IMG/VR virus record: IMGVR_UViG_3300025711_000247
Location: 1-38,726 of that record
DNA from: a virus
Reading direction: 5' to 3' (one strand)
Length of the DNA stretch: 38,726 bases
The position numbers were made by a program, and so were the translations under genes. Of the stretch, positions 1-38,726 are shown piece after piece. Within the stretch, counting starts at the first letter, position 1. Each line of letters opens with the position of its first letter. The notes under the pieces were generated by a model, which ran no database searches, had not been told where the DNA came from, and saw only the letters and a program-made list of their open reading frames with translations.

Positions 1-369
1 GTGCTGACCTGTCCACAACGTACGCGTGAATACCTGACCCTGCATGTCGGGGCATTAGAGTACGAAGTGTTTGGCTTGATGTATTTGGACAACCGTCATC
101 ATTTGATTGCGGTGGAAGATTTATTTCGCGGCACGATTGATGGCGCCTCAGTGCATCCCCGCGAAGTGGTCAAGTCCGTCATCCATCATAGTGCGGCAGC
201 CTGTATCGCGTTTCACAACTATCCCAGTGGTCACTCACAACCCAGTCACGCAGATGAGCTGATCACGCTGCGATTGAAGGAAGCATTAGCGTTGGTCGAC
301 GTTCGCTTGCTGGATCATCTGATTGTGGGTGAAACGATGTATTCGTTTGCCGAAGCTGGGTTGCTATGA
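1..369 (+). CDS. RadC-like JAB/MPN+ domain protein, short form, probably 5' truncated by the window edge
   Basis: The 122 visible residues match the C-terminal JAB (MPN+) domain of RadC-type proteins: the FRGTIDGASVHPREV segment (residues 42-56) and the C-terminal LVDVRLLDHLIVG segment are typical. Short RadC proteins of about 150-165 residues are common on plasmids, prophages and islands; their biochemical role is unproven. The reading frame is open to base 1 (GTG), so the true start may lie upstream. The JAMM metal motif H-x-H-x7-S-x2-D reads H72-N-Y74-x7-S82-x2-D85, so the second histidine is tyrosine and metal binding may be impaired. A strong terminator follows directly. It is probably host or neighbouring-element DNA rather than part of the prophage. 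Confidence 0.85.
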   Translation: MLTCPQRTREYLTLHVGALEYEVFGLMYLDNRHHLIAVEDLFRGTIDGASVHPREVVKSVIHHSAAACIAFHNYPSGHSQPSHADELITLRLKEALALVDVRLLDHLIVGETMYSFAEAGLL

Positions 370-376
370 CCCAGTA

Positions 377-412
377 GCGCCGGGCGCTTCTCGCGCTCGG
401 CGCATTTTTTTT
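377..412 (+). terminator. Rho-independent terminator of the RadC-like gene
   Basis: An 11-bp stem (377-387 with 393-403, one G-U pair) with a 5-nt loop is followed by A and eight T residues (405-412). It starts 8 nt after the RadC-like stop codon. Confidence 0.9.
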
Positions 413-647
413 GGGTGGCTGTGCTGAATGTATTGAGCGATGCGCGTGAGGCTTCTTAGTCCAAAGCAACGCAAGCAACGGAATCAGAAAAGAAGAAGAG
501 GGCGGGATTGCTGATCGGTGGAGCGTGGCACACCATTCTCGCCGTCCAGACCCTGCGCGCGGCCCCCGGCCATATTGGGCTGTCAATGGCAAGCACCAAT
601 CAGCAATGGACGAATTTACCGAGAAACTAAGGGATTTTAGAAAGGAC

Positions 648-666
648 GCCGTCCTGAACGGACGGC
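648..666 (-). terminator. Possible weak terminator at the end of the leftward early operon
   Basis: A perfect 7-bp inverted repeat (GCCGTCC at 648-654, GGACGGC at 660-666, 5-nt loop) lies about 90 bp beyond the last leftward gene. Read on the minus strand it is followed after a few bases only by a short T-rich stretch, so it is a weak candidate. The rest of 413-755 holds no ORF that I find convincing. Confidence 0.3.
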
Positions 667-680
667 TCCGGATGACCAAC

Positions 681-696
681 TGGTGCCCAGAAGAGG
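681..696 (-). other. tRNA-Leu 3'-end fragment; candidate attachment-site core (attL/attR side)
   Basis: On the minus strand these 16 bases read CCTCTTCTGGGCACCA: the 3' part of a T-arm, a 7-nt acceptor strand TCTGGGC, discriminator A and CCA. This is the expected 3' end of bacterial tRNA-Leu genes that begin GCCCAGA. No tRNA body follows; the match stops at 696. Many tyrosine integrases recombine into tRNA 3' ends and leave such a fragment at the far end. Its place between the flanking RadC-like gene and the excisionase-like gene fits a prophage boundary. The tRNA identity is from memory of tRNA sequences, not a search. Confidence 0.45.
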
Positions 697-755
697 CACA
701 CCGTGTTCCATGTGAAACAAATAGTTACGTGCCTTAGTGGGTAATTTTTTGGAAA

Positions 756-1043
756 TCAGTTCTTGTCTCGGTATTGCTCGAACCAAGCGACGATGTCTTT
801 CGCTTTCCATCGCGGCCGGCCGACGCCGCCGCCATCTTTCGGCAGCCGGTAGGGCTTCGGGAAGTCTGGCAGGCACGCATAACGCTCACGGACCTGACTA
901 TCGCTGACCTTGAGATAGGCCGCAATTTCCTTGGTGCTCCATACATCCTGATGGATCGGGATGGACGGCGGTAGATTGGCCGCCAGCGCGGCAACCAGTT
1001 TTTCCAGCGCTTCCAAAGATTCGATGCTCATATCGGTACTCAC
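756..1043 (-). CDS. AlpA-like winged-helix protein, probable excisionase/regulator
   Basis: The 95-residue protein has an AlpA/MerR-type helix-turn-helix: WSTKEIAAYLKVSDSQV (residues 35-51), then the family signature of LPDFPKPYRLP, an RPRW segment and a helix ending DIVAWFEQYR. AlpA-family proteins are small DNA-binding proteins often acting as excisionases or activators of excision genes. It is the last gene of the leftward operon, next to the presumed attachment core, which fits a recombination directionality factor. The GTG start overlaps the upstream stop as GTGA; an in-frame ATG lies at 1031. Confidence 0.8.
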   Translation of the reverse strand: MSTDMSIESLEALEKLVAALAANLPPSIPIHQDVWSTKEIAAYLKVSDSQVRERYACLPDFPKPYRLPKDGGGVGRPRWKAKDIVAWFEQYRDKN

Positions 1044-1453
1044 ATCTTTTCTGTGCTGTCTGGCGAACTAGACGGTGTTAACCACATGACTGGCGTACCG
1101 TATATCGCAAGCTTTAAAATCCCGCTTTCGGTATAACGCCTTGCGTCATAGGGCTGATAAAGCCATCGGTTAACGGCGAAATCATCAGGCGTTTTTAGTC
1201 CGGCCTCATATTCGCCCATGTGACCATCCGGCCATATAAGCTGCTCAGCATCGGTCAGCGTCTTGCAGCCAGCCTTATGCCTGATCGCGCCGCCCACGTT
1301 TTGCTGGCAGTAATTGCACCAAGTCATAGGTCCTATGCTTAGGTTCGCATCGGTCCGGCGAGCCAGGTCTTCTTCATGAATGCAGTCGCGGCACTCATGC
1401 GGCCAGCGGATACCGTGCTTGCATACCGCTGGTGAGGCCAGATGCTCGGTCAT
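1040..1453 (-). CDS. Hypothetical phage protein with putative zinc-binding cysteines
   Basis: I do not recognise a named family. The 137-residue product has an N-terminal C-x2-H...H-x-C-x2-C cluster (CKHG, HECRDC) and then CNYC, suggesting two zinc-binding sites, and a C-terminal part rich in aromatic residues. The start at 1453 is chosen because its ATG overlaps the stop of the preceding gene as ATGA; a longer GTG start at 1474 is possible. It overlaps the excisionase-like gene in the same way, so translation is probably coupled. Confidence 0.7.
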   Translation of the reverse strand: MTEHLASPAVCKHGIRWPHECRDCIHEEDLARRTDANLSIGPMTWCNYCQQNVGGAIRHKAGCKTLTDAEQLIWPDGHMGEYEAGLKTPDDFAVNRWLYQPYDARRYTESGILKLAIYGTPVMWLTPSSSPDSTEKM

Positions 1454-1686
1454 CGTGATGTTCTCCGATTCCACTTCGGAACAATCGCAGCCTGTAGCTC
1501 CGCTAACGTGCCTTGCGTGAACTGATCGTTAGGAAAGCTCATATCGATCATCAGTCCGCAATCACTGCAGTAGATGTAGTGGCATCCGTCGCAGGTGTCA
1601 TCGTCTTGCTTTCCATGGAAATGCACGGCACCACCGCAGAACGGGCAAGGCTTGAGTTCCTCTACTGGGGTGAGCGGGTTATTCAT
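1450..1686 (-). CDS. Lar-like (restriction alleviation family) zinc protein
   Basis: This 78-residue protein has the Lar signature: LKPCPFCGG near the N terminus, a second C-x2-C/C-x2-C pair (CDGC, CSDC) and a C-terminal WNRR. Lar of the Rac prophage modulates type I restriction-modification; many phage members have no tested function, so the name describes family only. The ATG at 1686 is preferred over longer upstream starts because the protein then begins as Lar family members do. It overlaps the preceding gene by 8 nt. Confidence 0.78.
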   Translation of the reverse strand: MNNPLTPVEELKPCPFCGGAVHFHGKQDDDTCDGCHYIYCSDCGLMIDMSFPNDQFTQGTLAELQAAIVPKWNRRTSR

Positions 1687-1864
1687 CGCCGTCATCCGTC
1701 CAGTACGACATTTCTTCATCGGCCGCGCCTTCTGGATCATCCTCGAATCCATCAGACCATTCGGCATAGCTGCATGCATCAGCAACTTCGCTTGCACCGT
1801 CACCAGCACGTTCTATGAACCGTGCTTTCAATCGACGCATAAATTCCGCTTCTTCAAGTGCCAT
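1679..1864 (-). CDS. Small acidic conserved phage protein (61 aa)
   Basis: The product starts MALEEAEFMRRLKARFIERAG and ends in an acidic stretch (DDPEGAADEEMSYWTDDGDE). Proteins of this form are frequent in early regions of proteobacterial prophages, with no known function. The ATG at 1864 overlaps the preceding stop as TGATG; a GTG one codon earlier (1867) is also possible. Confidence 0.75.
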   Translation of the reverse strand: MALEEAEFMRRLKARFIERAGDGASEVADACSYAEWSDGFEDDPEGAADEEMSYWTDDGDE

Positions 1865-2043
1865 CACTGCTTCTCCGTTGGTTTAACAGGTGGTCTTGGG
1901 TCCGGTGATGAACCTGGATTGCTCTCAATGATGATCTTGGTCGGCCGACGAACGGTTGACTCAAGCACACCAACGAAGCACTCATGCGGCTGGCCGAACA
2001 AGAACGTCTTGTCGCATCTAGGACATTGCACAATATTGCTCAT
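1864..2043 (-). CDS. Small zinc-knuckle-like protein (59 aa)
   Basis: The product has CPRC at residues 7-10 followed by H-x-C (PHEC), which looks like a single C-C-H-C zinc site, then a proline-rich C-terminal tail. The start at 2043 has a good GGAG ribosome-binding site 5 nt upstream; longer in-frame starts exist but overlap the 50-codon gene before it. Function unknown. Confidence 0.7.
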   Translation of the reverse strand: MSNIVQCPRCDKTFLFGQPHECFVGVLESTVRRPTKIIIESNPGSSPDPRPPVKPTEKQ

Positions 2044-2092
2044 GGTTACTCCGGTTTTTTCAACTGCCGACCGGTGGCGGCTATCGTGGTAT

Positions 2093-2245
2093 TCATGACT
2101 GCTCTGTTCCAGATTCATTATCGGCTCGACGCCGGCCAGCCTCGTAGCCACGCCTATATGCGTTCATCTCGCCTTCGGGAATCGCTGACAAGCGGCCGAA
2201 CCAAAAACATGCGCCGCATGCGAATATCAAATTTAGCCAGTTCAT
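2093..2245 (-). CDS. Small membrane protein (50 aa)
   Basis: A short gene reading MNWLNLIFACGACFWFG and then a basic, hydrophilic tail ending GTEQS. The first 17 or so residues form one likely membrane segment. Support: AAGGA at a good distance before the ATG, an ATGA overlap with the stop of the preceding gene at 2242, and no other gene in the gap. Function unknown; small membrane proteins of this build are common in phage early operons. Confidence 0.65.
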   Translation of the reverse strand: MNWLNLIFACGACFWFGRLSAIPEGEMNAYRRGYEAGRRRADNESGTEQS

Positions 2246-2535
2246 GTCGTTGGTCCTTCTGCCTCAAGAGATAAGCGGTCCAGACGTTCAATTTCAGCGA
2301 TCAGTAACGCTGCTGCACACACGCAATTGCGGCGATGACCCTTATCTTTAAGAACACCATCAAAGGGCCACGTAGCACTCGCAAGAAACGGTCGGTGTGC
2401 GTGCGTGGCGTACGCAGCAGCCGCTCGCGCAAGCTCGCCACACTCATGGTCATCGTCATGCTCTGCCGTCAACCCCTCGTCCAATATTTGGCGATCACGT
2501 TCTGCGATTATTTCAACGATAGCAGTACTGCTCAT
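2242..2535 (-). CDS. Conserved phage early protein (ERDRQ...GELARAAAAYA family)
   Basis: The 97-residue protein has a pattern seen in many proteobacterial phages: EIIAERDRQILDEG, EHDDDHECGELARAAAAYA, WPF, and a C-terminal AAALLIAEIERLDR helix. No function has been assigned to the group as far as I know. Start and stop are both joined to neighbours by ATGA overlaps. Confidence 0.8.
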   Translation of the reverse strand: MSSTAIVEIIAERDRQILDEGLTAEHDDDHECGELARAAAAYATHAHRPFLASATWPFDGVLKDKGHRRNCVCAAALLIAEIERLDRLSLEAEGPTT

Positions 2536-2804
2536 GGTGTTGGTCCTGATGTGGTCGGAGGGAGTCTCCAGGCGCGGCGCTCACTTAACTGAGCCGCTTT
2601 GCTTTCACGCAGGTCATAGACTTCCATGACGCGTTGCATCTCTCCCGGCGCATTCACCTTGGCAATGCATTCGTCATCGGTCTTGGTGTAGACCGGATAG
2701 TCTTCATGGTCGAACGTGTCGCACACCACGATCATGTGCCGCGCGCTTTGTTCAATGCCTCGATCAAACCAGCGCGAAATATCTGTTTGTGTCGTCATAT
2801 CCAT
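2532..2804 (-). CDS. Conserved phage early protein (90 aa)
   Basis: The sequence DISRWFDRGIEQSARHMIVVCDTFDHEDYPVY resembles a small phage protein family of unknown function. The ATG at 2804 is preferred: a strong GAGGGGAG site lies 5 nt upstream. A second ATG two codons later is possible. Its stop overlaps the next gene as ATGA. Confidence 0.75.
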   Translation of the reverse strand: MDMTTQTDISRWFDRGIEQSARHMIVVCDTFDHEDYPVYTKTDDECIAKVNAPGEMQRVMEVYDLRESKAAQLSERRAWRLPPTTSGPTP

Positions 2805-2832
2805 CACTGCTCCCCTCGGTCTGTAAACGATG

Positions 2833-3420
2833 TCATGCCGCGTCCCAGCGAGACAGCGCATAGTTGATGATCGGCGTGATCTGATAATCAGCCAGCGGCT
2901 TCGGCTCTGCGGACACCCACTGAGTGCCGACAGGCCAATACACGTCCGCTTCTTCAAGCGGCGGTCCCTGCGGCCTGGTCATCAGCGTCACGGTGCCGTC
3001 CTGCGGCATGCTGCGGTGAATTTCGTTTGGCGCTTGCTCGTACACATCGCCCGGCAGGTATTGCTCAGGCTGGCAAACGTACAATTCAACCTCATCCGGT
3101 TCGCCAATGAGGCCACCGCCTTCGCCGGTTGCAATGCGCGAATGCATGTACCGCATGCCCTGATTCCTGAATGGCACTACTCGATCATCTTTGAACACGA
3201 ATCGGCAGTTGATCAGTTCTCCAGAAATGATCTCTGACCGGAGCGGCCACGGGTGCGTGTGCATCGTCGAGACATACTTGACGGTTAATGACGAGTCCCA
3301 TACGTGGATTCGGCCAACATTCGCGATCTTGGTACGAATGAAGCCGAAGCCCTGCGCAGTCCATTCATAGGATGCCCACTTCTCAAGGATCGACTTTACA
3401 AGCGCTGATTGGATATTCAT
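2833..3420 (-). CDS. Cupin-like phage protein (195 aa)
   Basis: The protein looks like a single-domain cupin: MHTHPWPLRSEIISGEL (about residues 53-69) carries the H-x-H of cupin motif 1, and a beta-rich stretch runs to EIHRSMPQDGTVTLMTRP (about 135-152), where H and the following strand could be motif 2. Cupins bind metal and small molecules and include dioxygenases; no substrate can be named here. It sits directly after the integrase gene with an ATGA overlap, so both are translated together. Confidence 0.6.
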   Translation of the reverse strand: MNIQSALVKSILEKWASYEWTAQGFGFIRTKIANVGRIHVWDSSLTVKYVSTMHTHPWPLRSEIISGELINCRFVFKDDRVVPFRNQGMRYMHSRIATGEGGGLIGEPDEVELYVCQPEQYLPGDVYEQAPNEIHRSMPQDGTVTLMTRPQGPPLEEADVYWPVGTQWVSAEPKPLADYQITPIINYALSRWDAA

Positions 3421-4241
3421 TCGAGTGGGTCCACTTCTCTAATGCCGCGGTCGTAAACGCGGCGGGTCATTGCCATGTTGGTATGGCCAGCTAACTGCAT
3501 GGCCGCTTCGATTGATTTGTTATCCGACACGCACTTGGCGCGCAGATCATGGAATGTGAATCTTTGCTTCAACACGCCGCGCTTCAACGCTCGACCCATC
3601 CAGCGCTGCCACAAAGCCTTGAAGCCTTCGGATGTGTACGGCTGGCCATCGCGGCGGCGAATCAGGTACAGACGTGGCAGCATCGGCGGAATCCGGCGAG
3701 CACGTACAAGCAGTTCCTCGAACTTCGGCGTGATGCGTATGGCCATCTTTTTGCCGGTCTTGCCCTGCTCGAAGTACATCAGGCGCTTGGTGACATCGAT
3801 CTGCCGCCAGGTAGCGCGCAGCAAATCGCCTTGCCGCTGGCCGCACATCAGCGCCAGTTCCATCGCAATCTTCACGGACGGCGATACGATGGCGTACAGC
3901 GCGGCGAATTCCTCATTGGTGATGTACCGGGTGCGGGGCTTCGTCTCGTTGCGCTCTACGCCTATGCAGGGGTTGCGCAGGTCATCGTGGGTATACCAAC
4001 GCCCCACGGCCTTGGAGAACACGGCAGACAGCACGCTGATGTGCCTGTTGGCCGATACCTTGCCGGTGTCCACATCCAGGAAGCGGCCAACGTCGCGAGG
4101 CTTTACGGCTAGGCAGTCCATCTCACCGAACGTCGCACGCAGCCGGCGAATGATGGCCTGATAGTCGCGCTGGGTACGCGGTGCCAGTTTAGGCACGCAC
4201 TCCTTCACGTACCTATCGAACAGTTCATTCATCGTGGTCAT
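3417..4241 (-). CDS. int: Tyrosine integrase (site-specific recombinase)
   Basis: The 274-residue protein has an N-terminal SAM-like arm (residues 5-90) and a catalytic domain with the full set of tyrosine recombinase residues: R136 (in GQRQGD), K161 (in GKTGKK), H231-x-x-R234 (FHDLR), H253 (AGHTN) and the nucleophile Y263 (RVYDR). It should catalyse integration and, with an excisionase, excision. The ATG at 4241 overlaps the preceding stop. Unusually it lies in the middle of the leftward operon, about 2.7 kb from the presumed attachment core. Confidence 0.96.
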   Translation of the reverse strand: MTTMNELFDRYVKECVPKLAPRTQRDYQAIIRRLRATFGEMDCLAVKPRDVGRFLDVDTGKVSANRHISVLSAVFSKAVGRWYTHDDLRNPCIGVERNETKPRTRYITNEEFAALYAIVSPSVKIAMELALMCGQRQGDLLRATWRQIDVTKRLMYFEQGKTGKKMAIRITPKFEELLVRARRIPPMLPRLYLIRRRDGQPYTSEGFKALWQRWMGRALKRGVLKQRFTFHDLRAKCVSDNKSIEAAMQLAGHTNMAMTRRVYDRGIREVDPLE

Positions 4242-4483
4242 TTGTGACTACCTTCGTTCTGGGCAGATTTCATGCGCTCTATCTTTTCTGCAACGGCTTG
4301 CTCGATAAATTCAATCGACTTGCCATCGTTTCGATAGCCGCCCTCGAACGTTCCGTTATAGCCATCAGATTTCCAAAATCCACCCTCTCCACAAAAGCAG
4401 TCAGCGGAGTAACTGTATCCAACATGTTCGGACACCTTAGCTTGTAGAGCACACAGCCGACGAATTGCGTCGTTTGCATTCAT
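4238..4483 (-). CDS. Hypothetical protein (81 aa)
   Basis: I do not recognise a family. The middle is rich in glycine, tyrosine and cysteine (CFCGEGGFWKSDGYNGTFEGGY), the ends are helical and charged. ATGA overlaps join it to the gene before and to the integrase gene after it. Confidence 0.65.
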   Translation of the reverse strand: MNANDAIRRLCALQAKVSEHVGYSYSADCFCGEGGFWKSDGYNGTFEGGYRNDGKSIEFIEQAVAEKIERMKSAQNEGSHK

Positions 4484-5298
4484 GACTGTTTTCCTTCGGT
4501 TTGGAGAGATGCGAAGCGGGCTTGGTTGCGTAGGCGGGATAATTCACTGCAAGAGGTCTCCAATACCTCGCCGCATGTCCTGCACCGGAACGCAGTGATA
4601 TTTTTTGCATCTCCAGGATGATGAGGTCTGATTCCGTCGAGGTTACAAGTCCTACCGGCAGCATCCGTTTCGATAAGAATTCTCTGACCGCACCTGCAGC
4701 CAGACTCAATGATATTTGCCTTATCTCCTTCGGTGGGCTGAGATACCACCACTCCAATGTCTGGATTGTTTTTGAATGTGCAGTTATGAAACCCTTCTTT
4801 GAGGGGCTGAGCATTCATGGCTGCGGCAATAGCTTCACGCGGCTCGCTGAACGCGCAGGCTTCTTTAACCCTCCATGCAATCGCGCACAGCAACTCTGGG
4901 GCTTGCGACAACAGCCAGCGAAACTGCTGAGCGTCCACCTCACATGACTTGAGACGGTTCACCTCGGCTTGAAGCTTTACCTTGTCGTCAATGAGGACAT
5001 CGCAATGCTTGTCCAGCCGCTCGATCTCTTTCTCTCGCTCTGTATCTAGGGCGGCGGAATAACTAACGACGCGGACATGACTTTCCTTCAGTCGTTCAAC
5101 CTCTGCTTGCAATGATATTGCCGAGTTCTGTGCGTCCTTAGCGTCTCGGTCACTGCGCATTCTGTCTGAGTGGGCATCGCACAATTCCTCAGTGAGGCGT
5201 GTTACTGAGGCTTGCAGCTCGGCAACTCTCACACGCAGGCAATCATGACAGTCGCAGTCAGCAACGTATTCGTGCGATGGCGTTAGTGGGTCTCTCAT
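4480..5298 (-). CDS. Coiled-coil protein with terminal zinc-ribbon-like cysteines (272 aa)
   Basis: An N-terminal CDCHDC cluster is followed by a long heptad-rich coiled coil (about residues 25-120), a segment resembling the phage EAA-type early proteins (FRWLLSQAPELLCAIAWRVKEA), and a C-terminal zinc-ribbon-like part (CRCGQ, CRTCGE). Function unknown. The ATG at 5298 is chosen for its ATGA overlap with the preceding gene; a longer frame upstream lacks support. Confidence 0.7.
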   Translation of the reverse strand: MRDPLTPSHEYVADCDCHDCLRVRVAELQASVTRLTEELCDAHSDRMRSDRDAKDAQNSAISLQAEVERLKESHVRVVSYSAALDTEREKEIERLDKHCDVLIDDKVKLQAEVNRLKSCEVDAQQFRWLLSQAPELLCAIAWRVKEACAFSEPREAIAAAMNAQPLKEGFHNCTFKNNPDIGVVVSQPTEGDKANIIESGCRCGQRILIETDAAGRTCNLDGIRPHHPGDAKNITAFRCRTCGEVLETSCSELSRLRNQARFASLQTEGKQS

Positions 5299-5513
5299 GT
5301 TGACTCTCTGTCGTCTGTGGCGGTGGTCTCTTTCACGCCAAAGCAATTGTTGTAATCGGCTCGCGTGTACTGTTTTATTCGATCAATACGGCGCTGCATT
5401 ACATCAATGGCTCGACGCTTGCCTTCTTCAAACTGCTCATTCAAATCGCCATCGGTAGCGGCCACGTAAAACGGATGGACGTACTGTAGGTCGTTGAGTG
5501 TTAGCGGATGCAT
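5295..5513 (-). CDS. Hypothetical protein (72 aa)
   Basis: A small, charged protein without a recognised domain (starts MHPLTLNDLQYVHPFYVAA). The ATG at 5513 has AGGA 7 nt upstream, and its stop overlaps the next gene. Confidence 0.65.
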   Translation of the reverse strand: MHPLTLNDLQYVHPFYVAATDGDLNEQFEEGKRRAIDVMQRRIDRIKQYTRADYNNCFGVKETTATDDREST

Positions 5514-5526
5514 GTGAGGTCCTGGC

Positions 5527-5718
5527 TTAGGTTGCGACGTTACGCAGGTAGCAAACCCACGAAAAAAAGAAAATCATCAAAAGCAGTCGCACTACATCTG
5601 CGCCCAGCGACTGCTTCGGCGCTCTTGGGTATTCTGCTAACGCAATGGTCAGCGTTGTCATGGTGATTCCGACAATTCCCATCCAGAAAACTACCCGCAG
5701 ATACGTATCAATGCCCAT
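5527..5718 (-). CDS. Small two-pass membrane protein (63 aa)
   Basis: Two hydrophobic stretches (YLRVVFWMGIVGITMTTLTIA and VVRLLLMIFFFSWVCYL) flank a short loop (EYPRAPKQSLGAD). The start at 5718 has AGAGGAAAG just upstream. Function unknown. Confidence 0.65.
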   Translation of the reverse strand: MGIDTYLRVVFWMGIVGITMTTLTIALAEYPRAPKQSLGADVVRLLLMIFFFSWVCYLRNVAT

Positions 5719-5731
5719 GCTTTCCTCTGTA

Positions 5732-6310
5732 TTAGTTAGCAGTTGCGTCGAGACCAATGTCCCGCGCCCGGTTAATGTCGGCCATCTTGCTGGTATCGCC
5801 GCCGCGATCCGGGTGGTGTTCCATGCTCAATCGGCGATGCGCCTGTTCGATGTCTGCGCGGCTCGCGTCAGGACCATCAAGCCCAAGCGTCTGCCACCAG
5901 GCGGTAGGCGCAGGCAGCGCAGTGAACCCAGTGAACGCCTGCTCAACCATGCTACCGCTGCCCCATCGCTCGATACCGCGGAGAGCTGCGATGGTGTGCG
6001 AGATGGCGCGCATGTTGTCTTCAACGCGCTTCCAGCGATCACACGCGAAACACATGGGTTTGTTTTTGTGCTTGAAGTACACGGCCACGCCTGTGTCATC
6101 AATCCGCGGCTGGCTGGCATATGGCAGTCCGTCGCGGCGGGTCGCAAGATTGGACGATATGATCAGTCCTGACCCACCCATGCGCGCCACTTCGTTGGCC
6201 ACATCCTTGATTGCCTTGCCGAGCGTTACATCGAAGCGTGAATTCTCCGGCCACTTCGTGCGTGGTCGGCCTGCCGGCCAGGTGAGCGGATATGCTTCTG
6301 TTGGTATCAC
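5732..6310 (-). CDS. J-domain protein (DnaJ-like cochaperone), phage type
   Basis: A C-terminal J domain (about residues 138-190) carries the essential HPD at 166-168 in EHHPDRGGD, which stimulates DnaK ATPase in the family. The N-terminal 130 residues contain a small DUF-like region with CFAC but no G/F or zinc-finger region, so it is a J-only cochaperone. Phage J-proteins may help DNA replication or head assembly through host DnaK; here it lies beside recombination genes. GTG start with AGGAAG upstream. Confidence 0.8.
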   Translation of the reverse strand: MIPTEAYPLTWPAGRPRTKWPENSRFDVTLGKAIKDVANEVARMGGSGLIISSNLATRRDGLPYASQPRIDDTGVAVYFKHKNKPMCFACDRWKRVEDNMRAISHTIAALRGIERWGSGSMVEQAFTGFTALPAPTAWWQTLGLDGPDASRADIEQAHRRLSMEHHPDRGGDTSKMADINRARDIGLDATAN

Positions 6311-6325
6311 TTGTAACTTCCTAAT

Positions 6326-6901
6326 CTAAGCAGCGGTTAGCCGGGCCGACGCAGCATCACTTGCAGACTTGATCAACGTTTTGTCGTTCTTGGCCATCGA
6401 GTCCCACAACTTGCGGCGCTCTTCTTCCAGTGCAGCGAACGATGACGTGCTGTCACACGCTTCGTAACGATCAAGCAGCGTGTTGATGGTTTCGTCTGAT
6501 GGCGGCGAGGCAACGGCGAGCGGCTTCACAGTGAACGGCTTGCGGCTTGCGCGCGTGGCGGTCAATGCCATCGTGACCGGTGCCTCGATGTGTGACATGT
6601 GGCTGATGCGAATGCCGCCTACCTTCTGGCCGCCAAACATCACATCGGGATCGCGATAGAGCGTCATCGAGCGGCCAACGTATTGCTTGGCATCGGCGCC
6701 CCATACTTGCACCAGTACGCGGCGCATGGACTTGCATACCTTGTATGGTTTGCCACCGTCATTCTCGAAGTGAATCGCGACTGGCTGTTCGTCGCCGGCT
6801 TTGAATCGCACGTCAGCCACGCGAATGGTCATGGTCTGGCCGATCAAATCGTCCGCGTTCAATTGATCTGACTTGGGCGCAATGGTCTGCAGCATATTCA
6901 T
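6326..6901 (-). CDS. Conserved phage recombination-cluster protein (191 aa), probable partner of YqaJ exonuclease
   Basis: The sequence pattern LNADDLIGQTMTIRVADVRFKAGDEQPVAIHFE...GKPYKVCKSMRRVLVQVWGADAKQYVGRSMTLYRDPDV... is typical of a phage family found next to YqaJ-type exonucleases. The beta-rich N-terminal half could be an OB-like fold. The C-terminal half is helical. A single-strand DNA binding or annealing role is inferred only from position: its ATG overlaps the exonuclease stop, and no RecT, Beta or Erf gene is seen. Confidence 0.75.
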   Translation of the reverse strand: MNMLQTIAPKSDQLNADDLIGQTMTIRVADVRFKAGDEQPVAIHFENDGGKPYKVCKSMRRVLVQVWGADAKQYVGRSMTLYRDPDVMFGGQKVGGIRISHMSHIEAPVTMALTATRASRKPFTVKPLAVASPPSDETINTLLDRYEACDSTSSFAALEEERRKLWDSMAKNDKTLIKSASDAASARLTAA

Positions 6902-7596
6902 ATAAACATCTCCTGTTCAACGCGACGCTCGGTAGGCGTCAGGCGTTGCTTGGTTTTGAGTGCGTCTTGGTAGATGGCCAGCTTCTCGGCGAGACGCTTC
7001 TCGAATTCGCCGGCAGCATTGATGATGAGTTCTTGCACTTGCGGCATGGGGTGCACACGGATCACCGCCATTGGCATGCCGCCGCAGTAGCTGATGAAGT
7101 CGATCCATTCGAGCTCAGCGACTAGCATGCCGGTCTGAATTTGAATCACGAAATCGGCAGGGATCGTCTGACCCATGTCAATGCCCATGTTCTCGATGAT
7201 GGTTTGCGCCTGGTACTTCTGGCAGCGGCTCTTGCATTCAATGGCGCCAACCTTGCCAACCAATCCATCGGGCGAATAACCGAGCGTGAAGCCCCACTTG
7301 TCGTTGGTGATGAAGCCCATGTCATCGACCGGTGCGTAGTGCTTGGCGTATTCGATGCGCGCTTCTATTTCATCCGCTTGGCCGCGCAGCATCGCGTCAC
7401 CGATGTAACTCGGCTCGACGTGTTTCGTGACGCGCTGGGCAAGCAGCTCGTACATGTGCGCACGTTCCTTGTCGTTCGCCGCCGGCTTGAACGTGGGCGT
7501 GATGATCAGCTTCATTTCTGATGCTGTGAGCAGCCCGCAACGAGCGGCAAGCCATTCATCTGAACCTTGAATCAGGTTTGGATAGCGCTTGATCAT
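6898..7596 (-). CDS. YqaJ-type phage exonuclease (PD-(D/E)xK)
   Basis: The 232-residue protein starts with the family pattern QGSDEWLAARCGLLTAS and has the nuclease core D110 (GYSPDGL) and E120-x-K122 (AIECKSR), followed by helix residues Q145-Q... in the TIPADFVIQIQTGMLV region typical of YqaJ/lambda Exo-like enzymes. It should resect double-stranded DNA 5'-3' for phage recombination. The start at 7596 gives a normal-length protein and overlaps the small gene before it as ATGA. Confidence 0.9.
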   Translation of the reverse strand: MIKRYPNLIQGSDEWLAARCGLLTASEMKLIITPTFKPAANDKERAHMYELLAQRVTKHVEPSYIGDAMLRGQADEIEARIEYAKHYAPVDDMGFITNDKWGFTLGYSPDGLVGKVGAIECKSRCQKYQAQTIIENMGIDMGQTIPADFVIQIQTGMLVAELEWIDFISYCGGMPMAVIRVHPMPQVQELIINAAGEFEKRLAEKLAIYQDALKTKQRLTPTERRVEQEMFI

Positions 7597-7721
7597 GCTT
7601 TCACCAGCACCAGCCGGCCGCGGCGATTGTTCGAGATGTAGAAACCGCGGTTGCACCAGTAGCGAACTACTTGAATCAACGGCGTGCGCATGTTGGGGAA
7701 CAGGATGATGTTGGTAGCCAT
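7593..7721 (-). CDS. Small basic protein (42 aa)
   Basis: An overlooked short gene: it starts MATNIILFPNMR and ends RRGRLVLVKA, net strongly basic. Support: GGCGGAA before the ATG, a 2-nt gap to the preceding gene, and an ATGA overlap with the exonuclease gene, exactly as for its neighbours. It fills an otherwise empty gap in the operon. Function unknown. Confidence 0.6.
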   Translation of the reverse strand: MATNIILFPNMRTPLIQVVRYWCNRGFYISNNRRGRLVLVKA

Positions 7722-7723
7722 GA

Positions 7724-7945
7724 TCATTCCGCCTGCTTCTTCAACAGCATTGGCAGCTCGCGATCGTCACTAGCATCGAACTTCGATTGCTTGGCGCGTA
7801 ACGCAGCGAGGTCTTTCGGCGTCGGCGTTTGAATACGTGGCTCGAGCGCTTTGCTTTCACGCTCGTACTGCTTGTAACCGCGATAGAGCATCAGCCAGGC
7901 GCCAGCGAGTAATAGAGCAAGAGCGAGGAAGGCGAAGGCGATCAT
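7724..7945 (-). CDS. Single-pass membrane protein (73 aa)
   Basis: An N-terminal hydrophobic segment (residues 2-21, FAFLALALLLAGAWLML) precedes a charged cytoplasmic-type tail. No family recognised. Joined by ATGA to the gene before it. Confidence 0.65.
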   Translation of the reverse strand: MIAFAFLALALLLAGAWLMLYRGYKQYERESKALEPRIQTPTPKDLAALRAKQSKFDASDDRELPMLLKKQAE

Positions 7946-8130
7946 TGCGCAACCTCCTTAACTTCAACCGTTGTCACTGGCAGTGCATCGAGTTCTGCAA
8001 GCGCTTGTTCATATCGATCAGCGCAATCATCAAGACCTTTGTCGCGTGCCAGACCGATGGCCATCATCAATGCAGCACTGATTCGACCAGCCAGCGCGCC
8101 TTCAATTAAGAAACCGGCTTTCATGCTCAT
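7942..8130 (-). CDS. Hypothetical protein (62 aa)
   Basis: A small helical protein (MSMKAGFLIEGALAGRISAA...) ending in a glutamate/valine-rich tail. The start at 8130 is chosen for its ATGA overlap with the preceding stop. Function unknown. Confidence 0.65.
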   Translation of the reverse strand: MSMKAGFLIEGALAGRISAALMMAIGLARDKGLDDCADRYEQALAELDALPVTTVEVKEVAQ

Positions 8131-8540
8131 CGTGCGATCTCCCCGAACTCTGGCTGACACACTTCATCCGCCATCAATGCCTGCCACGTGCGGCGATCGC
8201 GCTGGCAACGCTCGTCCCATTCCGGATTGCGCGGTTGCAGATCACGCAGGGCCAGCTGACGTTCGTATTGAATGACCGTCATCACGCGCAGCTCTTCTGG
8301 ATCGAGCAGAGGCTCGCCAGTCGCTTCGGCTAACGAATGGAAGTAGGTGGCCAGCACATCGAGGTTGCGGCCGGTGACTAGCCAGCGATCAAGGCTGCTC
8401 AAGTCGCTGTTGTCGTAAACAGGAGATTCGATCGCGCGCGCTTTGATCTGCAGCGTCTCGCGCTGTGACTCGCGGCGATCACGCTCGGCTTTGAGCTTGA
8501 TGGCGAGGCGGTCGATTTCGTTATGTGACTGATTACGCAT
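8127..8540 (-). CDS. First gene of the leftward early operon, hypothetical (137 aa)
   Basis: No family recognised; the protein is charged and mostly helical. The ATG at 8540 has GGGAGA 6 nt upstream, and promoter PL with two operator copies lies 30-65 bp upstream, so this is the first gene transcribed leftward. A longer frame to 8588 would run through the operator and is rejected. Confidence 0.75.
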   Translation of the reverse strand: MRNQSHNEIDRLAIKLKAERDRRESQRETLQIKARAIESPVYDNSDLSSLDRWLVTGRNLDVLATYFHSLAEATGEPLLDPEELRVMTVIQYERQLALRDLQPRNPEWDERCQRDRRTWQALMADEVCQPEFGEIAR

Positions 8541-8569
8541 CTTGTCTCCCGACCAGCGCAGTGCTGGGA

Positions 8570-8620
8570 TGGGGAAACTATTCCCCAATCAAGATGCGGT
8601 GTCAAGGAAAATTTTCCCCA
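8570..8620 (-). promoter_or_regulatory. Early leftward promoter PL with two operators (OL1, OL2)
   Basis: On the minus strand a perfect -35 TTGACA (8605-8600) is followed after exactly 17 nt by AATAGT (8582-8577) as -10. OL1 (8570-8587) reads TGGGGAA-ACTA-TTCCCCA, a perfect 7-bp dyad over the -10. OL2 (8603-8620) has an intact TTCCCCA arm and a 4/7 left arm over the -35. The same 18-bp pattern occurs at the repressor/Cro-like intergenic region, so the repressor encoded at 9107-9457 is the likely ligand. Confidence 0.85.
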
Positions 8621-8630
8621 ACAAGAAAAA

Positions 8631-9092
8631 TTATAGCGCCTTGTGCTCTGCTGGGATCGTGACGGCCCGCTCTGAATGATCGGGTTCAGTTGGTCTTTGG
8701 CGCAGTTTTACGATGATTTCCAACGCGCTGCCGTCACCGAGTTGAGCGCAATCGTCTAAGCTTCTTCTGACGTAAGGCCCAGGATCCAGTCGGCGTAATA
8801 TTTTTCGATAACGCGCCGTCAGCTCTTTTTCAAGAGCCAAGAATGGAGTGATGCAGGCAGATCGCGCCGCTCGCGTTAAATCGCTGGCCGTAACCTCCGC
8901 ATAGGCGTTTATAGCAGCGTATCTCTCGACGCAATCAACGTATGCCATGCAAGCGTCAGTGGTTGGATCTGTAGACGCGCGCGTGGCTTGGGCCTTTATT
9001 GGCGGAGGCTCAGTCCACGGTTCTACTGGCTTAGGCACATGGCAGCCACAAACAGCGCCTGCCACTATCGAACAAACAAATATTTTACGCAT
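8631..9092 (-). CDS. Putative outer-membrane lipoprotein, lysogenic (moron-type) gene
   Basis: The 153-residue protein begins MRKIFVCSIVAGAVCGC: a basic N terminus, hydrophobic stretch and lipobox V-C-G|C17, with H at +2 (not D), suggesting outer-membrane sorting. The mature part starts proline-rich (PKPVEPWTEPPP) and has four further cysteines, possibly two disulfides. No family recognised. It lies 14 nt after the repressor stop on the same strand and ends just before PL, so it is probably co-transcribed with the repressor in the lysogen. Superinfection exclusion or another conversion trait is an inference. Confidence 0.7.
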   Translation of the reverse strand: MRKIFVCSIVAGAVCGCHVPKPVEPWTEPPPIKAQATRASTDPTTDACMAYVDCVERYAAINAYAEVTASDLTRAARSACITPFLALEKELTARYRKILRRLDPGPYVRRSLDDCAQLGDGSALEIIVKLRQRPTEPDHSERAVTIPAEHKAL

Positions 9093-9106
9093 CCATGCCC
9101 GCCTGA

Positions 9107-9457
9107 CTATTTGCTTTTGTACTTCGCTGCCATCTCTGCAACGCCCAAAATCTTCTGGCGATCCTCGTCAGTGGCGTCATAAAAGTCGTCAATCAATTTT
9201 TCAATGACGTTCGCCTGAACGAGAGAGTTCTGAAGATCATGGCGCAGTAGTTGCCACGACTCCAAGCCAAATACCGCCGCTACGGCGTCAACGTTGGTAA
9301 GCGTTGGCTCAAATCTGCCATTCAGCATGTTGTTCAGGGTCTTTCGATCAATGCCGGCTTTTTCTGCAACACGCGGCGCCGTTGTCTGATTTGACTCAAT
9401 CAATACCTTGATGTTGTCAGCGACCAGTTTGGCGGGCTTTTTCCTAGGATTTTTCAT
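9107..9457 (-). CDS. XRE-type phage repressor (CI-like), no peptidase domain
   Basis: The 116-residue protein has an N-terminal XRE helix-turn-helix (about residues 10-70; APRVAEKAGIDRKTLNNMLNGRFEPTLTNVDAVAAVFG) and a short helical C terminus (IEKLIDDFYDATDEDRQKILGVAEMAAKY) that could mediate dimerisation. No S24 self-cleavage domain is present. The ATG at 9457 lies inside operator OR3, which allows autoregulation; a longer frame up to 9595 would run through PR and the Cro-like gene and is rejected. Divergent from the Cro-like gene, as expected of the immunity repressor. Confidence 0.88.
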   Translation of the reverse strand: MKNPRKKPAKLVADNIKVLIESNQTTAPRVAEKAGIDRKTLNNMLNGRFEPTLTNVDAVAAVFGLESWQLLRHDLQNSLVQANVIEKLIDDFYDATDEDRQKILGVAEMAAKYKSK

Positions 9458-9524
9458 GGGGAAATGCTTCCACACGCCCCGGGGAAAGTGCTCCTTGACA
9501 AATGGGGAAACATTTCCCCACAAT
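9457..9524 (+). promoter_or_regulatory. Early rightward promoter PR and three operators (OR3, OR2, OR1)
   Basis: PR has a perfect -35 TTGACA (9495-9500) and CACAAT (9519-9524) as -10, 18 nt apart. OR1 (9503-9520, TGGGGAA-ACAT-TTCCCCA) is a perfect dyad between the two boxes. OR2 (9480-9497) has GGGGAA and a poor right arm. OR3 (9457-9474) has arms TGGGGAA and TTCCACA (6 of 7) and covers the repressor start codon. Dyad centres at 9465.5, 9488.5 and 9511.5 are exactly 23 bp apart. No good -10/-35 pair for the repressor's own promoter is evident. Confidence 0.85.
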
Positions 9525-9530
9525 CGACCT

Positions 9531-9743
9531 ATGTCACTACTCGAACAAACGCAATCGCTACTCACAGCTTCGCTGGCCTCTGGGTTAAGTCTCAAGGACG
9601 TCGCCGACGAATCAAGTGGCGAAGTCGTCTATGAGTGGCTGAAGAAATTTTCGGCCGGAAAGATTGAAGACCCTGGTGTGACACGTGTGGAGGCACTTCA
9701 CCGGTGTCTCAGTCGCATACAGCAGCGCACGCTGGACGCTTAA
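9531..9743 (+). CDS. Cro-like repressor
   Basis: The 70-residue protein has a small XRE-like helix-turn-helix (GLSLKDVADESSGEVVYEWLKKFSAGKIEDPGVTRVEALHRCLS, about residues 18-60). It is the first rightward gene, directly behind PR, so it should compete with the repressor for the shared operators. There is no Shine-Dalgarno before the ATG, and the predicted transcription start (6-8 nt after the -10 at 9519-9524) falls on or next to the ATG, so the message may be leaderless. Confidence 0.75.
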   Translation: MSLLEQTQSLLTASLASGLSLKDVADESSGEVVYEWLKKFSAGKIEDPGVTRVEALHRCLSRIQQRTLDA

Positions 9744-9746
9744 ACC

Positions 9747-10007
9747 ATGTCGCTGCCACTCAAAGACTGCCGCACCGGTATACCCGAATGGGTCGACATC
9801 TGGCTCGACATCGAAGCCGCATCGACTGGCAAAGACAAGTCCGCGATTACTCGCGAAATCATTACTGCGTGGGGTAAGGCGAAATTGCATGCCCACAAGG
9901 TAGCAACGAAGCGTTTGCAGGCAAACGGAATGCAGCCGGAACTGTTCGCCGATGACATGGAAGACGCCGGCACATCGCGGAATCAGACGGGGAAGGGCGG
10001 ACGATGA
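9747..10007 (+). CDS. Probable ribbon-helix-helix-like regulator (86 aa)
   Basis: The segment IPEWVDIWLDIEAASTGKDKSAITREIITAWGKAKLHAHK (about residues 12-51) reads like a beta strand followed by two helices, as in Arc/MetJ-type DNA-binding proteins; the C-terminal tail is hydrophilic. It follows the Cro-like gene by 3 nt, the place where lambdoid phages carry a cII-type regulator. A CII-like role is an inference. Confidence 0.5.
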   Translation: MSLPLKDCRTGIPEWVDIWLDIEAASTGKDKSAITREIITAWGKAKLHAHKVATKRLQANGMQPELFADDMEDAGTSRNQTGKGGR

Positions 10008-10356
10008 CGTTTTTTTTACCCGCTCAACATTGCATAAGCCCACACCACCGCAGAATGATTTTGCGCGATGAGGCGTTCCCTGAAAGTCTCACAACCTCAA
10101 CGATCGCTGTACAAATTTTACCTACACCCCGGTGCACCCGAGCGTCACGGGCCGCTTCAATGCGGATGCTGACGACACGTTTTATTCATGAGTCACGTGT
10201 TCATAAAGCAACCTTGAATGCTGGTGGTGGACTGGCCTCACGCGCCGCTACTCACCCACGCGACCAGCACCCTTCAATCGATCAAGCCCTCCCGTCCGTG
10301 ACCGTCATTGCGCTGCGGTCGCTGGCCCTGTTCAAGCCAGCCGGGAGGGTTTTTCT
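10008..10356 (+). promoter_or_regulatory. Untranslated leader with a three-way-junction RNA and terminator-like end before the replication gene
   Basis: No convincing gene lies here. The last 70 nt form a compact structure: outer stem CCCTCCCG (10287-10294) with CGGGAGGG (10342-10349), extendable by A-U/G-U pairs; inner stem GACCG (10300-10304)/CGGTC (10316-10320); second inner stem GCTGGC (10321-10326)/GCCAGC (10336-10341), with no unpaired base between the last stems. Five T residues follow (10350-10354). The 3' outer arm contains the Shine-Dalgarno GGGAGGG of the gene at 10357, so folding should end transcription or hide the site. A further imperfect inverted repeat (TTGAATGCTGGT near 10215 with ACCAGCA...TTCAA at 10263-10277) lies upstream. 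Confidence 0.6.
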
Positions 10357-11118
10357 ATGAATTGGTACAAGCGACACATCGGCGACTACATAAAAGATTG
10401 CGCGCACCTCTCATTAATTGAGCACGGTGTGTACTCGCGCTTGCTCGATGTTTATTACACCCGTGAGTCCGGCATTCCTGATGACCAGGCAGCGCGACTT
10501 GTTGGTGCTCGCAGCAAGGAAGAACGAGCTGCACTCAAGGCGGTGTTAAGTGAGTTTTTCCAGCTAAAAGAAGGCATTTGGACGCAAGCTCGTTGTGAGG
10601 AAGAGATCAGTGCAGCGAGTGAAGTAGCAACTACGAATCGTGAAATTGCACTCCAACGTGAAGCTAAAAAGCGTGCTGAAAAGGAAGCACGAGAGAAGCA
10701 CGAACCGACCACGAATCGTGCTCAAAGCGTGCAACGGTCTGATCACGAACCGACCACCTCCCAGACTCCAGACTCCATAAGCCATAAGCCAGACACCAGT
10801 AAGAACCAAGAGCAACTCGCTATCGCTCGTGCTTGGCCGGGGTTGGAAATAGATCAGTTCGATCGATGGATCGAATACCGCAAGCAACGCAAGCCAGCCA
10901 TCAAGCCTGCGAGCTATCTGGCACTTGCCAAAGAACTCACCAGTTTTGCCGAACAGCAGGCAACCGTCGTGCAGCACAGCATCGCGAATGGTTACCAAGG
11001 CTTGTTCCCGCCAAAGACCAACGGCGCATCAGTCACGACCCTGAAACCACGAACAACTCGATTCGAGCAAGCCATGCAGGCGCTTGGAGATACCGGCGAT
11101 GAAAGCATCAAGTTTTAA
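10357..11118 (+). CDS. DUF1376 replication initiation-type protein (lambda O-like role)
   Basis: The N terminus MNWYKRHIGDYIKDCAHLSLIEHGVYSRLLDVYY is the DUF1376/YdaU signature, seen in proteins at the replication-initiator position of many lambdoid and other temperate phages. A basic, charged linker (about 95-140) precedes a C-terminal helical part (WPGLEIDQFDRWIEYRKQRKP) like that in initiator proteins. The following gene looks like a loader, supporting an O/P-type pair. The ATG has GGGAGGG 7 nt upstream inside a potential RNA stem. Confidence 0.82.
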   Translation: MNWYKRHIGDYIKDCAHLSLIEHGVYSRLLDVYYTRESGIPDDQAARLVGARSKEERAALKAVLSEFFQLKEGIWTQARCEEEISAASEVATTNREIALQREAKKRAEKEAREKHEPTTNRAQSVQRSDHEPTTSQTPDSISHKPDTSKNQEQLAIARAWPGLEIDQFDRWIEYRKQRKPAIKPASYLALAKELTSFAEQQATVVQHSIANGYQGLFPPKTNGASVTTLKPRTTRFEQAMQALGDTGDESIKF

Positions 11119-11644
11119 ACCATCCGCACGTGCTATGCGTGTATGGAAACGCCTGACTGAGTCGTATGGCGAACGATTCACGCAGCAATATGGCCCTATG
11201 CCAAACGAGTCATGGTGCGAAGTCATCGACCATGCGAGTGACAACGCAATTTCGCTGGCACTAGCTTCGTTCAAGGCGAGCCATCTCCAGCATCCACCGA
11301 CGTTGCCCGAGTTTGAATCAGCGGTCACCAAAGCGCGTGGTCCATCGACAAGCGCTGATCAACCCGACGTGCGCGAGGAATTGATCAAGTACATCAAGCG
11401 ATCGATGAACCTCAAAGGCCGGCAACTGATGGGGCCATGGTCTTGGATAGTTCGCTGGCATCCAGGCAAAAACCAGCGCGGTGAGCACGTCGAGAAATGG
11501 GCGCCTGAGTACCTTGGCGTAATCATTCCGGCAGAAAGCGAACATGACGGACTACGCGTGATGGTTGCCGACATGGTTGCTGCTGATGCGTTTCGGAACA
11601 AACCTGCGCTGCGAGTAGTGCAACCGGGAGCATCACACCCATGA
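11099..11644 (+). CDS. Replication protein, P-like helicase-loader candidate
   Basis: The 181-residue protein (MKASSFKPSARAMRVWKRLTESYGERFTQQYGPMPNESWCEVID...) resembles the small replication proteins encoded after DUF1376 or O-like genes; the pattern of a helical N-terminal domain and PTLPEFE segment recalls replication protein P of lambdoid phages. No Walker motif is seen, so it is not a DnaC-type ATPase. The ATG at 11099 has GGAG 9 nt upstream and overlaps the previous gene by 20 nt; a TTG at 11084 is less likely. Confidence 0.6.
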   Translation: MKASSFKPSARAMRVWKRLTESYGERFTQQYGPMPNESWCEVIDHASDNAISLALASFKASHLQHPPTLPEFESAVTKARGPSTSADQPDVREELIKYIKRSMNLKGRQLMGPWSWIVRWHPGKNQRGEHVEKWAPEYLGVIIPAESEHDGLRVMVADMVAADAFRNKPALRVVQPGASHP

Positions 11645-11943
11645 CCCTCGCGCGCGCGTTTGGCCCAAGCGACAAGGGGCGAGCAATGCCGCTCACGACC
11701 ACTGGAAACGCTGCTGCTGAGAAGCGAGCACGCAAAGTGCTGGATCAATGCGATGAGGTGTTTCGCCGCTACGAATTCGGCATGCAGCGCTATTGCGAAT
11801 TCAACGCTGGGCGAAAGCAGCGGTTCGTTCCACGTGACACGGACACGATCGACTACGACCAACCAATCACCGAAGGCATCGAGGTTCGCGAACACGCAAC
11901 GCTCGGTGAGTTTTTACGTTCACAGGCTAACGGGGAGAAATAA
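11641..11943 (+). CDS. Hypothetical protein (100 aa)
   Basis: No domain recognised; a basic N-terminal half and an acidic, aspartate-rich middle (VPRDTDTIDYDQPITEG). The ATG overlaps the preceding stop by 4 nt, so it belongs to the replication operon. Confidence 0.65.
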   Translation: MTLARAFGPSDKGRAMPLTTTGNAAAEKRARKVLDQCDEVFRRYEFGMQRYCEFNAGRKQRFVPRDTDTIDYDQPITEGIEVREHATLGEFLRSQANGEK

Positions 11944-11945
11944 TC

Positions 11946-12428
11946 ATGATCATCGAATCGATCGCAGAAATTGGGAAAGCGCTGAACATCCGCGCTGAGA
12001 AGGCCAAAGACGAAACGCCGATCGTCGTTGCTCACATGGGCTTCAAAGGCTTGCTTATCGCCCGCGAAGTGATTGATGCACTGTTGGGGCAAAAGATCGG
12101 CTGGGCACAAAGCACGCTGTACGACGAGCTGGGCGCACCGGTTGCACGCATGAGCCTTGATCTGCACAAGCTCGAAGTGTTCGTCACCGGCGCCATCAAG
12201 GGCAATGACGAGACGCAGGAAAAACTCGTGCTTACCGATGCATCGCTGACCGACATCGTCATCACCCTTAGCAGCGTCACGCCAAATCTTGCACTGCTGC
12301 AAGGCTCGTTGTCTTGGCAGGCAGCAGGGGATGAAGTGGCAGACGCTGAGCCGCTGTTGGGAAAAACCTGCGTCATGAACGTCAGCCTCAGCGCGAACAA
12401 GCAGGGCGATCTGCTGAAGGCGGCCTAA
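11946..12428 (+). CDS. Hypothetical phage protein (160 aa)
   Basis: A beta-rich protein without a recognised domain; it has a single repeat-free sequence and few cysteines. GGGGAG stands before the ATG. The gene fits between replication and nuclease genes and has the same strand and spacing. Function unknown. Confidence 0.65.
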   Translation: MIIESIAEIGKALNIRAEKAKDETPIVVAHMGFKGLLIAREVIDALLGQKIGWAQSTLYDELGAPVARMSLDLHKLEVFVTGAIKGNDETQEKLVLTDASLTDIVITLSSVTPNLALLQGSLSWQAAGDEVADAEPLLGKTCVMNVSLSANKQGDLLKAA

Positions 12429-12430
12429 CC

Positions 12431-12730
12431 GTGAGCATGCCCAAGTACGCAGGCCGCCGTGACAACAACGACCCAGCGCTCAAGCAGTTCGCTGAGCGCT
12501 TGGGTTGGTGGCTCATCAAGACCGATGAGCCGACCGACTACATCGGCTTTCGTCGCGGTGTGTGCCACCTGATCGAAATCAAGAATCCCGACTGCAAAGG
12601 CCACGCAGACGAGTACACGCAGAAGCAGCGCATCTTCCACACCGATGCGTTCAACCGCGGCGTGCGGATCCTTGTGTGGCGCACGCAGCAAGATGTTTTA
12701 GACGACAGCAACGCAAGGGCATCAGCGTGA
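12431..12730 (+). CDS. VRR-NUC-like nuclease (99 aa), possible Holliday-junction or flap nuclease
   Basis: The core D-Y-I-G-F-R-R-G-V-C-H-L-I-E-I-K (about residues 36-51) followed by a lysine/glutamine helix (YTQKQRIFHTDAFNRGVRILVWRT) fits the minimal VRR-NUC type PD-(D/E)xK fold: D, then E-x-K, then a conserved Q. In phages such small nucleases often stand where RusA-like resolvases are found. Start at GTG 12431; an ATG two codons later is possible. Confidence 0.65.
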   Translation: MSMPKYAGRRDNNDPALKQFAERLGWWLIKTDEPTDYIGFRRGVCHLIEIKNPDCKGHADEYTQKQRIFHTDAFNRGVRILVWRTQQDVLDDSNARASA

Positions 12731-13008
12731 CCAACAAAACAGATCCATGTGAACAACTCGCTGCAACACTCGGCCGCGTGATCAGCAATAGCCGCGTCGA
12801 GAACGTTGCGGCGATGTCGTACCTGCAAGCATCACTCGCTCAGTGCGCCGTGCAAGCGTTAATTGATCTGCTGCGGAATCAAAACGTCATCAGCCAAGAA
12901 CAAATTCAGCGCGCACTCGACCATGCGTACAAAGAACGATTCGAGCAGCTCGCCGGCAGTCAGGGTGTTATCGCTGGCGCCGCACCATCGGCCATCAGGG
13001 GCAATTGA
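12727..13008 (+). CDS. Hypothetical protein (93 aa)
   Basis: The GTG start overlaps the stop of the nuclease gene as GTGA. The protein is helical and amphipathic (LAATLGRVISNSRVENVAAM...ALIDLLRNQNVISQEQIQRALDHAYKERFEQL) and ends in a small alanine-rich tail. No family recognised. Confidence 0.6.
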   Translation: MTNKTDPCEQLAATLGRVISNSRVENVAAMSYLQASLAQCAVQALIDLLRNQNVISQEQIQRALDHAYKERFEQLAGSQGVIAGAAPSAIRGN

Positions 13009-13015
13009 GGTTCAC

Positions 13016-13270
13016 ATGCAGCAAGTAGATTTAATTCGTCAGCGCGTCACACGCGGCATGTACAGCGAGCTCACACGGCTGCGGCAATACATCAGCATGA
13101 CCGACGGCAACCAAGAAGCCGTCGACAGGCTCATCGGCGAATCAGGTAACGCCATCCACGCTGAAGTGGTGGCGCTCATCATGGCGAGGCTAGGCAATGA
13201 AGTCGAAACACCCGTGGCGGACTCGAACTCTAGTGTTCGGCGCGCTATCTCCAGAGTACGTGGCAAATAG
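13016..13270 (+). CDS. Hypothetical protein (84 aa)
   Basis: A helical protein starting MQQVDLIRQRVTRGMYSELTRLRQYIS with a basic C terminus (SSVRRAISRVRGK). TTGAGG stands 5 nt before the ATG. It is the last gene before the packaging genes. Function unknown. Confidence 0.6.
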   Translation: MQQVDLIRQRVTRGMYSELTRLRQYISMTDGNQEAVDRLIGESGNAIHAEVVALIMARLGNEVETPVADSNSSVRRAISRVRGK

Positions 13271-13281
13271 GTCCTTTAAAA

Positions 13282-13572
13282 ATGGCCAAAAAAGGAACAT
13301 TCACGAAGGGCGACCCAAGAGCGGGGAGGCCAAAGGGGACGCCGAACAAGGCGACCCAAGAGTTTCGGCTGACTGTCCAGAAGCTACTCGATGAGAACAC
13401 GGAGAACGTATCGAGGTGGCTGGCGGTAGTTGCTAAGACGAATCCAGCTCGCGCGTTAGATTTGCTCGCTCACCTGGCTGAGTTCGCTGCGCCCAAGCTG
13501 TCACGTACTGAGCTGACGGGCGATCAAGGCAAGCCAATCGAAGTGCAGATTGTGCGGTATAGCGAGAAGTGA
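13282..13572 (+). CDS. Terminase small-subunit candidate (96 aa)
   Basis: The N terminus FTKGDPRAGRPKGTPNKATQEFRLTVQKLL matches a phage family with a basic GRPKG(T/S)PNK motif found immediately before large terminase genes; the middle PARALDLLAHLAEFAAPKL is also typical. The basic part could bind DNA at the packaging start site. It overlaps the large terminase by GTGA. The small-subunit role is inferred from position and pattern. Confidence 0.7.
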   Translation: MAKKGTFTKGDPRAGRPKGTPNKATQEFRLTVQKLLDENTENVSRWLAVVAKTNPARALDLLAHLAEFAAPKLSRTELTGDQGKPIEVQIVRYSEK

Positions 13573-14876
13573 TCCAGCTACCGAACAACTGGAAGCCGCG
13601 CCCGTACCAAATGCCGTTATGGAAAGCGCTTGAGGAAGGCTGCCGGCGCGCGGTAGCGGTATGGCATCGTCGAAGCGGCAAGGATGATGTCGCGCTACAT
13701 TGGGCGGCAGTGTCAGCAATCCAGAAGCCAGCGACTTATTGGCATCTGTTGCCGCAATCGAATCAAGCACGCAAGGCTGTGTGGGATGCGGTTGATCCAC
13801 ACACCGGCATTCGTCGTATCGATTGGGCATTTCCGAAAGAATTGCGTGAGACAACGCGCGAGCAAGACATGCTCATTCGCTTCAAGAATGGTTCCACGTG
13901 GCAAGTCGTTGGCTCAGATAACTATAACGCGCTGGTGGGTTCGCCGCCTTATGGGGTGGTGTATTCGGAATACATGCTGAGCGATCCTAATGCCTGGTCG
14001 TTTATTCGCCCGATCATGCGCGAAAACGGCGGGTGGGCATTGTTCAATGGCACGCCACGCGGTCGCAATCACTTGCATGGCCTTTATGAGCTGGGTCAAC
14101 GCGAAGATGGCTGGTTCTCTGAACTGCTTACTGTGGCTGATACCGGCGCAATGAGCATCGACGATGTGGAGAAAGAGAGGCGTGAGATTGCCAGCGAACG
14201 CGGTGATGACGAGGCCGACAACATTATCAAGCAGGAATACTTTTGCAACTGGGATGCGGCCATTCCAGGTAGCTATTACGGGCGCATCATTGCCAAATTG
14301 GAAGCAGCTGGACGCATCACCAATGTTCCCTATGATCCACGGTTGCCAGTTATCACTGCATGGGACATCGGAGTGGGTGACTCAACCGCAATCTGGTTTA
14401 TTCAGCAGGGCAAACAGTCGGTGAACTGGATCGACTTCTATGAAAACTCAGGCGTTGGCGCCGACCACTATGCGCGAGTGTTAAAGGACAAGCCGTATCT
14501 CTACGAAGGTCATTACTTGCCGCACGATGCCGATGATCGTGAGTGGGGCAATAACGCATCATCACGCATCAGCGTACTCAAAGGACTGGGTGTGAAGCCA
14601 TGCCGGGTGTTGCCTAATGCAAGCGTCGATGACGGCATTAATGCGCTGCGCATCCTGCTTGAGCGCAGTTACTTCGACAAAACCAATTGCGAGCGCGGCT
14701 TAAACTGTCTGCGTCAGTACCAGAAAAAATGGGATGAAAAGCTCAAGCGCTTCGCGAGTGCACCGTTGCACGATTGGACATCGCACGCGGCTGATGCGGC
14801 GCGGTACATGGCACAAGGACTCAAAGCACCGAAGGAGGGCGGCCATGCATCAAGACCACGATACGCCGTTACGTGA
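13569..14876 (+). CDS. terL: Terminase large subunit (packaging ATPase-nuclease)
   Basis: The 435-residue protein has an N-terminal ATPase with Walker A RRSGKD (34-39), Walker B ending VVYSE (130-134) and the coupling motif NGTPRG (160-165). The C-terminal RNase H-like nuclease has D266 in AWDIGVGDS, an HDADD segment around 320 and a conserved D near residue 418 in SHAADAARY. It cuts and pumps concatemeric DNA into procapsids. The protein ends RPRYAVT, a tail repeated at the end of the next small gene. Confidence 0.96.
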   Translation: MIQLPNNWKPRPYQMPLWKALEEGCRRAVAVWHRRSGKDDVALHWAAVSAIQKPATYWHLLPQSNQARKAVWDAVDPHTGIRRIDWAFPKELRETTREQDMLIRFKNGSTWQVVGSDNYNALVGSPPYGVVYSEYMLSDPNAWSFIRPIMRENGGWALFNGTPRGRNHLHGLYELGQREDGWFSELLTVADTGAMSIDDVEKERREIASERGDDEADNIIKQEYFCNWDAAIPGSYYGRIIAKLEAAGRITNVPYDPRLPVITAWDIGVGDSTAIWFIQQGKQSVNWIDFYENSGVGADHYARVLKDKPYLYEGHYLPHDADDREWGNNASSRISVLKGLGVKPCRVLPNASVDDGINALRILLERSYFDKTNCERGLNCLRQYQKKWDEKLKRFASAPLHDWTSHAADAARYMAQGLKAPKEGGHASRPRYAVT

Positions 14877-15012
14877 AGATCCTGAGCGGATTCGCGAGAA
14901 GCTTGCCCAGTTGCGAGAGGAGCTGACAGCGCAGGAATACGCTATCGTCTCTGCCCGCCTGCTTGATCAGCTCAAACAGCCTACTCGTAGACCACGCTAC
15001 GCTGTGACTTAG
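14845..15012 (+). CDS. Small acidic protein sharing the terminase C-terminal tail (55 aa)
   Basis: The ATG lies 31 nt inside the terminase 3' end, in another frame, with a strong GAAGGAGGG site upstream. The product (MHQDHDTPLREDPERIREKLAQLREELTAQEYAIVSARLL...) is one charged helix and ends RRPRYAVT. The last seven codons encode the same peptide as the end of the terminase but use different synonymous codons at four of them and another stop. Function unknown. Confidence 0.7.
   Translation: MHQDHDTPLREDPERIREKLAQLREELTAQEYAIVSARLLDQLKQPTRRPRYAVT
14853..15012 (+). repeat. Diverged direct repeat encoding RPRYAVT-stop (14853-14876 and 14989-15012)
   Basis: Two 24-nt copies, 136 bp apart, each encode R-P-R-Y-A-V-T and a stop. 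Differences occur only at third codon positions (CGA/CGC, GCC/GCT, GTT/GTG, ACG/ACT) and in the stop codon (TGA/TAG). The first ends the terminase gene, the second the 55-codon gene. Confidence 0.85.
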
Positions 15013-15040
15013 TTTCCAAAAGTTTGACACGAGGTGCAAT

Positions 15041-15289
15041 GTGAAAAGCTGGCTTACGAGAGAACAGTCTTGCCCAAACAATCACGGCGTTCCTGACGGG
15101 CTGGAACTGAGTTATGAGGTTTTCGTCCAAAAGGGAGAGCTATGGGGTAGGGCTCAATGTGGCGGGTGCAGTTTTCACGCAGAGTATCGTATTTGGCCTG
15201 TAGATGAAGTGGCAAAGGAATGCGCTTCCCTTCTTGCGAAGGCAGCTGATCGCGCGCGCAGAATACGTAGTGGAGAGATAGAACCTTGA
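15041..15289 (+). CDS. Hypothetical protein (82 aa)
   Basis: The protein has a cysteine pair C-x2-C (AQCGGCS, residues 39-42) and a single upstream cysteine, and an alkaline helical C terminus. GAGG precedes the GTG start. No family recognised. It lies between the terminase genes and the first late-promoter copy. Confidence 0.6.
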   Translation: MKSWLTREQSCPNNHGVPDGLELSYEVFVQKGELWGRAQCGGCSFHAEYRIWPVDEVAKECASLLAKAADRARRIRSGEIEP

Positions 15290-15290
15290 C

Positions 15291-15320
15291 TTGAATCCGT
15301 TCAAACCTTCCCCGATGTTC
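15291..15320 (+). promoter_or_regulatory. Late-promoter element copy A
   Basis: TTGAATCCGTT (15291-15301), 12 nt, GATGTTC (15314-15320). Read as sigma70-like, TTGAAT and GATGTT are 17 nt apart. The -10-like block ends 24 nt before the ATG at 15343, with GGAGG in between. It would start the portal/head block. Confidence 0.75.
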
Positions 15321-15342
15321 CAAGCAACATTCGGAGGTCGGC

Positions 15343-15786
15343 ATGACTGGCGTAGTCAACACGATGAAAAAGGTTTGGACGGCGTCCACCAAGAAGGGCG
15401 GCATCATCAATAACGCTCTCGACCCAGGTGGCTTTACTCGCGGCCGTGCATTGACCGCCAATAGCTTCATTCACGCCTCGATCGATCCCGCTGGCACGTT
15501 CACGAAGCAGGACAACCGCATCAATCAAGGTTTACCATTCGACAAGATCAGCAAGTCAGGCTCCAGCATGGATAAGCCGGGCGGTTACGAACAGATCGCG
15601 CAGGAGGAAGCGGACGCACAAGCGGCGGTCGACAAGCTCAACGCCACGCCACCAACTATCAATGCTGCCAATAATGCTGCGCGCCAACAGTCAGACCGCC
15701 TGCGCCGGCGCCGCGGTGTGCTGGCGAACATCTACGGAGGCTCGAGCACTCCCAGTGTCGGCCAAAAAGTGTTGCTCGGCTCATGA
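15343..15786 (+). CDS. Conserved head-module protein upstream of portal (147 aa)
   Basis: The protein has a glycine/alanine-rich middle and a C terminus RLRRRRGVLANIYGGSSTPSVGQKVLLGS, a pattern seen in small proteins encoded just before T7-type portal genes and in other phage head-tail regions. No function is established. It is the first gene behind late element A and overlaps the portal start by ATGA. Confidence 0.65.
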   Translation: MTGVVNTMKKVWTASTKKGGIINNALDPGGFTRGRALTANSFIHASIDPAGTFTKQDNRINQGLPFDKISKSGSSMDKPGGYEQIAQEEADAQAAVDKLNATPPTINAANNAARQQSDRLRRRRGVLANIYGGSSTPSVGQKVLLGS

Positions 15787-17402
15787 GCGACGACGCCAAG
15801 AGCATTATCAGTCACCAGGAGCAGCTCGCTGGCAAGCGCTTCAACTTCGATTCGTGGTGGCAGCAGATCGGCGAGCGCGTGCTGCCATCGCAAGCCACGT
15901 TCACGGTCAAAGGCATTGAGCAGGGCGAGAAGCGCACTGAACGTTTATTCGATGCCAACGCCGTCACCGCCAACGAACGCTTTGCCGCCGTGATGGAAGA
16001 TTTGCTCACGCCTCAAACGCAGATCTGGGCAGGCATGGCACCAGAGGATGATTCGTTCGAAGACGATCAAGAGGTCAAGGAATATCTTGAGCAGGTGAAC
16101 AAGATTCTGTTCACGATGCGCTACCGGCCGCGCGCGAACTTCATCAGTCAGAAAAGCCAGGGTTATCTCAGCCTTGGCGCATTCGGCAACAGCTGCCTGT
16201 TCATCGATGAGATTGTCGGCGAAGGTGCGCGCTACAAGCAGATCCACATGTCAGAGGTGTTCTGGTCTGAGAATCACCAAGGCACGATCGACACACTGTA
16301 TCGCCGCTTTCCGTTTTGCGCGGTCAATGCGTTGCGTCGCTTCGGTATGCGCTTGCCAGAAAAGATTCGCAGCACAGTCGACAAGAATCCGTATCAAGAA
16401 TTCGAATTCATCCATTGCGTGAAGCCGAATGAATCATATGTGCCGGGCGCAGTTGGGCCGCGTGGCAAGCCTTATTCGTCGTACTACGTGACCACAGACG
16501 AACGCACAGTAGTGGAGGCAAGTGGTTACAGCAGCTGGCCCTATGCTATTGGGCGCTACATGCTGGCGCCAAATGAAACCTATGCGCGCTCTCCCGCCAT
16601 GGCCGCGTGGCCGGCGATCATGACCATCAACGAGGAAAAGAAAACCATTCTGCGCGCCGGGCAGAAGGAAGTTGACCCGCCCGTATTGCTGCAAGAGGAT
16701 GGCTTGCTCGAAGCCTTCAACATGCGTGCCGGCGCATTGAACTATGGCGCGGTGTCGAATGATGGCACTCCGCTGGCGGTACCGTTCAAGTCTGGCGCGA
16801 ATATCCCGCTTGGCCTTGAACTGATGAACATCGAAAAGCAACACATCGAGGATTCGTTCCTGGTGTCGCTGTGGAGCATGATCGCCGACGAGAACATCAA
16901 GACCGCAGCGCAGGTGTATCAACTGGCGCAGCAGAAATCGACGTTGCTTGCGCCGATCATGGGCCGCAGTCAGTCCGAAGACTTAGGACCGATGATCGCG
17001 CGCGAACTCGACATCGCCGCCAAAGCGAACTTATTGCCGCCTATGCCGCAGCAATTGCTCGATCGCGGCGCCGGCTACAAGATCGAATATCGCTCACCAC
17101 TGGCACGCATGGCGCGCGCACAAGATGGCCTTGCGATTCAGCGCACGTTCGAAAGCGTTGCATCGGTCGCGCAGATCAAGCCTGACGTGTTCGACAACTT
17201 CGACGTTGACGCTTCCGCACGTGAGATCGCAGACATCAACGGCATGCCGGCCAAATTGTTGCGCGATCCGAAGGAAGTACAACAGATTCGTCAGCAAACT
17301 CAGCAATCTCAGGCATTGCAGCAGGCGGCCGAGGTGGCGCCGCAAATTGCGCAGACAGCCAAGACCGCTGCTGAGGCAGACCAGATTCGCGGCGCGCTAT
17401 GA
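15783..17402 (+). CDS. Portal (T7 gp8-type head-to-tail connector)
   Basis: At 539 residues it has the length of T7-like connectors (about 510-560) and their features: LPSQATFTVKGIEQGEKRTERLFDANAVTANERFAAVMEDLLTPQTQIWAGM (about 36-85), a long wing and a C-terminal QQ-rich helix (QQIRQQTQQSQALQQAAEVAPQ). It should form the dodecameric ring at one capsid vertex through which DNA enters and to which the tail joins. Confidence 0.93.
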   Translation: MSDDAKSIISHQEQLAGKRFNFDSWWQQIGERVLPSQATFTVKGIEQGEKRTERLFDANAVTANERFAAVMEDLLTPQTQIWAGMAPEDDSFEDDQEVKEYLEQVNKILFTMRYRPRANFISQKSQGYLSLGAFGNSCLFIDEIVGEGARYKQIHMSEVFWSENHQGTIDTLYRRFPFCAVNALRRFGMRLPEKIRSTVDKNPYQEFEFIHCVKPNESYVPGAVGPRGKPYSSYYVTTDERTVVEASGYSSWPYAIGRYMLAPNETYARSPAMAAWPAIMTINEEKKTILRAGQKEVDPPVLLQEDGLLEAFNMRAGALNYGAVSNDGTPLAVPFKSGANIPLGLELMNIEKQHIEDSFLVSLWSMIADENIKTAAQVYQLAQQKSTLLAPIMGRSQSEDLGPMIARELDIAAKANLLPPMPQQLLDRGAGYKIEYRSPLARMARAQDGLAIQRTFESVASVAQIKPDVFDNFDVDASAREIADINGMPAKLLRDPKEVQQIRQQTQQSQALQQAAEVAPQIAQTAKTAAEADQIRGAL

Positions 17403-17701
17403 ACAAACAACAACAAGCGCTTAAACGAAAGCGCAAAGCCTACGCAGATACTTTCATTGGGGACGGGGATAAACCGCATACCGCGGCGCAGATTGTTCTG
17501 TCCGACCTCAAGCGTTTTTGTCGTGTGAACCGTGGCGGGCTGGTCATCAGTCCCGTCAGCAAGACTGTGGACCCTTATGCAGTCATGTACCAAAACGGTT
17601 TGCGCGATGCGTTCGAGCACATCCGATTGATGCTCGAATGGGACATTGCCAACATCAACGAGGACAGCACAAATGTTCAAGATCAAGCCGATTCTGAGTG
17701 A
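17399..17701 (+). CDS. Bbp19-like phage protein (100 aa)
   Basis: The part VLSDLKRFCRVNRGGLVIS...DPYAVMYQNGLRDAFEHIRLML matches the small family named after BPP-1 Bbp19, which is encoded between portal and scaffold in related podoviruses. Its function is not known to me. The ATG overlaps the portal stop; its 3' end overlaps the scaffold gene by 29 nt. Confidence 0.75.
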   Translation: MNKQQQALKRKRKAYADTFIGDGDKPHTAAQIVLSDLKRFCRVNRGGLVISPVSKTVDPYAVMYQNGLRDAFEHIRLMLEWDIANINEDSTNVQDQADSE

Positions 17702-18536
17702 AGCCAATCCGGGCGACATAGCGCCTCCTGGTAATGGCTCTGCACCTCCACCAAATTCAGCACCACCATCCGGAGACGCAGCAAATCAAGCTTGGTTTCC
17801 GGAGGCGCATAAGGGATTTGTCGAAACGAAAGGCTGGAAAGCACCTGGCGATGTGCTCGAAAGCTACGTCAATCTTGAGAAGTTGATCGGTGCTGATCGC
17901 GCCGGACGCACTGTCGTATTGCCCAAGGACGAGAATGACGCAGAAGGCATGAAAGCATTCCGCGCCAAGCTTGGTGTGCCGGAAACACCAGAAGCGTACG
18001 AACTGCCATTGCCTGAAGGTGATAACGGCGAATTCGCGAAGACGGCGGCATCGTGGATGCATAAAGCAGGCGTACCAAAAGCCGCAGCGCAAGACATTGC
18101 GAAAAACTGGAACGAACACATGAAGGCGCTGGTGCAGGCTTCCGAAGTTGAAGCGCAGCAGAAGGCAGAGCAAGAACTCAGCACGCTGAAGTCACAATGG
18201 GGTCAAGACTTCGCGAAGAACGAAGAGCTCGCGCGTCGCGGTCTGCGAGAGATCGGCAAAGGCGCAGGCCTCGATGACAACGACATCGGTGCACTTGAGT
18301 CGACACTCGGCACGGCGAAGATGCTCAAGATGTTTGTTGAACTCGGTAAAGCAAACGCAGAACCAGGCTTTGCTGGCAATGGCAGTCCAGGCTTCGGCAT
18401 CAACAAATCGCAGGCGCAGACCAAGCTCAACGAGATCAACGGCAAGCGCGCATCGGGCGAGATCACTGATAAGCAATGGAAGGACACCTACGAAGCTGAA
18501 GTCGCCAAGCTTGCAGAGATCGTTTACGGCTCTTGA
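17673..18536 (+). CDS. Capsid scaffolding protein
   Basis: A 287-residue acidic, mostly helical protein between portal and major capsid genes: a disordered proline/serine-rich start, a helix-rich centre (EVEAQQKAEQELSTLKSQWG) and a C terminus with INKSQAQTKLNEINGKRASGEITDKQW, typical of phage scaffolds. It should guide procapsid assembly and then leave. The ATG at 17673 is preferred to an upstream TTG (17646); AGGA lies upstream. Its stop codon is part of late element B. Confidence 0.85.
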   Translation: MFKIKPILSEANPGDIAPPGNGSAPPPNSAPPSGDAANQAWFPEAHKGFVETKGWKAPGDVLESYVNLEKLIGADRAGRTVVLPKDENDAEGMKAFRAKLGVPETPEAYELPLPEGDNGEFAKTAASWMHKAGVPKAAAQDIAKNWNEHMKALVQASEVEAQQKAEQELSTLKSQWGQDFAKNEELARRGLREIGKGAGLDDNDIGALESTLGTAKMLKMFVELGKANAEPGFAGNGSPGFGINKSQAQTKLNEINGKRASGEITDKQWKDTYEAEVAKLAEIVYGS

Positions 18537-18562
18537 TTCCGTTATTTGATTGAATGATGTTC
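18533..18562 (+). promoter_or_regulatory. Late-promoter element copy B
   Basis: TTGATTCCGTT (18533-18543), 12 nt, GATGTTC (18556-18562). The TGA of the scaffold stop lies inside the first block. It stands 167 nt before the capsid gene, with the structured leader in between, unlike the other copies. Confidence 0.75.
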
Positions 18563-18564
18563 CA

Positions 18565-18727
18565 GTTCAAGCCGTACTTCGGTGCGGCTTCGAACGTGGA
18601 CAAGCTCGGGCACCGAGCCCCACTGACTGGCAGCTAAGTGCTGCTCGTCCTAGCCGGGATGATTCCGGTTAGAAGTGGCCCCGATAGGACAAGCCCTTCG
18701 CGAACTTCATAAGTTTTCGGAGCAGCC
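18565..18727 (+). ncRNA. Structured 5' leader of the major capsid mRNA
   Basis: Four hairpins are visible. H1: 18565-18595, about 13 bp with one bulge and a cUUCGg tetraloop (TTCG at 18578-18581). H2: GCTCGG (18604-18609)/CCGAGC (18613-18618). H3: GCAGC (18630-18634)/GCTGC (18640-18644). H4: GTCCTA (18647-18652)/TAGGAC (18685-18690), enclosing an inner CCGG/CCGG hairpin. The fifth-arm region GAACTT/AAGTTT lies near the GGAG site. Stable leaders can protect abundant mRNAs; that role is inferred. No tRNA or riboswitch family is recognised. Confidence 0.6.
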
Positions 18728-19633
18728 ATGTCTGTCAATATCCCTACTTGGTACGTACAACAGTACAACCAGAACATTCAACAGCTCGTGCAGCAGAAGA
18801 AATCTCGCTTGCGCGATGCTGTCACCACCGGCACGCATGTCGGCACCTCTGCCAGCCCTGTTGATCAGGTTGGCGTCATCGAAATGCAGGACGTCACGGA
18901 CCGGTTCGCGCCGATGCCGCGCGTTGATGCACCGACTGATCGCCGCTGGGTGTCGCCGTACGATGCTGACTTGCCTCAGCTGATCGATTCTTTCGACAAG
19001 CTGCGGCTGCTCACCGATCCAAAGAGCATCTACGTCACCAACGCAACGTCGGCCGCGAATCGTAAGTTCGATGATCGCATCGGCGCCGCATTCTTCGCAG
19101 CTGCTCAGACCGGCGTGACCGGCGCTACCAGCACCTCGTTCGACACCACAAATCAAGTGGTGGGCGTGAACACTGGCGGCACTGCAAGCAACATCAATGT
19201 GGCCAAGCTTGAGGCAGGCCGCAAGATTCTGCTGGCCAATGAAGTTGAACTCGAAAACGAACAGATCTTCGTTTGCTTGACCTCGTCCGAGGACAACGCA
19301 CTGCGCAACGAGCTGCAAGTGATCTCGATGGACTTCAACGAAGCCCCAGTGTTCAACGACATGGGTCTGATCATGCGCTGGCGTGGATTCAACTTCATCC
19401 ACAGTGAACGCTCGTGGATCACTTCGACCGCCACCGATGATCAATCCGGCTCGTCTCGCCAGATCCCCATGTGGGTGAAGTCGGGTATGTATCTGGGTAT
19501 CTGGAACGAGATCAACACCAACATCTCTCAACGTAACGATCTGCGCGGCGAACCGTGGCAGGCGTACACCAAGATGAGCGCCAACGGCACTCGCTTGGAA
19601 GAGAAGAAGGTCGTCAAGATCTGGTGCCGATAA
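18728..19633 (+). CDS. Major capsid protein (Phage_capsid_2 type)
   Basis: The 301-residue protein matches the coat proteins of BPP-1-type podoviruses: IPTWYVQQYNQNIQQLVQQKKSRLRDAVTTGTH, RFAPMPRVDAPTDRRW, and the end NDLRGEPWQAYTK...TRLEEKKVVKIWCR. It should form the icosahedral shell. It has its own long structured leader and late-promoter copy, which fits the need for high expression. GGAG lies 8 nt before the ATG. Confidence 0.93.
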   Translation: MSVNIPTWYVQQYNQNIQQLVQQKKSRLRDAVTTGTHVGTSASPVDQVGVIEMQDVTDRFAPMPRVDAPTDRRWVSPYDADLPQLIDSFDKLRLLTDPKSIYVTNATSAANRKFDDRIGAAFFAAAQTGVTGATSTSFDTTNQVVGVNTGGTASNINVAKLEAGRKILLANEVELENEQIFVCLTSSEDNALRNELQVISMDFNEAPVFNDMGLIMRWRGFNFIHSERSWITSTATDDQSGSSRQIPMWVKSGMYLGIWNEINTNISQRNDLRGEPWQAYTKMSANGTRLEEKKVVKIWCR

Positions 19634-19658
19634 CCGCTGATTTACTGAGGACACTCTC

Positions 19659-20177
19659 ATGGCTGTTGTAACTTTAAAAGCGGCATCGATCACGAATCGT
19701 GACGCTTCTCCTCGCGTACTGAGTAACGCGCCGCTGTCGGCCGGCTCGGTGCGCCGTTTCTTGGGCTTTGTCGAAGCTGCCAACGGCGACTCGATTGGCT
19801 CCAAGTACATCCTGGGCCAGATCCCCAGCAACGCATACGGCGAAATCATGAAGCTGTATTGCGATGCCATTACTTCTGGCGCCGGTGACTTGGGCATCTA
19901 TCGAACCACTGTCGACGGTGGCGCTGTTGTAGACGTGGACTTTTACGCGTCTGCTCAATCGATCGCCTCTGCAATCACGACCGGCACGGAGATTCAGCAC
20001 GAAGCTGATGCCACCGATAGCGGTGTTGGCTATGGACTAGCGGACCTTGAAAAGCCGCTGTGGCAACGCCTGCAGCTCTCTGCCGACCCAAAGGTTGTGT
20101 ACGACGTGGTGTTGACATTGACCGCTGCAACGACTGCAGCTGGCACGGTCGCGCTGCGTGGCGAGTACGCGGTCTGA
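19659..20177 (+). CDS. Capsid decoration/cement protein candidate (172 aa)
   Basis: A beta-rich, glycine/alanine-rich protein directly after the capsid gene, with no cysteines except C-D in the middle, and a strong sequence end (AAGTVALRGEYAV). In epsilon15- and BPP-1-type phages this position encodes a decoration protein that stabilises the shell. That role is inferred from position. A terminator follows. Confidence 0.6.
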   Translation: MAVVTLKAASITNRDASPRVLSNAPLSAGSVRRFLGFVEAANGDSIGSKYILGQIPSNAYGEIMKLYCDAITSGAGDLGIYRTTVDGGAVVDVDFYASAQSIASAITTGTEIQHEADATDSGVGYGLADLEKPLWQRLQLSADPKVVYDVVLTLTAATTAAGTVALRGEYAV

Positions 20178-20187
20178 ATATCCCCGA

Positions 20188-20214
20188 GGCTCGGGACTGA
20201 CACCGAGCCGTTTT
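20188..20214 (+). terminator. Rho-independent terminator after capsid and decoration genes
   Basis: GGCTCGG (20188-20194) pairs perfectly with CCGAGCC (20203-20209), loop of 8 nt, then G and four T. It probably separates the high-level capsid message from the genes after it. The short T run suggests partial read-through. Confidence 0.75.
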
Positions 20215-20228
20215 CCATGGAGATTTGT

Positions 20229-20777
20229 GTGGTTGAAGTCACTCACAAGACCTGCGCACGCTGCAAGGTAGAAAAGCTTGCAGCAACCTTCTATCGCGAC
20301 AAGCGGACGAAGCGCGATGGTCTTATGGGTTCGTGCAAAGAGTGTCATAACTCGCGAGTCGTCAATTGGCAAAATTCTAATCGGGACAAGGTTAGGGCCG
20401 CCGTTTTGGCTCGTCATCGAAATAACGTTGATGGTGATCGGGTCGCGCTCAAGGCTTGGCGTGCCGCTAATCCTGAAAGAACTAAGCAGCAATGGGTTCG
20501 TAGTCGCGCCAGAAACGGCACTGCTATATATGCGCGCAATGCTGCTCGCACAGAACAGCAGCGGCGTGCGACTCCAGCGTGGGCAAACAAATTCTTCATT
20601 GAAGAAGCTTATGAGCTTGCTCGTTTGCGAACAAAAGTTACTGGTTTTAAGTGGCACGTTGATCACGTAATTCCCCTCAAAGGGAAGAACGTTTGTGGTC
20701 TGCATGTCGAAACTAATTTCGCCGTGATTCCAGCGGCAGTTAACGTGAGGAAGCAAGCTAGCTTCCTTGCGGCGTAA
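20229..20777 (+). CDS. HNH endonuclease, free-standing homing type
   Basis: The C-terminal HNH core is clear: WHVDHVIPLKGKNVCGLHVETNFAVIPAAVNVRKQASF, with the DH, N and N-x-x-K positions of the fold. The N terminus has C-x2-C (CARC) and C-x2-C (CKEC), a probable zinc ribbon, and the middle is basic and helical. Such genes are common mobile passengers in phage structural clusters. GTG 20229 has GGAG 6 nt upstream; an ATG at 20217 would place the start inside that site. Confidence 0.82.
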   Translation: MVEVTHKTCARCKVEKLAATFYRDKRTKRDGLMGSCKECHNSRVVNWQNSNRDKVRAAVLARHRNNVDGDRVALKAWRAANPERTKQQWVRSRARNGTAIYARNAARTEQQRRATPAWANKFFIEEAYELARLRTKVTGFKWHVDHVIPLKGKNVCGLHVETNFAVIPAAVNVRKQASFLAA

Positions 20778-20788
20778 GGAGAAGGCTC

Positions 20789-20983
20789 TTGGCAGACAAG
20801 TTCTATGGCATCGCCCTCGGTGGCATGCAGCCCAAGGACGTGACTGAAGCCGGTTCGACGACTTCCGCAGTGGTCGAACTTCGCATCAACGACACGGTGT
20901 ATGGCAGCAAGCTGCTAGTACAGCAAGCGCTAGAAGCCATCGTGAATTACATCGCAACCAAAGAAACCACGCCAATTGGTTGA
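20789..20983 (+). CDS. Small structural-cluster protein (64 aa)
   Basis: The TTG start has AAGGAGAAGG upstream. The product (MADKFYGIALGGMQPKDVTEAGSTTSA...) is a small mixed protein with a hydrophobic centre and no recognised domain. It lies between the HNH gene and a run of beta-rich proteins. It may be a minor capsid component. Confidence 0.6.
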   Translation: MADKFYGIALGGMQPKDVTEAGSTTSAVVELRINDTVYGSKLLVQQALEAIVNYIATKETTPIG

Positions 20984-20986
20984 TGT

Positions 20987-21346
20987 ATGGCAACGGTTAC
21001 ACCAACAGTCCAATACATACCTAACGGACAGGCCAATGCGGTATTGGTCACCTGGTCCAACATGGCAAATGGCGATGTGGGCGCGCCCGTTGAAGGTGTC
21101 GACTATGCCGATCGAACAGTTCAATTCGGTGGAACGTTTGGAGTAGGTGGATCGGTTACGTTTGAAGGTAGCAACAACAACAGCGCTTACGTGGCACTGA
21201 CCGATCCACAAGGCAATGCCATCACAAAGACGGCTGCCGCACTTGAAGTGATCGAAGAGGGTCCGCGCTATGCACGTCCCAATGTCACAGCGGGTGATGG
21301 CTCTACTGCGATAACAGTCACGCTGTGGGGCCGGAGGTCGCGATGA
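20987..21346 (+). CDS. Beta-rich structural protein (119 aa)
   Basis: The sequence has repeated short beta strands, with threonine, valine and glycine (VLVTWSNMANGDVGAPVEG, VTFEGSNNNSAYVALTDPQGN), as in phage decoration or Ig-like proteins. No family named. It overlaps the next gene. Confidence 0.6.
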   Translation: MATVTPTVQYIPNGQANAVLVTWSNMANGDVGAPVEGVDYADRTVQFGGTFGVGGSVTFEGSNNNSAYVALTDPQGNAITKTAAALEVIEEGPRYARPNVTAGDGSTAITVTLWGRRSR

Positions 21347-21753
21347 GTTTACGTGATCGTGTGCGATCATTCATGAACCCCGATGCTGTCACCCATGTGG
21401 TGAATCCAAAGGGATTACTGAATGCGAAGTTTCAGCCACATGTTGCTGCCAGTTCGTCAATTCGGCGCCGCACAACGATGACTGAGCATGGTTCTGTATT
21501 ACGTCCTGATGAACAACACCCGAAGCGTGGCATGTGGGTTCGTTATGGAAACCGCACAGGCATTCTGACCAACCTGGAAGCAGGCGACATCGCGACTGTG
21601 ATGCTCGTCGATGACCAAGATGGAACGAATTCGCTCGAAGTACACACACCCGGCTCACAGATTCGTCAGGCTTACTTCGAGGAACTGCCGGTAGCACGTC
21701 GGCCTTCCTATGCTGATGCGGCGCGCTTCGGCTATGTTAGGAAGCCAGCATGA
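21343..21753 (+). CDS. Hypothetical structural-cluster protein (136 aa)
   Basis: The N terminus is basic and hydrophilic; the middle RGMWVRYGNRTGILTNLEAGDIATVMLVDDQDG looks like a small SH3-like barrel (strand-turn-strand pattern). The ATG overlaps the preceding stop as ATGA and has CGGAGG upstream. The C terminus ends in a basic tail. Function unknown. Confidence 0.65.
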   Translation: MSLRDRVRSFMNPDAVTHVVNPKGLLNAKFQPHVAASSSIRRRTTMTEHGSVLRPDEQHPKRGMWVRYGNRTGILTNLEAGDIATVMLVDDQDGTNSLEVHTPGSQIRQAYFEELPVARRPSYADAARFGYVRKPA

Positions 21754-22154
21754 CCATTCTCGTCCCCAACAACGGCGAGTCAGTTGCTTTGCAATTGCTA
21801 GTGAACAAGATCACCACGCCGGAGAATCTGAAATACCAGCTGTTTGCGACCAATATCACGCCCGCTGAGACTGATACAGCGGGTACGTATACGATCGCCA
21901 CTGGTGGCGGTTATGCAGATAAGACACTCACTGGAGCAAGCTGGACTGCAACGCCTGGTGCGCCATCGAACGTGGCCTATGCGCAGCAAACGTGGACGTT
22001 CACTGGTGCATTGACGACCAATGCCACCATCTATGGATACATTGCTGTCCGTGCGTCAAGCGGCGACATCATTCTCGCTGAAACATTCAGCAGCTTCACT
22101 CCGGCAAACAACGGTGATCAGATTCTGCTCACGCCACAAATCACGGCGGACTAA
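21750..22154 (+). CDS. Beta-rich structural protein (134 aa)
   Basis: A hydrophilic beta-rich protein with threonine-rich strands (TYTIATGGGYADKTLTGASWTATPGAP, TWTFTGALTTNATIYGYIAV), typical of phage decoration or fibre-associated proteins. No family named. It overlaps the preceding gene by 4 nt. Confidence 0.6.
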   Translation: MTILVPNNGESVALQLLVNKITTPENLKYQLFATNITPAETDTAGTYTIATGGGYADKTLTGASWTATPGAPSNVAYAQQTWTFTGALTTNATIYGYIAVRASSGDIILAETFSSFTPANNGDQILLTPQITAD

Positions 22155-22157
22155 TTC

Positions 22158-22703
22158 ATGCGTAACGTATGGGGCGCGCCCCTGATTATTCAGCAAGTAG
22201 ATGGAACTGCATTAACCAATACGACTACTGCAACCTCGCTGCTGCCAACTCAGGCAAAAGTGAACTTGGCTCCGAATACCGATCTGAATACCGGCATCAA
22301 AATGAAACTGTTTGCCGGTGGCCGCATCAGCACTGCTGCCTCTACGCCTGGCACGTTGACGTTTGATGTCCGCTTCGGTTCCGTCGTCGTGTTCAATGGC
22401 GGAGCATCTGGCACGCTTGCAACATCTGCATCCAATCTATCTTGGTGGCTTGAGATTGATCTTATCGTTCGCACCATTGCTACAGGCGTGAACTCCAATG
22501 TAATCGGGATTGGCAGACTGCTTACTGCGGCATTGTCGGCCACTACGCCTATTGCGCTGCTACCAACCTCATCGCCAGCAGTGGGTACATCATTCGACAA
22601 TTCGCTTACCACCAATACAGTCGATCTCTTTGCTACATGGTCAGTTGCTAACGCATCAAACAGCATTCGCTGCGACATGTTTGGGTGGTCGTTGGAGAAC
22701 TAA
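22158..22703 (+). CDS. Beta-rich structural protein (181 aa)
   Basis: The protein has a beta-jelly-like pattern of alternating strands (NLAPNTDLNTGIKMKLFAGGRIST, GTLTFDVRFGSVVVFNGG, SWWLEIDLIVRTI) and one C-terminal cysteine. It resembles small receptor-binding or capsid-fibre-type proteins of tailed phages in composition only. Confidence 0.6.
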   Translation: MRNVWGAPLIIQQVDGTALTNTTTATSLLPTQAKVNLAPNTDLNTGIKMKLFAGGRISTAASTPGTLTFDVRFGSVVVFNGGASGTLATSASNLSWWLEIDLIVRTIATGVNSNVIGIGRLLTAALSATTPIALLPTSSPAVGTSFDNSLTTNTVDLFATWSVANASNSIRCDMFGWSLEN

Positions 22704-22706
22704 GTC

Positions 22707-23831
22707 GTGCACCTGCAATCTTGGGCTGCACGCGCAAGAAGGACGAAATATGCCGCTCTTCCGGTGGTGGTGACGCCGGGTGTTTGGTACGACGTAACGC
22801 CTGCCGGCATCAGTCTTGATCCGGACTATGGCGGCGCACCTGGTAGCGGCGGCAATTTTGGTTTCGAGTCAGTTTGGCATGACTCATCGAATGTCGGCAC
22901 GTTCTATGCGATGTGTCACTTGCAAGGTGTATGGAAATCAACCGACGGCGGCGTAACGTGGACTGGTCCCATCAACACCGGCACTAATGGCGCGGCGATC
23001 ACGGCCAGTGCTGGATGCGTAACGGGAGCGGCAACAGGTGGAATACCGGTTCTTTATGTCAATGTCGGTCGCGGCAATCTTGGCTTTTATAAATCCACCG
23101 ACGGTGGTGTGAATTGGTCAACCACTGATTTAAGTCCGCCATTGCCAGACGGTCGCGAAGACATCTATCCAGAATCTGTCAATCCCTACAACAAAGACCA
23201 TGTATTAACGACCGCGCACGAAAACAACTACATCATTCACAGTACGGATGGTGGTGCCACGTGGTCTAACGTGACCATGCCAATCAGTCCAAGTGGCGGT
23301 AGTTGCTACATCTTTTATATCGACACAGGCAACGCGACCACGACCGCAGACACCTGGTTATTGATCGCGCAGGCAAGCTCGGTTGACGGCACGTGGCGCA
23401 CAACTAATGCAGGAGCATCATGGACCAAGGTCGATGGCAACGAGCATACCCACGGTGGATGTCAGATCGCACAGCTAGGCGGCGGCGTCATCTGGATGAC
23501 CGGTGTTTATTCTTCGCTTGGCTGGGGCTGTCTGCGAAGTACTGATTACGGTGCGACTTGGACGCATTACGGACCTAATGAGGGCCGTTCTGTGATTTGG
23601 GGGACATCCAAAAAGATTTACGCAATGGGCGGCGGCGCGGTTCAAACGCCAGTCGATCCAGGATTCATCAGTGCAGTTGCCCCCGGAACTGGAACGTGGA
23701 GTGCAGAGTCCGGCGCAGCGGCCACCTATAACGGCGGCGCGCAAATGCTTGATCAGTATTTCAACGGAACCAACAACGTTTTCATTATGGCCATGGGCAA
23801 TAGCGGCCTTCAGCGCTATGTAGAACCGTAA
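22707..23831 (+). CDS. Asp-box (BNR) beta-propeller protein (374 aa), possible glycan-binding surface protein
   Basis: Five Asp boxes S/T-x-D/N-x-G-x-[TS/N]-W are visible at about residues 78 (STDGGVTW), 130, 179, 232 (TTNAGASW) and 278 (STDYGATW), 46-53 residues apart, as in the blades of sialidase- and xyloglucanase-like propellers. Asp boxes are structural, so they do not prove an enzyme. No sialidase RIP motif or clear catalytic set is seen. Its place in the structural block suggests a virion surface role. GTG start at 22707. Confidence 0.75.
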   Translation: MHLQSWAARARRTKYAALPVVVTPGVWYDVTPAGISLDPDYGGAPGSGGNFGFESVWHDSSNVGTFYAMCHLQGVWKSTDGGVTWTGPINTGTNGAAITASAGCVTGAATGGIPVLYVNVGRGNLGFYKSTDGGVNWSTTDLSPPLPDGREDIYPESVNPYNKDHVLTTAHENNYIIHSTDGGATWSNVTMPISPSGGSCYIFYIDTGNATTTADTWLLIAQASSVDGTWRTTNAGASWTKVDGNEHTHGGCQIAQLGGGVIWMTGVYSSLGWGCLRSTDYGATWTHYGPNEGRSVIWGTSKKIYAMGGGAVQTPVDPGFISAVAPGTGTWSAESGAAATYNGGAQMLDQYFNGTNNVFIMAMGNSGLQRYVEP

Positions 23832-25450
23832 TGGCTACAACATACACATGCGGTACGGCAGGACGTACCTATTCGACGATTCAAGCGGCGATTAATGCCA
23901 TTCCCAATCCACCCACCGGTGGATATATCGTTGAGTGCTATAACGACTCAGAATTTACTGCTGGTTTTTCTGTCACTGGCTTTACAACCTCCGCAACTGA
24001 TTTCATCAAGGTAACTACCGCAACTGGACAATCGTTCATGGATGCGGCGGGTGCTGCCACCAACCCTCAAATCTATGACCAAAGCAAGGGCGTTGGCATT
24101 CGGGTGGCGTCTCAAGGGTATCAAACCAGCGCCATATCGATTGATAACGACTACGTAACAGTCGAAAAGCTGCAGATAAAACTAGATGGCGGTTTGGAGT
24201 CCGGCATCGTTTCGGTTACCTGCACAACAAATTTGTCCAGCGTGGTGCGCAATTGCATTGGCGCTATCAATTACACCGATGCGTTCGACAATAGCTATTG
24301 CCTTTATAACAAAGGCGGCTCAGTTGTTAATTCTCTGTTCTATGTCACTACGGCAACGGGCGGCGGCATTTCGACGGGATTCTTCACCGGTGGCAATGTC
24401 ATTGCTTGCGCATTCCTGCATCTTGGCACGGCGGCTAACACTGCTATCAACGACCCGTTCGGGGGCTCCGGTAATTGTTCAATCATCGATTGCACATTCT
24501 TTGGTTTCACGACCCTTAACGCCGGCTCGAATTCGAGCAGTTACTGCGCAACAAATGCCGCGAGCGGTTTTACAGGTTCTGGAAATGTTTATGGACTGAC
24601 ATTTGCCAATGAATACGTTGGCACGTCGGATATGCGCCTTAAGGCAGGAAACAGCCTAGGTGTTGGTCAGCGGCAGAACACCTATACCAATGATCAAGAC
24701 ATCATTGGTCAAGCTCGGTCCACAACTTCTCCATACATTGGACACTGGGAATATATTGTTATCGGTGGCGGCGGTGGATCAACCGACTATGTGACGTCTC
24801 GACGTGGCATCAATGGTCCGGGGAAAACGCCGAATGTCTTTATGGCATTCACCACTAGGCAGCGTCCGCAAGGCTCTGCACCGAGCCTGTCTTACAGCTA
24901 TAGCGCATCAGGCGGAATTCTATTCGGTGGCGCCGCCACGGTTATTAAAGCCAGGGCGGTAGTAGCGAGTGGAGGACTGACATTTAGTGGAACGGCAACC
25001 AGAGCAAAGGTTCATGTCGTTGCTGCTTCTGGTGGCATTCAGTTTGGCGGCAGTGCTGCGTTTGCAAAAGGCAAAACGGTTACACCATCCGGTGGTCTCC
25101 AATTTGGCGGCACTTCCTCACAAATCAGAATTAGAACAAATGCTGCATCAGGCGGCCTTCTATTTGGCGGCGCTGCAACAGTTAGTTTTAGCGGCACCAC
25201 CAGTTATAGCTACACCGCGTCAGGTGGCATGGTGCTCGGTGGCGCTGCATCTAAGGCGGCTGCACGAGCGGTGCTCGCTCAAGGTGGACTGCAATTCGGC
25301 GGCGCGGCCACTGTTGCGTATCACCAATCAACACGCACGGTAACTCCATCAGGCGGCTTGATATTCAGTGGCACTGGCAACGCTCAGTTCTTCACGTTCG
25401 GTGCATCCAACGGCAGCGGCACGCCATTACTACGCAGACGTCGCTGGTAG
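23831..25450 (+). CDS. Beta-helix plus glycine-repeat structural protein (539 aa)
   Basis: Residues 1-330 read like a right-handed beta-helix (GRTYSTIQAAINAIPNPPTGGYIVE, DNDYVTVEKLQI, and repeated strand-turn units with cysteines). Residues 360-525 hold eight copies of SGG-[ILM]-x-F-G-G-x-A, mostly 20 residues apart, and the end is basic (LLRRRRW). The TA-ATG overlap with the propeller gene joins them. It is probably a fibre- or surface-type virion protein; a polysaccharide lyase cannot be shown. The last 60 bp before the next gene hold late element C. Confidence 0.7.
   Translation: MATTYTCGTAGRTYSTIQAAINAIPNPPTGGYIVECYNDSEFTAGFSVTGFTTSATDFIKVTTATGQSFMDAAGAATNPQIYDQSKGVGIRVASQGYQTSAISIDNDYVTVEKLQIKLDGGLESGIVSVTCTTNLSSVVRNCIGAINYTDAFDNSYCLYNKGGSVVNSLFYVTTATGGGISTGFFTGGNVIACAFLHLGTAANTAINDPFGGSGNCSIIDCTFFGFTTLNAGSNSSSYCATNAASGFTGSGNVYGLTFANEYVGTSDMRLKAGNSLGVGQRQNTYTNDQDIIGQARSTTSPYIGHWEYIVIGGGGGSTDYVTSRRGINGPGKTPNVFMAFTTRQRPQGSAPSLSYSYSASGGILFGGAATVIKARAVVASGGLTFSGTATRAKVHVVAASGGIQFGGSAAFAKGKTVTPSGGLQFGGTSSQIRIRTNAASGGLLFGGAATVSFSGTTSYSYTASGGMVLGGAASKAAARAVLAQGGLQFGGAATVAYHQSTRTVTPSGGLIFSGTGNAQFFTFGASNGSGTPLLRRRRW
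24908..25405 (+). repeat. Eight tandem SGGxxFGGAA-coding repeats
   Basis: Unit about 60 nt (20 residues), five units exactly 20, two units 23-24 residues, the last incomplete. The conserved core is [ST/Q]GG-[ILM]-x-[FL]-[GS]-G-[AST], with 10 variable residues between. The DNA is diverged between copies, so the array is old or selected at protein level. Confidence 0.85.
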
Positions 25451-25454
25451 CACA

Positions 25455-25484
25455 TTGATTCCGTTCGCCCCCTTCGTGATATTC
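25455..25484 (+). promoter_or_regulatory. Late-promoter element copy C
   Basis: TTGATTCCGTT (25455-25465), 12 nt, GATATTC (25478-25484). GATATT is the best -10 of the four copies. It ends 23 nt before the ATG at 25506. A short dyad TCCAG/CTGGA (25483-25498) overlaps the -10 end and the GGAG site. Confidence 0.75.
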
Positions 25485-25505
25485 CAGTCACTTCTGGAGT
25501 AGTTC

Positions 25506-26111
25506 ATGTCCACCAGCGAAACACTGATCTGTAGTCGAGCATTGCAAAAGCTGGGCGCTGATCCAATCCAGGCACTCACCGACAATCTTGATCGTGCGCG
25601 GGCGATGAATACCGCATACGCGTCGGTGCGTGATGCTGAGTTGCGTCGACGACGGTGGAAGTTCTCGATTAAGCGCGCCTCGCTGCCGGCGCTGGCCGCC
25701 GCTCCTGATTCTGATTTCAGCTATCAGTACCAAGTACCAAATGATTTTCTGCGCCTCATCGAAGGCGGCGACATCGTTTCACTGCCGGACTTGTCCGACT
25801 ATCGCAGCATGTCTTCTGAGCTGTGGTCAGTTGAGGGTCGTCGCATCCTGACTGACCTCGGCGCGCCGCTCAGGATTCGTTACATCGCGCAGATCACCGA
25901 CGTATCGATGTTCGACTCTACGTTCTGTGAATCCCTGTCATCGCGCTTGGCGTATGAGTGCTGTGAAAAGATTACGCAATCGAGCAGCAAGAAAGCAGAC
26001 TTGATTGCCGATTATCGGATGAGCATCAGAGAAGCTATCCAAGCTAACGCGCTTGAACGCGCGCCAAATAGCATCGCCGATGATTCGTGGGTAATGGCGA
26101 GATTGCAATGA
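25506..26111 (+). CDS. Tail tubular A / adaptor-type protein (T7 gp11-like)
   Basis: The 201-residue protein has the signature of gp11-like adaptor proteins: SRALQKLGADPIQALTDNLDRARAMNTAYASVRDAELRRRRWKFS, then YQYQVPNDFLRLIE. Such proteins form the ring between portal and nozzle of short tails. It is the first gene behind late element C and overlaps the next gene by 4 nt. Confidence 0.85.
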   Translation: MSTSETLICSRALQKLGADPIQALTDNLDRARAMNTAYASVRDAELRRRRWKFSIKRASLPALAAAPDSDFSYQYQVPNDFLRLIEGGDIVSLPDLSDYRSMSSELWSVEGRRILTDLGAPLRIRYIAQITDVSMFDSTFCESLSSRLAYECCEKITQSSSKKADLIADYRMSIREAIQANALERAPNSIADDSWVMARLQ

Positions 26112-28495
26112 CGCGCGCTGCGCCCATCATCAATGCGCTGAATGCCGGTGAATTATCGCCGACGCTTGAAGGGCGCACAGACCTTGCCAAGTACTCGACG
26201 GGCTGTAAGCGTATCGAAAATTTCATACCGCTGGTACAAGGCCCAGCGCTGCGCCGCGGCGGTTTGCGCTTTACCAAAGAGGTCAAGGACTCTGCTGACA
26301 GGTGCTGGCTGTTACGCTTCGAGCGCTCTGCGACGGAGGCATTCGTTATCGAGATTGGCGATCAGTACGCGCGCTTCTTCACCAATCACGGCTACCTACA
26401 AACCGGCACGGTGACCGCGTGGTCTGCTGTGACGGTTTACACATATGGCAATTTGGCGAGCCGACTTGGCGTAAATTATTACTGCATCGCCACGCATGTG
26501 AATCATCAGCCGCCGAATGCCACTTACTGGTATCCGCTCACCGGCGACATATACGAGATTCCGGCGCCGTGGCTGTTGGCTGATCTCACGAACAGCGATG
26601 GCTCGTGCGCGCTCAGCGTTGAACAGTCCGGCGATGTGCTTTACATCGGCAATGCCACACGCCGTTATCCGATTCAAAAGTTGACTCGTTACAGCAATAC
26701 CAATTGGCAATTTTCAGATTACCTGCCGAGCGGCGGACCATTTCTCGATCTGAACGATACGACAATTACTGTTTATGCATCGGCGAAAACTGGAACGGTA
26801 ACGCTGACGTCGAGTGCCGCATTGTTTGCCGCGACTGACATCGACCGATTGATACGCCTCGAGCCGCAAAACACCACCATCGCAACGTGGGAAGATGGAC
26901 ACGCGTACGCTATCGGCGCTCAGGTCATCTTTGACGGCAAGACGTATCGTGCAACGACAGCGGCCACCAGCGGCCCCACTGCGCCAGTCCATGAACACGG
27001 CACAGCAATGGACGGCGTCGCTGGCGTCACGTGGCTCTACATACATTCCGGCTATGGAGTCGCACGCATCAGTGCGTTTACCAATAGCACCACCGTTGAT
27101 GCCGTGGTGCTCACCGATGAGGTGCTGGGCCTGAGTGAGTTACCTGCTGAGGTCGTCACGGTCGGCAATGCGACCGCGCGCTGGAAGCTCGGCGCATGGT
27201 CAGAGACCACTGACTATCCAGCCTACGTTGCGTTCTGGAAGAACAGATTGTGGTTTGGTGGTGGTCAATTTCTCGATGGATCGGTGCCTGATGACTTTGA
27301 GAATCTGGCGCCAGACTTCTTTGGTGAAACCACGGTCGATTGCGCAATCCGCAAGACAGTGCAGGCGCAGGACGTCAACTCCATTGTCGGGTTGGTGGGC
27401 GCTGATCAATTGCTCATCTTTACCGGTGGTGGTGAATTCGTCGGCACTGAGATCACCGACACTGCACCGATCAGCACTGAAAACTTCCAGGTTATCCGGC
27501 AATCGAAGCGTCGTTGCCGCGCGATCCAGCCAGTCTTGGCTGGCGAATCTGTGTGCTATGTGCAGCGAGCCGGTCGCAAGCTGCTGTCATTGAATTTCAC
27601 GATCGCACAGAACAAGTACGTCTCAACTGACTTGGCCGTGTTGGCGGAGCGCATCACCCGCACCGGCATCATCTGGATGTCATACCAGTCAGAGCCGTAC
27701 TCGATCATCTGGTGCGGCTTGTCGAACGGCAAGCTGCTGGGATTCACCTACGACGCAAATCAAGATGTCACTGGCTGGCATCGTCACCCCATCGGCGGCG
27801 ACGGTGTTGTTGATAGTGGCGTAACCATTCCAGCGCCAGATGGTACGCGCGAGGAAAATTGGTTCATCGTCAAGCGCATGATCAACGGTCAAACCAAGCG
27901 CTACATTGAATTTATGGAGAAGCCTTGGGAAGGCGACGACGAAGATGGCACGCCGGGCGATAACCAAGAAGATGCGTTCTACGTCGATAGCGGCTTGACC
28001 TATGACGGCGTTCCCAACGATGTAATGAGCGGGCTTGATCATCTCGAAGGCGAAACCGTGCAAGTGCTCGCCGATGGTGGTACGCATCCCGATTGCGTCG
28101 TCATCGGTGGTCAGATCACGCTTAATGCTGAATATAGCGTTGTGCATGCAGGGCTTGCGTACACTGGACGCCTTGTCACGATGCGCATTGAGGCCGGCAG
28201 TCAGGACGGTACGAGCCAAGGCAAGACCAAGCGTGTGCACGGCGCTACGGTGCGATTCATGGACACATTGGGCGGATCGATCGGTATGTACGGCGGCGAA
28301 TATGCGGAGGACCTAAGCCTGCGTGCGCCGTCAACGCCGATGGGCCAACCGCCGCCGATCAATTCGGGTGACTCGCAAGTAATCTCATTCCCCGGCGATT
28401 ACGAAAGCGATTGCAGCATCGAGATATTGCAGACGCAGCCGTTGCCGATGACGGTCGTGGCGATCATGCCGAGGTTGGTGACCTATGATCGTTGA
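26108..28495 (+). CDS. Tail nozzle/stabilisation-type protein (T7 gp12-like, 795 aa)
   Basis: The start APIINALNAGELSPTLEGRTDLAKYSTGCKRIENFIPLVQGPALRRGGLRF is the common pattern of the large nozzle protein in BPP-1/epsilon15-type podoviruses. The protein is beta-rich with repeated strand-loop units. It should form the tail tip below the gp11-like ring. The ATG at 26108 overlaps the preceding stop; a GTG 7 codons earlier is less likely. Confidence 0.85.
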   Translation: MTRAAPIINALNAGELSPTLEGRTDLAKYSTGCKRIENFIPLVQGPALRRGGLRFTKEVKDSADRCWLLRFERSATEAFVIEIGDQYARFFTNHGYLQTGTVTAWSAVTVYTYGNLASRLGVNYYCIATHVNHQPPNATYWYPLTGDIYEIPAPWLLADLTNSDGSCALSVEQSGDVLYIGNATRRYPIQKLTRYSNTNWQFSDYLPSGGPFLDLNDTTITVYASAKTGTVTLTSSAALFAATDIDRLIRLEPQNTTIATWEDGHAYAIGAQVIFDGKTYRATTAATSGPTAPVHEHGTAMDGVAGVTWLYIHSGYGVARISAFTNSTTVDAVVLTDEVLGLSELPAEVVTVGNATARWKLGAWSETTDYPAYVAFWKNRLWFGGGQFLDGSVPDDFENLAPDFFGETTVDCAIRKTVQAQDVNSIVGLVGADQLLIFTGGGEFVGTEITDTAPISTENFQVIRQSKRRCRAIQPVLAGESVCYVQRAGRKLLSLNFTIAQNKYVSTDLAVLAERITRTGIIWMSYQSEPYSIIWCGLSNGKLLGFTYDANQDVTGWHRHPIGGDGVVDSGVTIPAPDGTREENWFIVKRMINGQTKRYIEFMEKPWEGDDEDGTPGDNQEDAFYVDSGLTYDGVPNDVMSGLDHLEGETVQVLADGGTHPDCVVIGGQITLNAEYSVVHAGLAYTGRLVTMRIEAGSQDGTSQGKTKRVHGATVRFMDTLGGSIGMYGGEYAEDLSLRAPSTPMGQPPPINSGDSQVISFPGDYESDCSIEILQTQPLPMTVVAIMPRLVTYDR

Positions 28496-28901
28496 GCCTT
28501 TTAAGATCGAGCACCTGCGGCAGATGCGTCTCCATCCCAATCAACGGGACTCGATTCATTTCGCGACTGATGAATACTTGAACACGCTGATTGAAGGTGG
28601 TCCGGCGTTCACGATGCGCTTGAAGGATGAGCCGACTATTTGTTTCGGCATGCTCAACTGCTCTGCGGCGCATGGCGTGCTGTGGTCATTCATCGCCGAG
28701 GATGGATGGAAACAGGTAGCGCCAATTCATCGCGGCGCTCTGCGCTTCGTTGCGTCGCTGGGCAAAAAGCAATTGCAGGCGTTCGCTTATTTCGATTCTG
28801 GTTGCAAGTGGCTTGAGCGCTTGGGCTTTGTTTATGTTCGCGACGACAGCGATGTGATGCCAGATGGACGTGTGTGCAAAGTCTTTGTGAGGAACTTCTG
28901 A
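28485..28901 (+). CDS. Gp13-family phage protein, GNAT-like fold (138 aa)
   Basis: The sequence PFKIEHLRQMRLHPNQRDSIHFATDEYLNTLIEGGPAFTMRL... matches the T7 gp13-type family, predicted to have an acetyltransferase-like fold, but with no clear acetyl-CoA site. In T7 gp13 affects virion assembly. The end of the gene overlaps the next by TGATG. It is 11 nt inside the end of the nozzle gene. Confidence 0.75.
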   Translation: MIVEPFKIEHLRQMRLHPNQRDSIHFATDEYLNTLIEGGPAFTMRLKDEPTICFGMLNCSAAHGVLWSFIAEDGWKQVAPIHRGALRFVASLGKKQLQAFAYFDSGCKWLERLGFVYVRDDSDVMPDGRVCKVFVRNF

Positions 28902-29323
28902 TGGCATGGTTTGCAGTTGCGGCACCCCTTATTTCCGGACTGATGCAATCCGAGGGCACCGAGCAAGATGCCACCGCAAACTCGGCCGCCTTACGCCAAC
29001 AAGGTCGCGTTGCCACCGCTCAGGCTTATGCTGACGAACAAACGCAGCGCCGCGAGTCGCGCCAGATCATCGGACGGCAAGCCGCGGCGCTTGCGCAGTC
29101 TGGAACCGGCACTGGCGGAACGAATGCGAATCTCATCGAGCAATCGACGGGCAATGCAGAACTCGATGCGCTGAATATCCGTTACGCTGGCCTGTTGAAA
29201 AAGGCGGGTTTTGAGGCGCAATCACGTGAAGTGACGCGGCAAGGTAAGGCGCTCGCCGGTGCACAACTTTTACAAGGTGTGTCTGGCGCGTACACCACCG
29301 GCATGAAGCTGAGGGGCTACTAA
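28901..29323 (+). CDS. Internal virion protein candidate, T7 gp14-like position (140 aa)
   Basis: An alanine- and glutamine-rich helical protein: a hydrophobic N terminus (MAWFAVAAPLISGLMQ) and an amphipathic helix (EQTQRRESRQIIGRQAAALAQSGTGTGG). This is the place and build of the small internal virion protein of T7 and P22-like ejection sets. It would cross the outer membrane during ejection, by analogy. The ATG at 28901 has GTGAGG upstream. Confidence 0.65.
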   Translation: MAWFAVAAPLISGLMQSEGTEQDATANSAALRQQGRVATAQAYADEQTQRRESRQIIGRQAAALAQSGTGTGGTNANLIEQSTGNAELDALNIRYAGLLKKAGFEAQSREVTRQGKALAGAQLLQGVSGAYTTGMKLRGY

Positions 29324-31389
29324 TGCCAGCGATTCCAACCTACCAGCAGCGCACGAGTGTCGGCGGCGCGGGTCTCGGTCCTGGACCCATGTCTAGCAGT
29401 CCCACTGGCATCATCGGCCAGGCCATCGGCCGTGTTGGTGATGATCTATTGCAGGCGGAACACTTCAAACACCAGCAAGCAGTGCAAGCGCAGCATGAAC
29501 AGGACGAACTGGCGTTAATCGATGCGAACGCTACCGAAATGAATGTTCGTAGCAAGTGGGCGCAGCAAATGCTTGAACGCAAACAGGCCGCGCAGCCTGG
29601 TGCCGATGGATTCGTTCCGCAAGTGCTCAATGACTATGACGCCGAGACAGCCGACACACTAAAGGGCGTCACGAACAAAAAAGCGCGTGCCTACCTGCAA
29701 AACCGCTTTGCTGATGTGCGGTTGAGTTTGCAGAACGATGCGATGTCGTTCGAAAGTGCATCGCGTGGCCAGGTCAAAAAGTCTCGGCTTGAAGATGCGA
29801 CCAGCGCCGCAATGACTGCCGCACGTATCCGTCCGCAGGATTTTGAAAGCATCCTTATGGCGCAGCAGGGCACGATGGAGAACTTCGGCTTAACCGATGC
29901 AGAGAAGGCAGCAGCCATTCCTCAAGCACGCTCCAACATTGCGAGCGCAGCGGTGGAAGGATTGATCGAACAAGATCCATATAAAACTCTCAAGGAACTG
30001 CGCAACGAGAACAGCATAGTGTTGGCGGTTAAATCGCTTGACTATGGCGATCGTGACAAATTGATTAATGCCGCAGAGGTGCGAATCAATCATCTTGAGG
30101 CCAAGCGCGCTGCGGCCATTGCCAAAAATGATGCGAAGGCTGTTCACGCCTTAAACGAAATTGATCGCCAGATAGCCAGTGGTGTGCCAGCTACGCCAGA
30201 AATGTGGAGTGATTGGGGAAACAAGATCAAGGGAACGGAGTATGAGCAAGATTTCAATGATCGAGTTTCAGACGAGCGGGATGTGCAAAAAATGCTGCGA
30301 CTCCCGATTGACCAGCAAATCAAGTACGTGCAAGACAAGCAGTCGGATTTAACGACCAACGGCGGCACGGTGCGCGATGCAACAAATCTTCAGCGGCTGA
30401 CAACTGCCGTGCAGCAAAACGTCAAGCTCATGCAGGAATCGCCGCTGCAGTTCAATGCAAATCGGCTCGGCGAAACGGTTGAGCCATTGGAGGTGCAGCA
30501 GGTGGTTTCTGGCGAGGCATCCGCTCAACTTCAAGATCGTATGACGACGCTGTCAGCGATGCGTAAGGAATACGGCAGCCAAGTGCCGCAGCGTTTGCTG
30601 TTGCCACAGGAAGCCAAGGAGTTGAGTTCAGTCCTGCAAACCGCCACGCCCAAGCAGCAGTCTGAAGTGTTTTCGTCCCTGTATCGCTCGGTTGGCGACA
30701 GTAATGCTTTCAAATCGGTGATGCAGCAGATCGCACCCGACGCACCGGTGAAAGCCATCGCCGGTATGTTGGCCGCGAATCAAGCGCAGATGACTACTGC
30801 CACGCACTGGTTCAAGCCTGATGAGATCAAGTTCAGCGGCGATGTGTCGGCGACTTTGCTGCAAGGTGAGTCAATGCTCAATGCAAGCAAGGAAGACAAA
30901 GCCACCAATGGCAAGCCAAACGCCAAGTTGTACTTGCCAGAACAAACGACATTGCAGTCAGCATTCCAGGATCGCGTCGGCAATGCATTCGTTGGCCGGC
31001 CTGAAGCAGCTGATGTCGCGATGCAAGCCGTGAAGGCTTATTACGTTGGCCGTGCTGCGCAAACTGGACGCCTTGCAGCAAACAGCAAAGACATCGACCA
31101 AAACTTGGTGAAGGAAGCCATCACCGCCACGCTCGGCACTGTGGTGGACTACAACGGCAATGGCGAAGTGTTCGCGCCATGGGGCATGAATCGCAGCGAC
31201 TTCATCAACAAAGCGCAAGCCGCGATGGTCGCCGCGGGACGCGCTCAAGGCTTGGGCGACAATCAGCTCAATGCTTTTGGTAACGCAGGACTGCGTAACA
31301 AGGGCGACAATACGTACTATGTGGTGCAGGGCCGAAACTACATGTATGGCAATGATGGCAAGCCCATCATCGTCACGGTGCAGCCGTGA
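29323..31389 (+). CDS. Ejection (internal core) protein, T7 gp15-like position (688 aa)
   Basis: A largely alpha-helical, glutamine/alanine-rich protein without lyase or peptidoglycanase motifs that I can see. It is the second of three adjacent large genes that take the place of T7 gp14-gp16, which form the ejection conduit. The TAATG overlap, GAGGGG site and operon order support expression with its neighbours. Function by position only. Confidence 0.65.
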   Translation: MPAIPTYQQRTSVGGAGLGPGPMSSSPTGIIGQAIGRVGDDLLQAEHFKHQQAVQAQHEQDELALIDANATEMNVRSKWAQQMLERKQAAQPGADGFVPQVLNDYDAETADTLKGVTNKKARAYLQNRFADVRLSLQNDAMSFESASRGQVKKSRLEDATSAAMTAARIRPQDFESILMAQQGTMENFGLTDAEKAAAIPQARSNIASAAVEGLIEQDPYKTLKELRNENSIVLAVKSLDYGDRDKLINAAEVRINHLEAKRAAAIAKNDAKAVHALNEIDRQIASGVPATPEMWSDWGNKIKGTEYEQDFNDRVSDERDVQKMLRLPIDQQIKYVQDKQSDLTTNGGTVRDATNLQRLTTAVQQNVKLMQESPLQFNANRLGETVEPLEVQQVVSGEASAQLQDRMTTLSAMRKEYGSQVPQRLLLPQEAKELSSVLQTATPKQQSEVFSSLYRSVGDSNAFKSVMQQIAPDAPVKAIAGMLAANQAQMTTATHWFKPDEIKFSGDVSATLLQGESMLNASKEDKATNGKPNAKLYLPEQTTLQSAFQDRVGNAFVGRPEAADVAMQAVKAYYVGRAAQTGRLAANSKDIDQNLVKEAITATLGTVVDYNGNGEVFAPWGMNRSDFINKAQAAMVAAGRAQGLGDNQLNAFGNAGLRNKGDNTYYVVQGRNYMYGNDGKPIIVTVQP

Positions 31390-32660
31390 GTGTGTTTGAC
31401 CTCGATACCGGTGGACAGACCGCTCTTGATGAGGAAGCGGCTGCCAATCCGCTGAGCGTGACCGAAACTAAACCGGGCGTGTTCGATAACCTTGGCAGCG
31501 GTATCGGCAACGGCATCATGCGCGGCGGAGCGCGAGTGGGTCAGTTCATTGGCATGGCGGGCGCCGTCATCCCGATGGCGATCGATAAGGTGGCGGGTAC
31601 TGATTATACCGACGACTACTTCAAGACACTCGACGACACTGTGAATAACGCAGTGGACTATTGGACGCCCAACGCAGCGGAGACGGGCAAAGCGGGACAG
31701 ATACTCGGCGGGCTAAGTGAAATTGCATTGCCGTTGATGGCTGGTGGCGGCAATCCCACGCTGTTGATCGGTTCGCAAGAGATGGGAACTGCAACTGATC
31801 TTGTGCGGCAAGGCGTCACACCTGGCAAAGCTACTGCCGCGGGCATCGTGCAAGGGTTATCAACCGCTGTGGGACTCAAGCTGCCGTTCCTTGGTAAGTC
31901 GCTGTTAACTCGCATGGCATCCGGCGCAGCAGGAAATCTTGCTACTAATGCCGGTGCGGCAGCGATACAACACGAAATCACTGGCCTTGATCAATTCAAT
32001 CCGCTTGACCTTGAAGCACGTGCAGTGGACATCCTCACTGGCATCGCCTTCGGTGGCTTAGCGCACGTGCAGATGAAGCCCGGTGATATTGCGGCAGTTG
32101 CTGCGGCCAACGACGCCAAGCACTTTCAGCTTGATAGTGCACCGGGCAGGCCAATGGATGAAGCAAGCTCAGTGGCACATCAACAGGCTATGGAGCAGGC
32201 CATCAATGACACCATCGCAGGCGAGAAGGTCACTGCACCGGTATACGTGCAGGACGCTGCATTCGCTCCGCGTGAACTAGCCTCAGTACCAGAGTCAGTG
32301 ATTAAAGATTACGCTGATGTCGACAAGGCGGTCAAAGCTGAGCAAGGCGCGTCACTTGCGAAACAGCAGCAGGCGATCGACGAAGCTGCAGCTGCTACAA
32401 CCGCGGTAGAACCCGGATTAAAACCCGGTGAAAACTCAACCGCCACTGAAACTGATCCGATCATCACATCCGCCCAGCAAGCTGTGTTGAAAAACGATTT
32501 CCATCTGCCCACTGGCGAACTCGACGCAGAAGGCAATGCGAAGACGTCGCCGGCCAGTGAATTGCTCGCTCAGGCTGACGAACAAGTGAAGCTTGCACAG
32601 ACTGACTCCAAAGCATTTGACGCTGCAGTTAACTGCTTTCTATCTCAAGGTGGCGCATGA
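31386..32660 (+). CDS. Ejection-type protein with glycine/alanine-rich membrane-like segment (424 aa)
   Basis: The N-terminal half has long hydrophobic, glycine-rich stretches (about residues 35-75: GSGIGNGIMRGGARVGQFIGMAGAVIPMA; also about 110-170), suggesting a membrane-inserting ejection protein. The C-terminal half is charged and helical. GTG start overlaps the preceding stop as GTGA. No enzymatic motif seen. Confidence 0.65.
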   Translation: MSVFDLDTGGQTALDEEAAANPLSVTETKPGVFDNLGSGIGNGIMRGGARVGQFIGMAGAVIPMAIDKVAGTDYTDDYFKTLDDTVNNAVDYWTPNAAETGKAGQILGGLSEIALPLMAGGGNPTLLIGSQEMGTATDLVRQGVTPGKATAAGIVQGLSTAVGLKLPFLGKSLLTRMASGAAGNLATNAGAAAIQHEITGLDQFNPLDLEARAVDILTGIAFGGLAHVQMKPGDIAAVAAANDAKHFQLDSAPGRPMDEASSVAHQQAMEQAINDTIAGEKVTAPVYVQDAAFAPRELASVPESVIKDYADVDKAVKAEQGASLAKQQQAIDEAAAATTAVEPGLKPGENSTATETDPIITSAQQAVLKNDFHLPTGELDAEGNAKTSPASELLAQADEQVKLAQTDSKAFDAAVNCFLSQGGA

Positions 32661-35173
32661 AGCCGAATTGCATGCTGGAAGTCGCCAAGGCGGTCGGCCG
32701 CGCGTTAACCAACCCTGAGCTGGATGGCATCGAGGCGCGCATCACGCGTCATCTACGCGGGCTCGCCAAGCAAGATCCGAAGGCGTTCATGGCTATGGGT
32801 ACGGCTGAGCGCATGCAGCAGGCTGCTGTTGGTGCTGCACAGGAGCTGGTTGGCGAGGCGCAGTTAAAGAAACAGCGTGTTGCACTCACCGTATTGGCAC
32901 ACGATCGTATTCAAACGCAGATGAGCAATCAGCAAGCGAAGGGAATCAATAACCTCAAGGCGCTCGACCGCATCATGGCGTTCCATGCCGACGCGAAAAG
33001 CAACTTCTTGTCAGTAGAGTCGCAAGCGAATGCCATCCGAGACGACGCGCTGCGCCAGATGATCGGCACGCTCACGGCATCGAATCCAAAATGGTTTGGC
33101 CTGTTCGAGAACAGCGAAGGAATTCGCGCCATCGTCAAAGAGATATTCGGCGAAGACAGCGGCAACTCAGCGGCGAAGCAGGGCGCGAAGGAGTGGGCAG
33201 ACATCACCGCACGCCTGCGTGATCGCTTCAATCGCAATGGCGGCGACATCGGCCAGCTCGAAGACTGGGGCATGCCGCATCATCACTCACAGCTTGAAGT
33301 TGCTAAGGCCGGTCGCGAGAAATGGATTGCAGACATCACGCCGATGCTGGACCGCGAGCACTACTTCAACCCGGATGGAACCCGCATGGATGATGCGCAG
33401 TTGCACGACTTCCTCGGCAACGCATGGACCACTATTGCCACCGGTGGGGCCAACAAGGTAGAACCCGGCAAGTTTGCTGGCGGTGGTGCGCGCGCGAACC
33501 GCGGCAACGCATCACGTCAGATCCATTTCAAGGACGCCGACAGCTACATGAAGTATCAGGAAGCGTACGGCGAGCGATCGCTGTATGAAGTGCTGACACA
33601 TCACATCGAAAGCGTGGCGAAGGACATCGCACTGGTTGAGACGCTGGGCCCAAACCCTGACAACACCTTCCGCTACTTTAAAGACAAGGCTGTGCGCGAT
33701 GGCAAGCTGGCCGATCCAATCAAATCCGGCAAGCTAGACGAGGCGGCGGTCAACAGCGAAAACCTCTACAACATTGTTGCCGGTAAATCGATGCCGGTCG
33801 CCTCTGAATCGTTGGCCAAGGGATTCGACACGCTGCGCAATTGGTTGGTGGCCTCGCGCTTGGGCTCTGCTGTCATCAGTTCATTCTCGGATGAAGCCAC
33901 AATGCAGCTCACTGCCAAGCTCAACAATCTGCCAGCGATGCAGCTACTCGCGAATGAACTTAAAACGCTGAATCCAGCTAATCGCTTGGAAGAGCGCGTC
34001 GCTAATCGTGCCGGCCTGGGGTTGCGCACAATGGTGGCGTCGCTCAATCGCTTTGGGCAGACTGGTCTTCGTGATGGTTTCAGCAAGCGCCTGTCATCGG
34101 CAGTCATTCGCGTGCAAGGCTTGAATGCCATCACTGAAGCGCGCCGGCGTGCATTCGGCGTAACCATGATGTCTGCTATTGGTAGCGTGGCCAAGAATCA
34201 CAAATCGCTGTCTGCACTCGATGCGATGGATCACCGCATTCTGCTGTCGAAGGGCATCACCGAGACTGACTTCCAGGTGTGGAAGAAAGCGCAGCTTGAA
34301 AACTGGGGCGACGGCAACAACACGATGCTGACGCCTGAAAGCATTTATCGAATCCCTGACGAAGCGCTCAAAGACTTAGGCGATCCGGTGCGGCTACGCG
34401 AACAGGCTGCAACCAAGCTACTTGCTCACACGCTCGAGGAAACGGATGTCGCCGTGATTGAACCAGGCGCGAAAGAGCGATCGATGACCGGCGCAGGTTT
34501 GCAGCGTGGCACGTGGAAAGGTGAACTGGCCAAGTCATTCTTCCTGTTCAAGTCGTTTCCGCTGGCAATGATTCAACGTCACTGGAACCGCGGCATGTCG
34601 ATGCCGAACGCTGGTGGTCGTGCTGCTTATCTTGCGACTCTGATGGCGGCCACTACGGTGCTAGGCGCTGCATCGATGCAGGTCAGTGAAGTGCTAAACG
34701 GTCGCGATCCACGTTCGCTCAATCCGTCGGACAAAGGCGGCACGCGAAACTGGATTCAAGCCATGCTCAAAGGCGGATCGCTCGGCATCTATGGCGACTT
34801 CCTGTTCAGCGATGCAAGCCAATACGGCCAGAGTCCTGTCGCATCGTTCATGGGGCCAGTCGTTGGCATGGGCGAGGACGTCTTCAACCTGACGCAAGGC
34901 AATATCATGCAAGCGATGCAGGGCAAGGACACACACCTCGGGGCAGAGATTGTTAAATTCGGCAAGTCAAACACGCCAGGCGCATCGCTGTGGTACGCCA
35001 AGGCCGCGCTGGATCACTTGATATTTCACCAGCTCCAGGAGTATTACAGTCCCGGTTATCTCTCTACGATGAAGTCACGTGCACAGCGAGAATTTGGACA
35101 GCAATATTATTGGGAACCGGGCGAGGCATTGCCCGATCGTGCGCCAGACTTGGGGCGTGCGTTTGGTGAATGA
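32657..35173 (+). CDS. Large ejection (internal core) protein (838 aa)
   Basis: The 838-residue helical protein includes HHHS (about residue 210, GMPHHHSQ) and a positively charged C-terminal half. It takes the place of T7 gp16, the largest ejection protein, but no lytic transglycosylase motif is found. A C-terminal segment near 660-680 (AAYLATLMAATTVLGAASMQV) is hydrophobic and could insert into a membrane. Function inferred from position and size. Confidence 0.65.
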   Translation: MKPNCMLEVAKAVGRALTNPELDGIEARITRHLRGLAKQDPKAFMAMGTAERMQQAAVGAAQELVGEAQLKKQRVALTVLAHDRIQTQMSNQQAKGINNLKALDRIMAFHADAKSNFLSVESQANAIRDDALRQMIGTLTASNPKWFGLFENSEGIRAIVKEIFGEDSGNSAAKQGAKEWADITARLRDRFNRNGGDIGQLEDWGMPHHHSQLEVAKAGREKWIADITPMLDREHYFNPDGTRMDDAQLHDFLGNAWTTIATGGANKVEPGKFAGGGARANRGNASRQIHFKDADSYMKYQEAYGERSLYEVLTHHIESVAKDIALVETLGPNPDNTFRYFKDKAVRDGKLADPIKSGKLDEAAVNSENLYNIVAGKSMPVASESLAKGFDTLRNWLVASRLGSAVISSFSDEATMQLTAKLNNLPAMQLLANELKTLNPANRLEERVANRAGLGLRTMVASLNRFGQTGLRDGFSKRLSSAVIRVQGLNAITEARRRAFGVTMMSAIGSVAKNHKSLSALDAMDHRILLSKGITETDFQVWKKAQLENWGDGNNTMLTPESIYRIPDEALKDLGDPVRLREQAATKLLAHTLEETDVAVIEPGAKERSMTGAGLQRGTWKGELAKSFFLFKSFPLAMIQRHWNRGMSMPNAGGRAAYLATLMAATTVLGAASMQVSEVLNGRDPRSLNPSDKGGTRNWIQAMLKGGSLGIYGDFLFSDASQYGQSPVASFMGPVVGMGEDVFNLTQGNIMQAMQGKDTHLGAEIVKFGKSNTPGASLWYAKAALDHLIFHQLQEYYSPGYLSTMKSRAQREFGQQYYWEPGEALPDRAPDLGRAFGE

Positions 35174-35176
35174 CTG

Positions 35177-35383
35177 ATGCAATTTCTTTTGGTCAATTTA
35201 TTTCTATTGGGCGTCATTGCTATAGCTGCTGGATTGCTTTGGCTTATTGGCGCACTGATGTGGAAATTGGATCTGCCACCGGACGAAAATCCGATGATTT
35301 CGACCATTGGATGCGTCGCCGCTTTGATCATCACTTACTACGTATGCAAATGGATTTACGGCAAGTTCGGCAAGCGTTTCTGA
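35177..35383 (+). CDS. Two-pass small membrane protein (68 aa)
   Basis: Two hydrophobic stretches (about residues 3-28 and 42-61) flank a short acidic-proline loop (KLDLPPDENP). It follows the last ejection gene by 3 nt and ends just before late element D. A holin role is possible but unproven; the C terminus is basic (YGKFGKRF). An overlapping frame starting at 35170 is rejected. Confidence 0.65.
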   Translation: MQFLLVNLFLLGVIAIAAGLLWLIGALMWKLDLPPDENPMISTIGCVAALIITYYVCKWIYGKFGKRF

Positions 35384-35387
35384 CGCA

Positions 35388-35417
35388 TTGATTCCGTTAT
35401 TGGGTTCCCCGATGTTC
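35388..35417 (+). promoter_or_regulatory. Late-promoter element copy D
   Basis: TTGATTCCGTT (35388-35398), 12 nt, GATGTTC (35411-35417). The -10-like block ends 24 nt before the GTG at 35440. A perfect dyad CGGCCT (35417-35422)/AGGCCG (35430-35435) includes the GGAGG ribosome-binding site. Confidence 0.75.
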
Positions 35418-35439
35418 GGCCTAAATTGGAGGCCGGACA

Positions 35440-37773
35440 GTGACGATAACCAGTGCAGCATCAGAGATCGAATACGTAGGCGATGCCGTCACGGTTGCCT
35501 TTCCGATCCCCTTTCCGTTCGACACGTCAGCGGACATTAAAGTTGTTCGCGATGGCGTCACCATCACCACTGGCTTCACTATCACCGGTGGCAGTGGTAG
35601 CACCGGCACATGCACATTTGATACGGCGCCGACTGCGTTAGCGCTGATTACGCTGATCGACAATCCTGAAATCAAACAGGATCACGACTACACGCCTAAT
35701 GATCGCTTCCCAGCTGAGTCGCACGAACAGGCCCTAGATCGACTAACGCGCATAGCTAAGCGTTTGAGTGCTCGCGTTGACAGATCAATACGACTTCCTG
35801 ACGGGAATGGCGTCGATAGCGATGATCTCGAAATCGATTCAACTTTCGAAAGCATGCTACTGGGATTCGACGCTGATCTGAATCCAACGCCTGTTGCGCC
35901 CACCAGCTATGGCTCACTAACAAAAGCTATTCTCACCGCACTGGGAATTGGCAGCACTGGCATTGAATACATCCGCACCCCCGCCGAAACCGCAGCGGGC
36001 GTGACGCCGGTTAATTCTTACAAAGAACCAGGGGAACTATTACGTCAAGTAAAAAACACAACGCCAGGAACAACTCCTTGTGATGTGGGGTTTCAGGCTG
36101 CGCTTGATGCAGCCAGTGCACTTGATCCGGTTGTATCGTTCTCGCAAGAGGTGGCAATTAGCAAACCGCTGTTGCTGAAATCAACGCAGATGGATTGCTT
36201 GACGATTGACGGACACGGTCGGGTTACCTCGATCATCAATCCTTTGTTGGCCGATATAAAACAAGCGCCACAGAACGTTAATTGTTTGTTCTTCAATCAG
36301 AAGAACGCCGGGAACTTACATCTTAAGGGCTTTCGTTGTGGCCCAGATGCGCATGCATATACCGGCATCTTCATGTATTGCACGGAAGGCGGTGGCGGGG
36401 ATGCATCAGGACAAGCGCTATTCTCTGCAGTAATTGATGATTGCTGGTACTCATTCAGCACGAACAACAGCGGCATCTTCTGGGGAGGCTTCAGCAATCT
36501 AAGTGTGACGAAGTGCGTATTTGAATCAGTGAAGACTGCCTGCTTCCGCCTTGAAGGATTGGGAAATGGCGATCAGCAGTACATCGGCAATGTGATGAAT
36601 GCGTGTTATGACTCATTCATTCTGGGAACTGATGACACGCAAACCAAGGCAGACATTACGGTAGACGTGCTGCATTCCTATCAGCACCTACGCGGCCCGT
36701 TGATCGAAGCAAAGAATCTAGTTAACTGCACGTTCTCAAATATCATTGAGGAGCCAGACGCCGCAAACGTCGGCACCACTGGAATCCTCAAGTTGACGGA
36801 TTCAGCTGGTATTACTGCAGCAAACCTCACGATGAAATCACGCAGCGGAATTCCTCGTGGTTCATGCTGCTTAGAGTTCATTAATGGCGCTACCGGCACC
36901 TATACAAATGTAGTGAGTGACGCAACGACCGGTATTCGCTTCAGTGGAACAGGCGCACTAGATCTAACGTTTATCGGCTGTGACTTCTCTGGCTGTGATA
37001 ACGCAGTGCAATGGTTGTCTGGAACCCTGAGCGGCAAGGTTCGCTTCCGTAATTGTAAGTTCAACGATAGCCAGCTGTATAGCTTCATAGTATCAGCGGG
37101 CACGATGAGCTTCGACCTCACCGTATCAGATAGCGAGGTGATGAATGCAGGACTGAGCGGTACAGCTACTAATCGCAATGTTGATTTAAACACCAGTGGC
37201 AAGGTGCGTTTTATCAGTACCAAAATCGGCAAGGACAACGCCGGCGCAGCTGCCGCAAGTTTTGTTCGCGCTGTCGGTGCCGGTACGTTTGAAATCATCG
37301 ACCCAATTCCAGGCACTACTGCGCCTGCGACAGCATTCCTGGACCCAACCAATACACAAGTCGTATCACTCGATGGTGCGGATTCAAGCATGCCAGGCAT
37401 GCCTCAATTCGTGCCTATCGTTGGCGGAACTGCAACCTATACCGTGCAATCTGGCAGATGGAATACCAAGGGAAAGCGGTGCTTTTTTGAGGGACAGATA
37501 ACCATCAATGCTATTGGCACTGGTAGCGCCAGCGTCATTTCAGGACTGCCATTTGCCTCTAGCGCTACCGCCAATGCAAACGGTGGTGGCTATGTCTTTG
37601 AAGTGAACGGCTCAAGCGCGCTATTAACGGCAATGCCATCACTGTTGATCGGCACCTCGGCGACATCTGCAACGCTTAAGGGCTTCACCGCTGGCGCAGC
37701 ATCCGACGGCACGGTCAGCGTAATGACATCTGGAACGAACATTCGCTTTCAGGGGAATTATCCGCTGCCATGA
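35440..37773 (+). CDS. Tailspike/tail fibre with T7-type N-terminal anchor (777 aa)
   Basis: Residues 1-125 match the T7 tail-fibre N-terminal domain (IEYVGDAVTVAFPIPFPFDTSADIKVVRDGVTI...NDRFPAESHEQALDRLTRIAKRL), which attaches to the tail. The centre (about 200-600) reads like a parallel beta-helix, repeated turns with N, D and G (FSNLSVTKCVFESVKTACFRLEG), as in polysaccharide-degrading spikes. The C terminus is a glycine-rich beta part, perhaps for trimerisation. No catalytic residues can be assigned. It should bind or cut the surface receptor. Confidence 0.85.
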   Translation: MTITSAASEIEYVGDAVTVAFPIPFPFDTSADIKVVRDGVTITTGFTITGGSGSTGTCTFDTAPTALALITLIDNPEIKQDHDYTPNDRFPAESHEQALDRLTRIAKRLSARVDRSIRLPDGNGVDSDDLEIDSTFESMLLGFDADLNPTPVAPTSYGSLTKAILTALGIGSTGIEYIRTPAETAAGVTPVNSYKEPGELLRQVKNTTPGTTPCDVGFQAALDAASALDPVVSFSQEVAISKPLLLKSTQMDCLTIDGHGRVTSIINPLLADIKQAPQNVNCLFFNQKNAGNLHLKGFRCGPDAHAYTGIFMYCTEGGGGDASGQALFSAVIDDCWYSFSTNNSGIFWGGFSNLSVTKCVFESVKTACFRLEGLGNGDQQYIGNVMNACYDSFILGTDDTQTKADITVDVLHSYQHLRGPLIEAKNLVNCTFSNIIEEPDAANVGTTGILKLTDSAGITAANLTMKSRSGIPRGSCCLEFINGATGTYTNVVSDATTGIRFSGTGALDLTFIGCDFSGCDNAVQWLSGTLSGKVRFRNCKFNDSQLYSFIVSAGTMSFDLTVSDSEVMNAGLSGTATNRNVDLNTSGKVRFISTKIGKDNAGAAAASFVRAVGAGTFEIIDPIPGTTAPATAFLDPTNTQVVSLDGADSSMPGMPQFVPIVGGTATYTVQSGRWNTKGKRCFFEGQITINAIGTGSASVISGLPFASSATANANGGGYVFEVNGSSALLTAMPSLLIGTSATSATLKGFTAGAASDGTVSVMTSGTNIRFQGNYPLP

Positions 37774-37807
37774 TGCACATCGACCCAACACCAACCGGCG
37801 AAAAAGC

Positions 37808-38122
37808 ATGAGAGACCTATCTGAATCCGGCCTGCATCGGGCGTTAAAAGATTACGCAGAAGGTGATGACATGCATGTGCCGCGCTCAACGTTAGTTGTC
37901 GGCGCTGCATTCTGGGCTGTGCTGGTCGCAATGCAGGGCTGGGTTATCAGTCGGCAAGAATCAACTGCTGCAGCTGCTGCTGAATTACGCGGTGACGTGA
38001 AGGAGATCAAGGCTCAATTCGGCGCGCTTAAAGAAAACGTGGGCGATGTGAAGGAAGGCCAGACATCAATGGATCGCCGCCTCAGCAACATGGAACAGCG
38101 ACAGATACAGGCAACGCGATGA
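37808..38122 (+). CDS. Membrane-anchored coiled-coil protein, lysis-cassette type (104 aa)
   Basis: A membrane segment (about residues 29-47: VVGAAFWAVLVAMQGWVIS) is followed by a charged coiled coil (AAAAAELRGDVKEIKAQFGALKENVGDVKEGQTSMDRRLSNMEQ). In phage lysis cassettes such proteins are holins, spanin subunits or XhlA-like proteins; the type is not clear. Its stop overlaps the endolysin start by ATGA. Confidence 0.65.
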   Translation: MRDLSESGLHRALKDYAEGDDMHVPRSTLVVGAAFWAVLVAMQGWVISRQESTAAAAAELRGDVKEIKAQFGALKENVGDVKEGQTSMDRRLSNMEQRQIQATR

Positions 38123-38532
38123 TCAACAGCAGAAACGTAGACGACCTTGACCCGCGCGTAGCAAAGCGATGCTTCGACTTCATCGCCGCATGCCGTGAAC
38201 ACGATGTTGACATCATTATCACCAGCACCTACCGCGATAAAGATTCACAGGATGCGCTATACGCTCAAGGGCGAACCAAGCCCGGCAAGATCGTTACCAA
38301 TGCGCGCGGCGGTCAGTCATTCCACAACTACAGGCTCGCTTTCGACTTCTGCCCGATTGTTGCCGGCAAGGCGCAATGGGATGACATCGAGCTGTTTAAA
38401 AAATGCGGGTCAATTGGTGAATTGCTGGGTCTGGAATACGCCGGCAATTGGAAAAGTTTTAAAGAGTACGCACACCTTCAATGGACGGGCGGACTTTCAC
38501 TGGCTGATTTGCAAGCAGGTAAAAGACCATGA
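38119..38532 (+). CDS. Endolysin, M15 L-alanyl-D-glutamate peptidase type (T5-like)
   Basis: The zinc ligands of VanY/M15 enzymes are present: H69 and D76 in S-F-H-N-Y-R-L-A-F-D-F and H119 in EYAHLQW, with TSTYR upstream and a catalytic-acid region before it. The length (137 residues) equals T5 endolysin. It should cut the L-Ala-D-Glu bond of peptidoglycan at lysis. The position after the usual G in GLAFDF is R here. Confidence 0.9.
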   Translation: MINSRNVDDLDPRVAKRCFDFIAACREHDVDIIITSTYRDKDSQDALYAQGRTKPGKIVTNARGGQSFHNYRLAFDFCPIVAGKAQWDDIELFKKCGSIGELLGLEYAGNWKSFKEYAHLQWTGGLSLADLQAGKRP

Positions 38533-38726
38533 GCGATCAAGAGCACGGCCTGGCGCCGTCGGCATCGACTAACGCATCTGCTGTAGCTGCATTCCTGGCA
38601 GCCACCATGATGATCATCCTTGAGCGGTATGGAATACATGCGCCTGCTGGCTATGAGGCCTTACTGGGCGGCGCGATTGCCACGCTAGGTGGTTACATCC
38701 CGAATTCAGGACGTAAACGTCGATGA
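38529..38726 (+). CDS. Holin candidate (65 aa)
   Basis: The ATG overlaps the endolysin stop as ATGA. Two hydrophobic stretches (NASAVAAFLAATMMIILERYG and YEALLGGAIATLGGYI) and a basic end (NSGRKRR) fit a small phage holin. The stop is the last codon of the window, so more lysis genes (spanins) may follow outside. Confidence 0.6.
   Translation: MSDQEHGLAPSASTNASAVAAFLAATMMIILERYGIHAPAGYEALLGGAIATLGGYIPNSGRKRR

Follow-up and report, generated by a model that had tools for sequence, protein, structure and literature searches.

In phage lambda, the PL promoter carries three operator sites, the CI repressor has a LexA-like peptidase domain, the cI message is leaderless, and OR3 is the site at which Cro acts. 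A second point of reference is the short repressor of a Salmonella temperate phage in PDB entry 5d4z, which we take to be the antirepressor-controlled SPC32H Rep. The region analyzed here is, judging from its sequence, very probably a temperate phage's immunity switch, in which a repressor and a Cro stand divergently as in lambda. A preliminary description had proposed an immunity region at this place, and the proposal is supported by an HTH_3 match in the repressor, by a promoter scan that puts promoters under the sites, by an integrase gene, and by the same five-site layout in a relative. In what follows we infer the Cro function, the binding partners, cooperativity, autoregulation, the repressor's own promoter and the route of induction.

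The window, that is, the whole stretch of DNA analyzed, makes up the entire virus record and is 38,726 bases long. Pfam and PHROG matches among its genes include an integrase, an excisionase-like protein, a RecE/YqaJ-type exonuclease, a DUF1376 replication protein, a terminase, a head-tail adaptor and an endolysin, and by this gene content the phage is a temperate, tailed one. Both genes that we looked for as marks of a temperate phage are present: a tyrosine integrase (3417-4241, minus strand; phrog_1, 2e-51; Pfam Phage_integrase, 3e-17) and an excisionase-like gene (756-1043). The record opens within a reading frame (1-369, plus strand) whose PHROG match is to a DNA repair protein (RadC-like).

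The repressor gene (9107-9457, minus strand) encodes a 116-aa helix-turn-helix (HTH) protein with matches to HTH_3 (7e-7) and to the transcriptional repressor family phrog_4583 (3e-11). Its AlphaFold2 model is all-helical (pLDDT 81), and as modeled the protein is an HTH domain with a helical C-terminal part. Fold searches matched it to HTH repressors, including P22 C2 and the Salmonella repressor 5d4z, the latter weakly both in fold (E 0.008) and in sequence (E 0.23). A LexA-like (S24) peptidase domain was not found in the repressor, where the Pfam matches above the cut-off are to HTH families only, so one would not expect it to give SOS induction through self-cleavage; LexA-type boxes showed no excess over chance. 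Close relatives of the repressor were found neither in viral_contigs nor in annotated phages nor in 398 Pseudomonadota genomes, and a search of five genomes with terminase relatives returned nothing. Likewise, tblastn of 23 viral loci with terminase relatives gave no match to the window's repressor or Cro-like protein, and no near match to the immunity stretch turned up in the phage collection. Loose tblastn matches to the repressor in phages and plasmids resemble generic XRE proteins and were set aside.

Five copies of TGGGGAA-N4-TTCCCCA had been reported around this gene, and all five were recovered where they had been placed. Two of these dyads, which have no strand of their own, lie at PL with their centers 33 bp apart: OL1 (8570-8587; 14/14, TGGGGAA-ACTA-TTCCCCA, TGGGGAAACTATTCCCCA) and OL2 (8603-8620; 11/14, three mismatches, CAAGGAAAATTTTCCCCA). 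The other three lie at PR, namely OR3 (9457-9474; 13/14, TGGGGAAATGCTTCCACA), OR2 (9480-9497; 9/14, five mismatches, CGGGGAAAGTGCTCCTTG) and OR1 (9503-9520; 14/14, TGGGGAAACATTTCCCCA), with centers at 9465.5, 9488.5 and 9511.5, which bears out the exact 23-bp spacing claimed for them. Three copies with at most one mismatch are observed, against none in 200 dinucleotide shuffles of the window, and copies with two mismatches or fewer occur in the record only at 8570, 9457 and 9503. Moreover, of all perfect inverted repeats with 7-bp arms and spacers of 0-10, just one, TGGGGAA with a spacer of 4, is present twice in the window; a recurring perfect repeat of this kind appeared in none of 60 shuffles. 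The predicted operator core shared by the sites is GGAA-N4-TTCC, with three copies at PR and two at PL. OR3 had been said to cover the start codon of the repressor; it does overlap it, but of the ATG it covers no more than the initial A (9457). The same site also covers the Shine-Dalgarno-like GGAAG of the repressor gene.

The full five-site arrangement was found in a single relative, a 12.3-kb fragment of an uncultured phage (contig IMGVR_UViG_3300036772_000274; L175 below) on which no integrase was found. Its gene order is that of the window, with a small putative lipoprotein, the repressor, the sites, the Cro-like gene and further rightward genes. The two repressors are 31% identical and keep the recognition-helix pattern GID-x-KT-x-NN. 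The operators of L175 lie at 901-918 (OL1), 933-950 (OL2), 1614-1631 (OR3), 1636-1653 (OR2) and 1659-1676 (OR1), which gives center spacings of 32 bp at OL and of 22 and 23 bp at OR, as compared with 33 bp and 23/23 bp in the window; in either phage, OR3 has the A of the repressor's ATG as its first base. Identities to the window sites, out of 18, are 11 for OL1, 15 for OL2, 12 for OR3, 15 for OR2 and 12 for OR1, while adjacent stretches are near chance (5/30, 10/30 and 7/30). When the PR blocks are aligned on TTGACA, 58 of 105 positions agree; shifted registers give 25.7 on average and 38 at most. The half-sites of L175 have changed in their outer bases (TRRGGAA-N4-TTYCCYA) and keep GGAA in eight of ten cases, a pattern of retained core and altered outer base pairs that fits the prediction of selection on a bound site.

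The first gene of the PR operon (9531-9743, plus strand, coordinates refined from those given before) encodes a 70-aa Cro-like HTH protein. Its family match is weak (phrog_9425, transcriptional repressor, 0.006), and its model is helical (pLDDT 77); the protein had no match in Pfam and none with E <= 0.001 in a fold search. L175 carries its only relative in the viral-contig search (55% identity). An HTH repressor and a small Cro-like HTH gene thus stand divergently at this locus, the Cro side being recognized by position and weak similarity. In annotated records, homologues occur in phages of Xanthomonas, Sphingomonas, Pseudomonas, Stenotrophomonas and others, directly ahead of a rightward primase/helicase gene and mostly opposite leftward genes. 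No repressor is annotated alongside these homologues (L176, L177, L182-L193), and for this reason the Cro function is assigned here by position. One group of Pseudomonas, Stenotrophomonas and Variovorax phages with such homologues has a different palindrome in the divergent gap.

The distribution of the Cro-like family lends itself to another explanation, in which the operators mainly serve the Cro-like protein as a general regulator of early genes, and in which the 116-aa HTH protein binds elsewhere or does something else. The many phages in which a homologue is the first rightward gene of a replication operon, with no annotated repressor adjoining, speak for it. However, none of the divergent gaps upstream of the homologues in those other phages contains GGAA-N4-TTCC, whereas the sites are present where the repressor gene is, in the window and in L175; the position of OR3 at the start of the repressor, too, suits control of the repressor. 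We therefore consider this explanation unlikely and prefer to read the sites as repressor operators of an immunity switch. How such a switch arose is a matter for tentative suggestion: it is possible, though we would not lean on it, that the Cro-like gene represents an old regulator of early operons common to phages without an annotated repressor beside it, and that a small HTH repressor placed next to it gave an immunity system, with operators built into both -35 boxes.

A promoter scan of 8.1-10.4 kb, made independently of the operator sites, found three promoter-like sites, two of them with a perfect TTGACA; shuffles would give 1.5 such consensus matches, which are in themselves no proof of activity. 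The two with TTGACA are the predicted PR (9495-9524, plus strand; TTGACA, 18 bp, CACAAT) and the predicted PL (8577-8605, minus strand; TTGACA, 17 bp, AATAGT), and they coincide exactly with the operators, so that the same dyads overlap both early promoters. OR1 occupies the PR spacer and extends into the -10. At PL, where the two copies had been described as covering the -10 and the -35, OL1 does cover the -10, but OL2 overlaps only the TTG of the -35 box; OR2, like OL2, takes in the TTG of its own box. L175 retains this fusion, and its PR reads TTGACA, 18 bp, TACAGT. The end of the PR -10 is 6 bp from the Cro-like ATG in the window (9519-9531) and 10 bp in L175 (1675-1691), and no Shine-Dalgarno sequence is visible ahead of the gene in either; the short gap and the missing Shine-Dalgarno together suggest that the cro mRNA is leaderless or nearly so in both phages.

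The fusion also bears on the two weaker sites, at 8603 and 9480, which might be no operators at all, leaving three real sites and a chance resemblance to -35 boxes. By mismatch count alone the 9480 site is indeed not significant, its five mismatches being indistinguishable from chance (left half 6/7, right half 3/7). Read on the strand of PR, OR2 is CGGGGAAAGTGCTCCTTGACA, and OL2 on the minus strand is TGGGGAAAATTTTCCTTGACA; OR2 and OL2 depart from the consensus in the same half because part of the -35 hexamer falls within it. Both match the composite GGGGAAA-N4-TCCTTGACA without a mismatch (9481-9500, plus strand, and 8619-8600, minus strand), and these are its only two occurrences in the window, with no further match at up to three mismatches (shuffle mean 0.23). 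Among the retrieved loci, the looser form GGAA-N5-TCCTTGACA is confined to L175 and pieces of the window. Because the mismatch count does not suffice by itself, this shared -35 composite, absent from the preliminary description, is our main argument that the predicted 9480 site is real, and conservation in L175 backs it further, the 8603 and 9480 sites being the best conserved of the five (15/18 each). A three-site reading is thus very improbable, and we retain five predicted operators.

It is scarcely credible that the repeats serve a host regulator, or a protein of replication or packaging, instead of being immunity operators, since nothing specific speaks for it beyond same-sequence palindromes in other viral contigs, some of them spread repeats, and the good copies in this record lie at PL and PR only. 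An exact operator scan of viral_contigs gave mostly unrelated matches. One unrelated viral contig (L063, 8015-8179) has three exact TGGGGAA-N4-TTCCCCA copies 73-74 bp apart and no proteins related to the window's; these copies perhaps belong to a separate regulator with the same site. In the literature, a search on the operator sequence yielded nothing relevant by title or abstract.

Based on this layout we can outline how an immunity switch with five operators would work. The repressor and Cro-like genes diverge in their transcription. In the lysogen, repressor bound at OR1/OR2 and OL1/OL2 would cover, in both early promoters, the -35 together with the spacer or the -10, and would thereby silence the recombination and integration genes to the left and the replication genes to the right. 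Each of OR2 and OL2 is a composite element, one half-site being bent to hold the -35 hexamer. Since the ribosome-binding site of the repressor gene, and also its first base, lie under OR3, occupancy of OR3 would limit repressor synthesis. Between OR1 and the repressor start, no sigma-70-like promoter for the repressor (PRM) was found by the scan, which weak or activated promoters would escape.

The genes around the switch fit into two operons. Directly downstream of PL, the first gene is an open reading frame for a 137-aa protein (8127-8540, minus strand) with no Pfam or PHROG match, and downstream of PR lies the DUF1376 replication protein, primosomal or O-like (10357-11118, plus strand; Pfam DUF1376, 9e-31; PHROG primosomal protein). 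The gene 14 bp behind that of the repressor, where lambda has rexAB, encodes a 153-aa putative lipoprotein (8631-9092, minus strand) with a signal-peptide-like start followed by a Cys. L175 has a small putative lipoprotein in the same slot (986-1276, minus strand), and the two show no similarity to each other. The slot behind the repressor is a candidate location for exclusion genes expressed in the lysogen.

Taken together, the comparison gives a legible and comparatively supported immunity specificity for a group of uncultured temperate phages, with predicted operators of two types, built from TGGGGAA and TRRGGAA half-sites. It also brings to notice a small Cro-like family whose gene comes first in the replication operon of many other phages; we know of no tested function for it.

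Among known systems, 5d4z is similar in being a short repressor whose HTH is accompanied by a helical C-terminal part, with homology established no further than the HTH; unlike in that system, no antirepressor was identified in the window. The comparison with lambda OL/OR holds for the layout, except that the PL sites are two rather than three and lie 33 bp apart. As had been noted before, the operator sequence is unrelated to lambda's and the repressor is small. It is half the size of lambda's and lacks its peptidase domain, and the likeness does not extend to its architecture. In addition, unlike in lambda, one half-site of OR2 and of OL2 takes in part of the -35 box, the scan recognized no PRM, and the gene that may be leaderless is cro rather than cI. 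As in lambda, on the other hand, repressor and Cro-like genes are divergent, dyad operators overlap PR and PL with three of them about 23 bp apart at PR, a gene follows the repressor in the rex slot, and recombination and integration lie to the left and replication to the right. The switch is thus ordinary in kind, a clean new example that leaves the understanding of phage switches as it stands.

Follow-up and report, generated by a model that had tools for sequence, protein, structure and literature searches.

In the window, by which we mean the whole 38.7-kb virus record analyzed here (38,726 nt), a bipartite sequence recurs at boundaries between late genes, which raises the question of whether these repeats are promoters and, if so, what recognizes them. 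The virion genes match those of podoviruses of the epsilon15/BcepC6B/BPP-1 kind, with T7-like tail proteins. Since an integrase and a repressor-like HTH protein are also encoded, the phage is temperate, and we class it as an unclassified temperate podovirus of this kind. No match at the DNA level was found among phage records, and the best named relatives of its 838-aa gp17-like protein showed ~50% identity. Relatives were not found with the portal protein as the query; closer ones, with capsid identities of up to 72%, were reached with tail tubular protein B. The loci L112x, L113x, and L055x were extended to their full contigs, and L114 is a short contig.

A preliminary description of this DNA had proposed a four-copy element, TTGAWTCCGTT-N12-GATRTTC, and four exact copies were indeed present, all on the + strand (Table 1). 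No fifth match with ≤3 mismatches was detected elsewhere in the window. At this tolerance, dinucleotide shuffles gave a chance expectation of 0.13, and none of 100 shuffles contained four matches; the number of exact matches expected from base composition was ~2e-6. The copies had been called intergenic. All of them lie at gene junctions, but not all are strictly intergenic: the first bases of copies 1 and 3 lie 2 and 5 nt beyond the upstream stop codon, and copies 2 and 4 begin inside it. The 23 to 24 nt claimed between the −10-like block and the start codon in three copies agreed with the distance from hexamer end to start codon, which at the capsid copy is 167 nt. Gene calls also bore out a functional block behind each copy: the portal block opens with a 147-aa ORF and the portal gene, the capsid block with the major capsid gene, the tail block with the gene for tail tubular protein A, and the spike/lysis block with the tail spike gene. 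Four late transcription units were inferred from this arrangement, without mapped start sites. An 82-aa ORF at 15041-15289, which ends beside copy 1, contains CxxxH...CxxC residues and is a possible zinc ribbon; it was not found in the relatives.

Table 1. Positions of the repeated element, the inferred late units, and associated features in the window
Feature	Position	Strand	Basis	Remarks
84-aa ORF	13016..13270	+		Just 5′ of probable small terminase gene
Late promoter copy 1 (putative)	15291..15320	+	Exact match	Box TTGAATCCGTT, −10 GATGTT 15314-15319; heads 147-aa ORF, portal, Bbp19-like, protease; homologues L112x 4285, L113x 4950, L055x 5209, BcepC6B 2778
Late promoter copy 2 (putative)	18533..18562	+	Exact match	Box TTGATTCCGTT, −10 GATGTT 18556-18561; heads capsid block; homologues L112x 7541, L113x 7992, L055x 8253
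Late promoter copy 3 (putative)	25455..25484	+	Exact match	Box TTGATTCCGTT, −10 GATATT 25478-25483; heads tail tubular A/B and internal virion genes; counterparts at same junction L114 104, L113x 13844
Late promoter copy 4 (putative)	35388..35417	+	Exact match	Box TTGATTCCGTT, −10 GATGTT 35411-35416; heads spike and lysis genes; counterparts at spike L112x 21422, L055x 25364, BcepC6B 18985, L177 20315, L182 16492
Inferred late unit 1	15343..18536	+	Gene calls	147-aa ORF, portal, Bbp19-like, protease
Inferred late unit 2	18728..25450	+	Gene calls	Major capsid, orf172, endonuclease-like, further genes
Inferred late unit 3	25506..35391	+	Gene calls	Tail tubular A and B, internal virion proteins, gp17-like (838 aa), 73-aa ORF
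Inferred late unit 4	35440..38532	+	Gene calls	Spike, 104-aa ORF, endolysin
Hairpin CCGATGTT/AACATTCGG (predicted)	15312..15334	+	RNA fold	5′ arm is −10 region, 3′ arm abuts SD GGAGG; not significant alone (z −0.7)
Hairpin TGATATTCCAG/CTGGAGT (predicted)	25477..25506	+	RNA fold, z −2.2	5′ arm overlaps −10, 3′ arm holds SD TGGAG
Hairpin GTTCGGCC/GGCCGGAC (predicted)	35413..35440	+	RNA fold, z −3.9	5′ arm starts in −10; SD in loop and stem
Structured 5′ leader of capsid mRNA	18562..18727	+		Begins at end of promoter element; shared with relatives
Leader module A (approximate ends)	18596..18625	+		GTGG-ACAA-GCTCGG-GCA-CCGAGC-C-CCAC, internal loop ACAA/C; also in L055x/L111, L112
Leader module B (approximate ends)	18677..18695	+		GGC-C-CC-GATA-GG-ACAA-GCC, same internal loop permuted; 23 distinct versions in capsid leaders of comparison loci
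Carriers of capsid-leader module				Window, L055x, L112, L113, L115, L117-L119, L121, L122, L126-L128, L130, L133, L142, L144, L153, L162, L171, L179, L094

Homologous phages that lack the motif but keep the flanking genes would have spoken against the element. None of the relatives found retains the exact sequence, but a counterpart takes its place at the homologous junctions. Motif scans of IMG/VR returned ten stretches with one match each and no sign of related late genes, and among 94 comparison loci the motif was absent except for the window's own copies and two chance contigs; within the sequence data searched, the exact element is private to the window phage. The relatives carry their own repeated versions of the box at the same late junctions. 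Within the 24.4 kb of L112x, TTGAWTCTGTYGCTC has exactly three occurrences, one at each of the junctions of portal, capsid, and spike, and L113x contains TTGAMWTTCSC exactly three times, at portal, capsid, and tail, in both cases with no occurrence on the − strand. L055x has four sites, three with TTGANNGTGCCGCYC (portal, capsid, and another gene) and one upstream of the spike that reads TAGATAGTGCCGCTC, and L114 has one copy, before a tail gene. BcepC6B and its relatives L177, L182, and L190 carry ACGATTCTGCG or a near variant at portal and spike, with an additional copy inside the annotated protease gene (BcepC6B 5549); these sites come from close relatives and are not independent. In BPP-1, GGGTGCCCGTGCC occurs four times on the late strand. 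A 6+6 gapped-word scan, which found the repeats of BPP-1, YeP4, and epsilon15, missed the relatives' versions because of their degenerate positions, and the BcepC6B repeat was found by a 15-mer similarity scan.

Some candidates were set aside. A further site at L151 4458 is probably due to chance, and repeats of two other phages were excluded from the site set because a clear −10 is missing. Yersinia phage YeP4 (L010), and also L070, has a five-copy repeat, TCGGGAAACCGA(ACGC), with a 4-bp hairpin and a GAAA loop; the YeP4 copies (17956, 21350, 21462, 32999, and 34940), several of which lie at analogous late junctions, could be an RNA-level site. The repeat of Alcaligenes phage Piluca (L012), CACCCAACAAA, occurs at 7, 19459, 22691, and 24200, with copies near the record start and upstream of the capsid and tail knob genes.

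Using the window alone, we predicted that A and T should occupy offsets 24 and 28 from the box start, corresponding to a 17-nt spacer, and examined eight sites in L112x, L114, and L055x that had been found by their box only. The predicted pair was present in seven of the eight, the exception (L055x 25364) lacking A2, and any other offset gave at most 3/8. Background for the pair was 0.024 to 0.039 per site, and a simple binomial at 0.035 yielded ~1e-9. In all three copies of L113x the pair lies one base further (18 nt), with the predicted start site coinciding with the start codon in two of them. BcepC6B sites, aligned by their GATTC core, had the pair in 3/3 cases, and BPP-1 shows the hexamers TACTGT, TAGAGT, TAGCCT, and AAAACT 15 nt after its box. 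Across 23 sites, A24 was present in 22 and T28 in all, and conservation was confined to GA..TCYGY followed, after a free stretch (positions 11 to 23 vary), by A24 and T28. Among the spike junctions of the BcepC6B group, identity was 100% for the box and the A/T pair, in contrast to 33% for the 12-nt spacer. A survey not conditioned on the chosen sites pointed in the same direction: GAWTCYG cores were accompanied by the −10 A/T pair in 11/32 cases before gene starts versus 40/692 elsewhere (Fisher p 3e-6; 2e-4 without the window). Predicted leaders are mostly short, with the SD downstream of the predicted start site. At BPP-1 (L014) 24133, 20748, and 26294, the predicted −10 ends 7 to 8 nt before an ATG, which implies leaderless late mRNA for bbp24 and bbp19; the annotated start of bbp26 is probably too far upstream.

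A at the second and T at the sixth position are the hallmark of −10 hexamers of the sigma70 family. Such a hexamer, 16 to 18 nt from an upstream element, is what the sites provide. A TTGACA-like −35 is not met: the window has TTGAWT, and the relatives have ACGATT, GGGATT, or GTGCC-type boxes. The earlier reading of TTGATT and GATGTT as sigma70 boxes holds for the 17-nt spacing and for A2/T6, which recur in the relatives. TTGATT is better not taken for a true −35, because the cross-phage core is GAWTCYGY and BcepC6B has ACGATT at this position. The extra recognition step that had been suspected beyond the −35 gained support from the cognate phage-specific boxes, the recurring A2/T6, and the free spacer. 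Could the copies nevertheless be ordinary constitutive sigma70 promoters (TTGATT, 17 nt, GATRTT) whose additional conserved bases stem from recent cassette duplication? The 17-nt spacing, and a box starting with TTGA in several of the phages, would fit. However, conservation runs on through CCGTT or CTGTYGCTC, a GGTGCC-type box takes the place of TTGATT in BPP-1, and the −10 looks too weak to act alone; recent duplication is improbable because spacers and flanks are unrelated between copies. We regard this explanation as very unlikely. The comparison instead supports sigma70-type late promoters in which the −35 is replaced by a phage-specific box near −30. Against this reading, the hexamers match TATAAT poorly, the sites are missing from the output of a plain sigma70 scan of the region, and one BcepC6B copy lies inside an annotated gene. 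The repeated element itself is real, and its reading as a promoter is supported by comparison, not by experiment.

Overall, we consider it likely that these are late promoters of host RNA polymerase with sigma70 that depend on a phage-specific box and a phage activator or sigma-modifying factor, with hairpins across several of the starts; start sites, activator, and translational lock are inferences from sequence. Host polymerase with sigma70 would use all four elements. Their left-hand block would be a recognition box centered near −30 in place of a −35, and the right-hand block a degenerate −10 with only A2 and T6 fixed. The reader of the box would be the phage-encoded activator or sigma-modifying factor, by which the four late units would be switched on together.

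A similar geometry is known from T4 middle promoters, where the MotA box is centered near −30, 12 nt upstream of the −10, and replaces the −35 (PMC2988021). The window elements and the BcepC6B group have an 11-nt box and a 12-nt spacer and so meet the MotA spacing criterion (12 ± 1 nt). In contrast to T4, the box is unrelated in sequence and different in each phage, the −10 is degenerate (excellent in T4), and the genes are late structural ones. The MotA box sequence WTGCTTYA (consensus TGCTTtA) does not occur at the elements, and no MotA or AsiA was recognized among the ORFs scanned, although a diverged protein could be missed. A long upstream box and a weak −10 would also fit a phage-encoded alternative sigma factor that reads both blocks, and in BPP-1, Bbp27, whose gene immediately precedes that of the small terminase, shows a weak HTH/sigma region 4-like match below the curated cutoff. 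This is unlikely, as the A2/T6 pattern is the −10 signature of the sigma70 family and scans of window proteins with Pfam, PHROGs, and NCBIfam recognized no sigma factor.

To look for a reader of the box, we compared the early regions of the four phages for which both early region and element are in the data (the window, L112x, L055x, and L113x). Only one early-region protein, that of the 84-aa ORF, is conserved in all four. No known family or fold was found for it: the structure model, built with four sequences, reached a pLDDT of 80, and no PDB match was better than E 7. Its role as late regulator is guesswork, and we offer this weak candidate as a lead only. The large terminase of L112x and L113x differs from that of the window and L055x, and this difference around a shared upstream protein is a sign of module exchange there.

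The preliminary description had contrasted four late units with the single late operon of lambda. The units, which are inferred, would not be exceptional: P2 (Ogr) and Mu (C) each have four coordinately activated late promoters (PMC3931495, PMC4287176), and a late region divided in this way is nothing out of the ordinary. The P2 Ogr site, TGT-N12-ACA, had two matches in the window, neither at an element, and the site of Mu C is a dyad, unlike the box described here. Dyads also bear on the possibility that the repeats are operators of the lysogeny repressor inside late promoters. Epsilon15 has related virion genes and, as here, control sites ahead of portal block and tail spike; these (ATTACC-N5-GGTAAT) are annotated as repressor operators with dyad symmetry, but epsilon15 has no matching box, the window element lacks such symmetry, and the surroundings of the repressor-like gene at 9107-9595 contain no copy with ≤3 mismatches. 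An operator function is accordingly extremely doubtful.

At three of the window copies, RNA folding predicts a feature absent from the preliminary description: a hairpin with the −10 block on its 5′ side and, on its 3′ side, a segment that includes the SD or directly adjoins it. At copy 3, the predicted probability of an unpaired SD was 0.00 in read-through versus 0.32 in the local transcript, and at copy 4 the SD stays half open. Arms read from the sequence in BcepC6B relatives are CCTCTTCGG/CCGGAGAGG for the portal site and ATGGCGCAG/CTGCGCCAT for the spike site; the latter pair draws the start codon itself into the helix. Between read-through and local transcripts, predicted SD accessibility at 13 element sites rose from 0.29 to 0.63, a far larger gain than at 115 control starts, where it went from 0.46 to 0.54 (p 8e-5, weakening to p 0.001 when the folding window was larger and the flanks longer). 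Sites from one genome are not independent, and some sites lack the rise.

Hairpins following many copies, as well as the TCGG-GAAA-CCGA hairpin in the YeP4 repeat, might suggest that the element is no promoter but acts solely at the RNA level, as a site of processing, antitermination, or translational control within a long late mRNA. We give this little credence: the conserved box has no conserved pairing partner, the spacer is fixed in length but free in sequence, and register and arms of the hairpins differ between copies. The right-hand block (block B) was rejected as a conserved RNA stem for the same difference in register. With promoter and hairpin in the same DNA, a 5′ arm in the −10/start-site region and a 3′ arm over the SD or start codon would leave a long read-through mRNA poorly translated, and transcripts from the local promoter, without the 5′ arm, would be open. 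In T4, the SD or start codon of genes e, soc, 49, and I-TevI lies in a helix in long transcripts, and for gene e and I-TevI a late promoter at the 5′ strand of the helix gives rise to their own transcripts without that strand (PMC3014915). The same logic is predicted here, and the geometry (3′ arm over SD or AUG, 5′ arm upstream of the local start) is met in prediction, albeit not at every site. In contrast to T4, it would apply at many late promoters of unrelated temperate podoviruses and in a different promoter class.

Taken further, these phages of the BcepC6B/BPP-1 kind might share a late switch with two keys: a coevolving phage-specific activator box would stand in for the −35 at three or four late promoters, and a hairpin lock in the same promoter DNA would restrict the translation of late genes to transcripts from their own activated promoters. 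This is a tentative proposal that we hold as possible without favoring it; if true, the activator would be a new, small phage factor. Multipromoter late control and hairpin locks are each known, and their combination as a shared, coevolving design appears undescribed in the literature searched, where we also found no promoter-level description of late-gene switch-on in this podovirus group, whose models include BPP-1 and epsilon15. The element represents a testable promoter class, from which start sites can be predicted in several phages at once with an uncertainty of one or two bases. With one box per phage, each with what should be its own reader, the differing boxes at fixed geometry form a natural series for the coevolution of activator and site, and the hairpins suggest that an mRNA lock like that of T4 emerged in a phage group unrelated to it.

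The capsid copy differs from the others by its long and conserved leader (~165 nt), likewise overlooked before; here the promoter would feed a long structured leader in place of a start-site hairpin. The segment 18562-18745 folds at −80.9 kcal/mol (z −5.6; 0/200 shuffles as stable), and neither the leader nor its module had a match in Rfam. A module of the form GGC-C-CC(n)..(n')GG-ACAA-GCC lies ~50 to 95 nt before the capsid start, with inner stems that vary while pairing is kept, and some leaders contain a second, permuted copy (GYGG-ACAA-stem-C-CCRC). Possibly, the module is a protein-binding site for capsid autoregulation. Directly after the capsid and orf172 genes, at 20188-20209, a terminator-like hairpin (GGCTCGG..CCGAGCC, then GTTTT) may set the excess of capsid protein.
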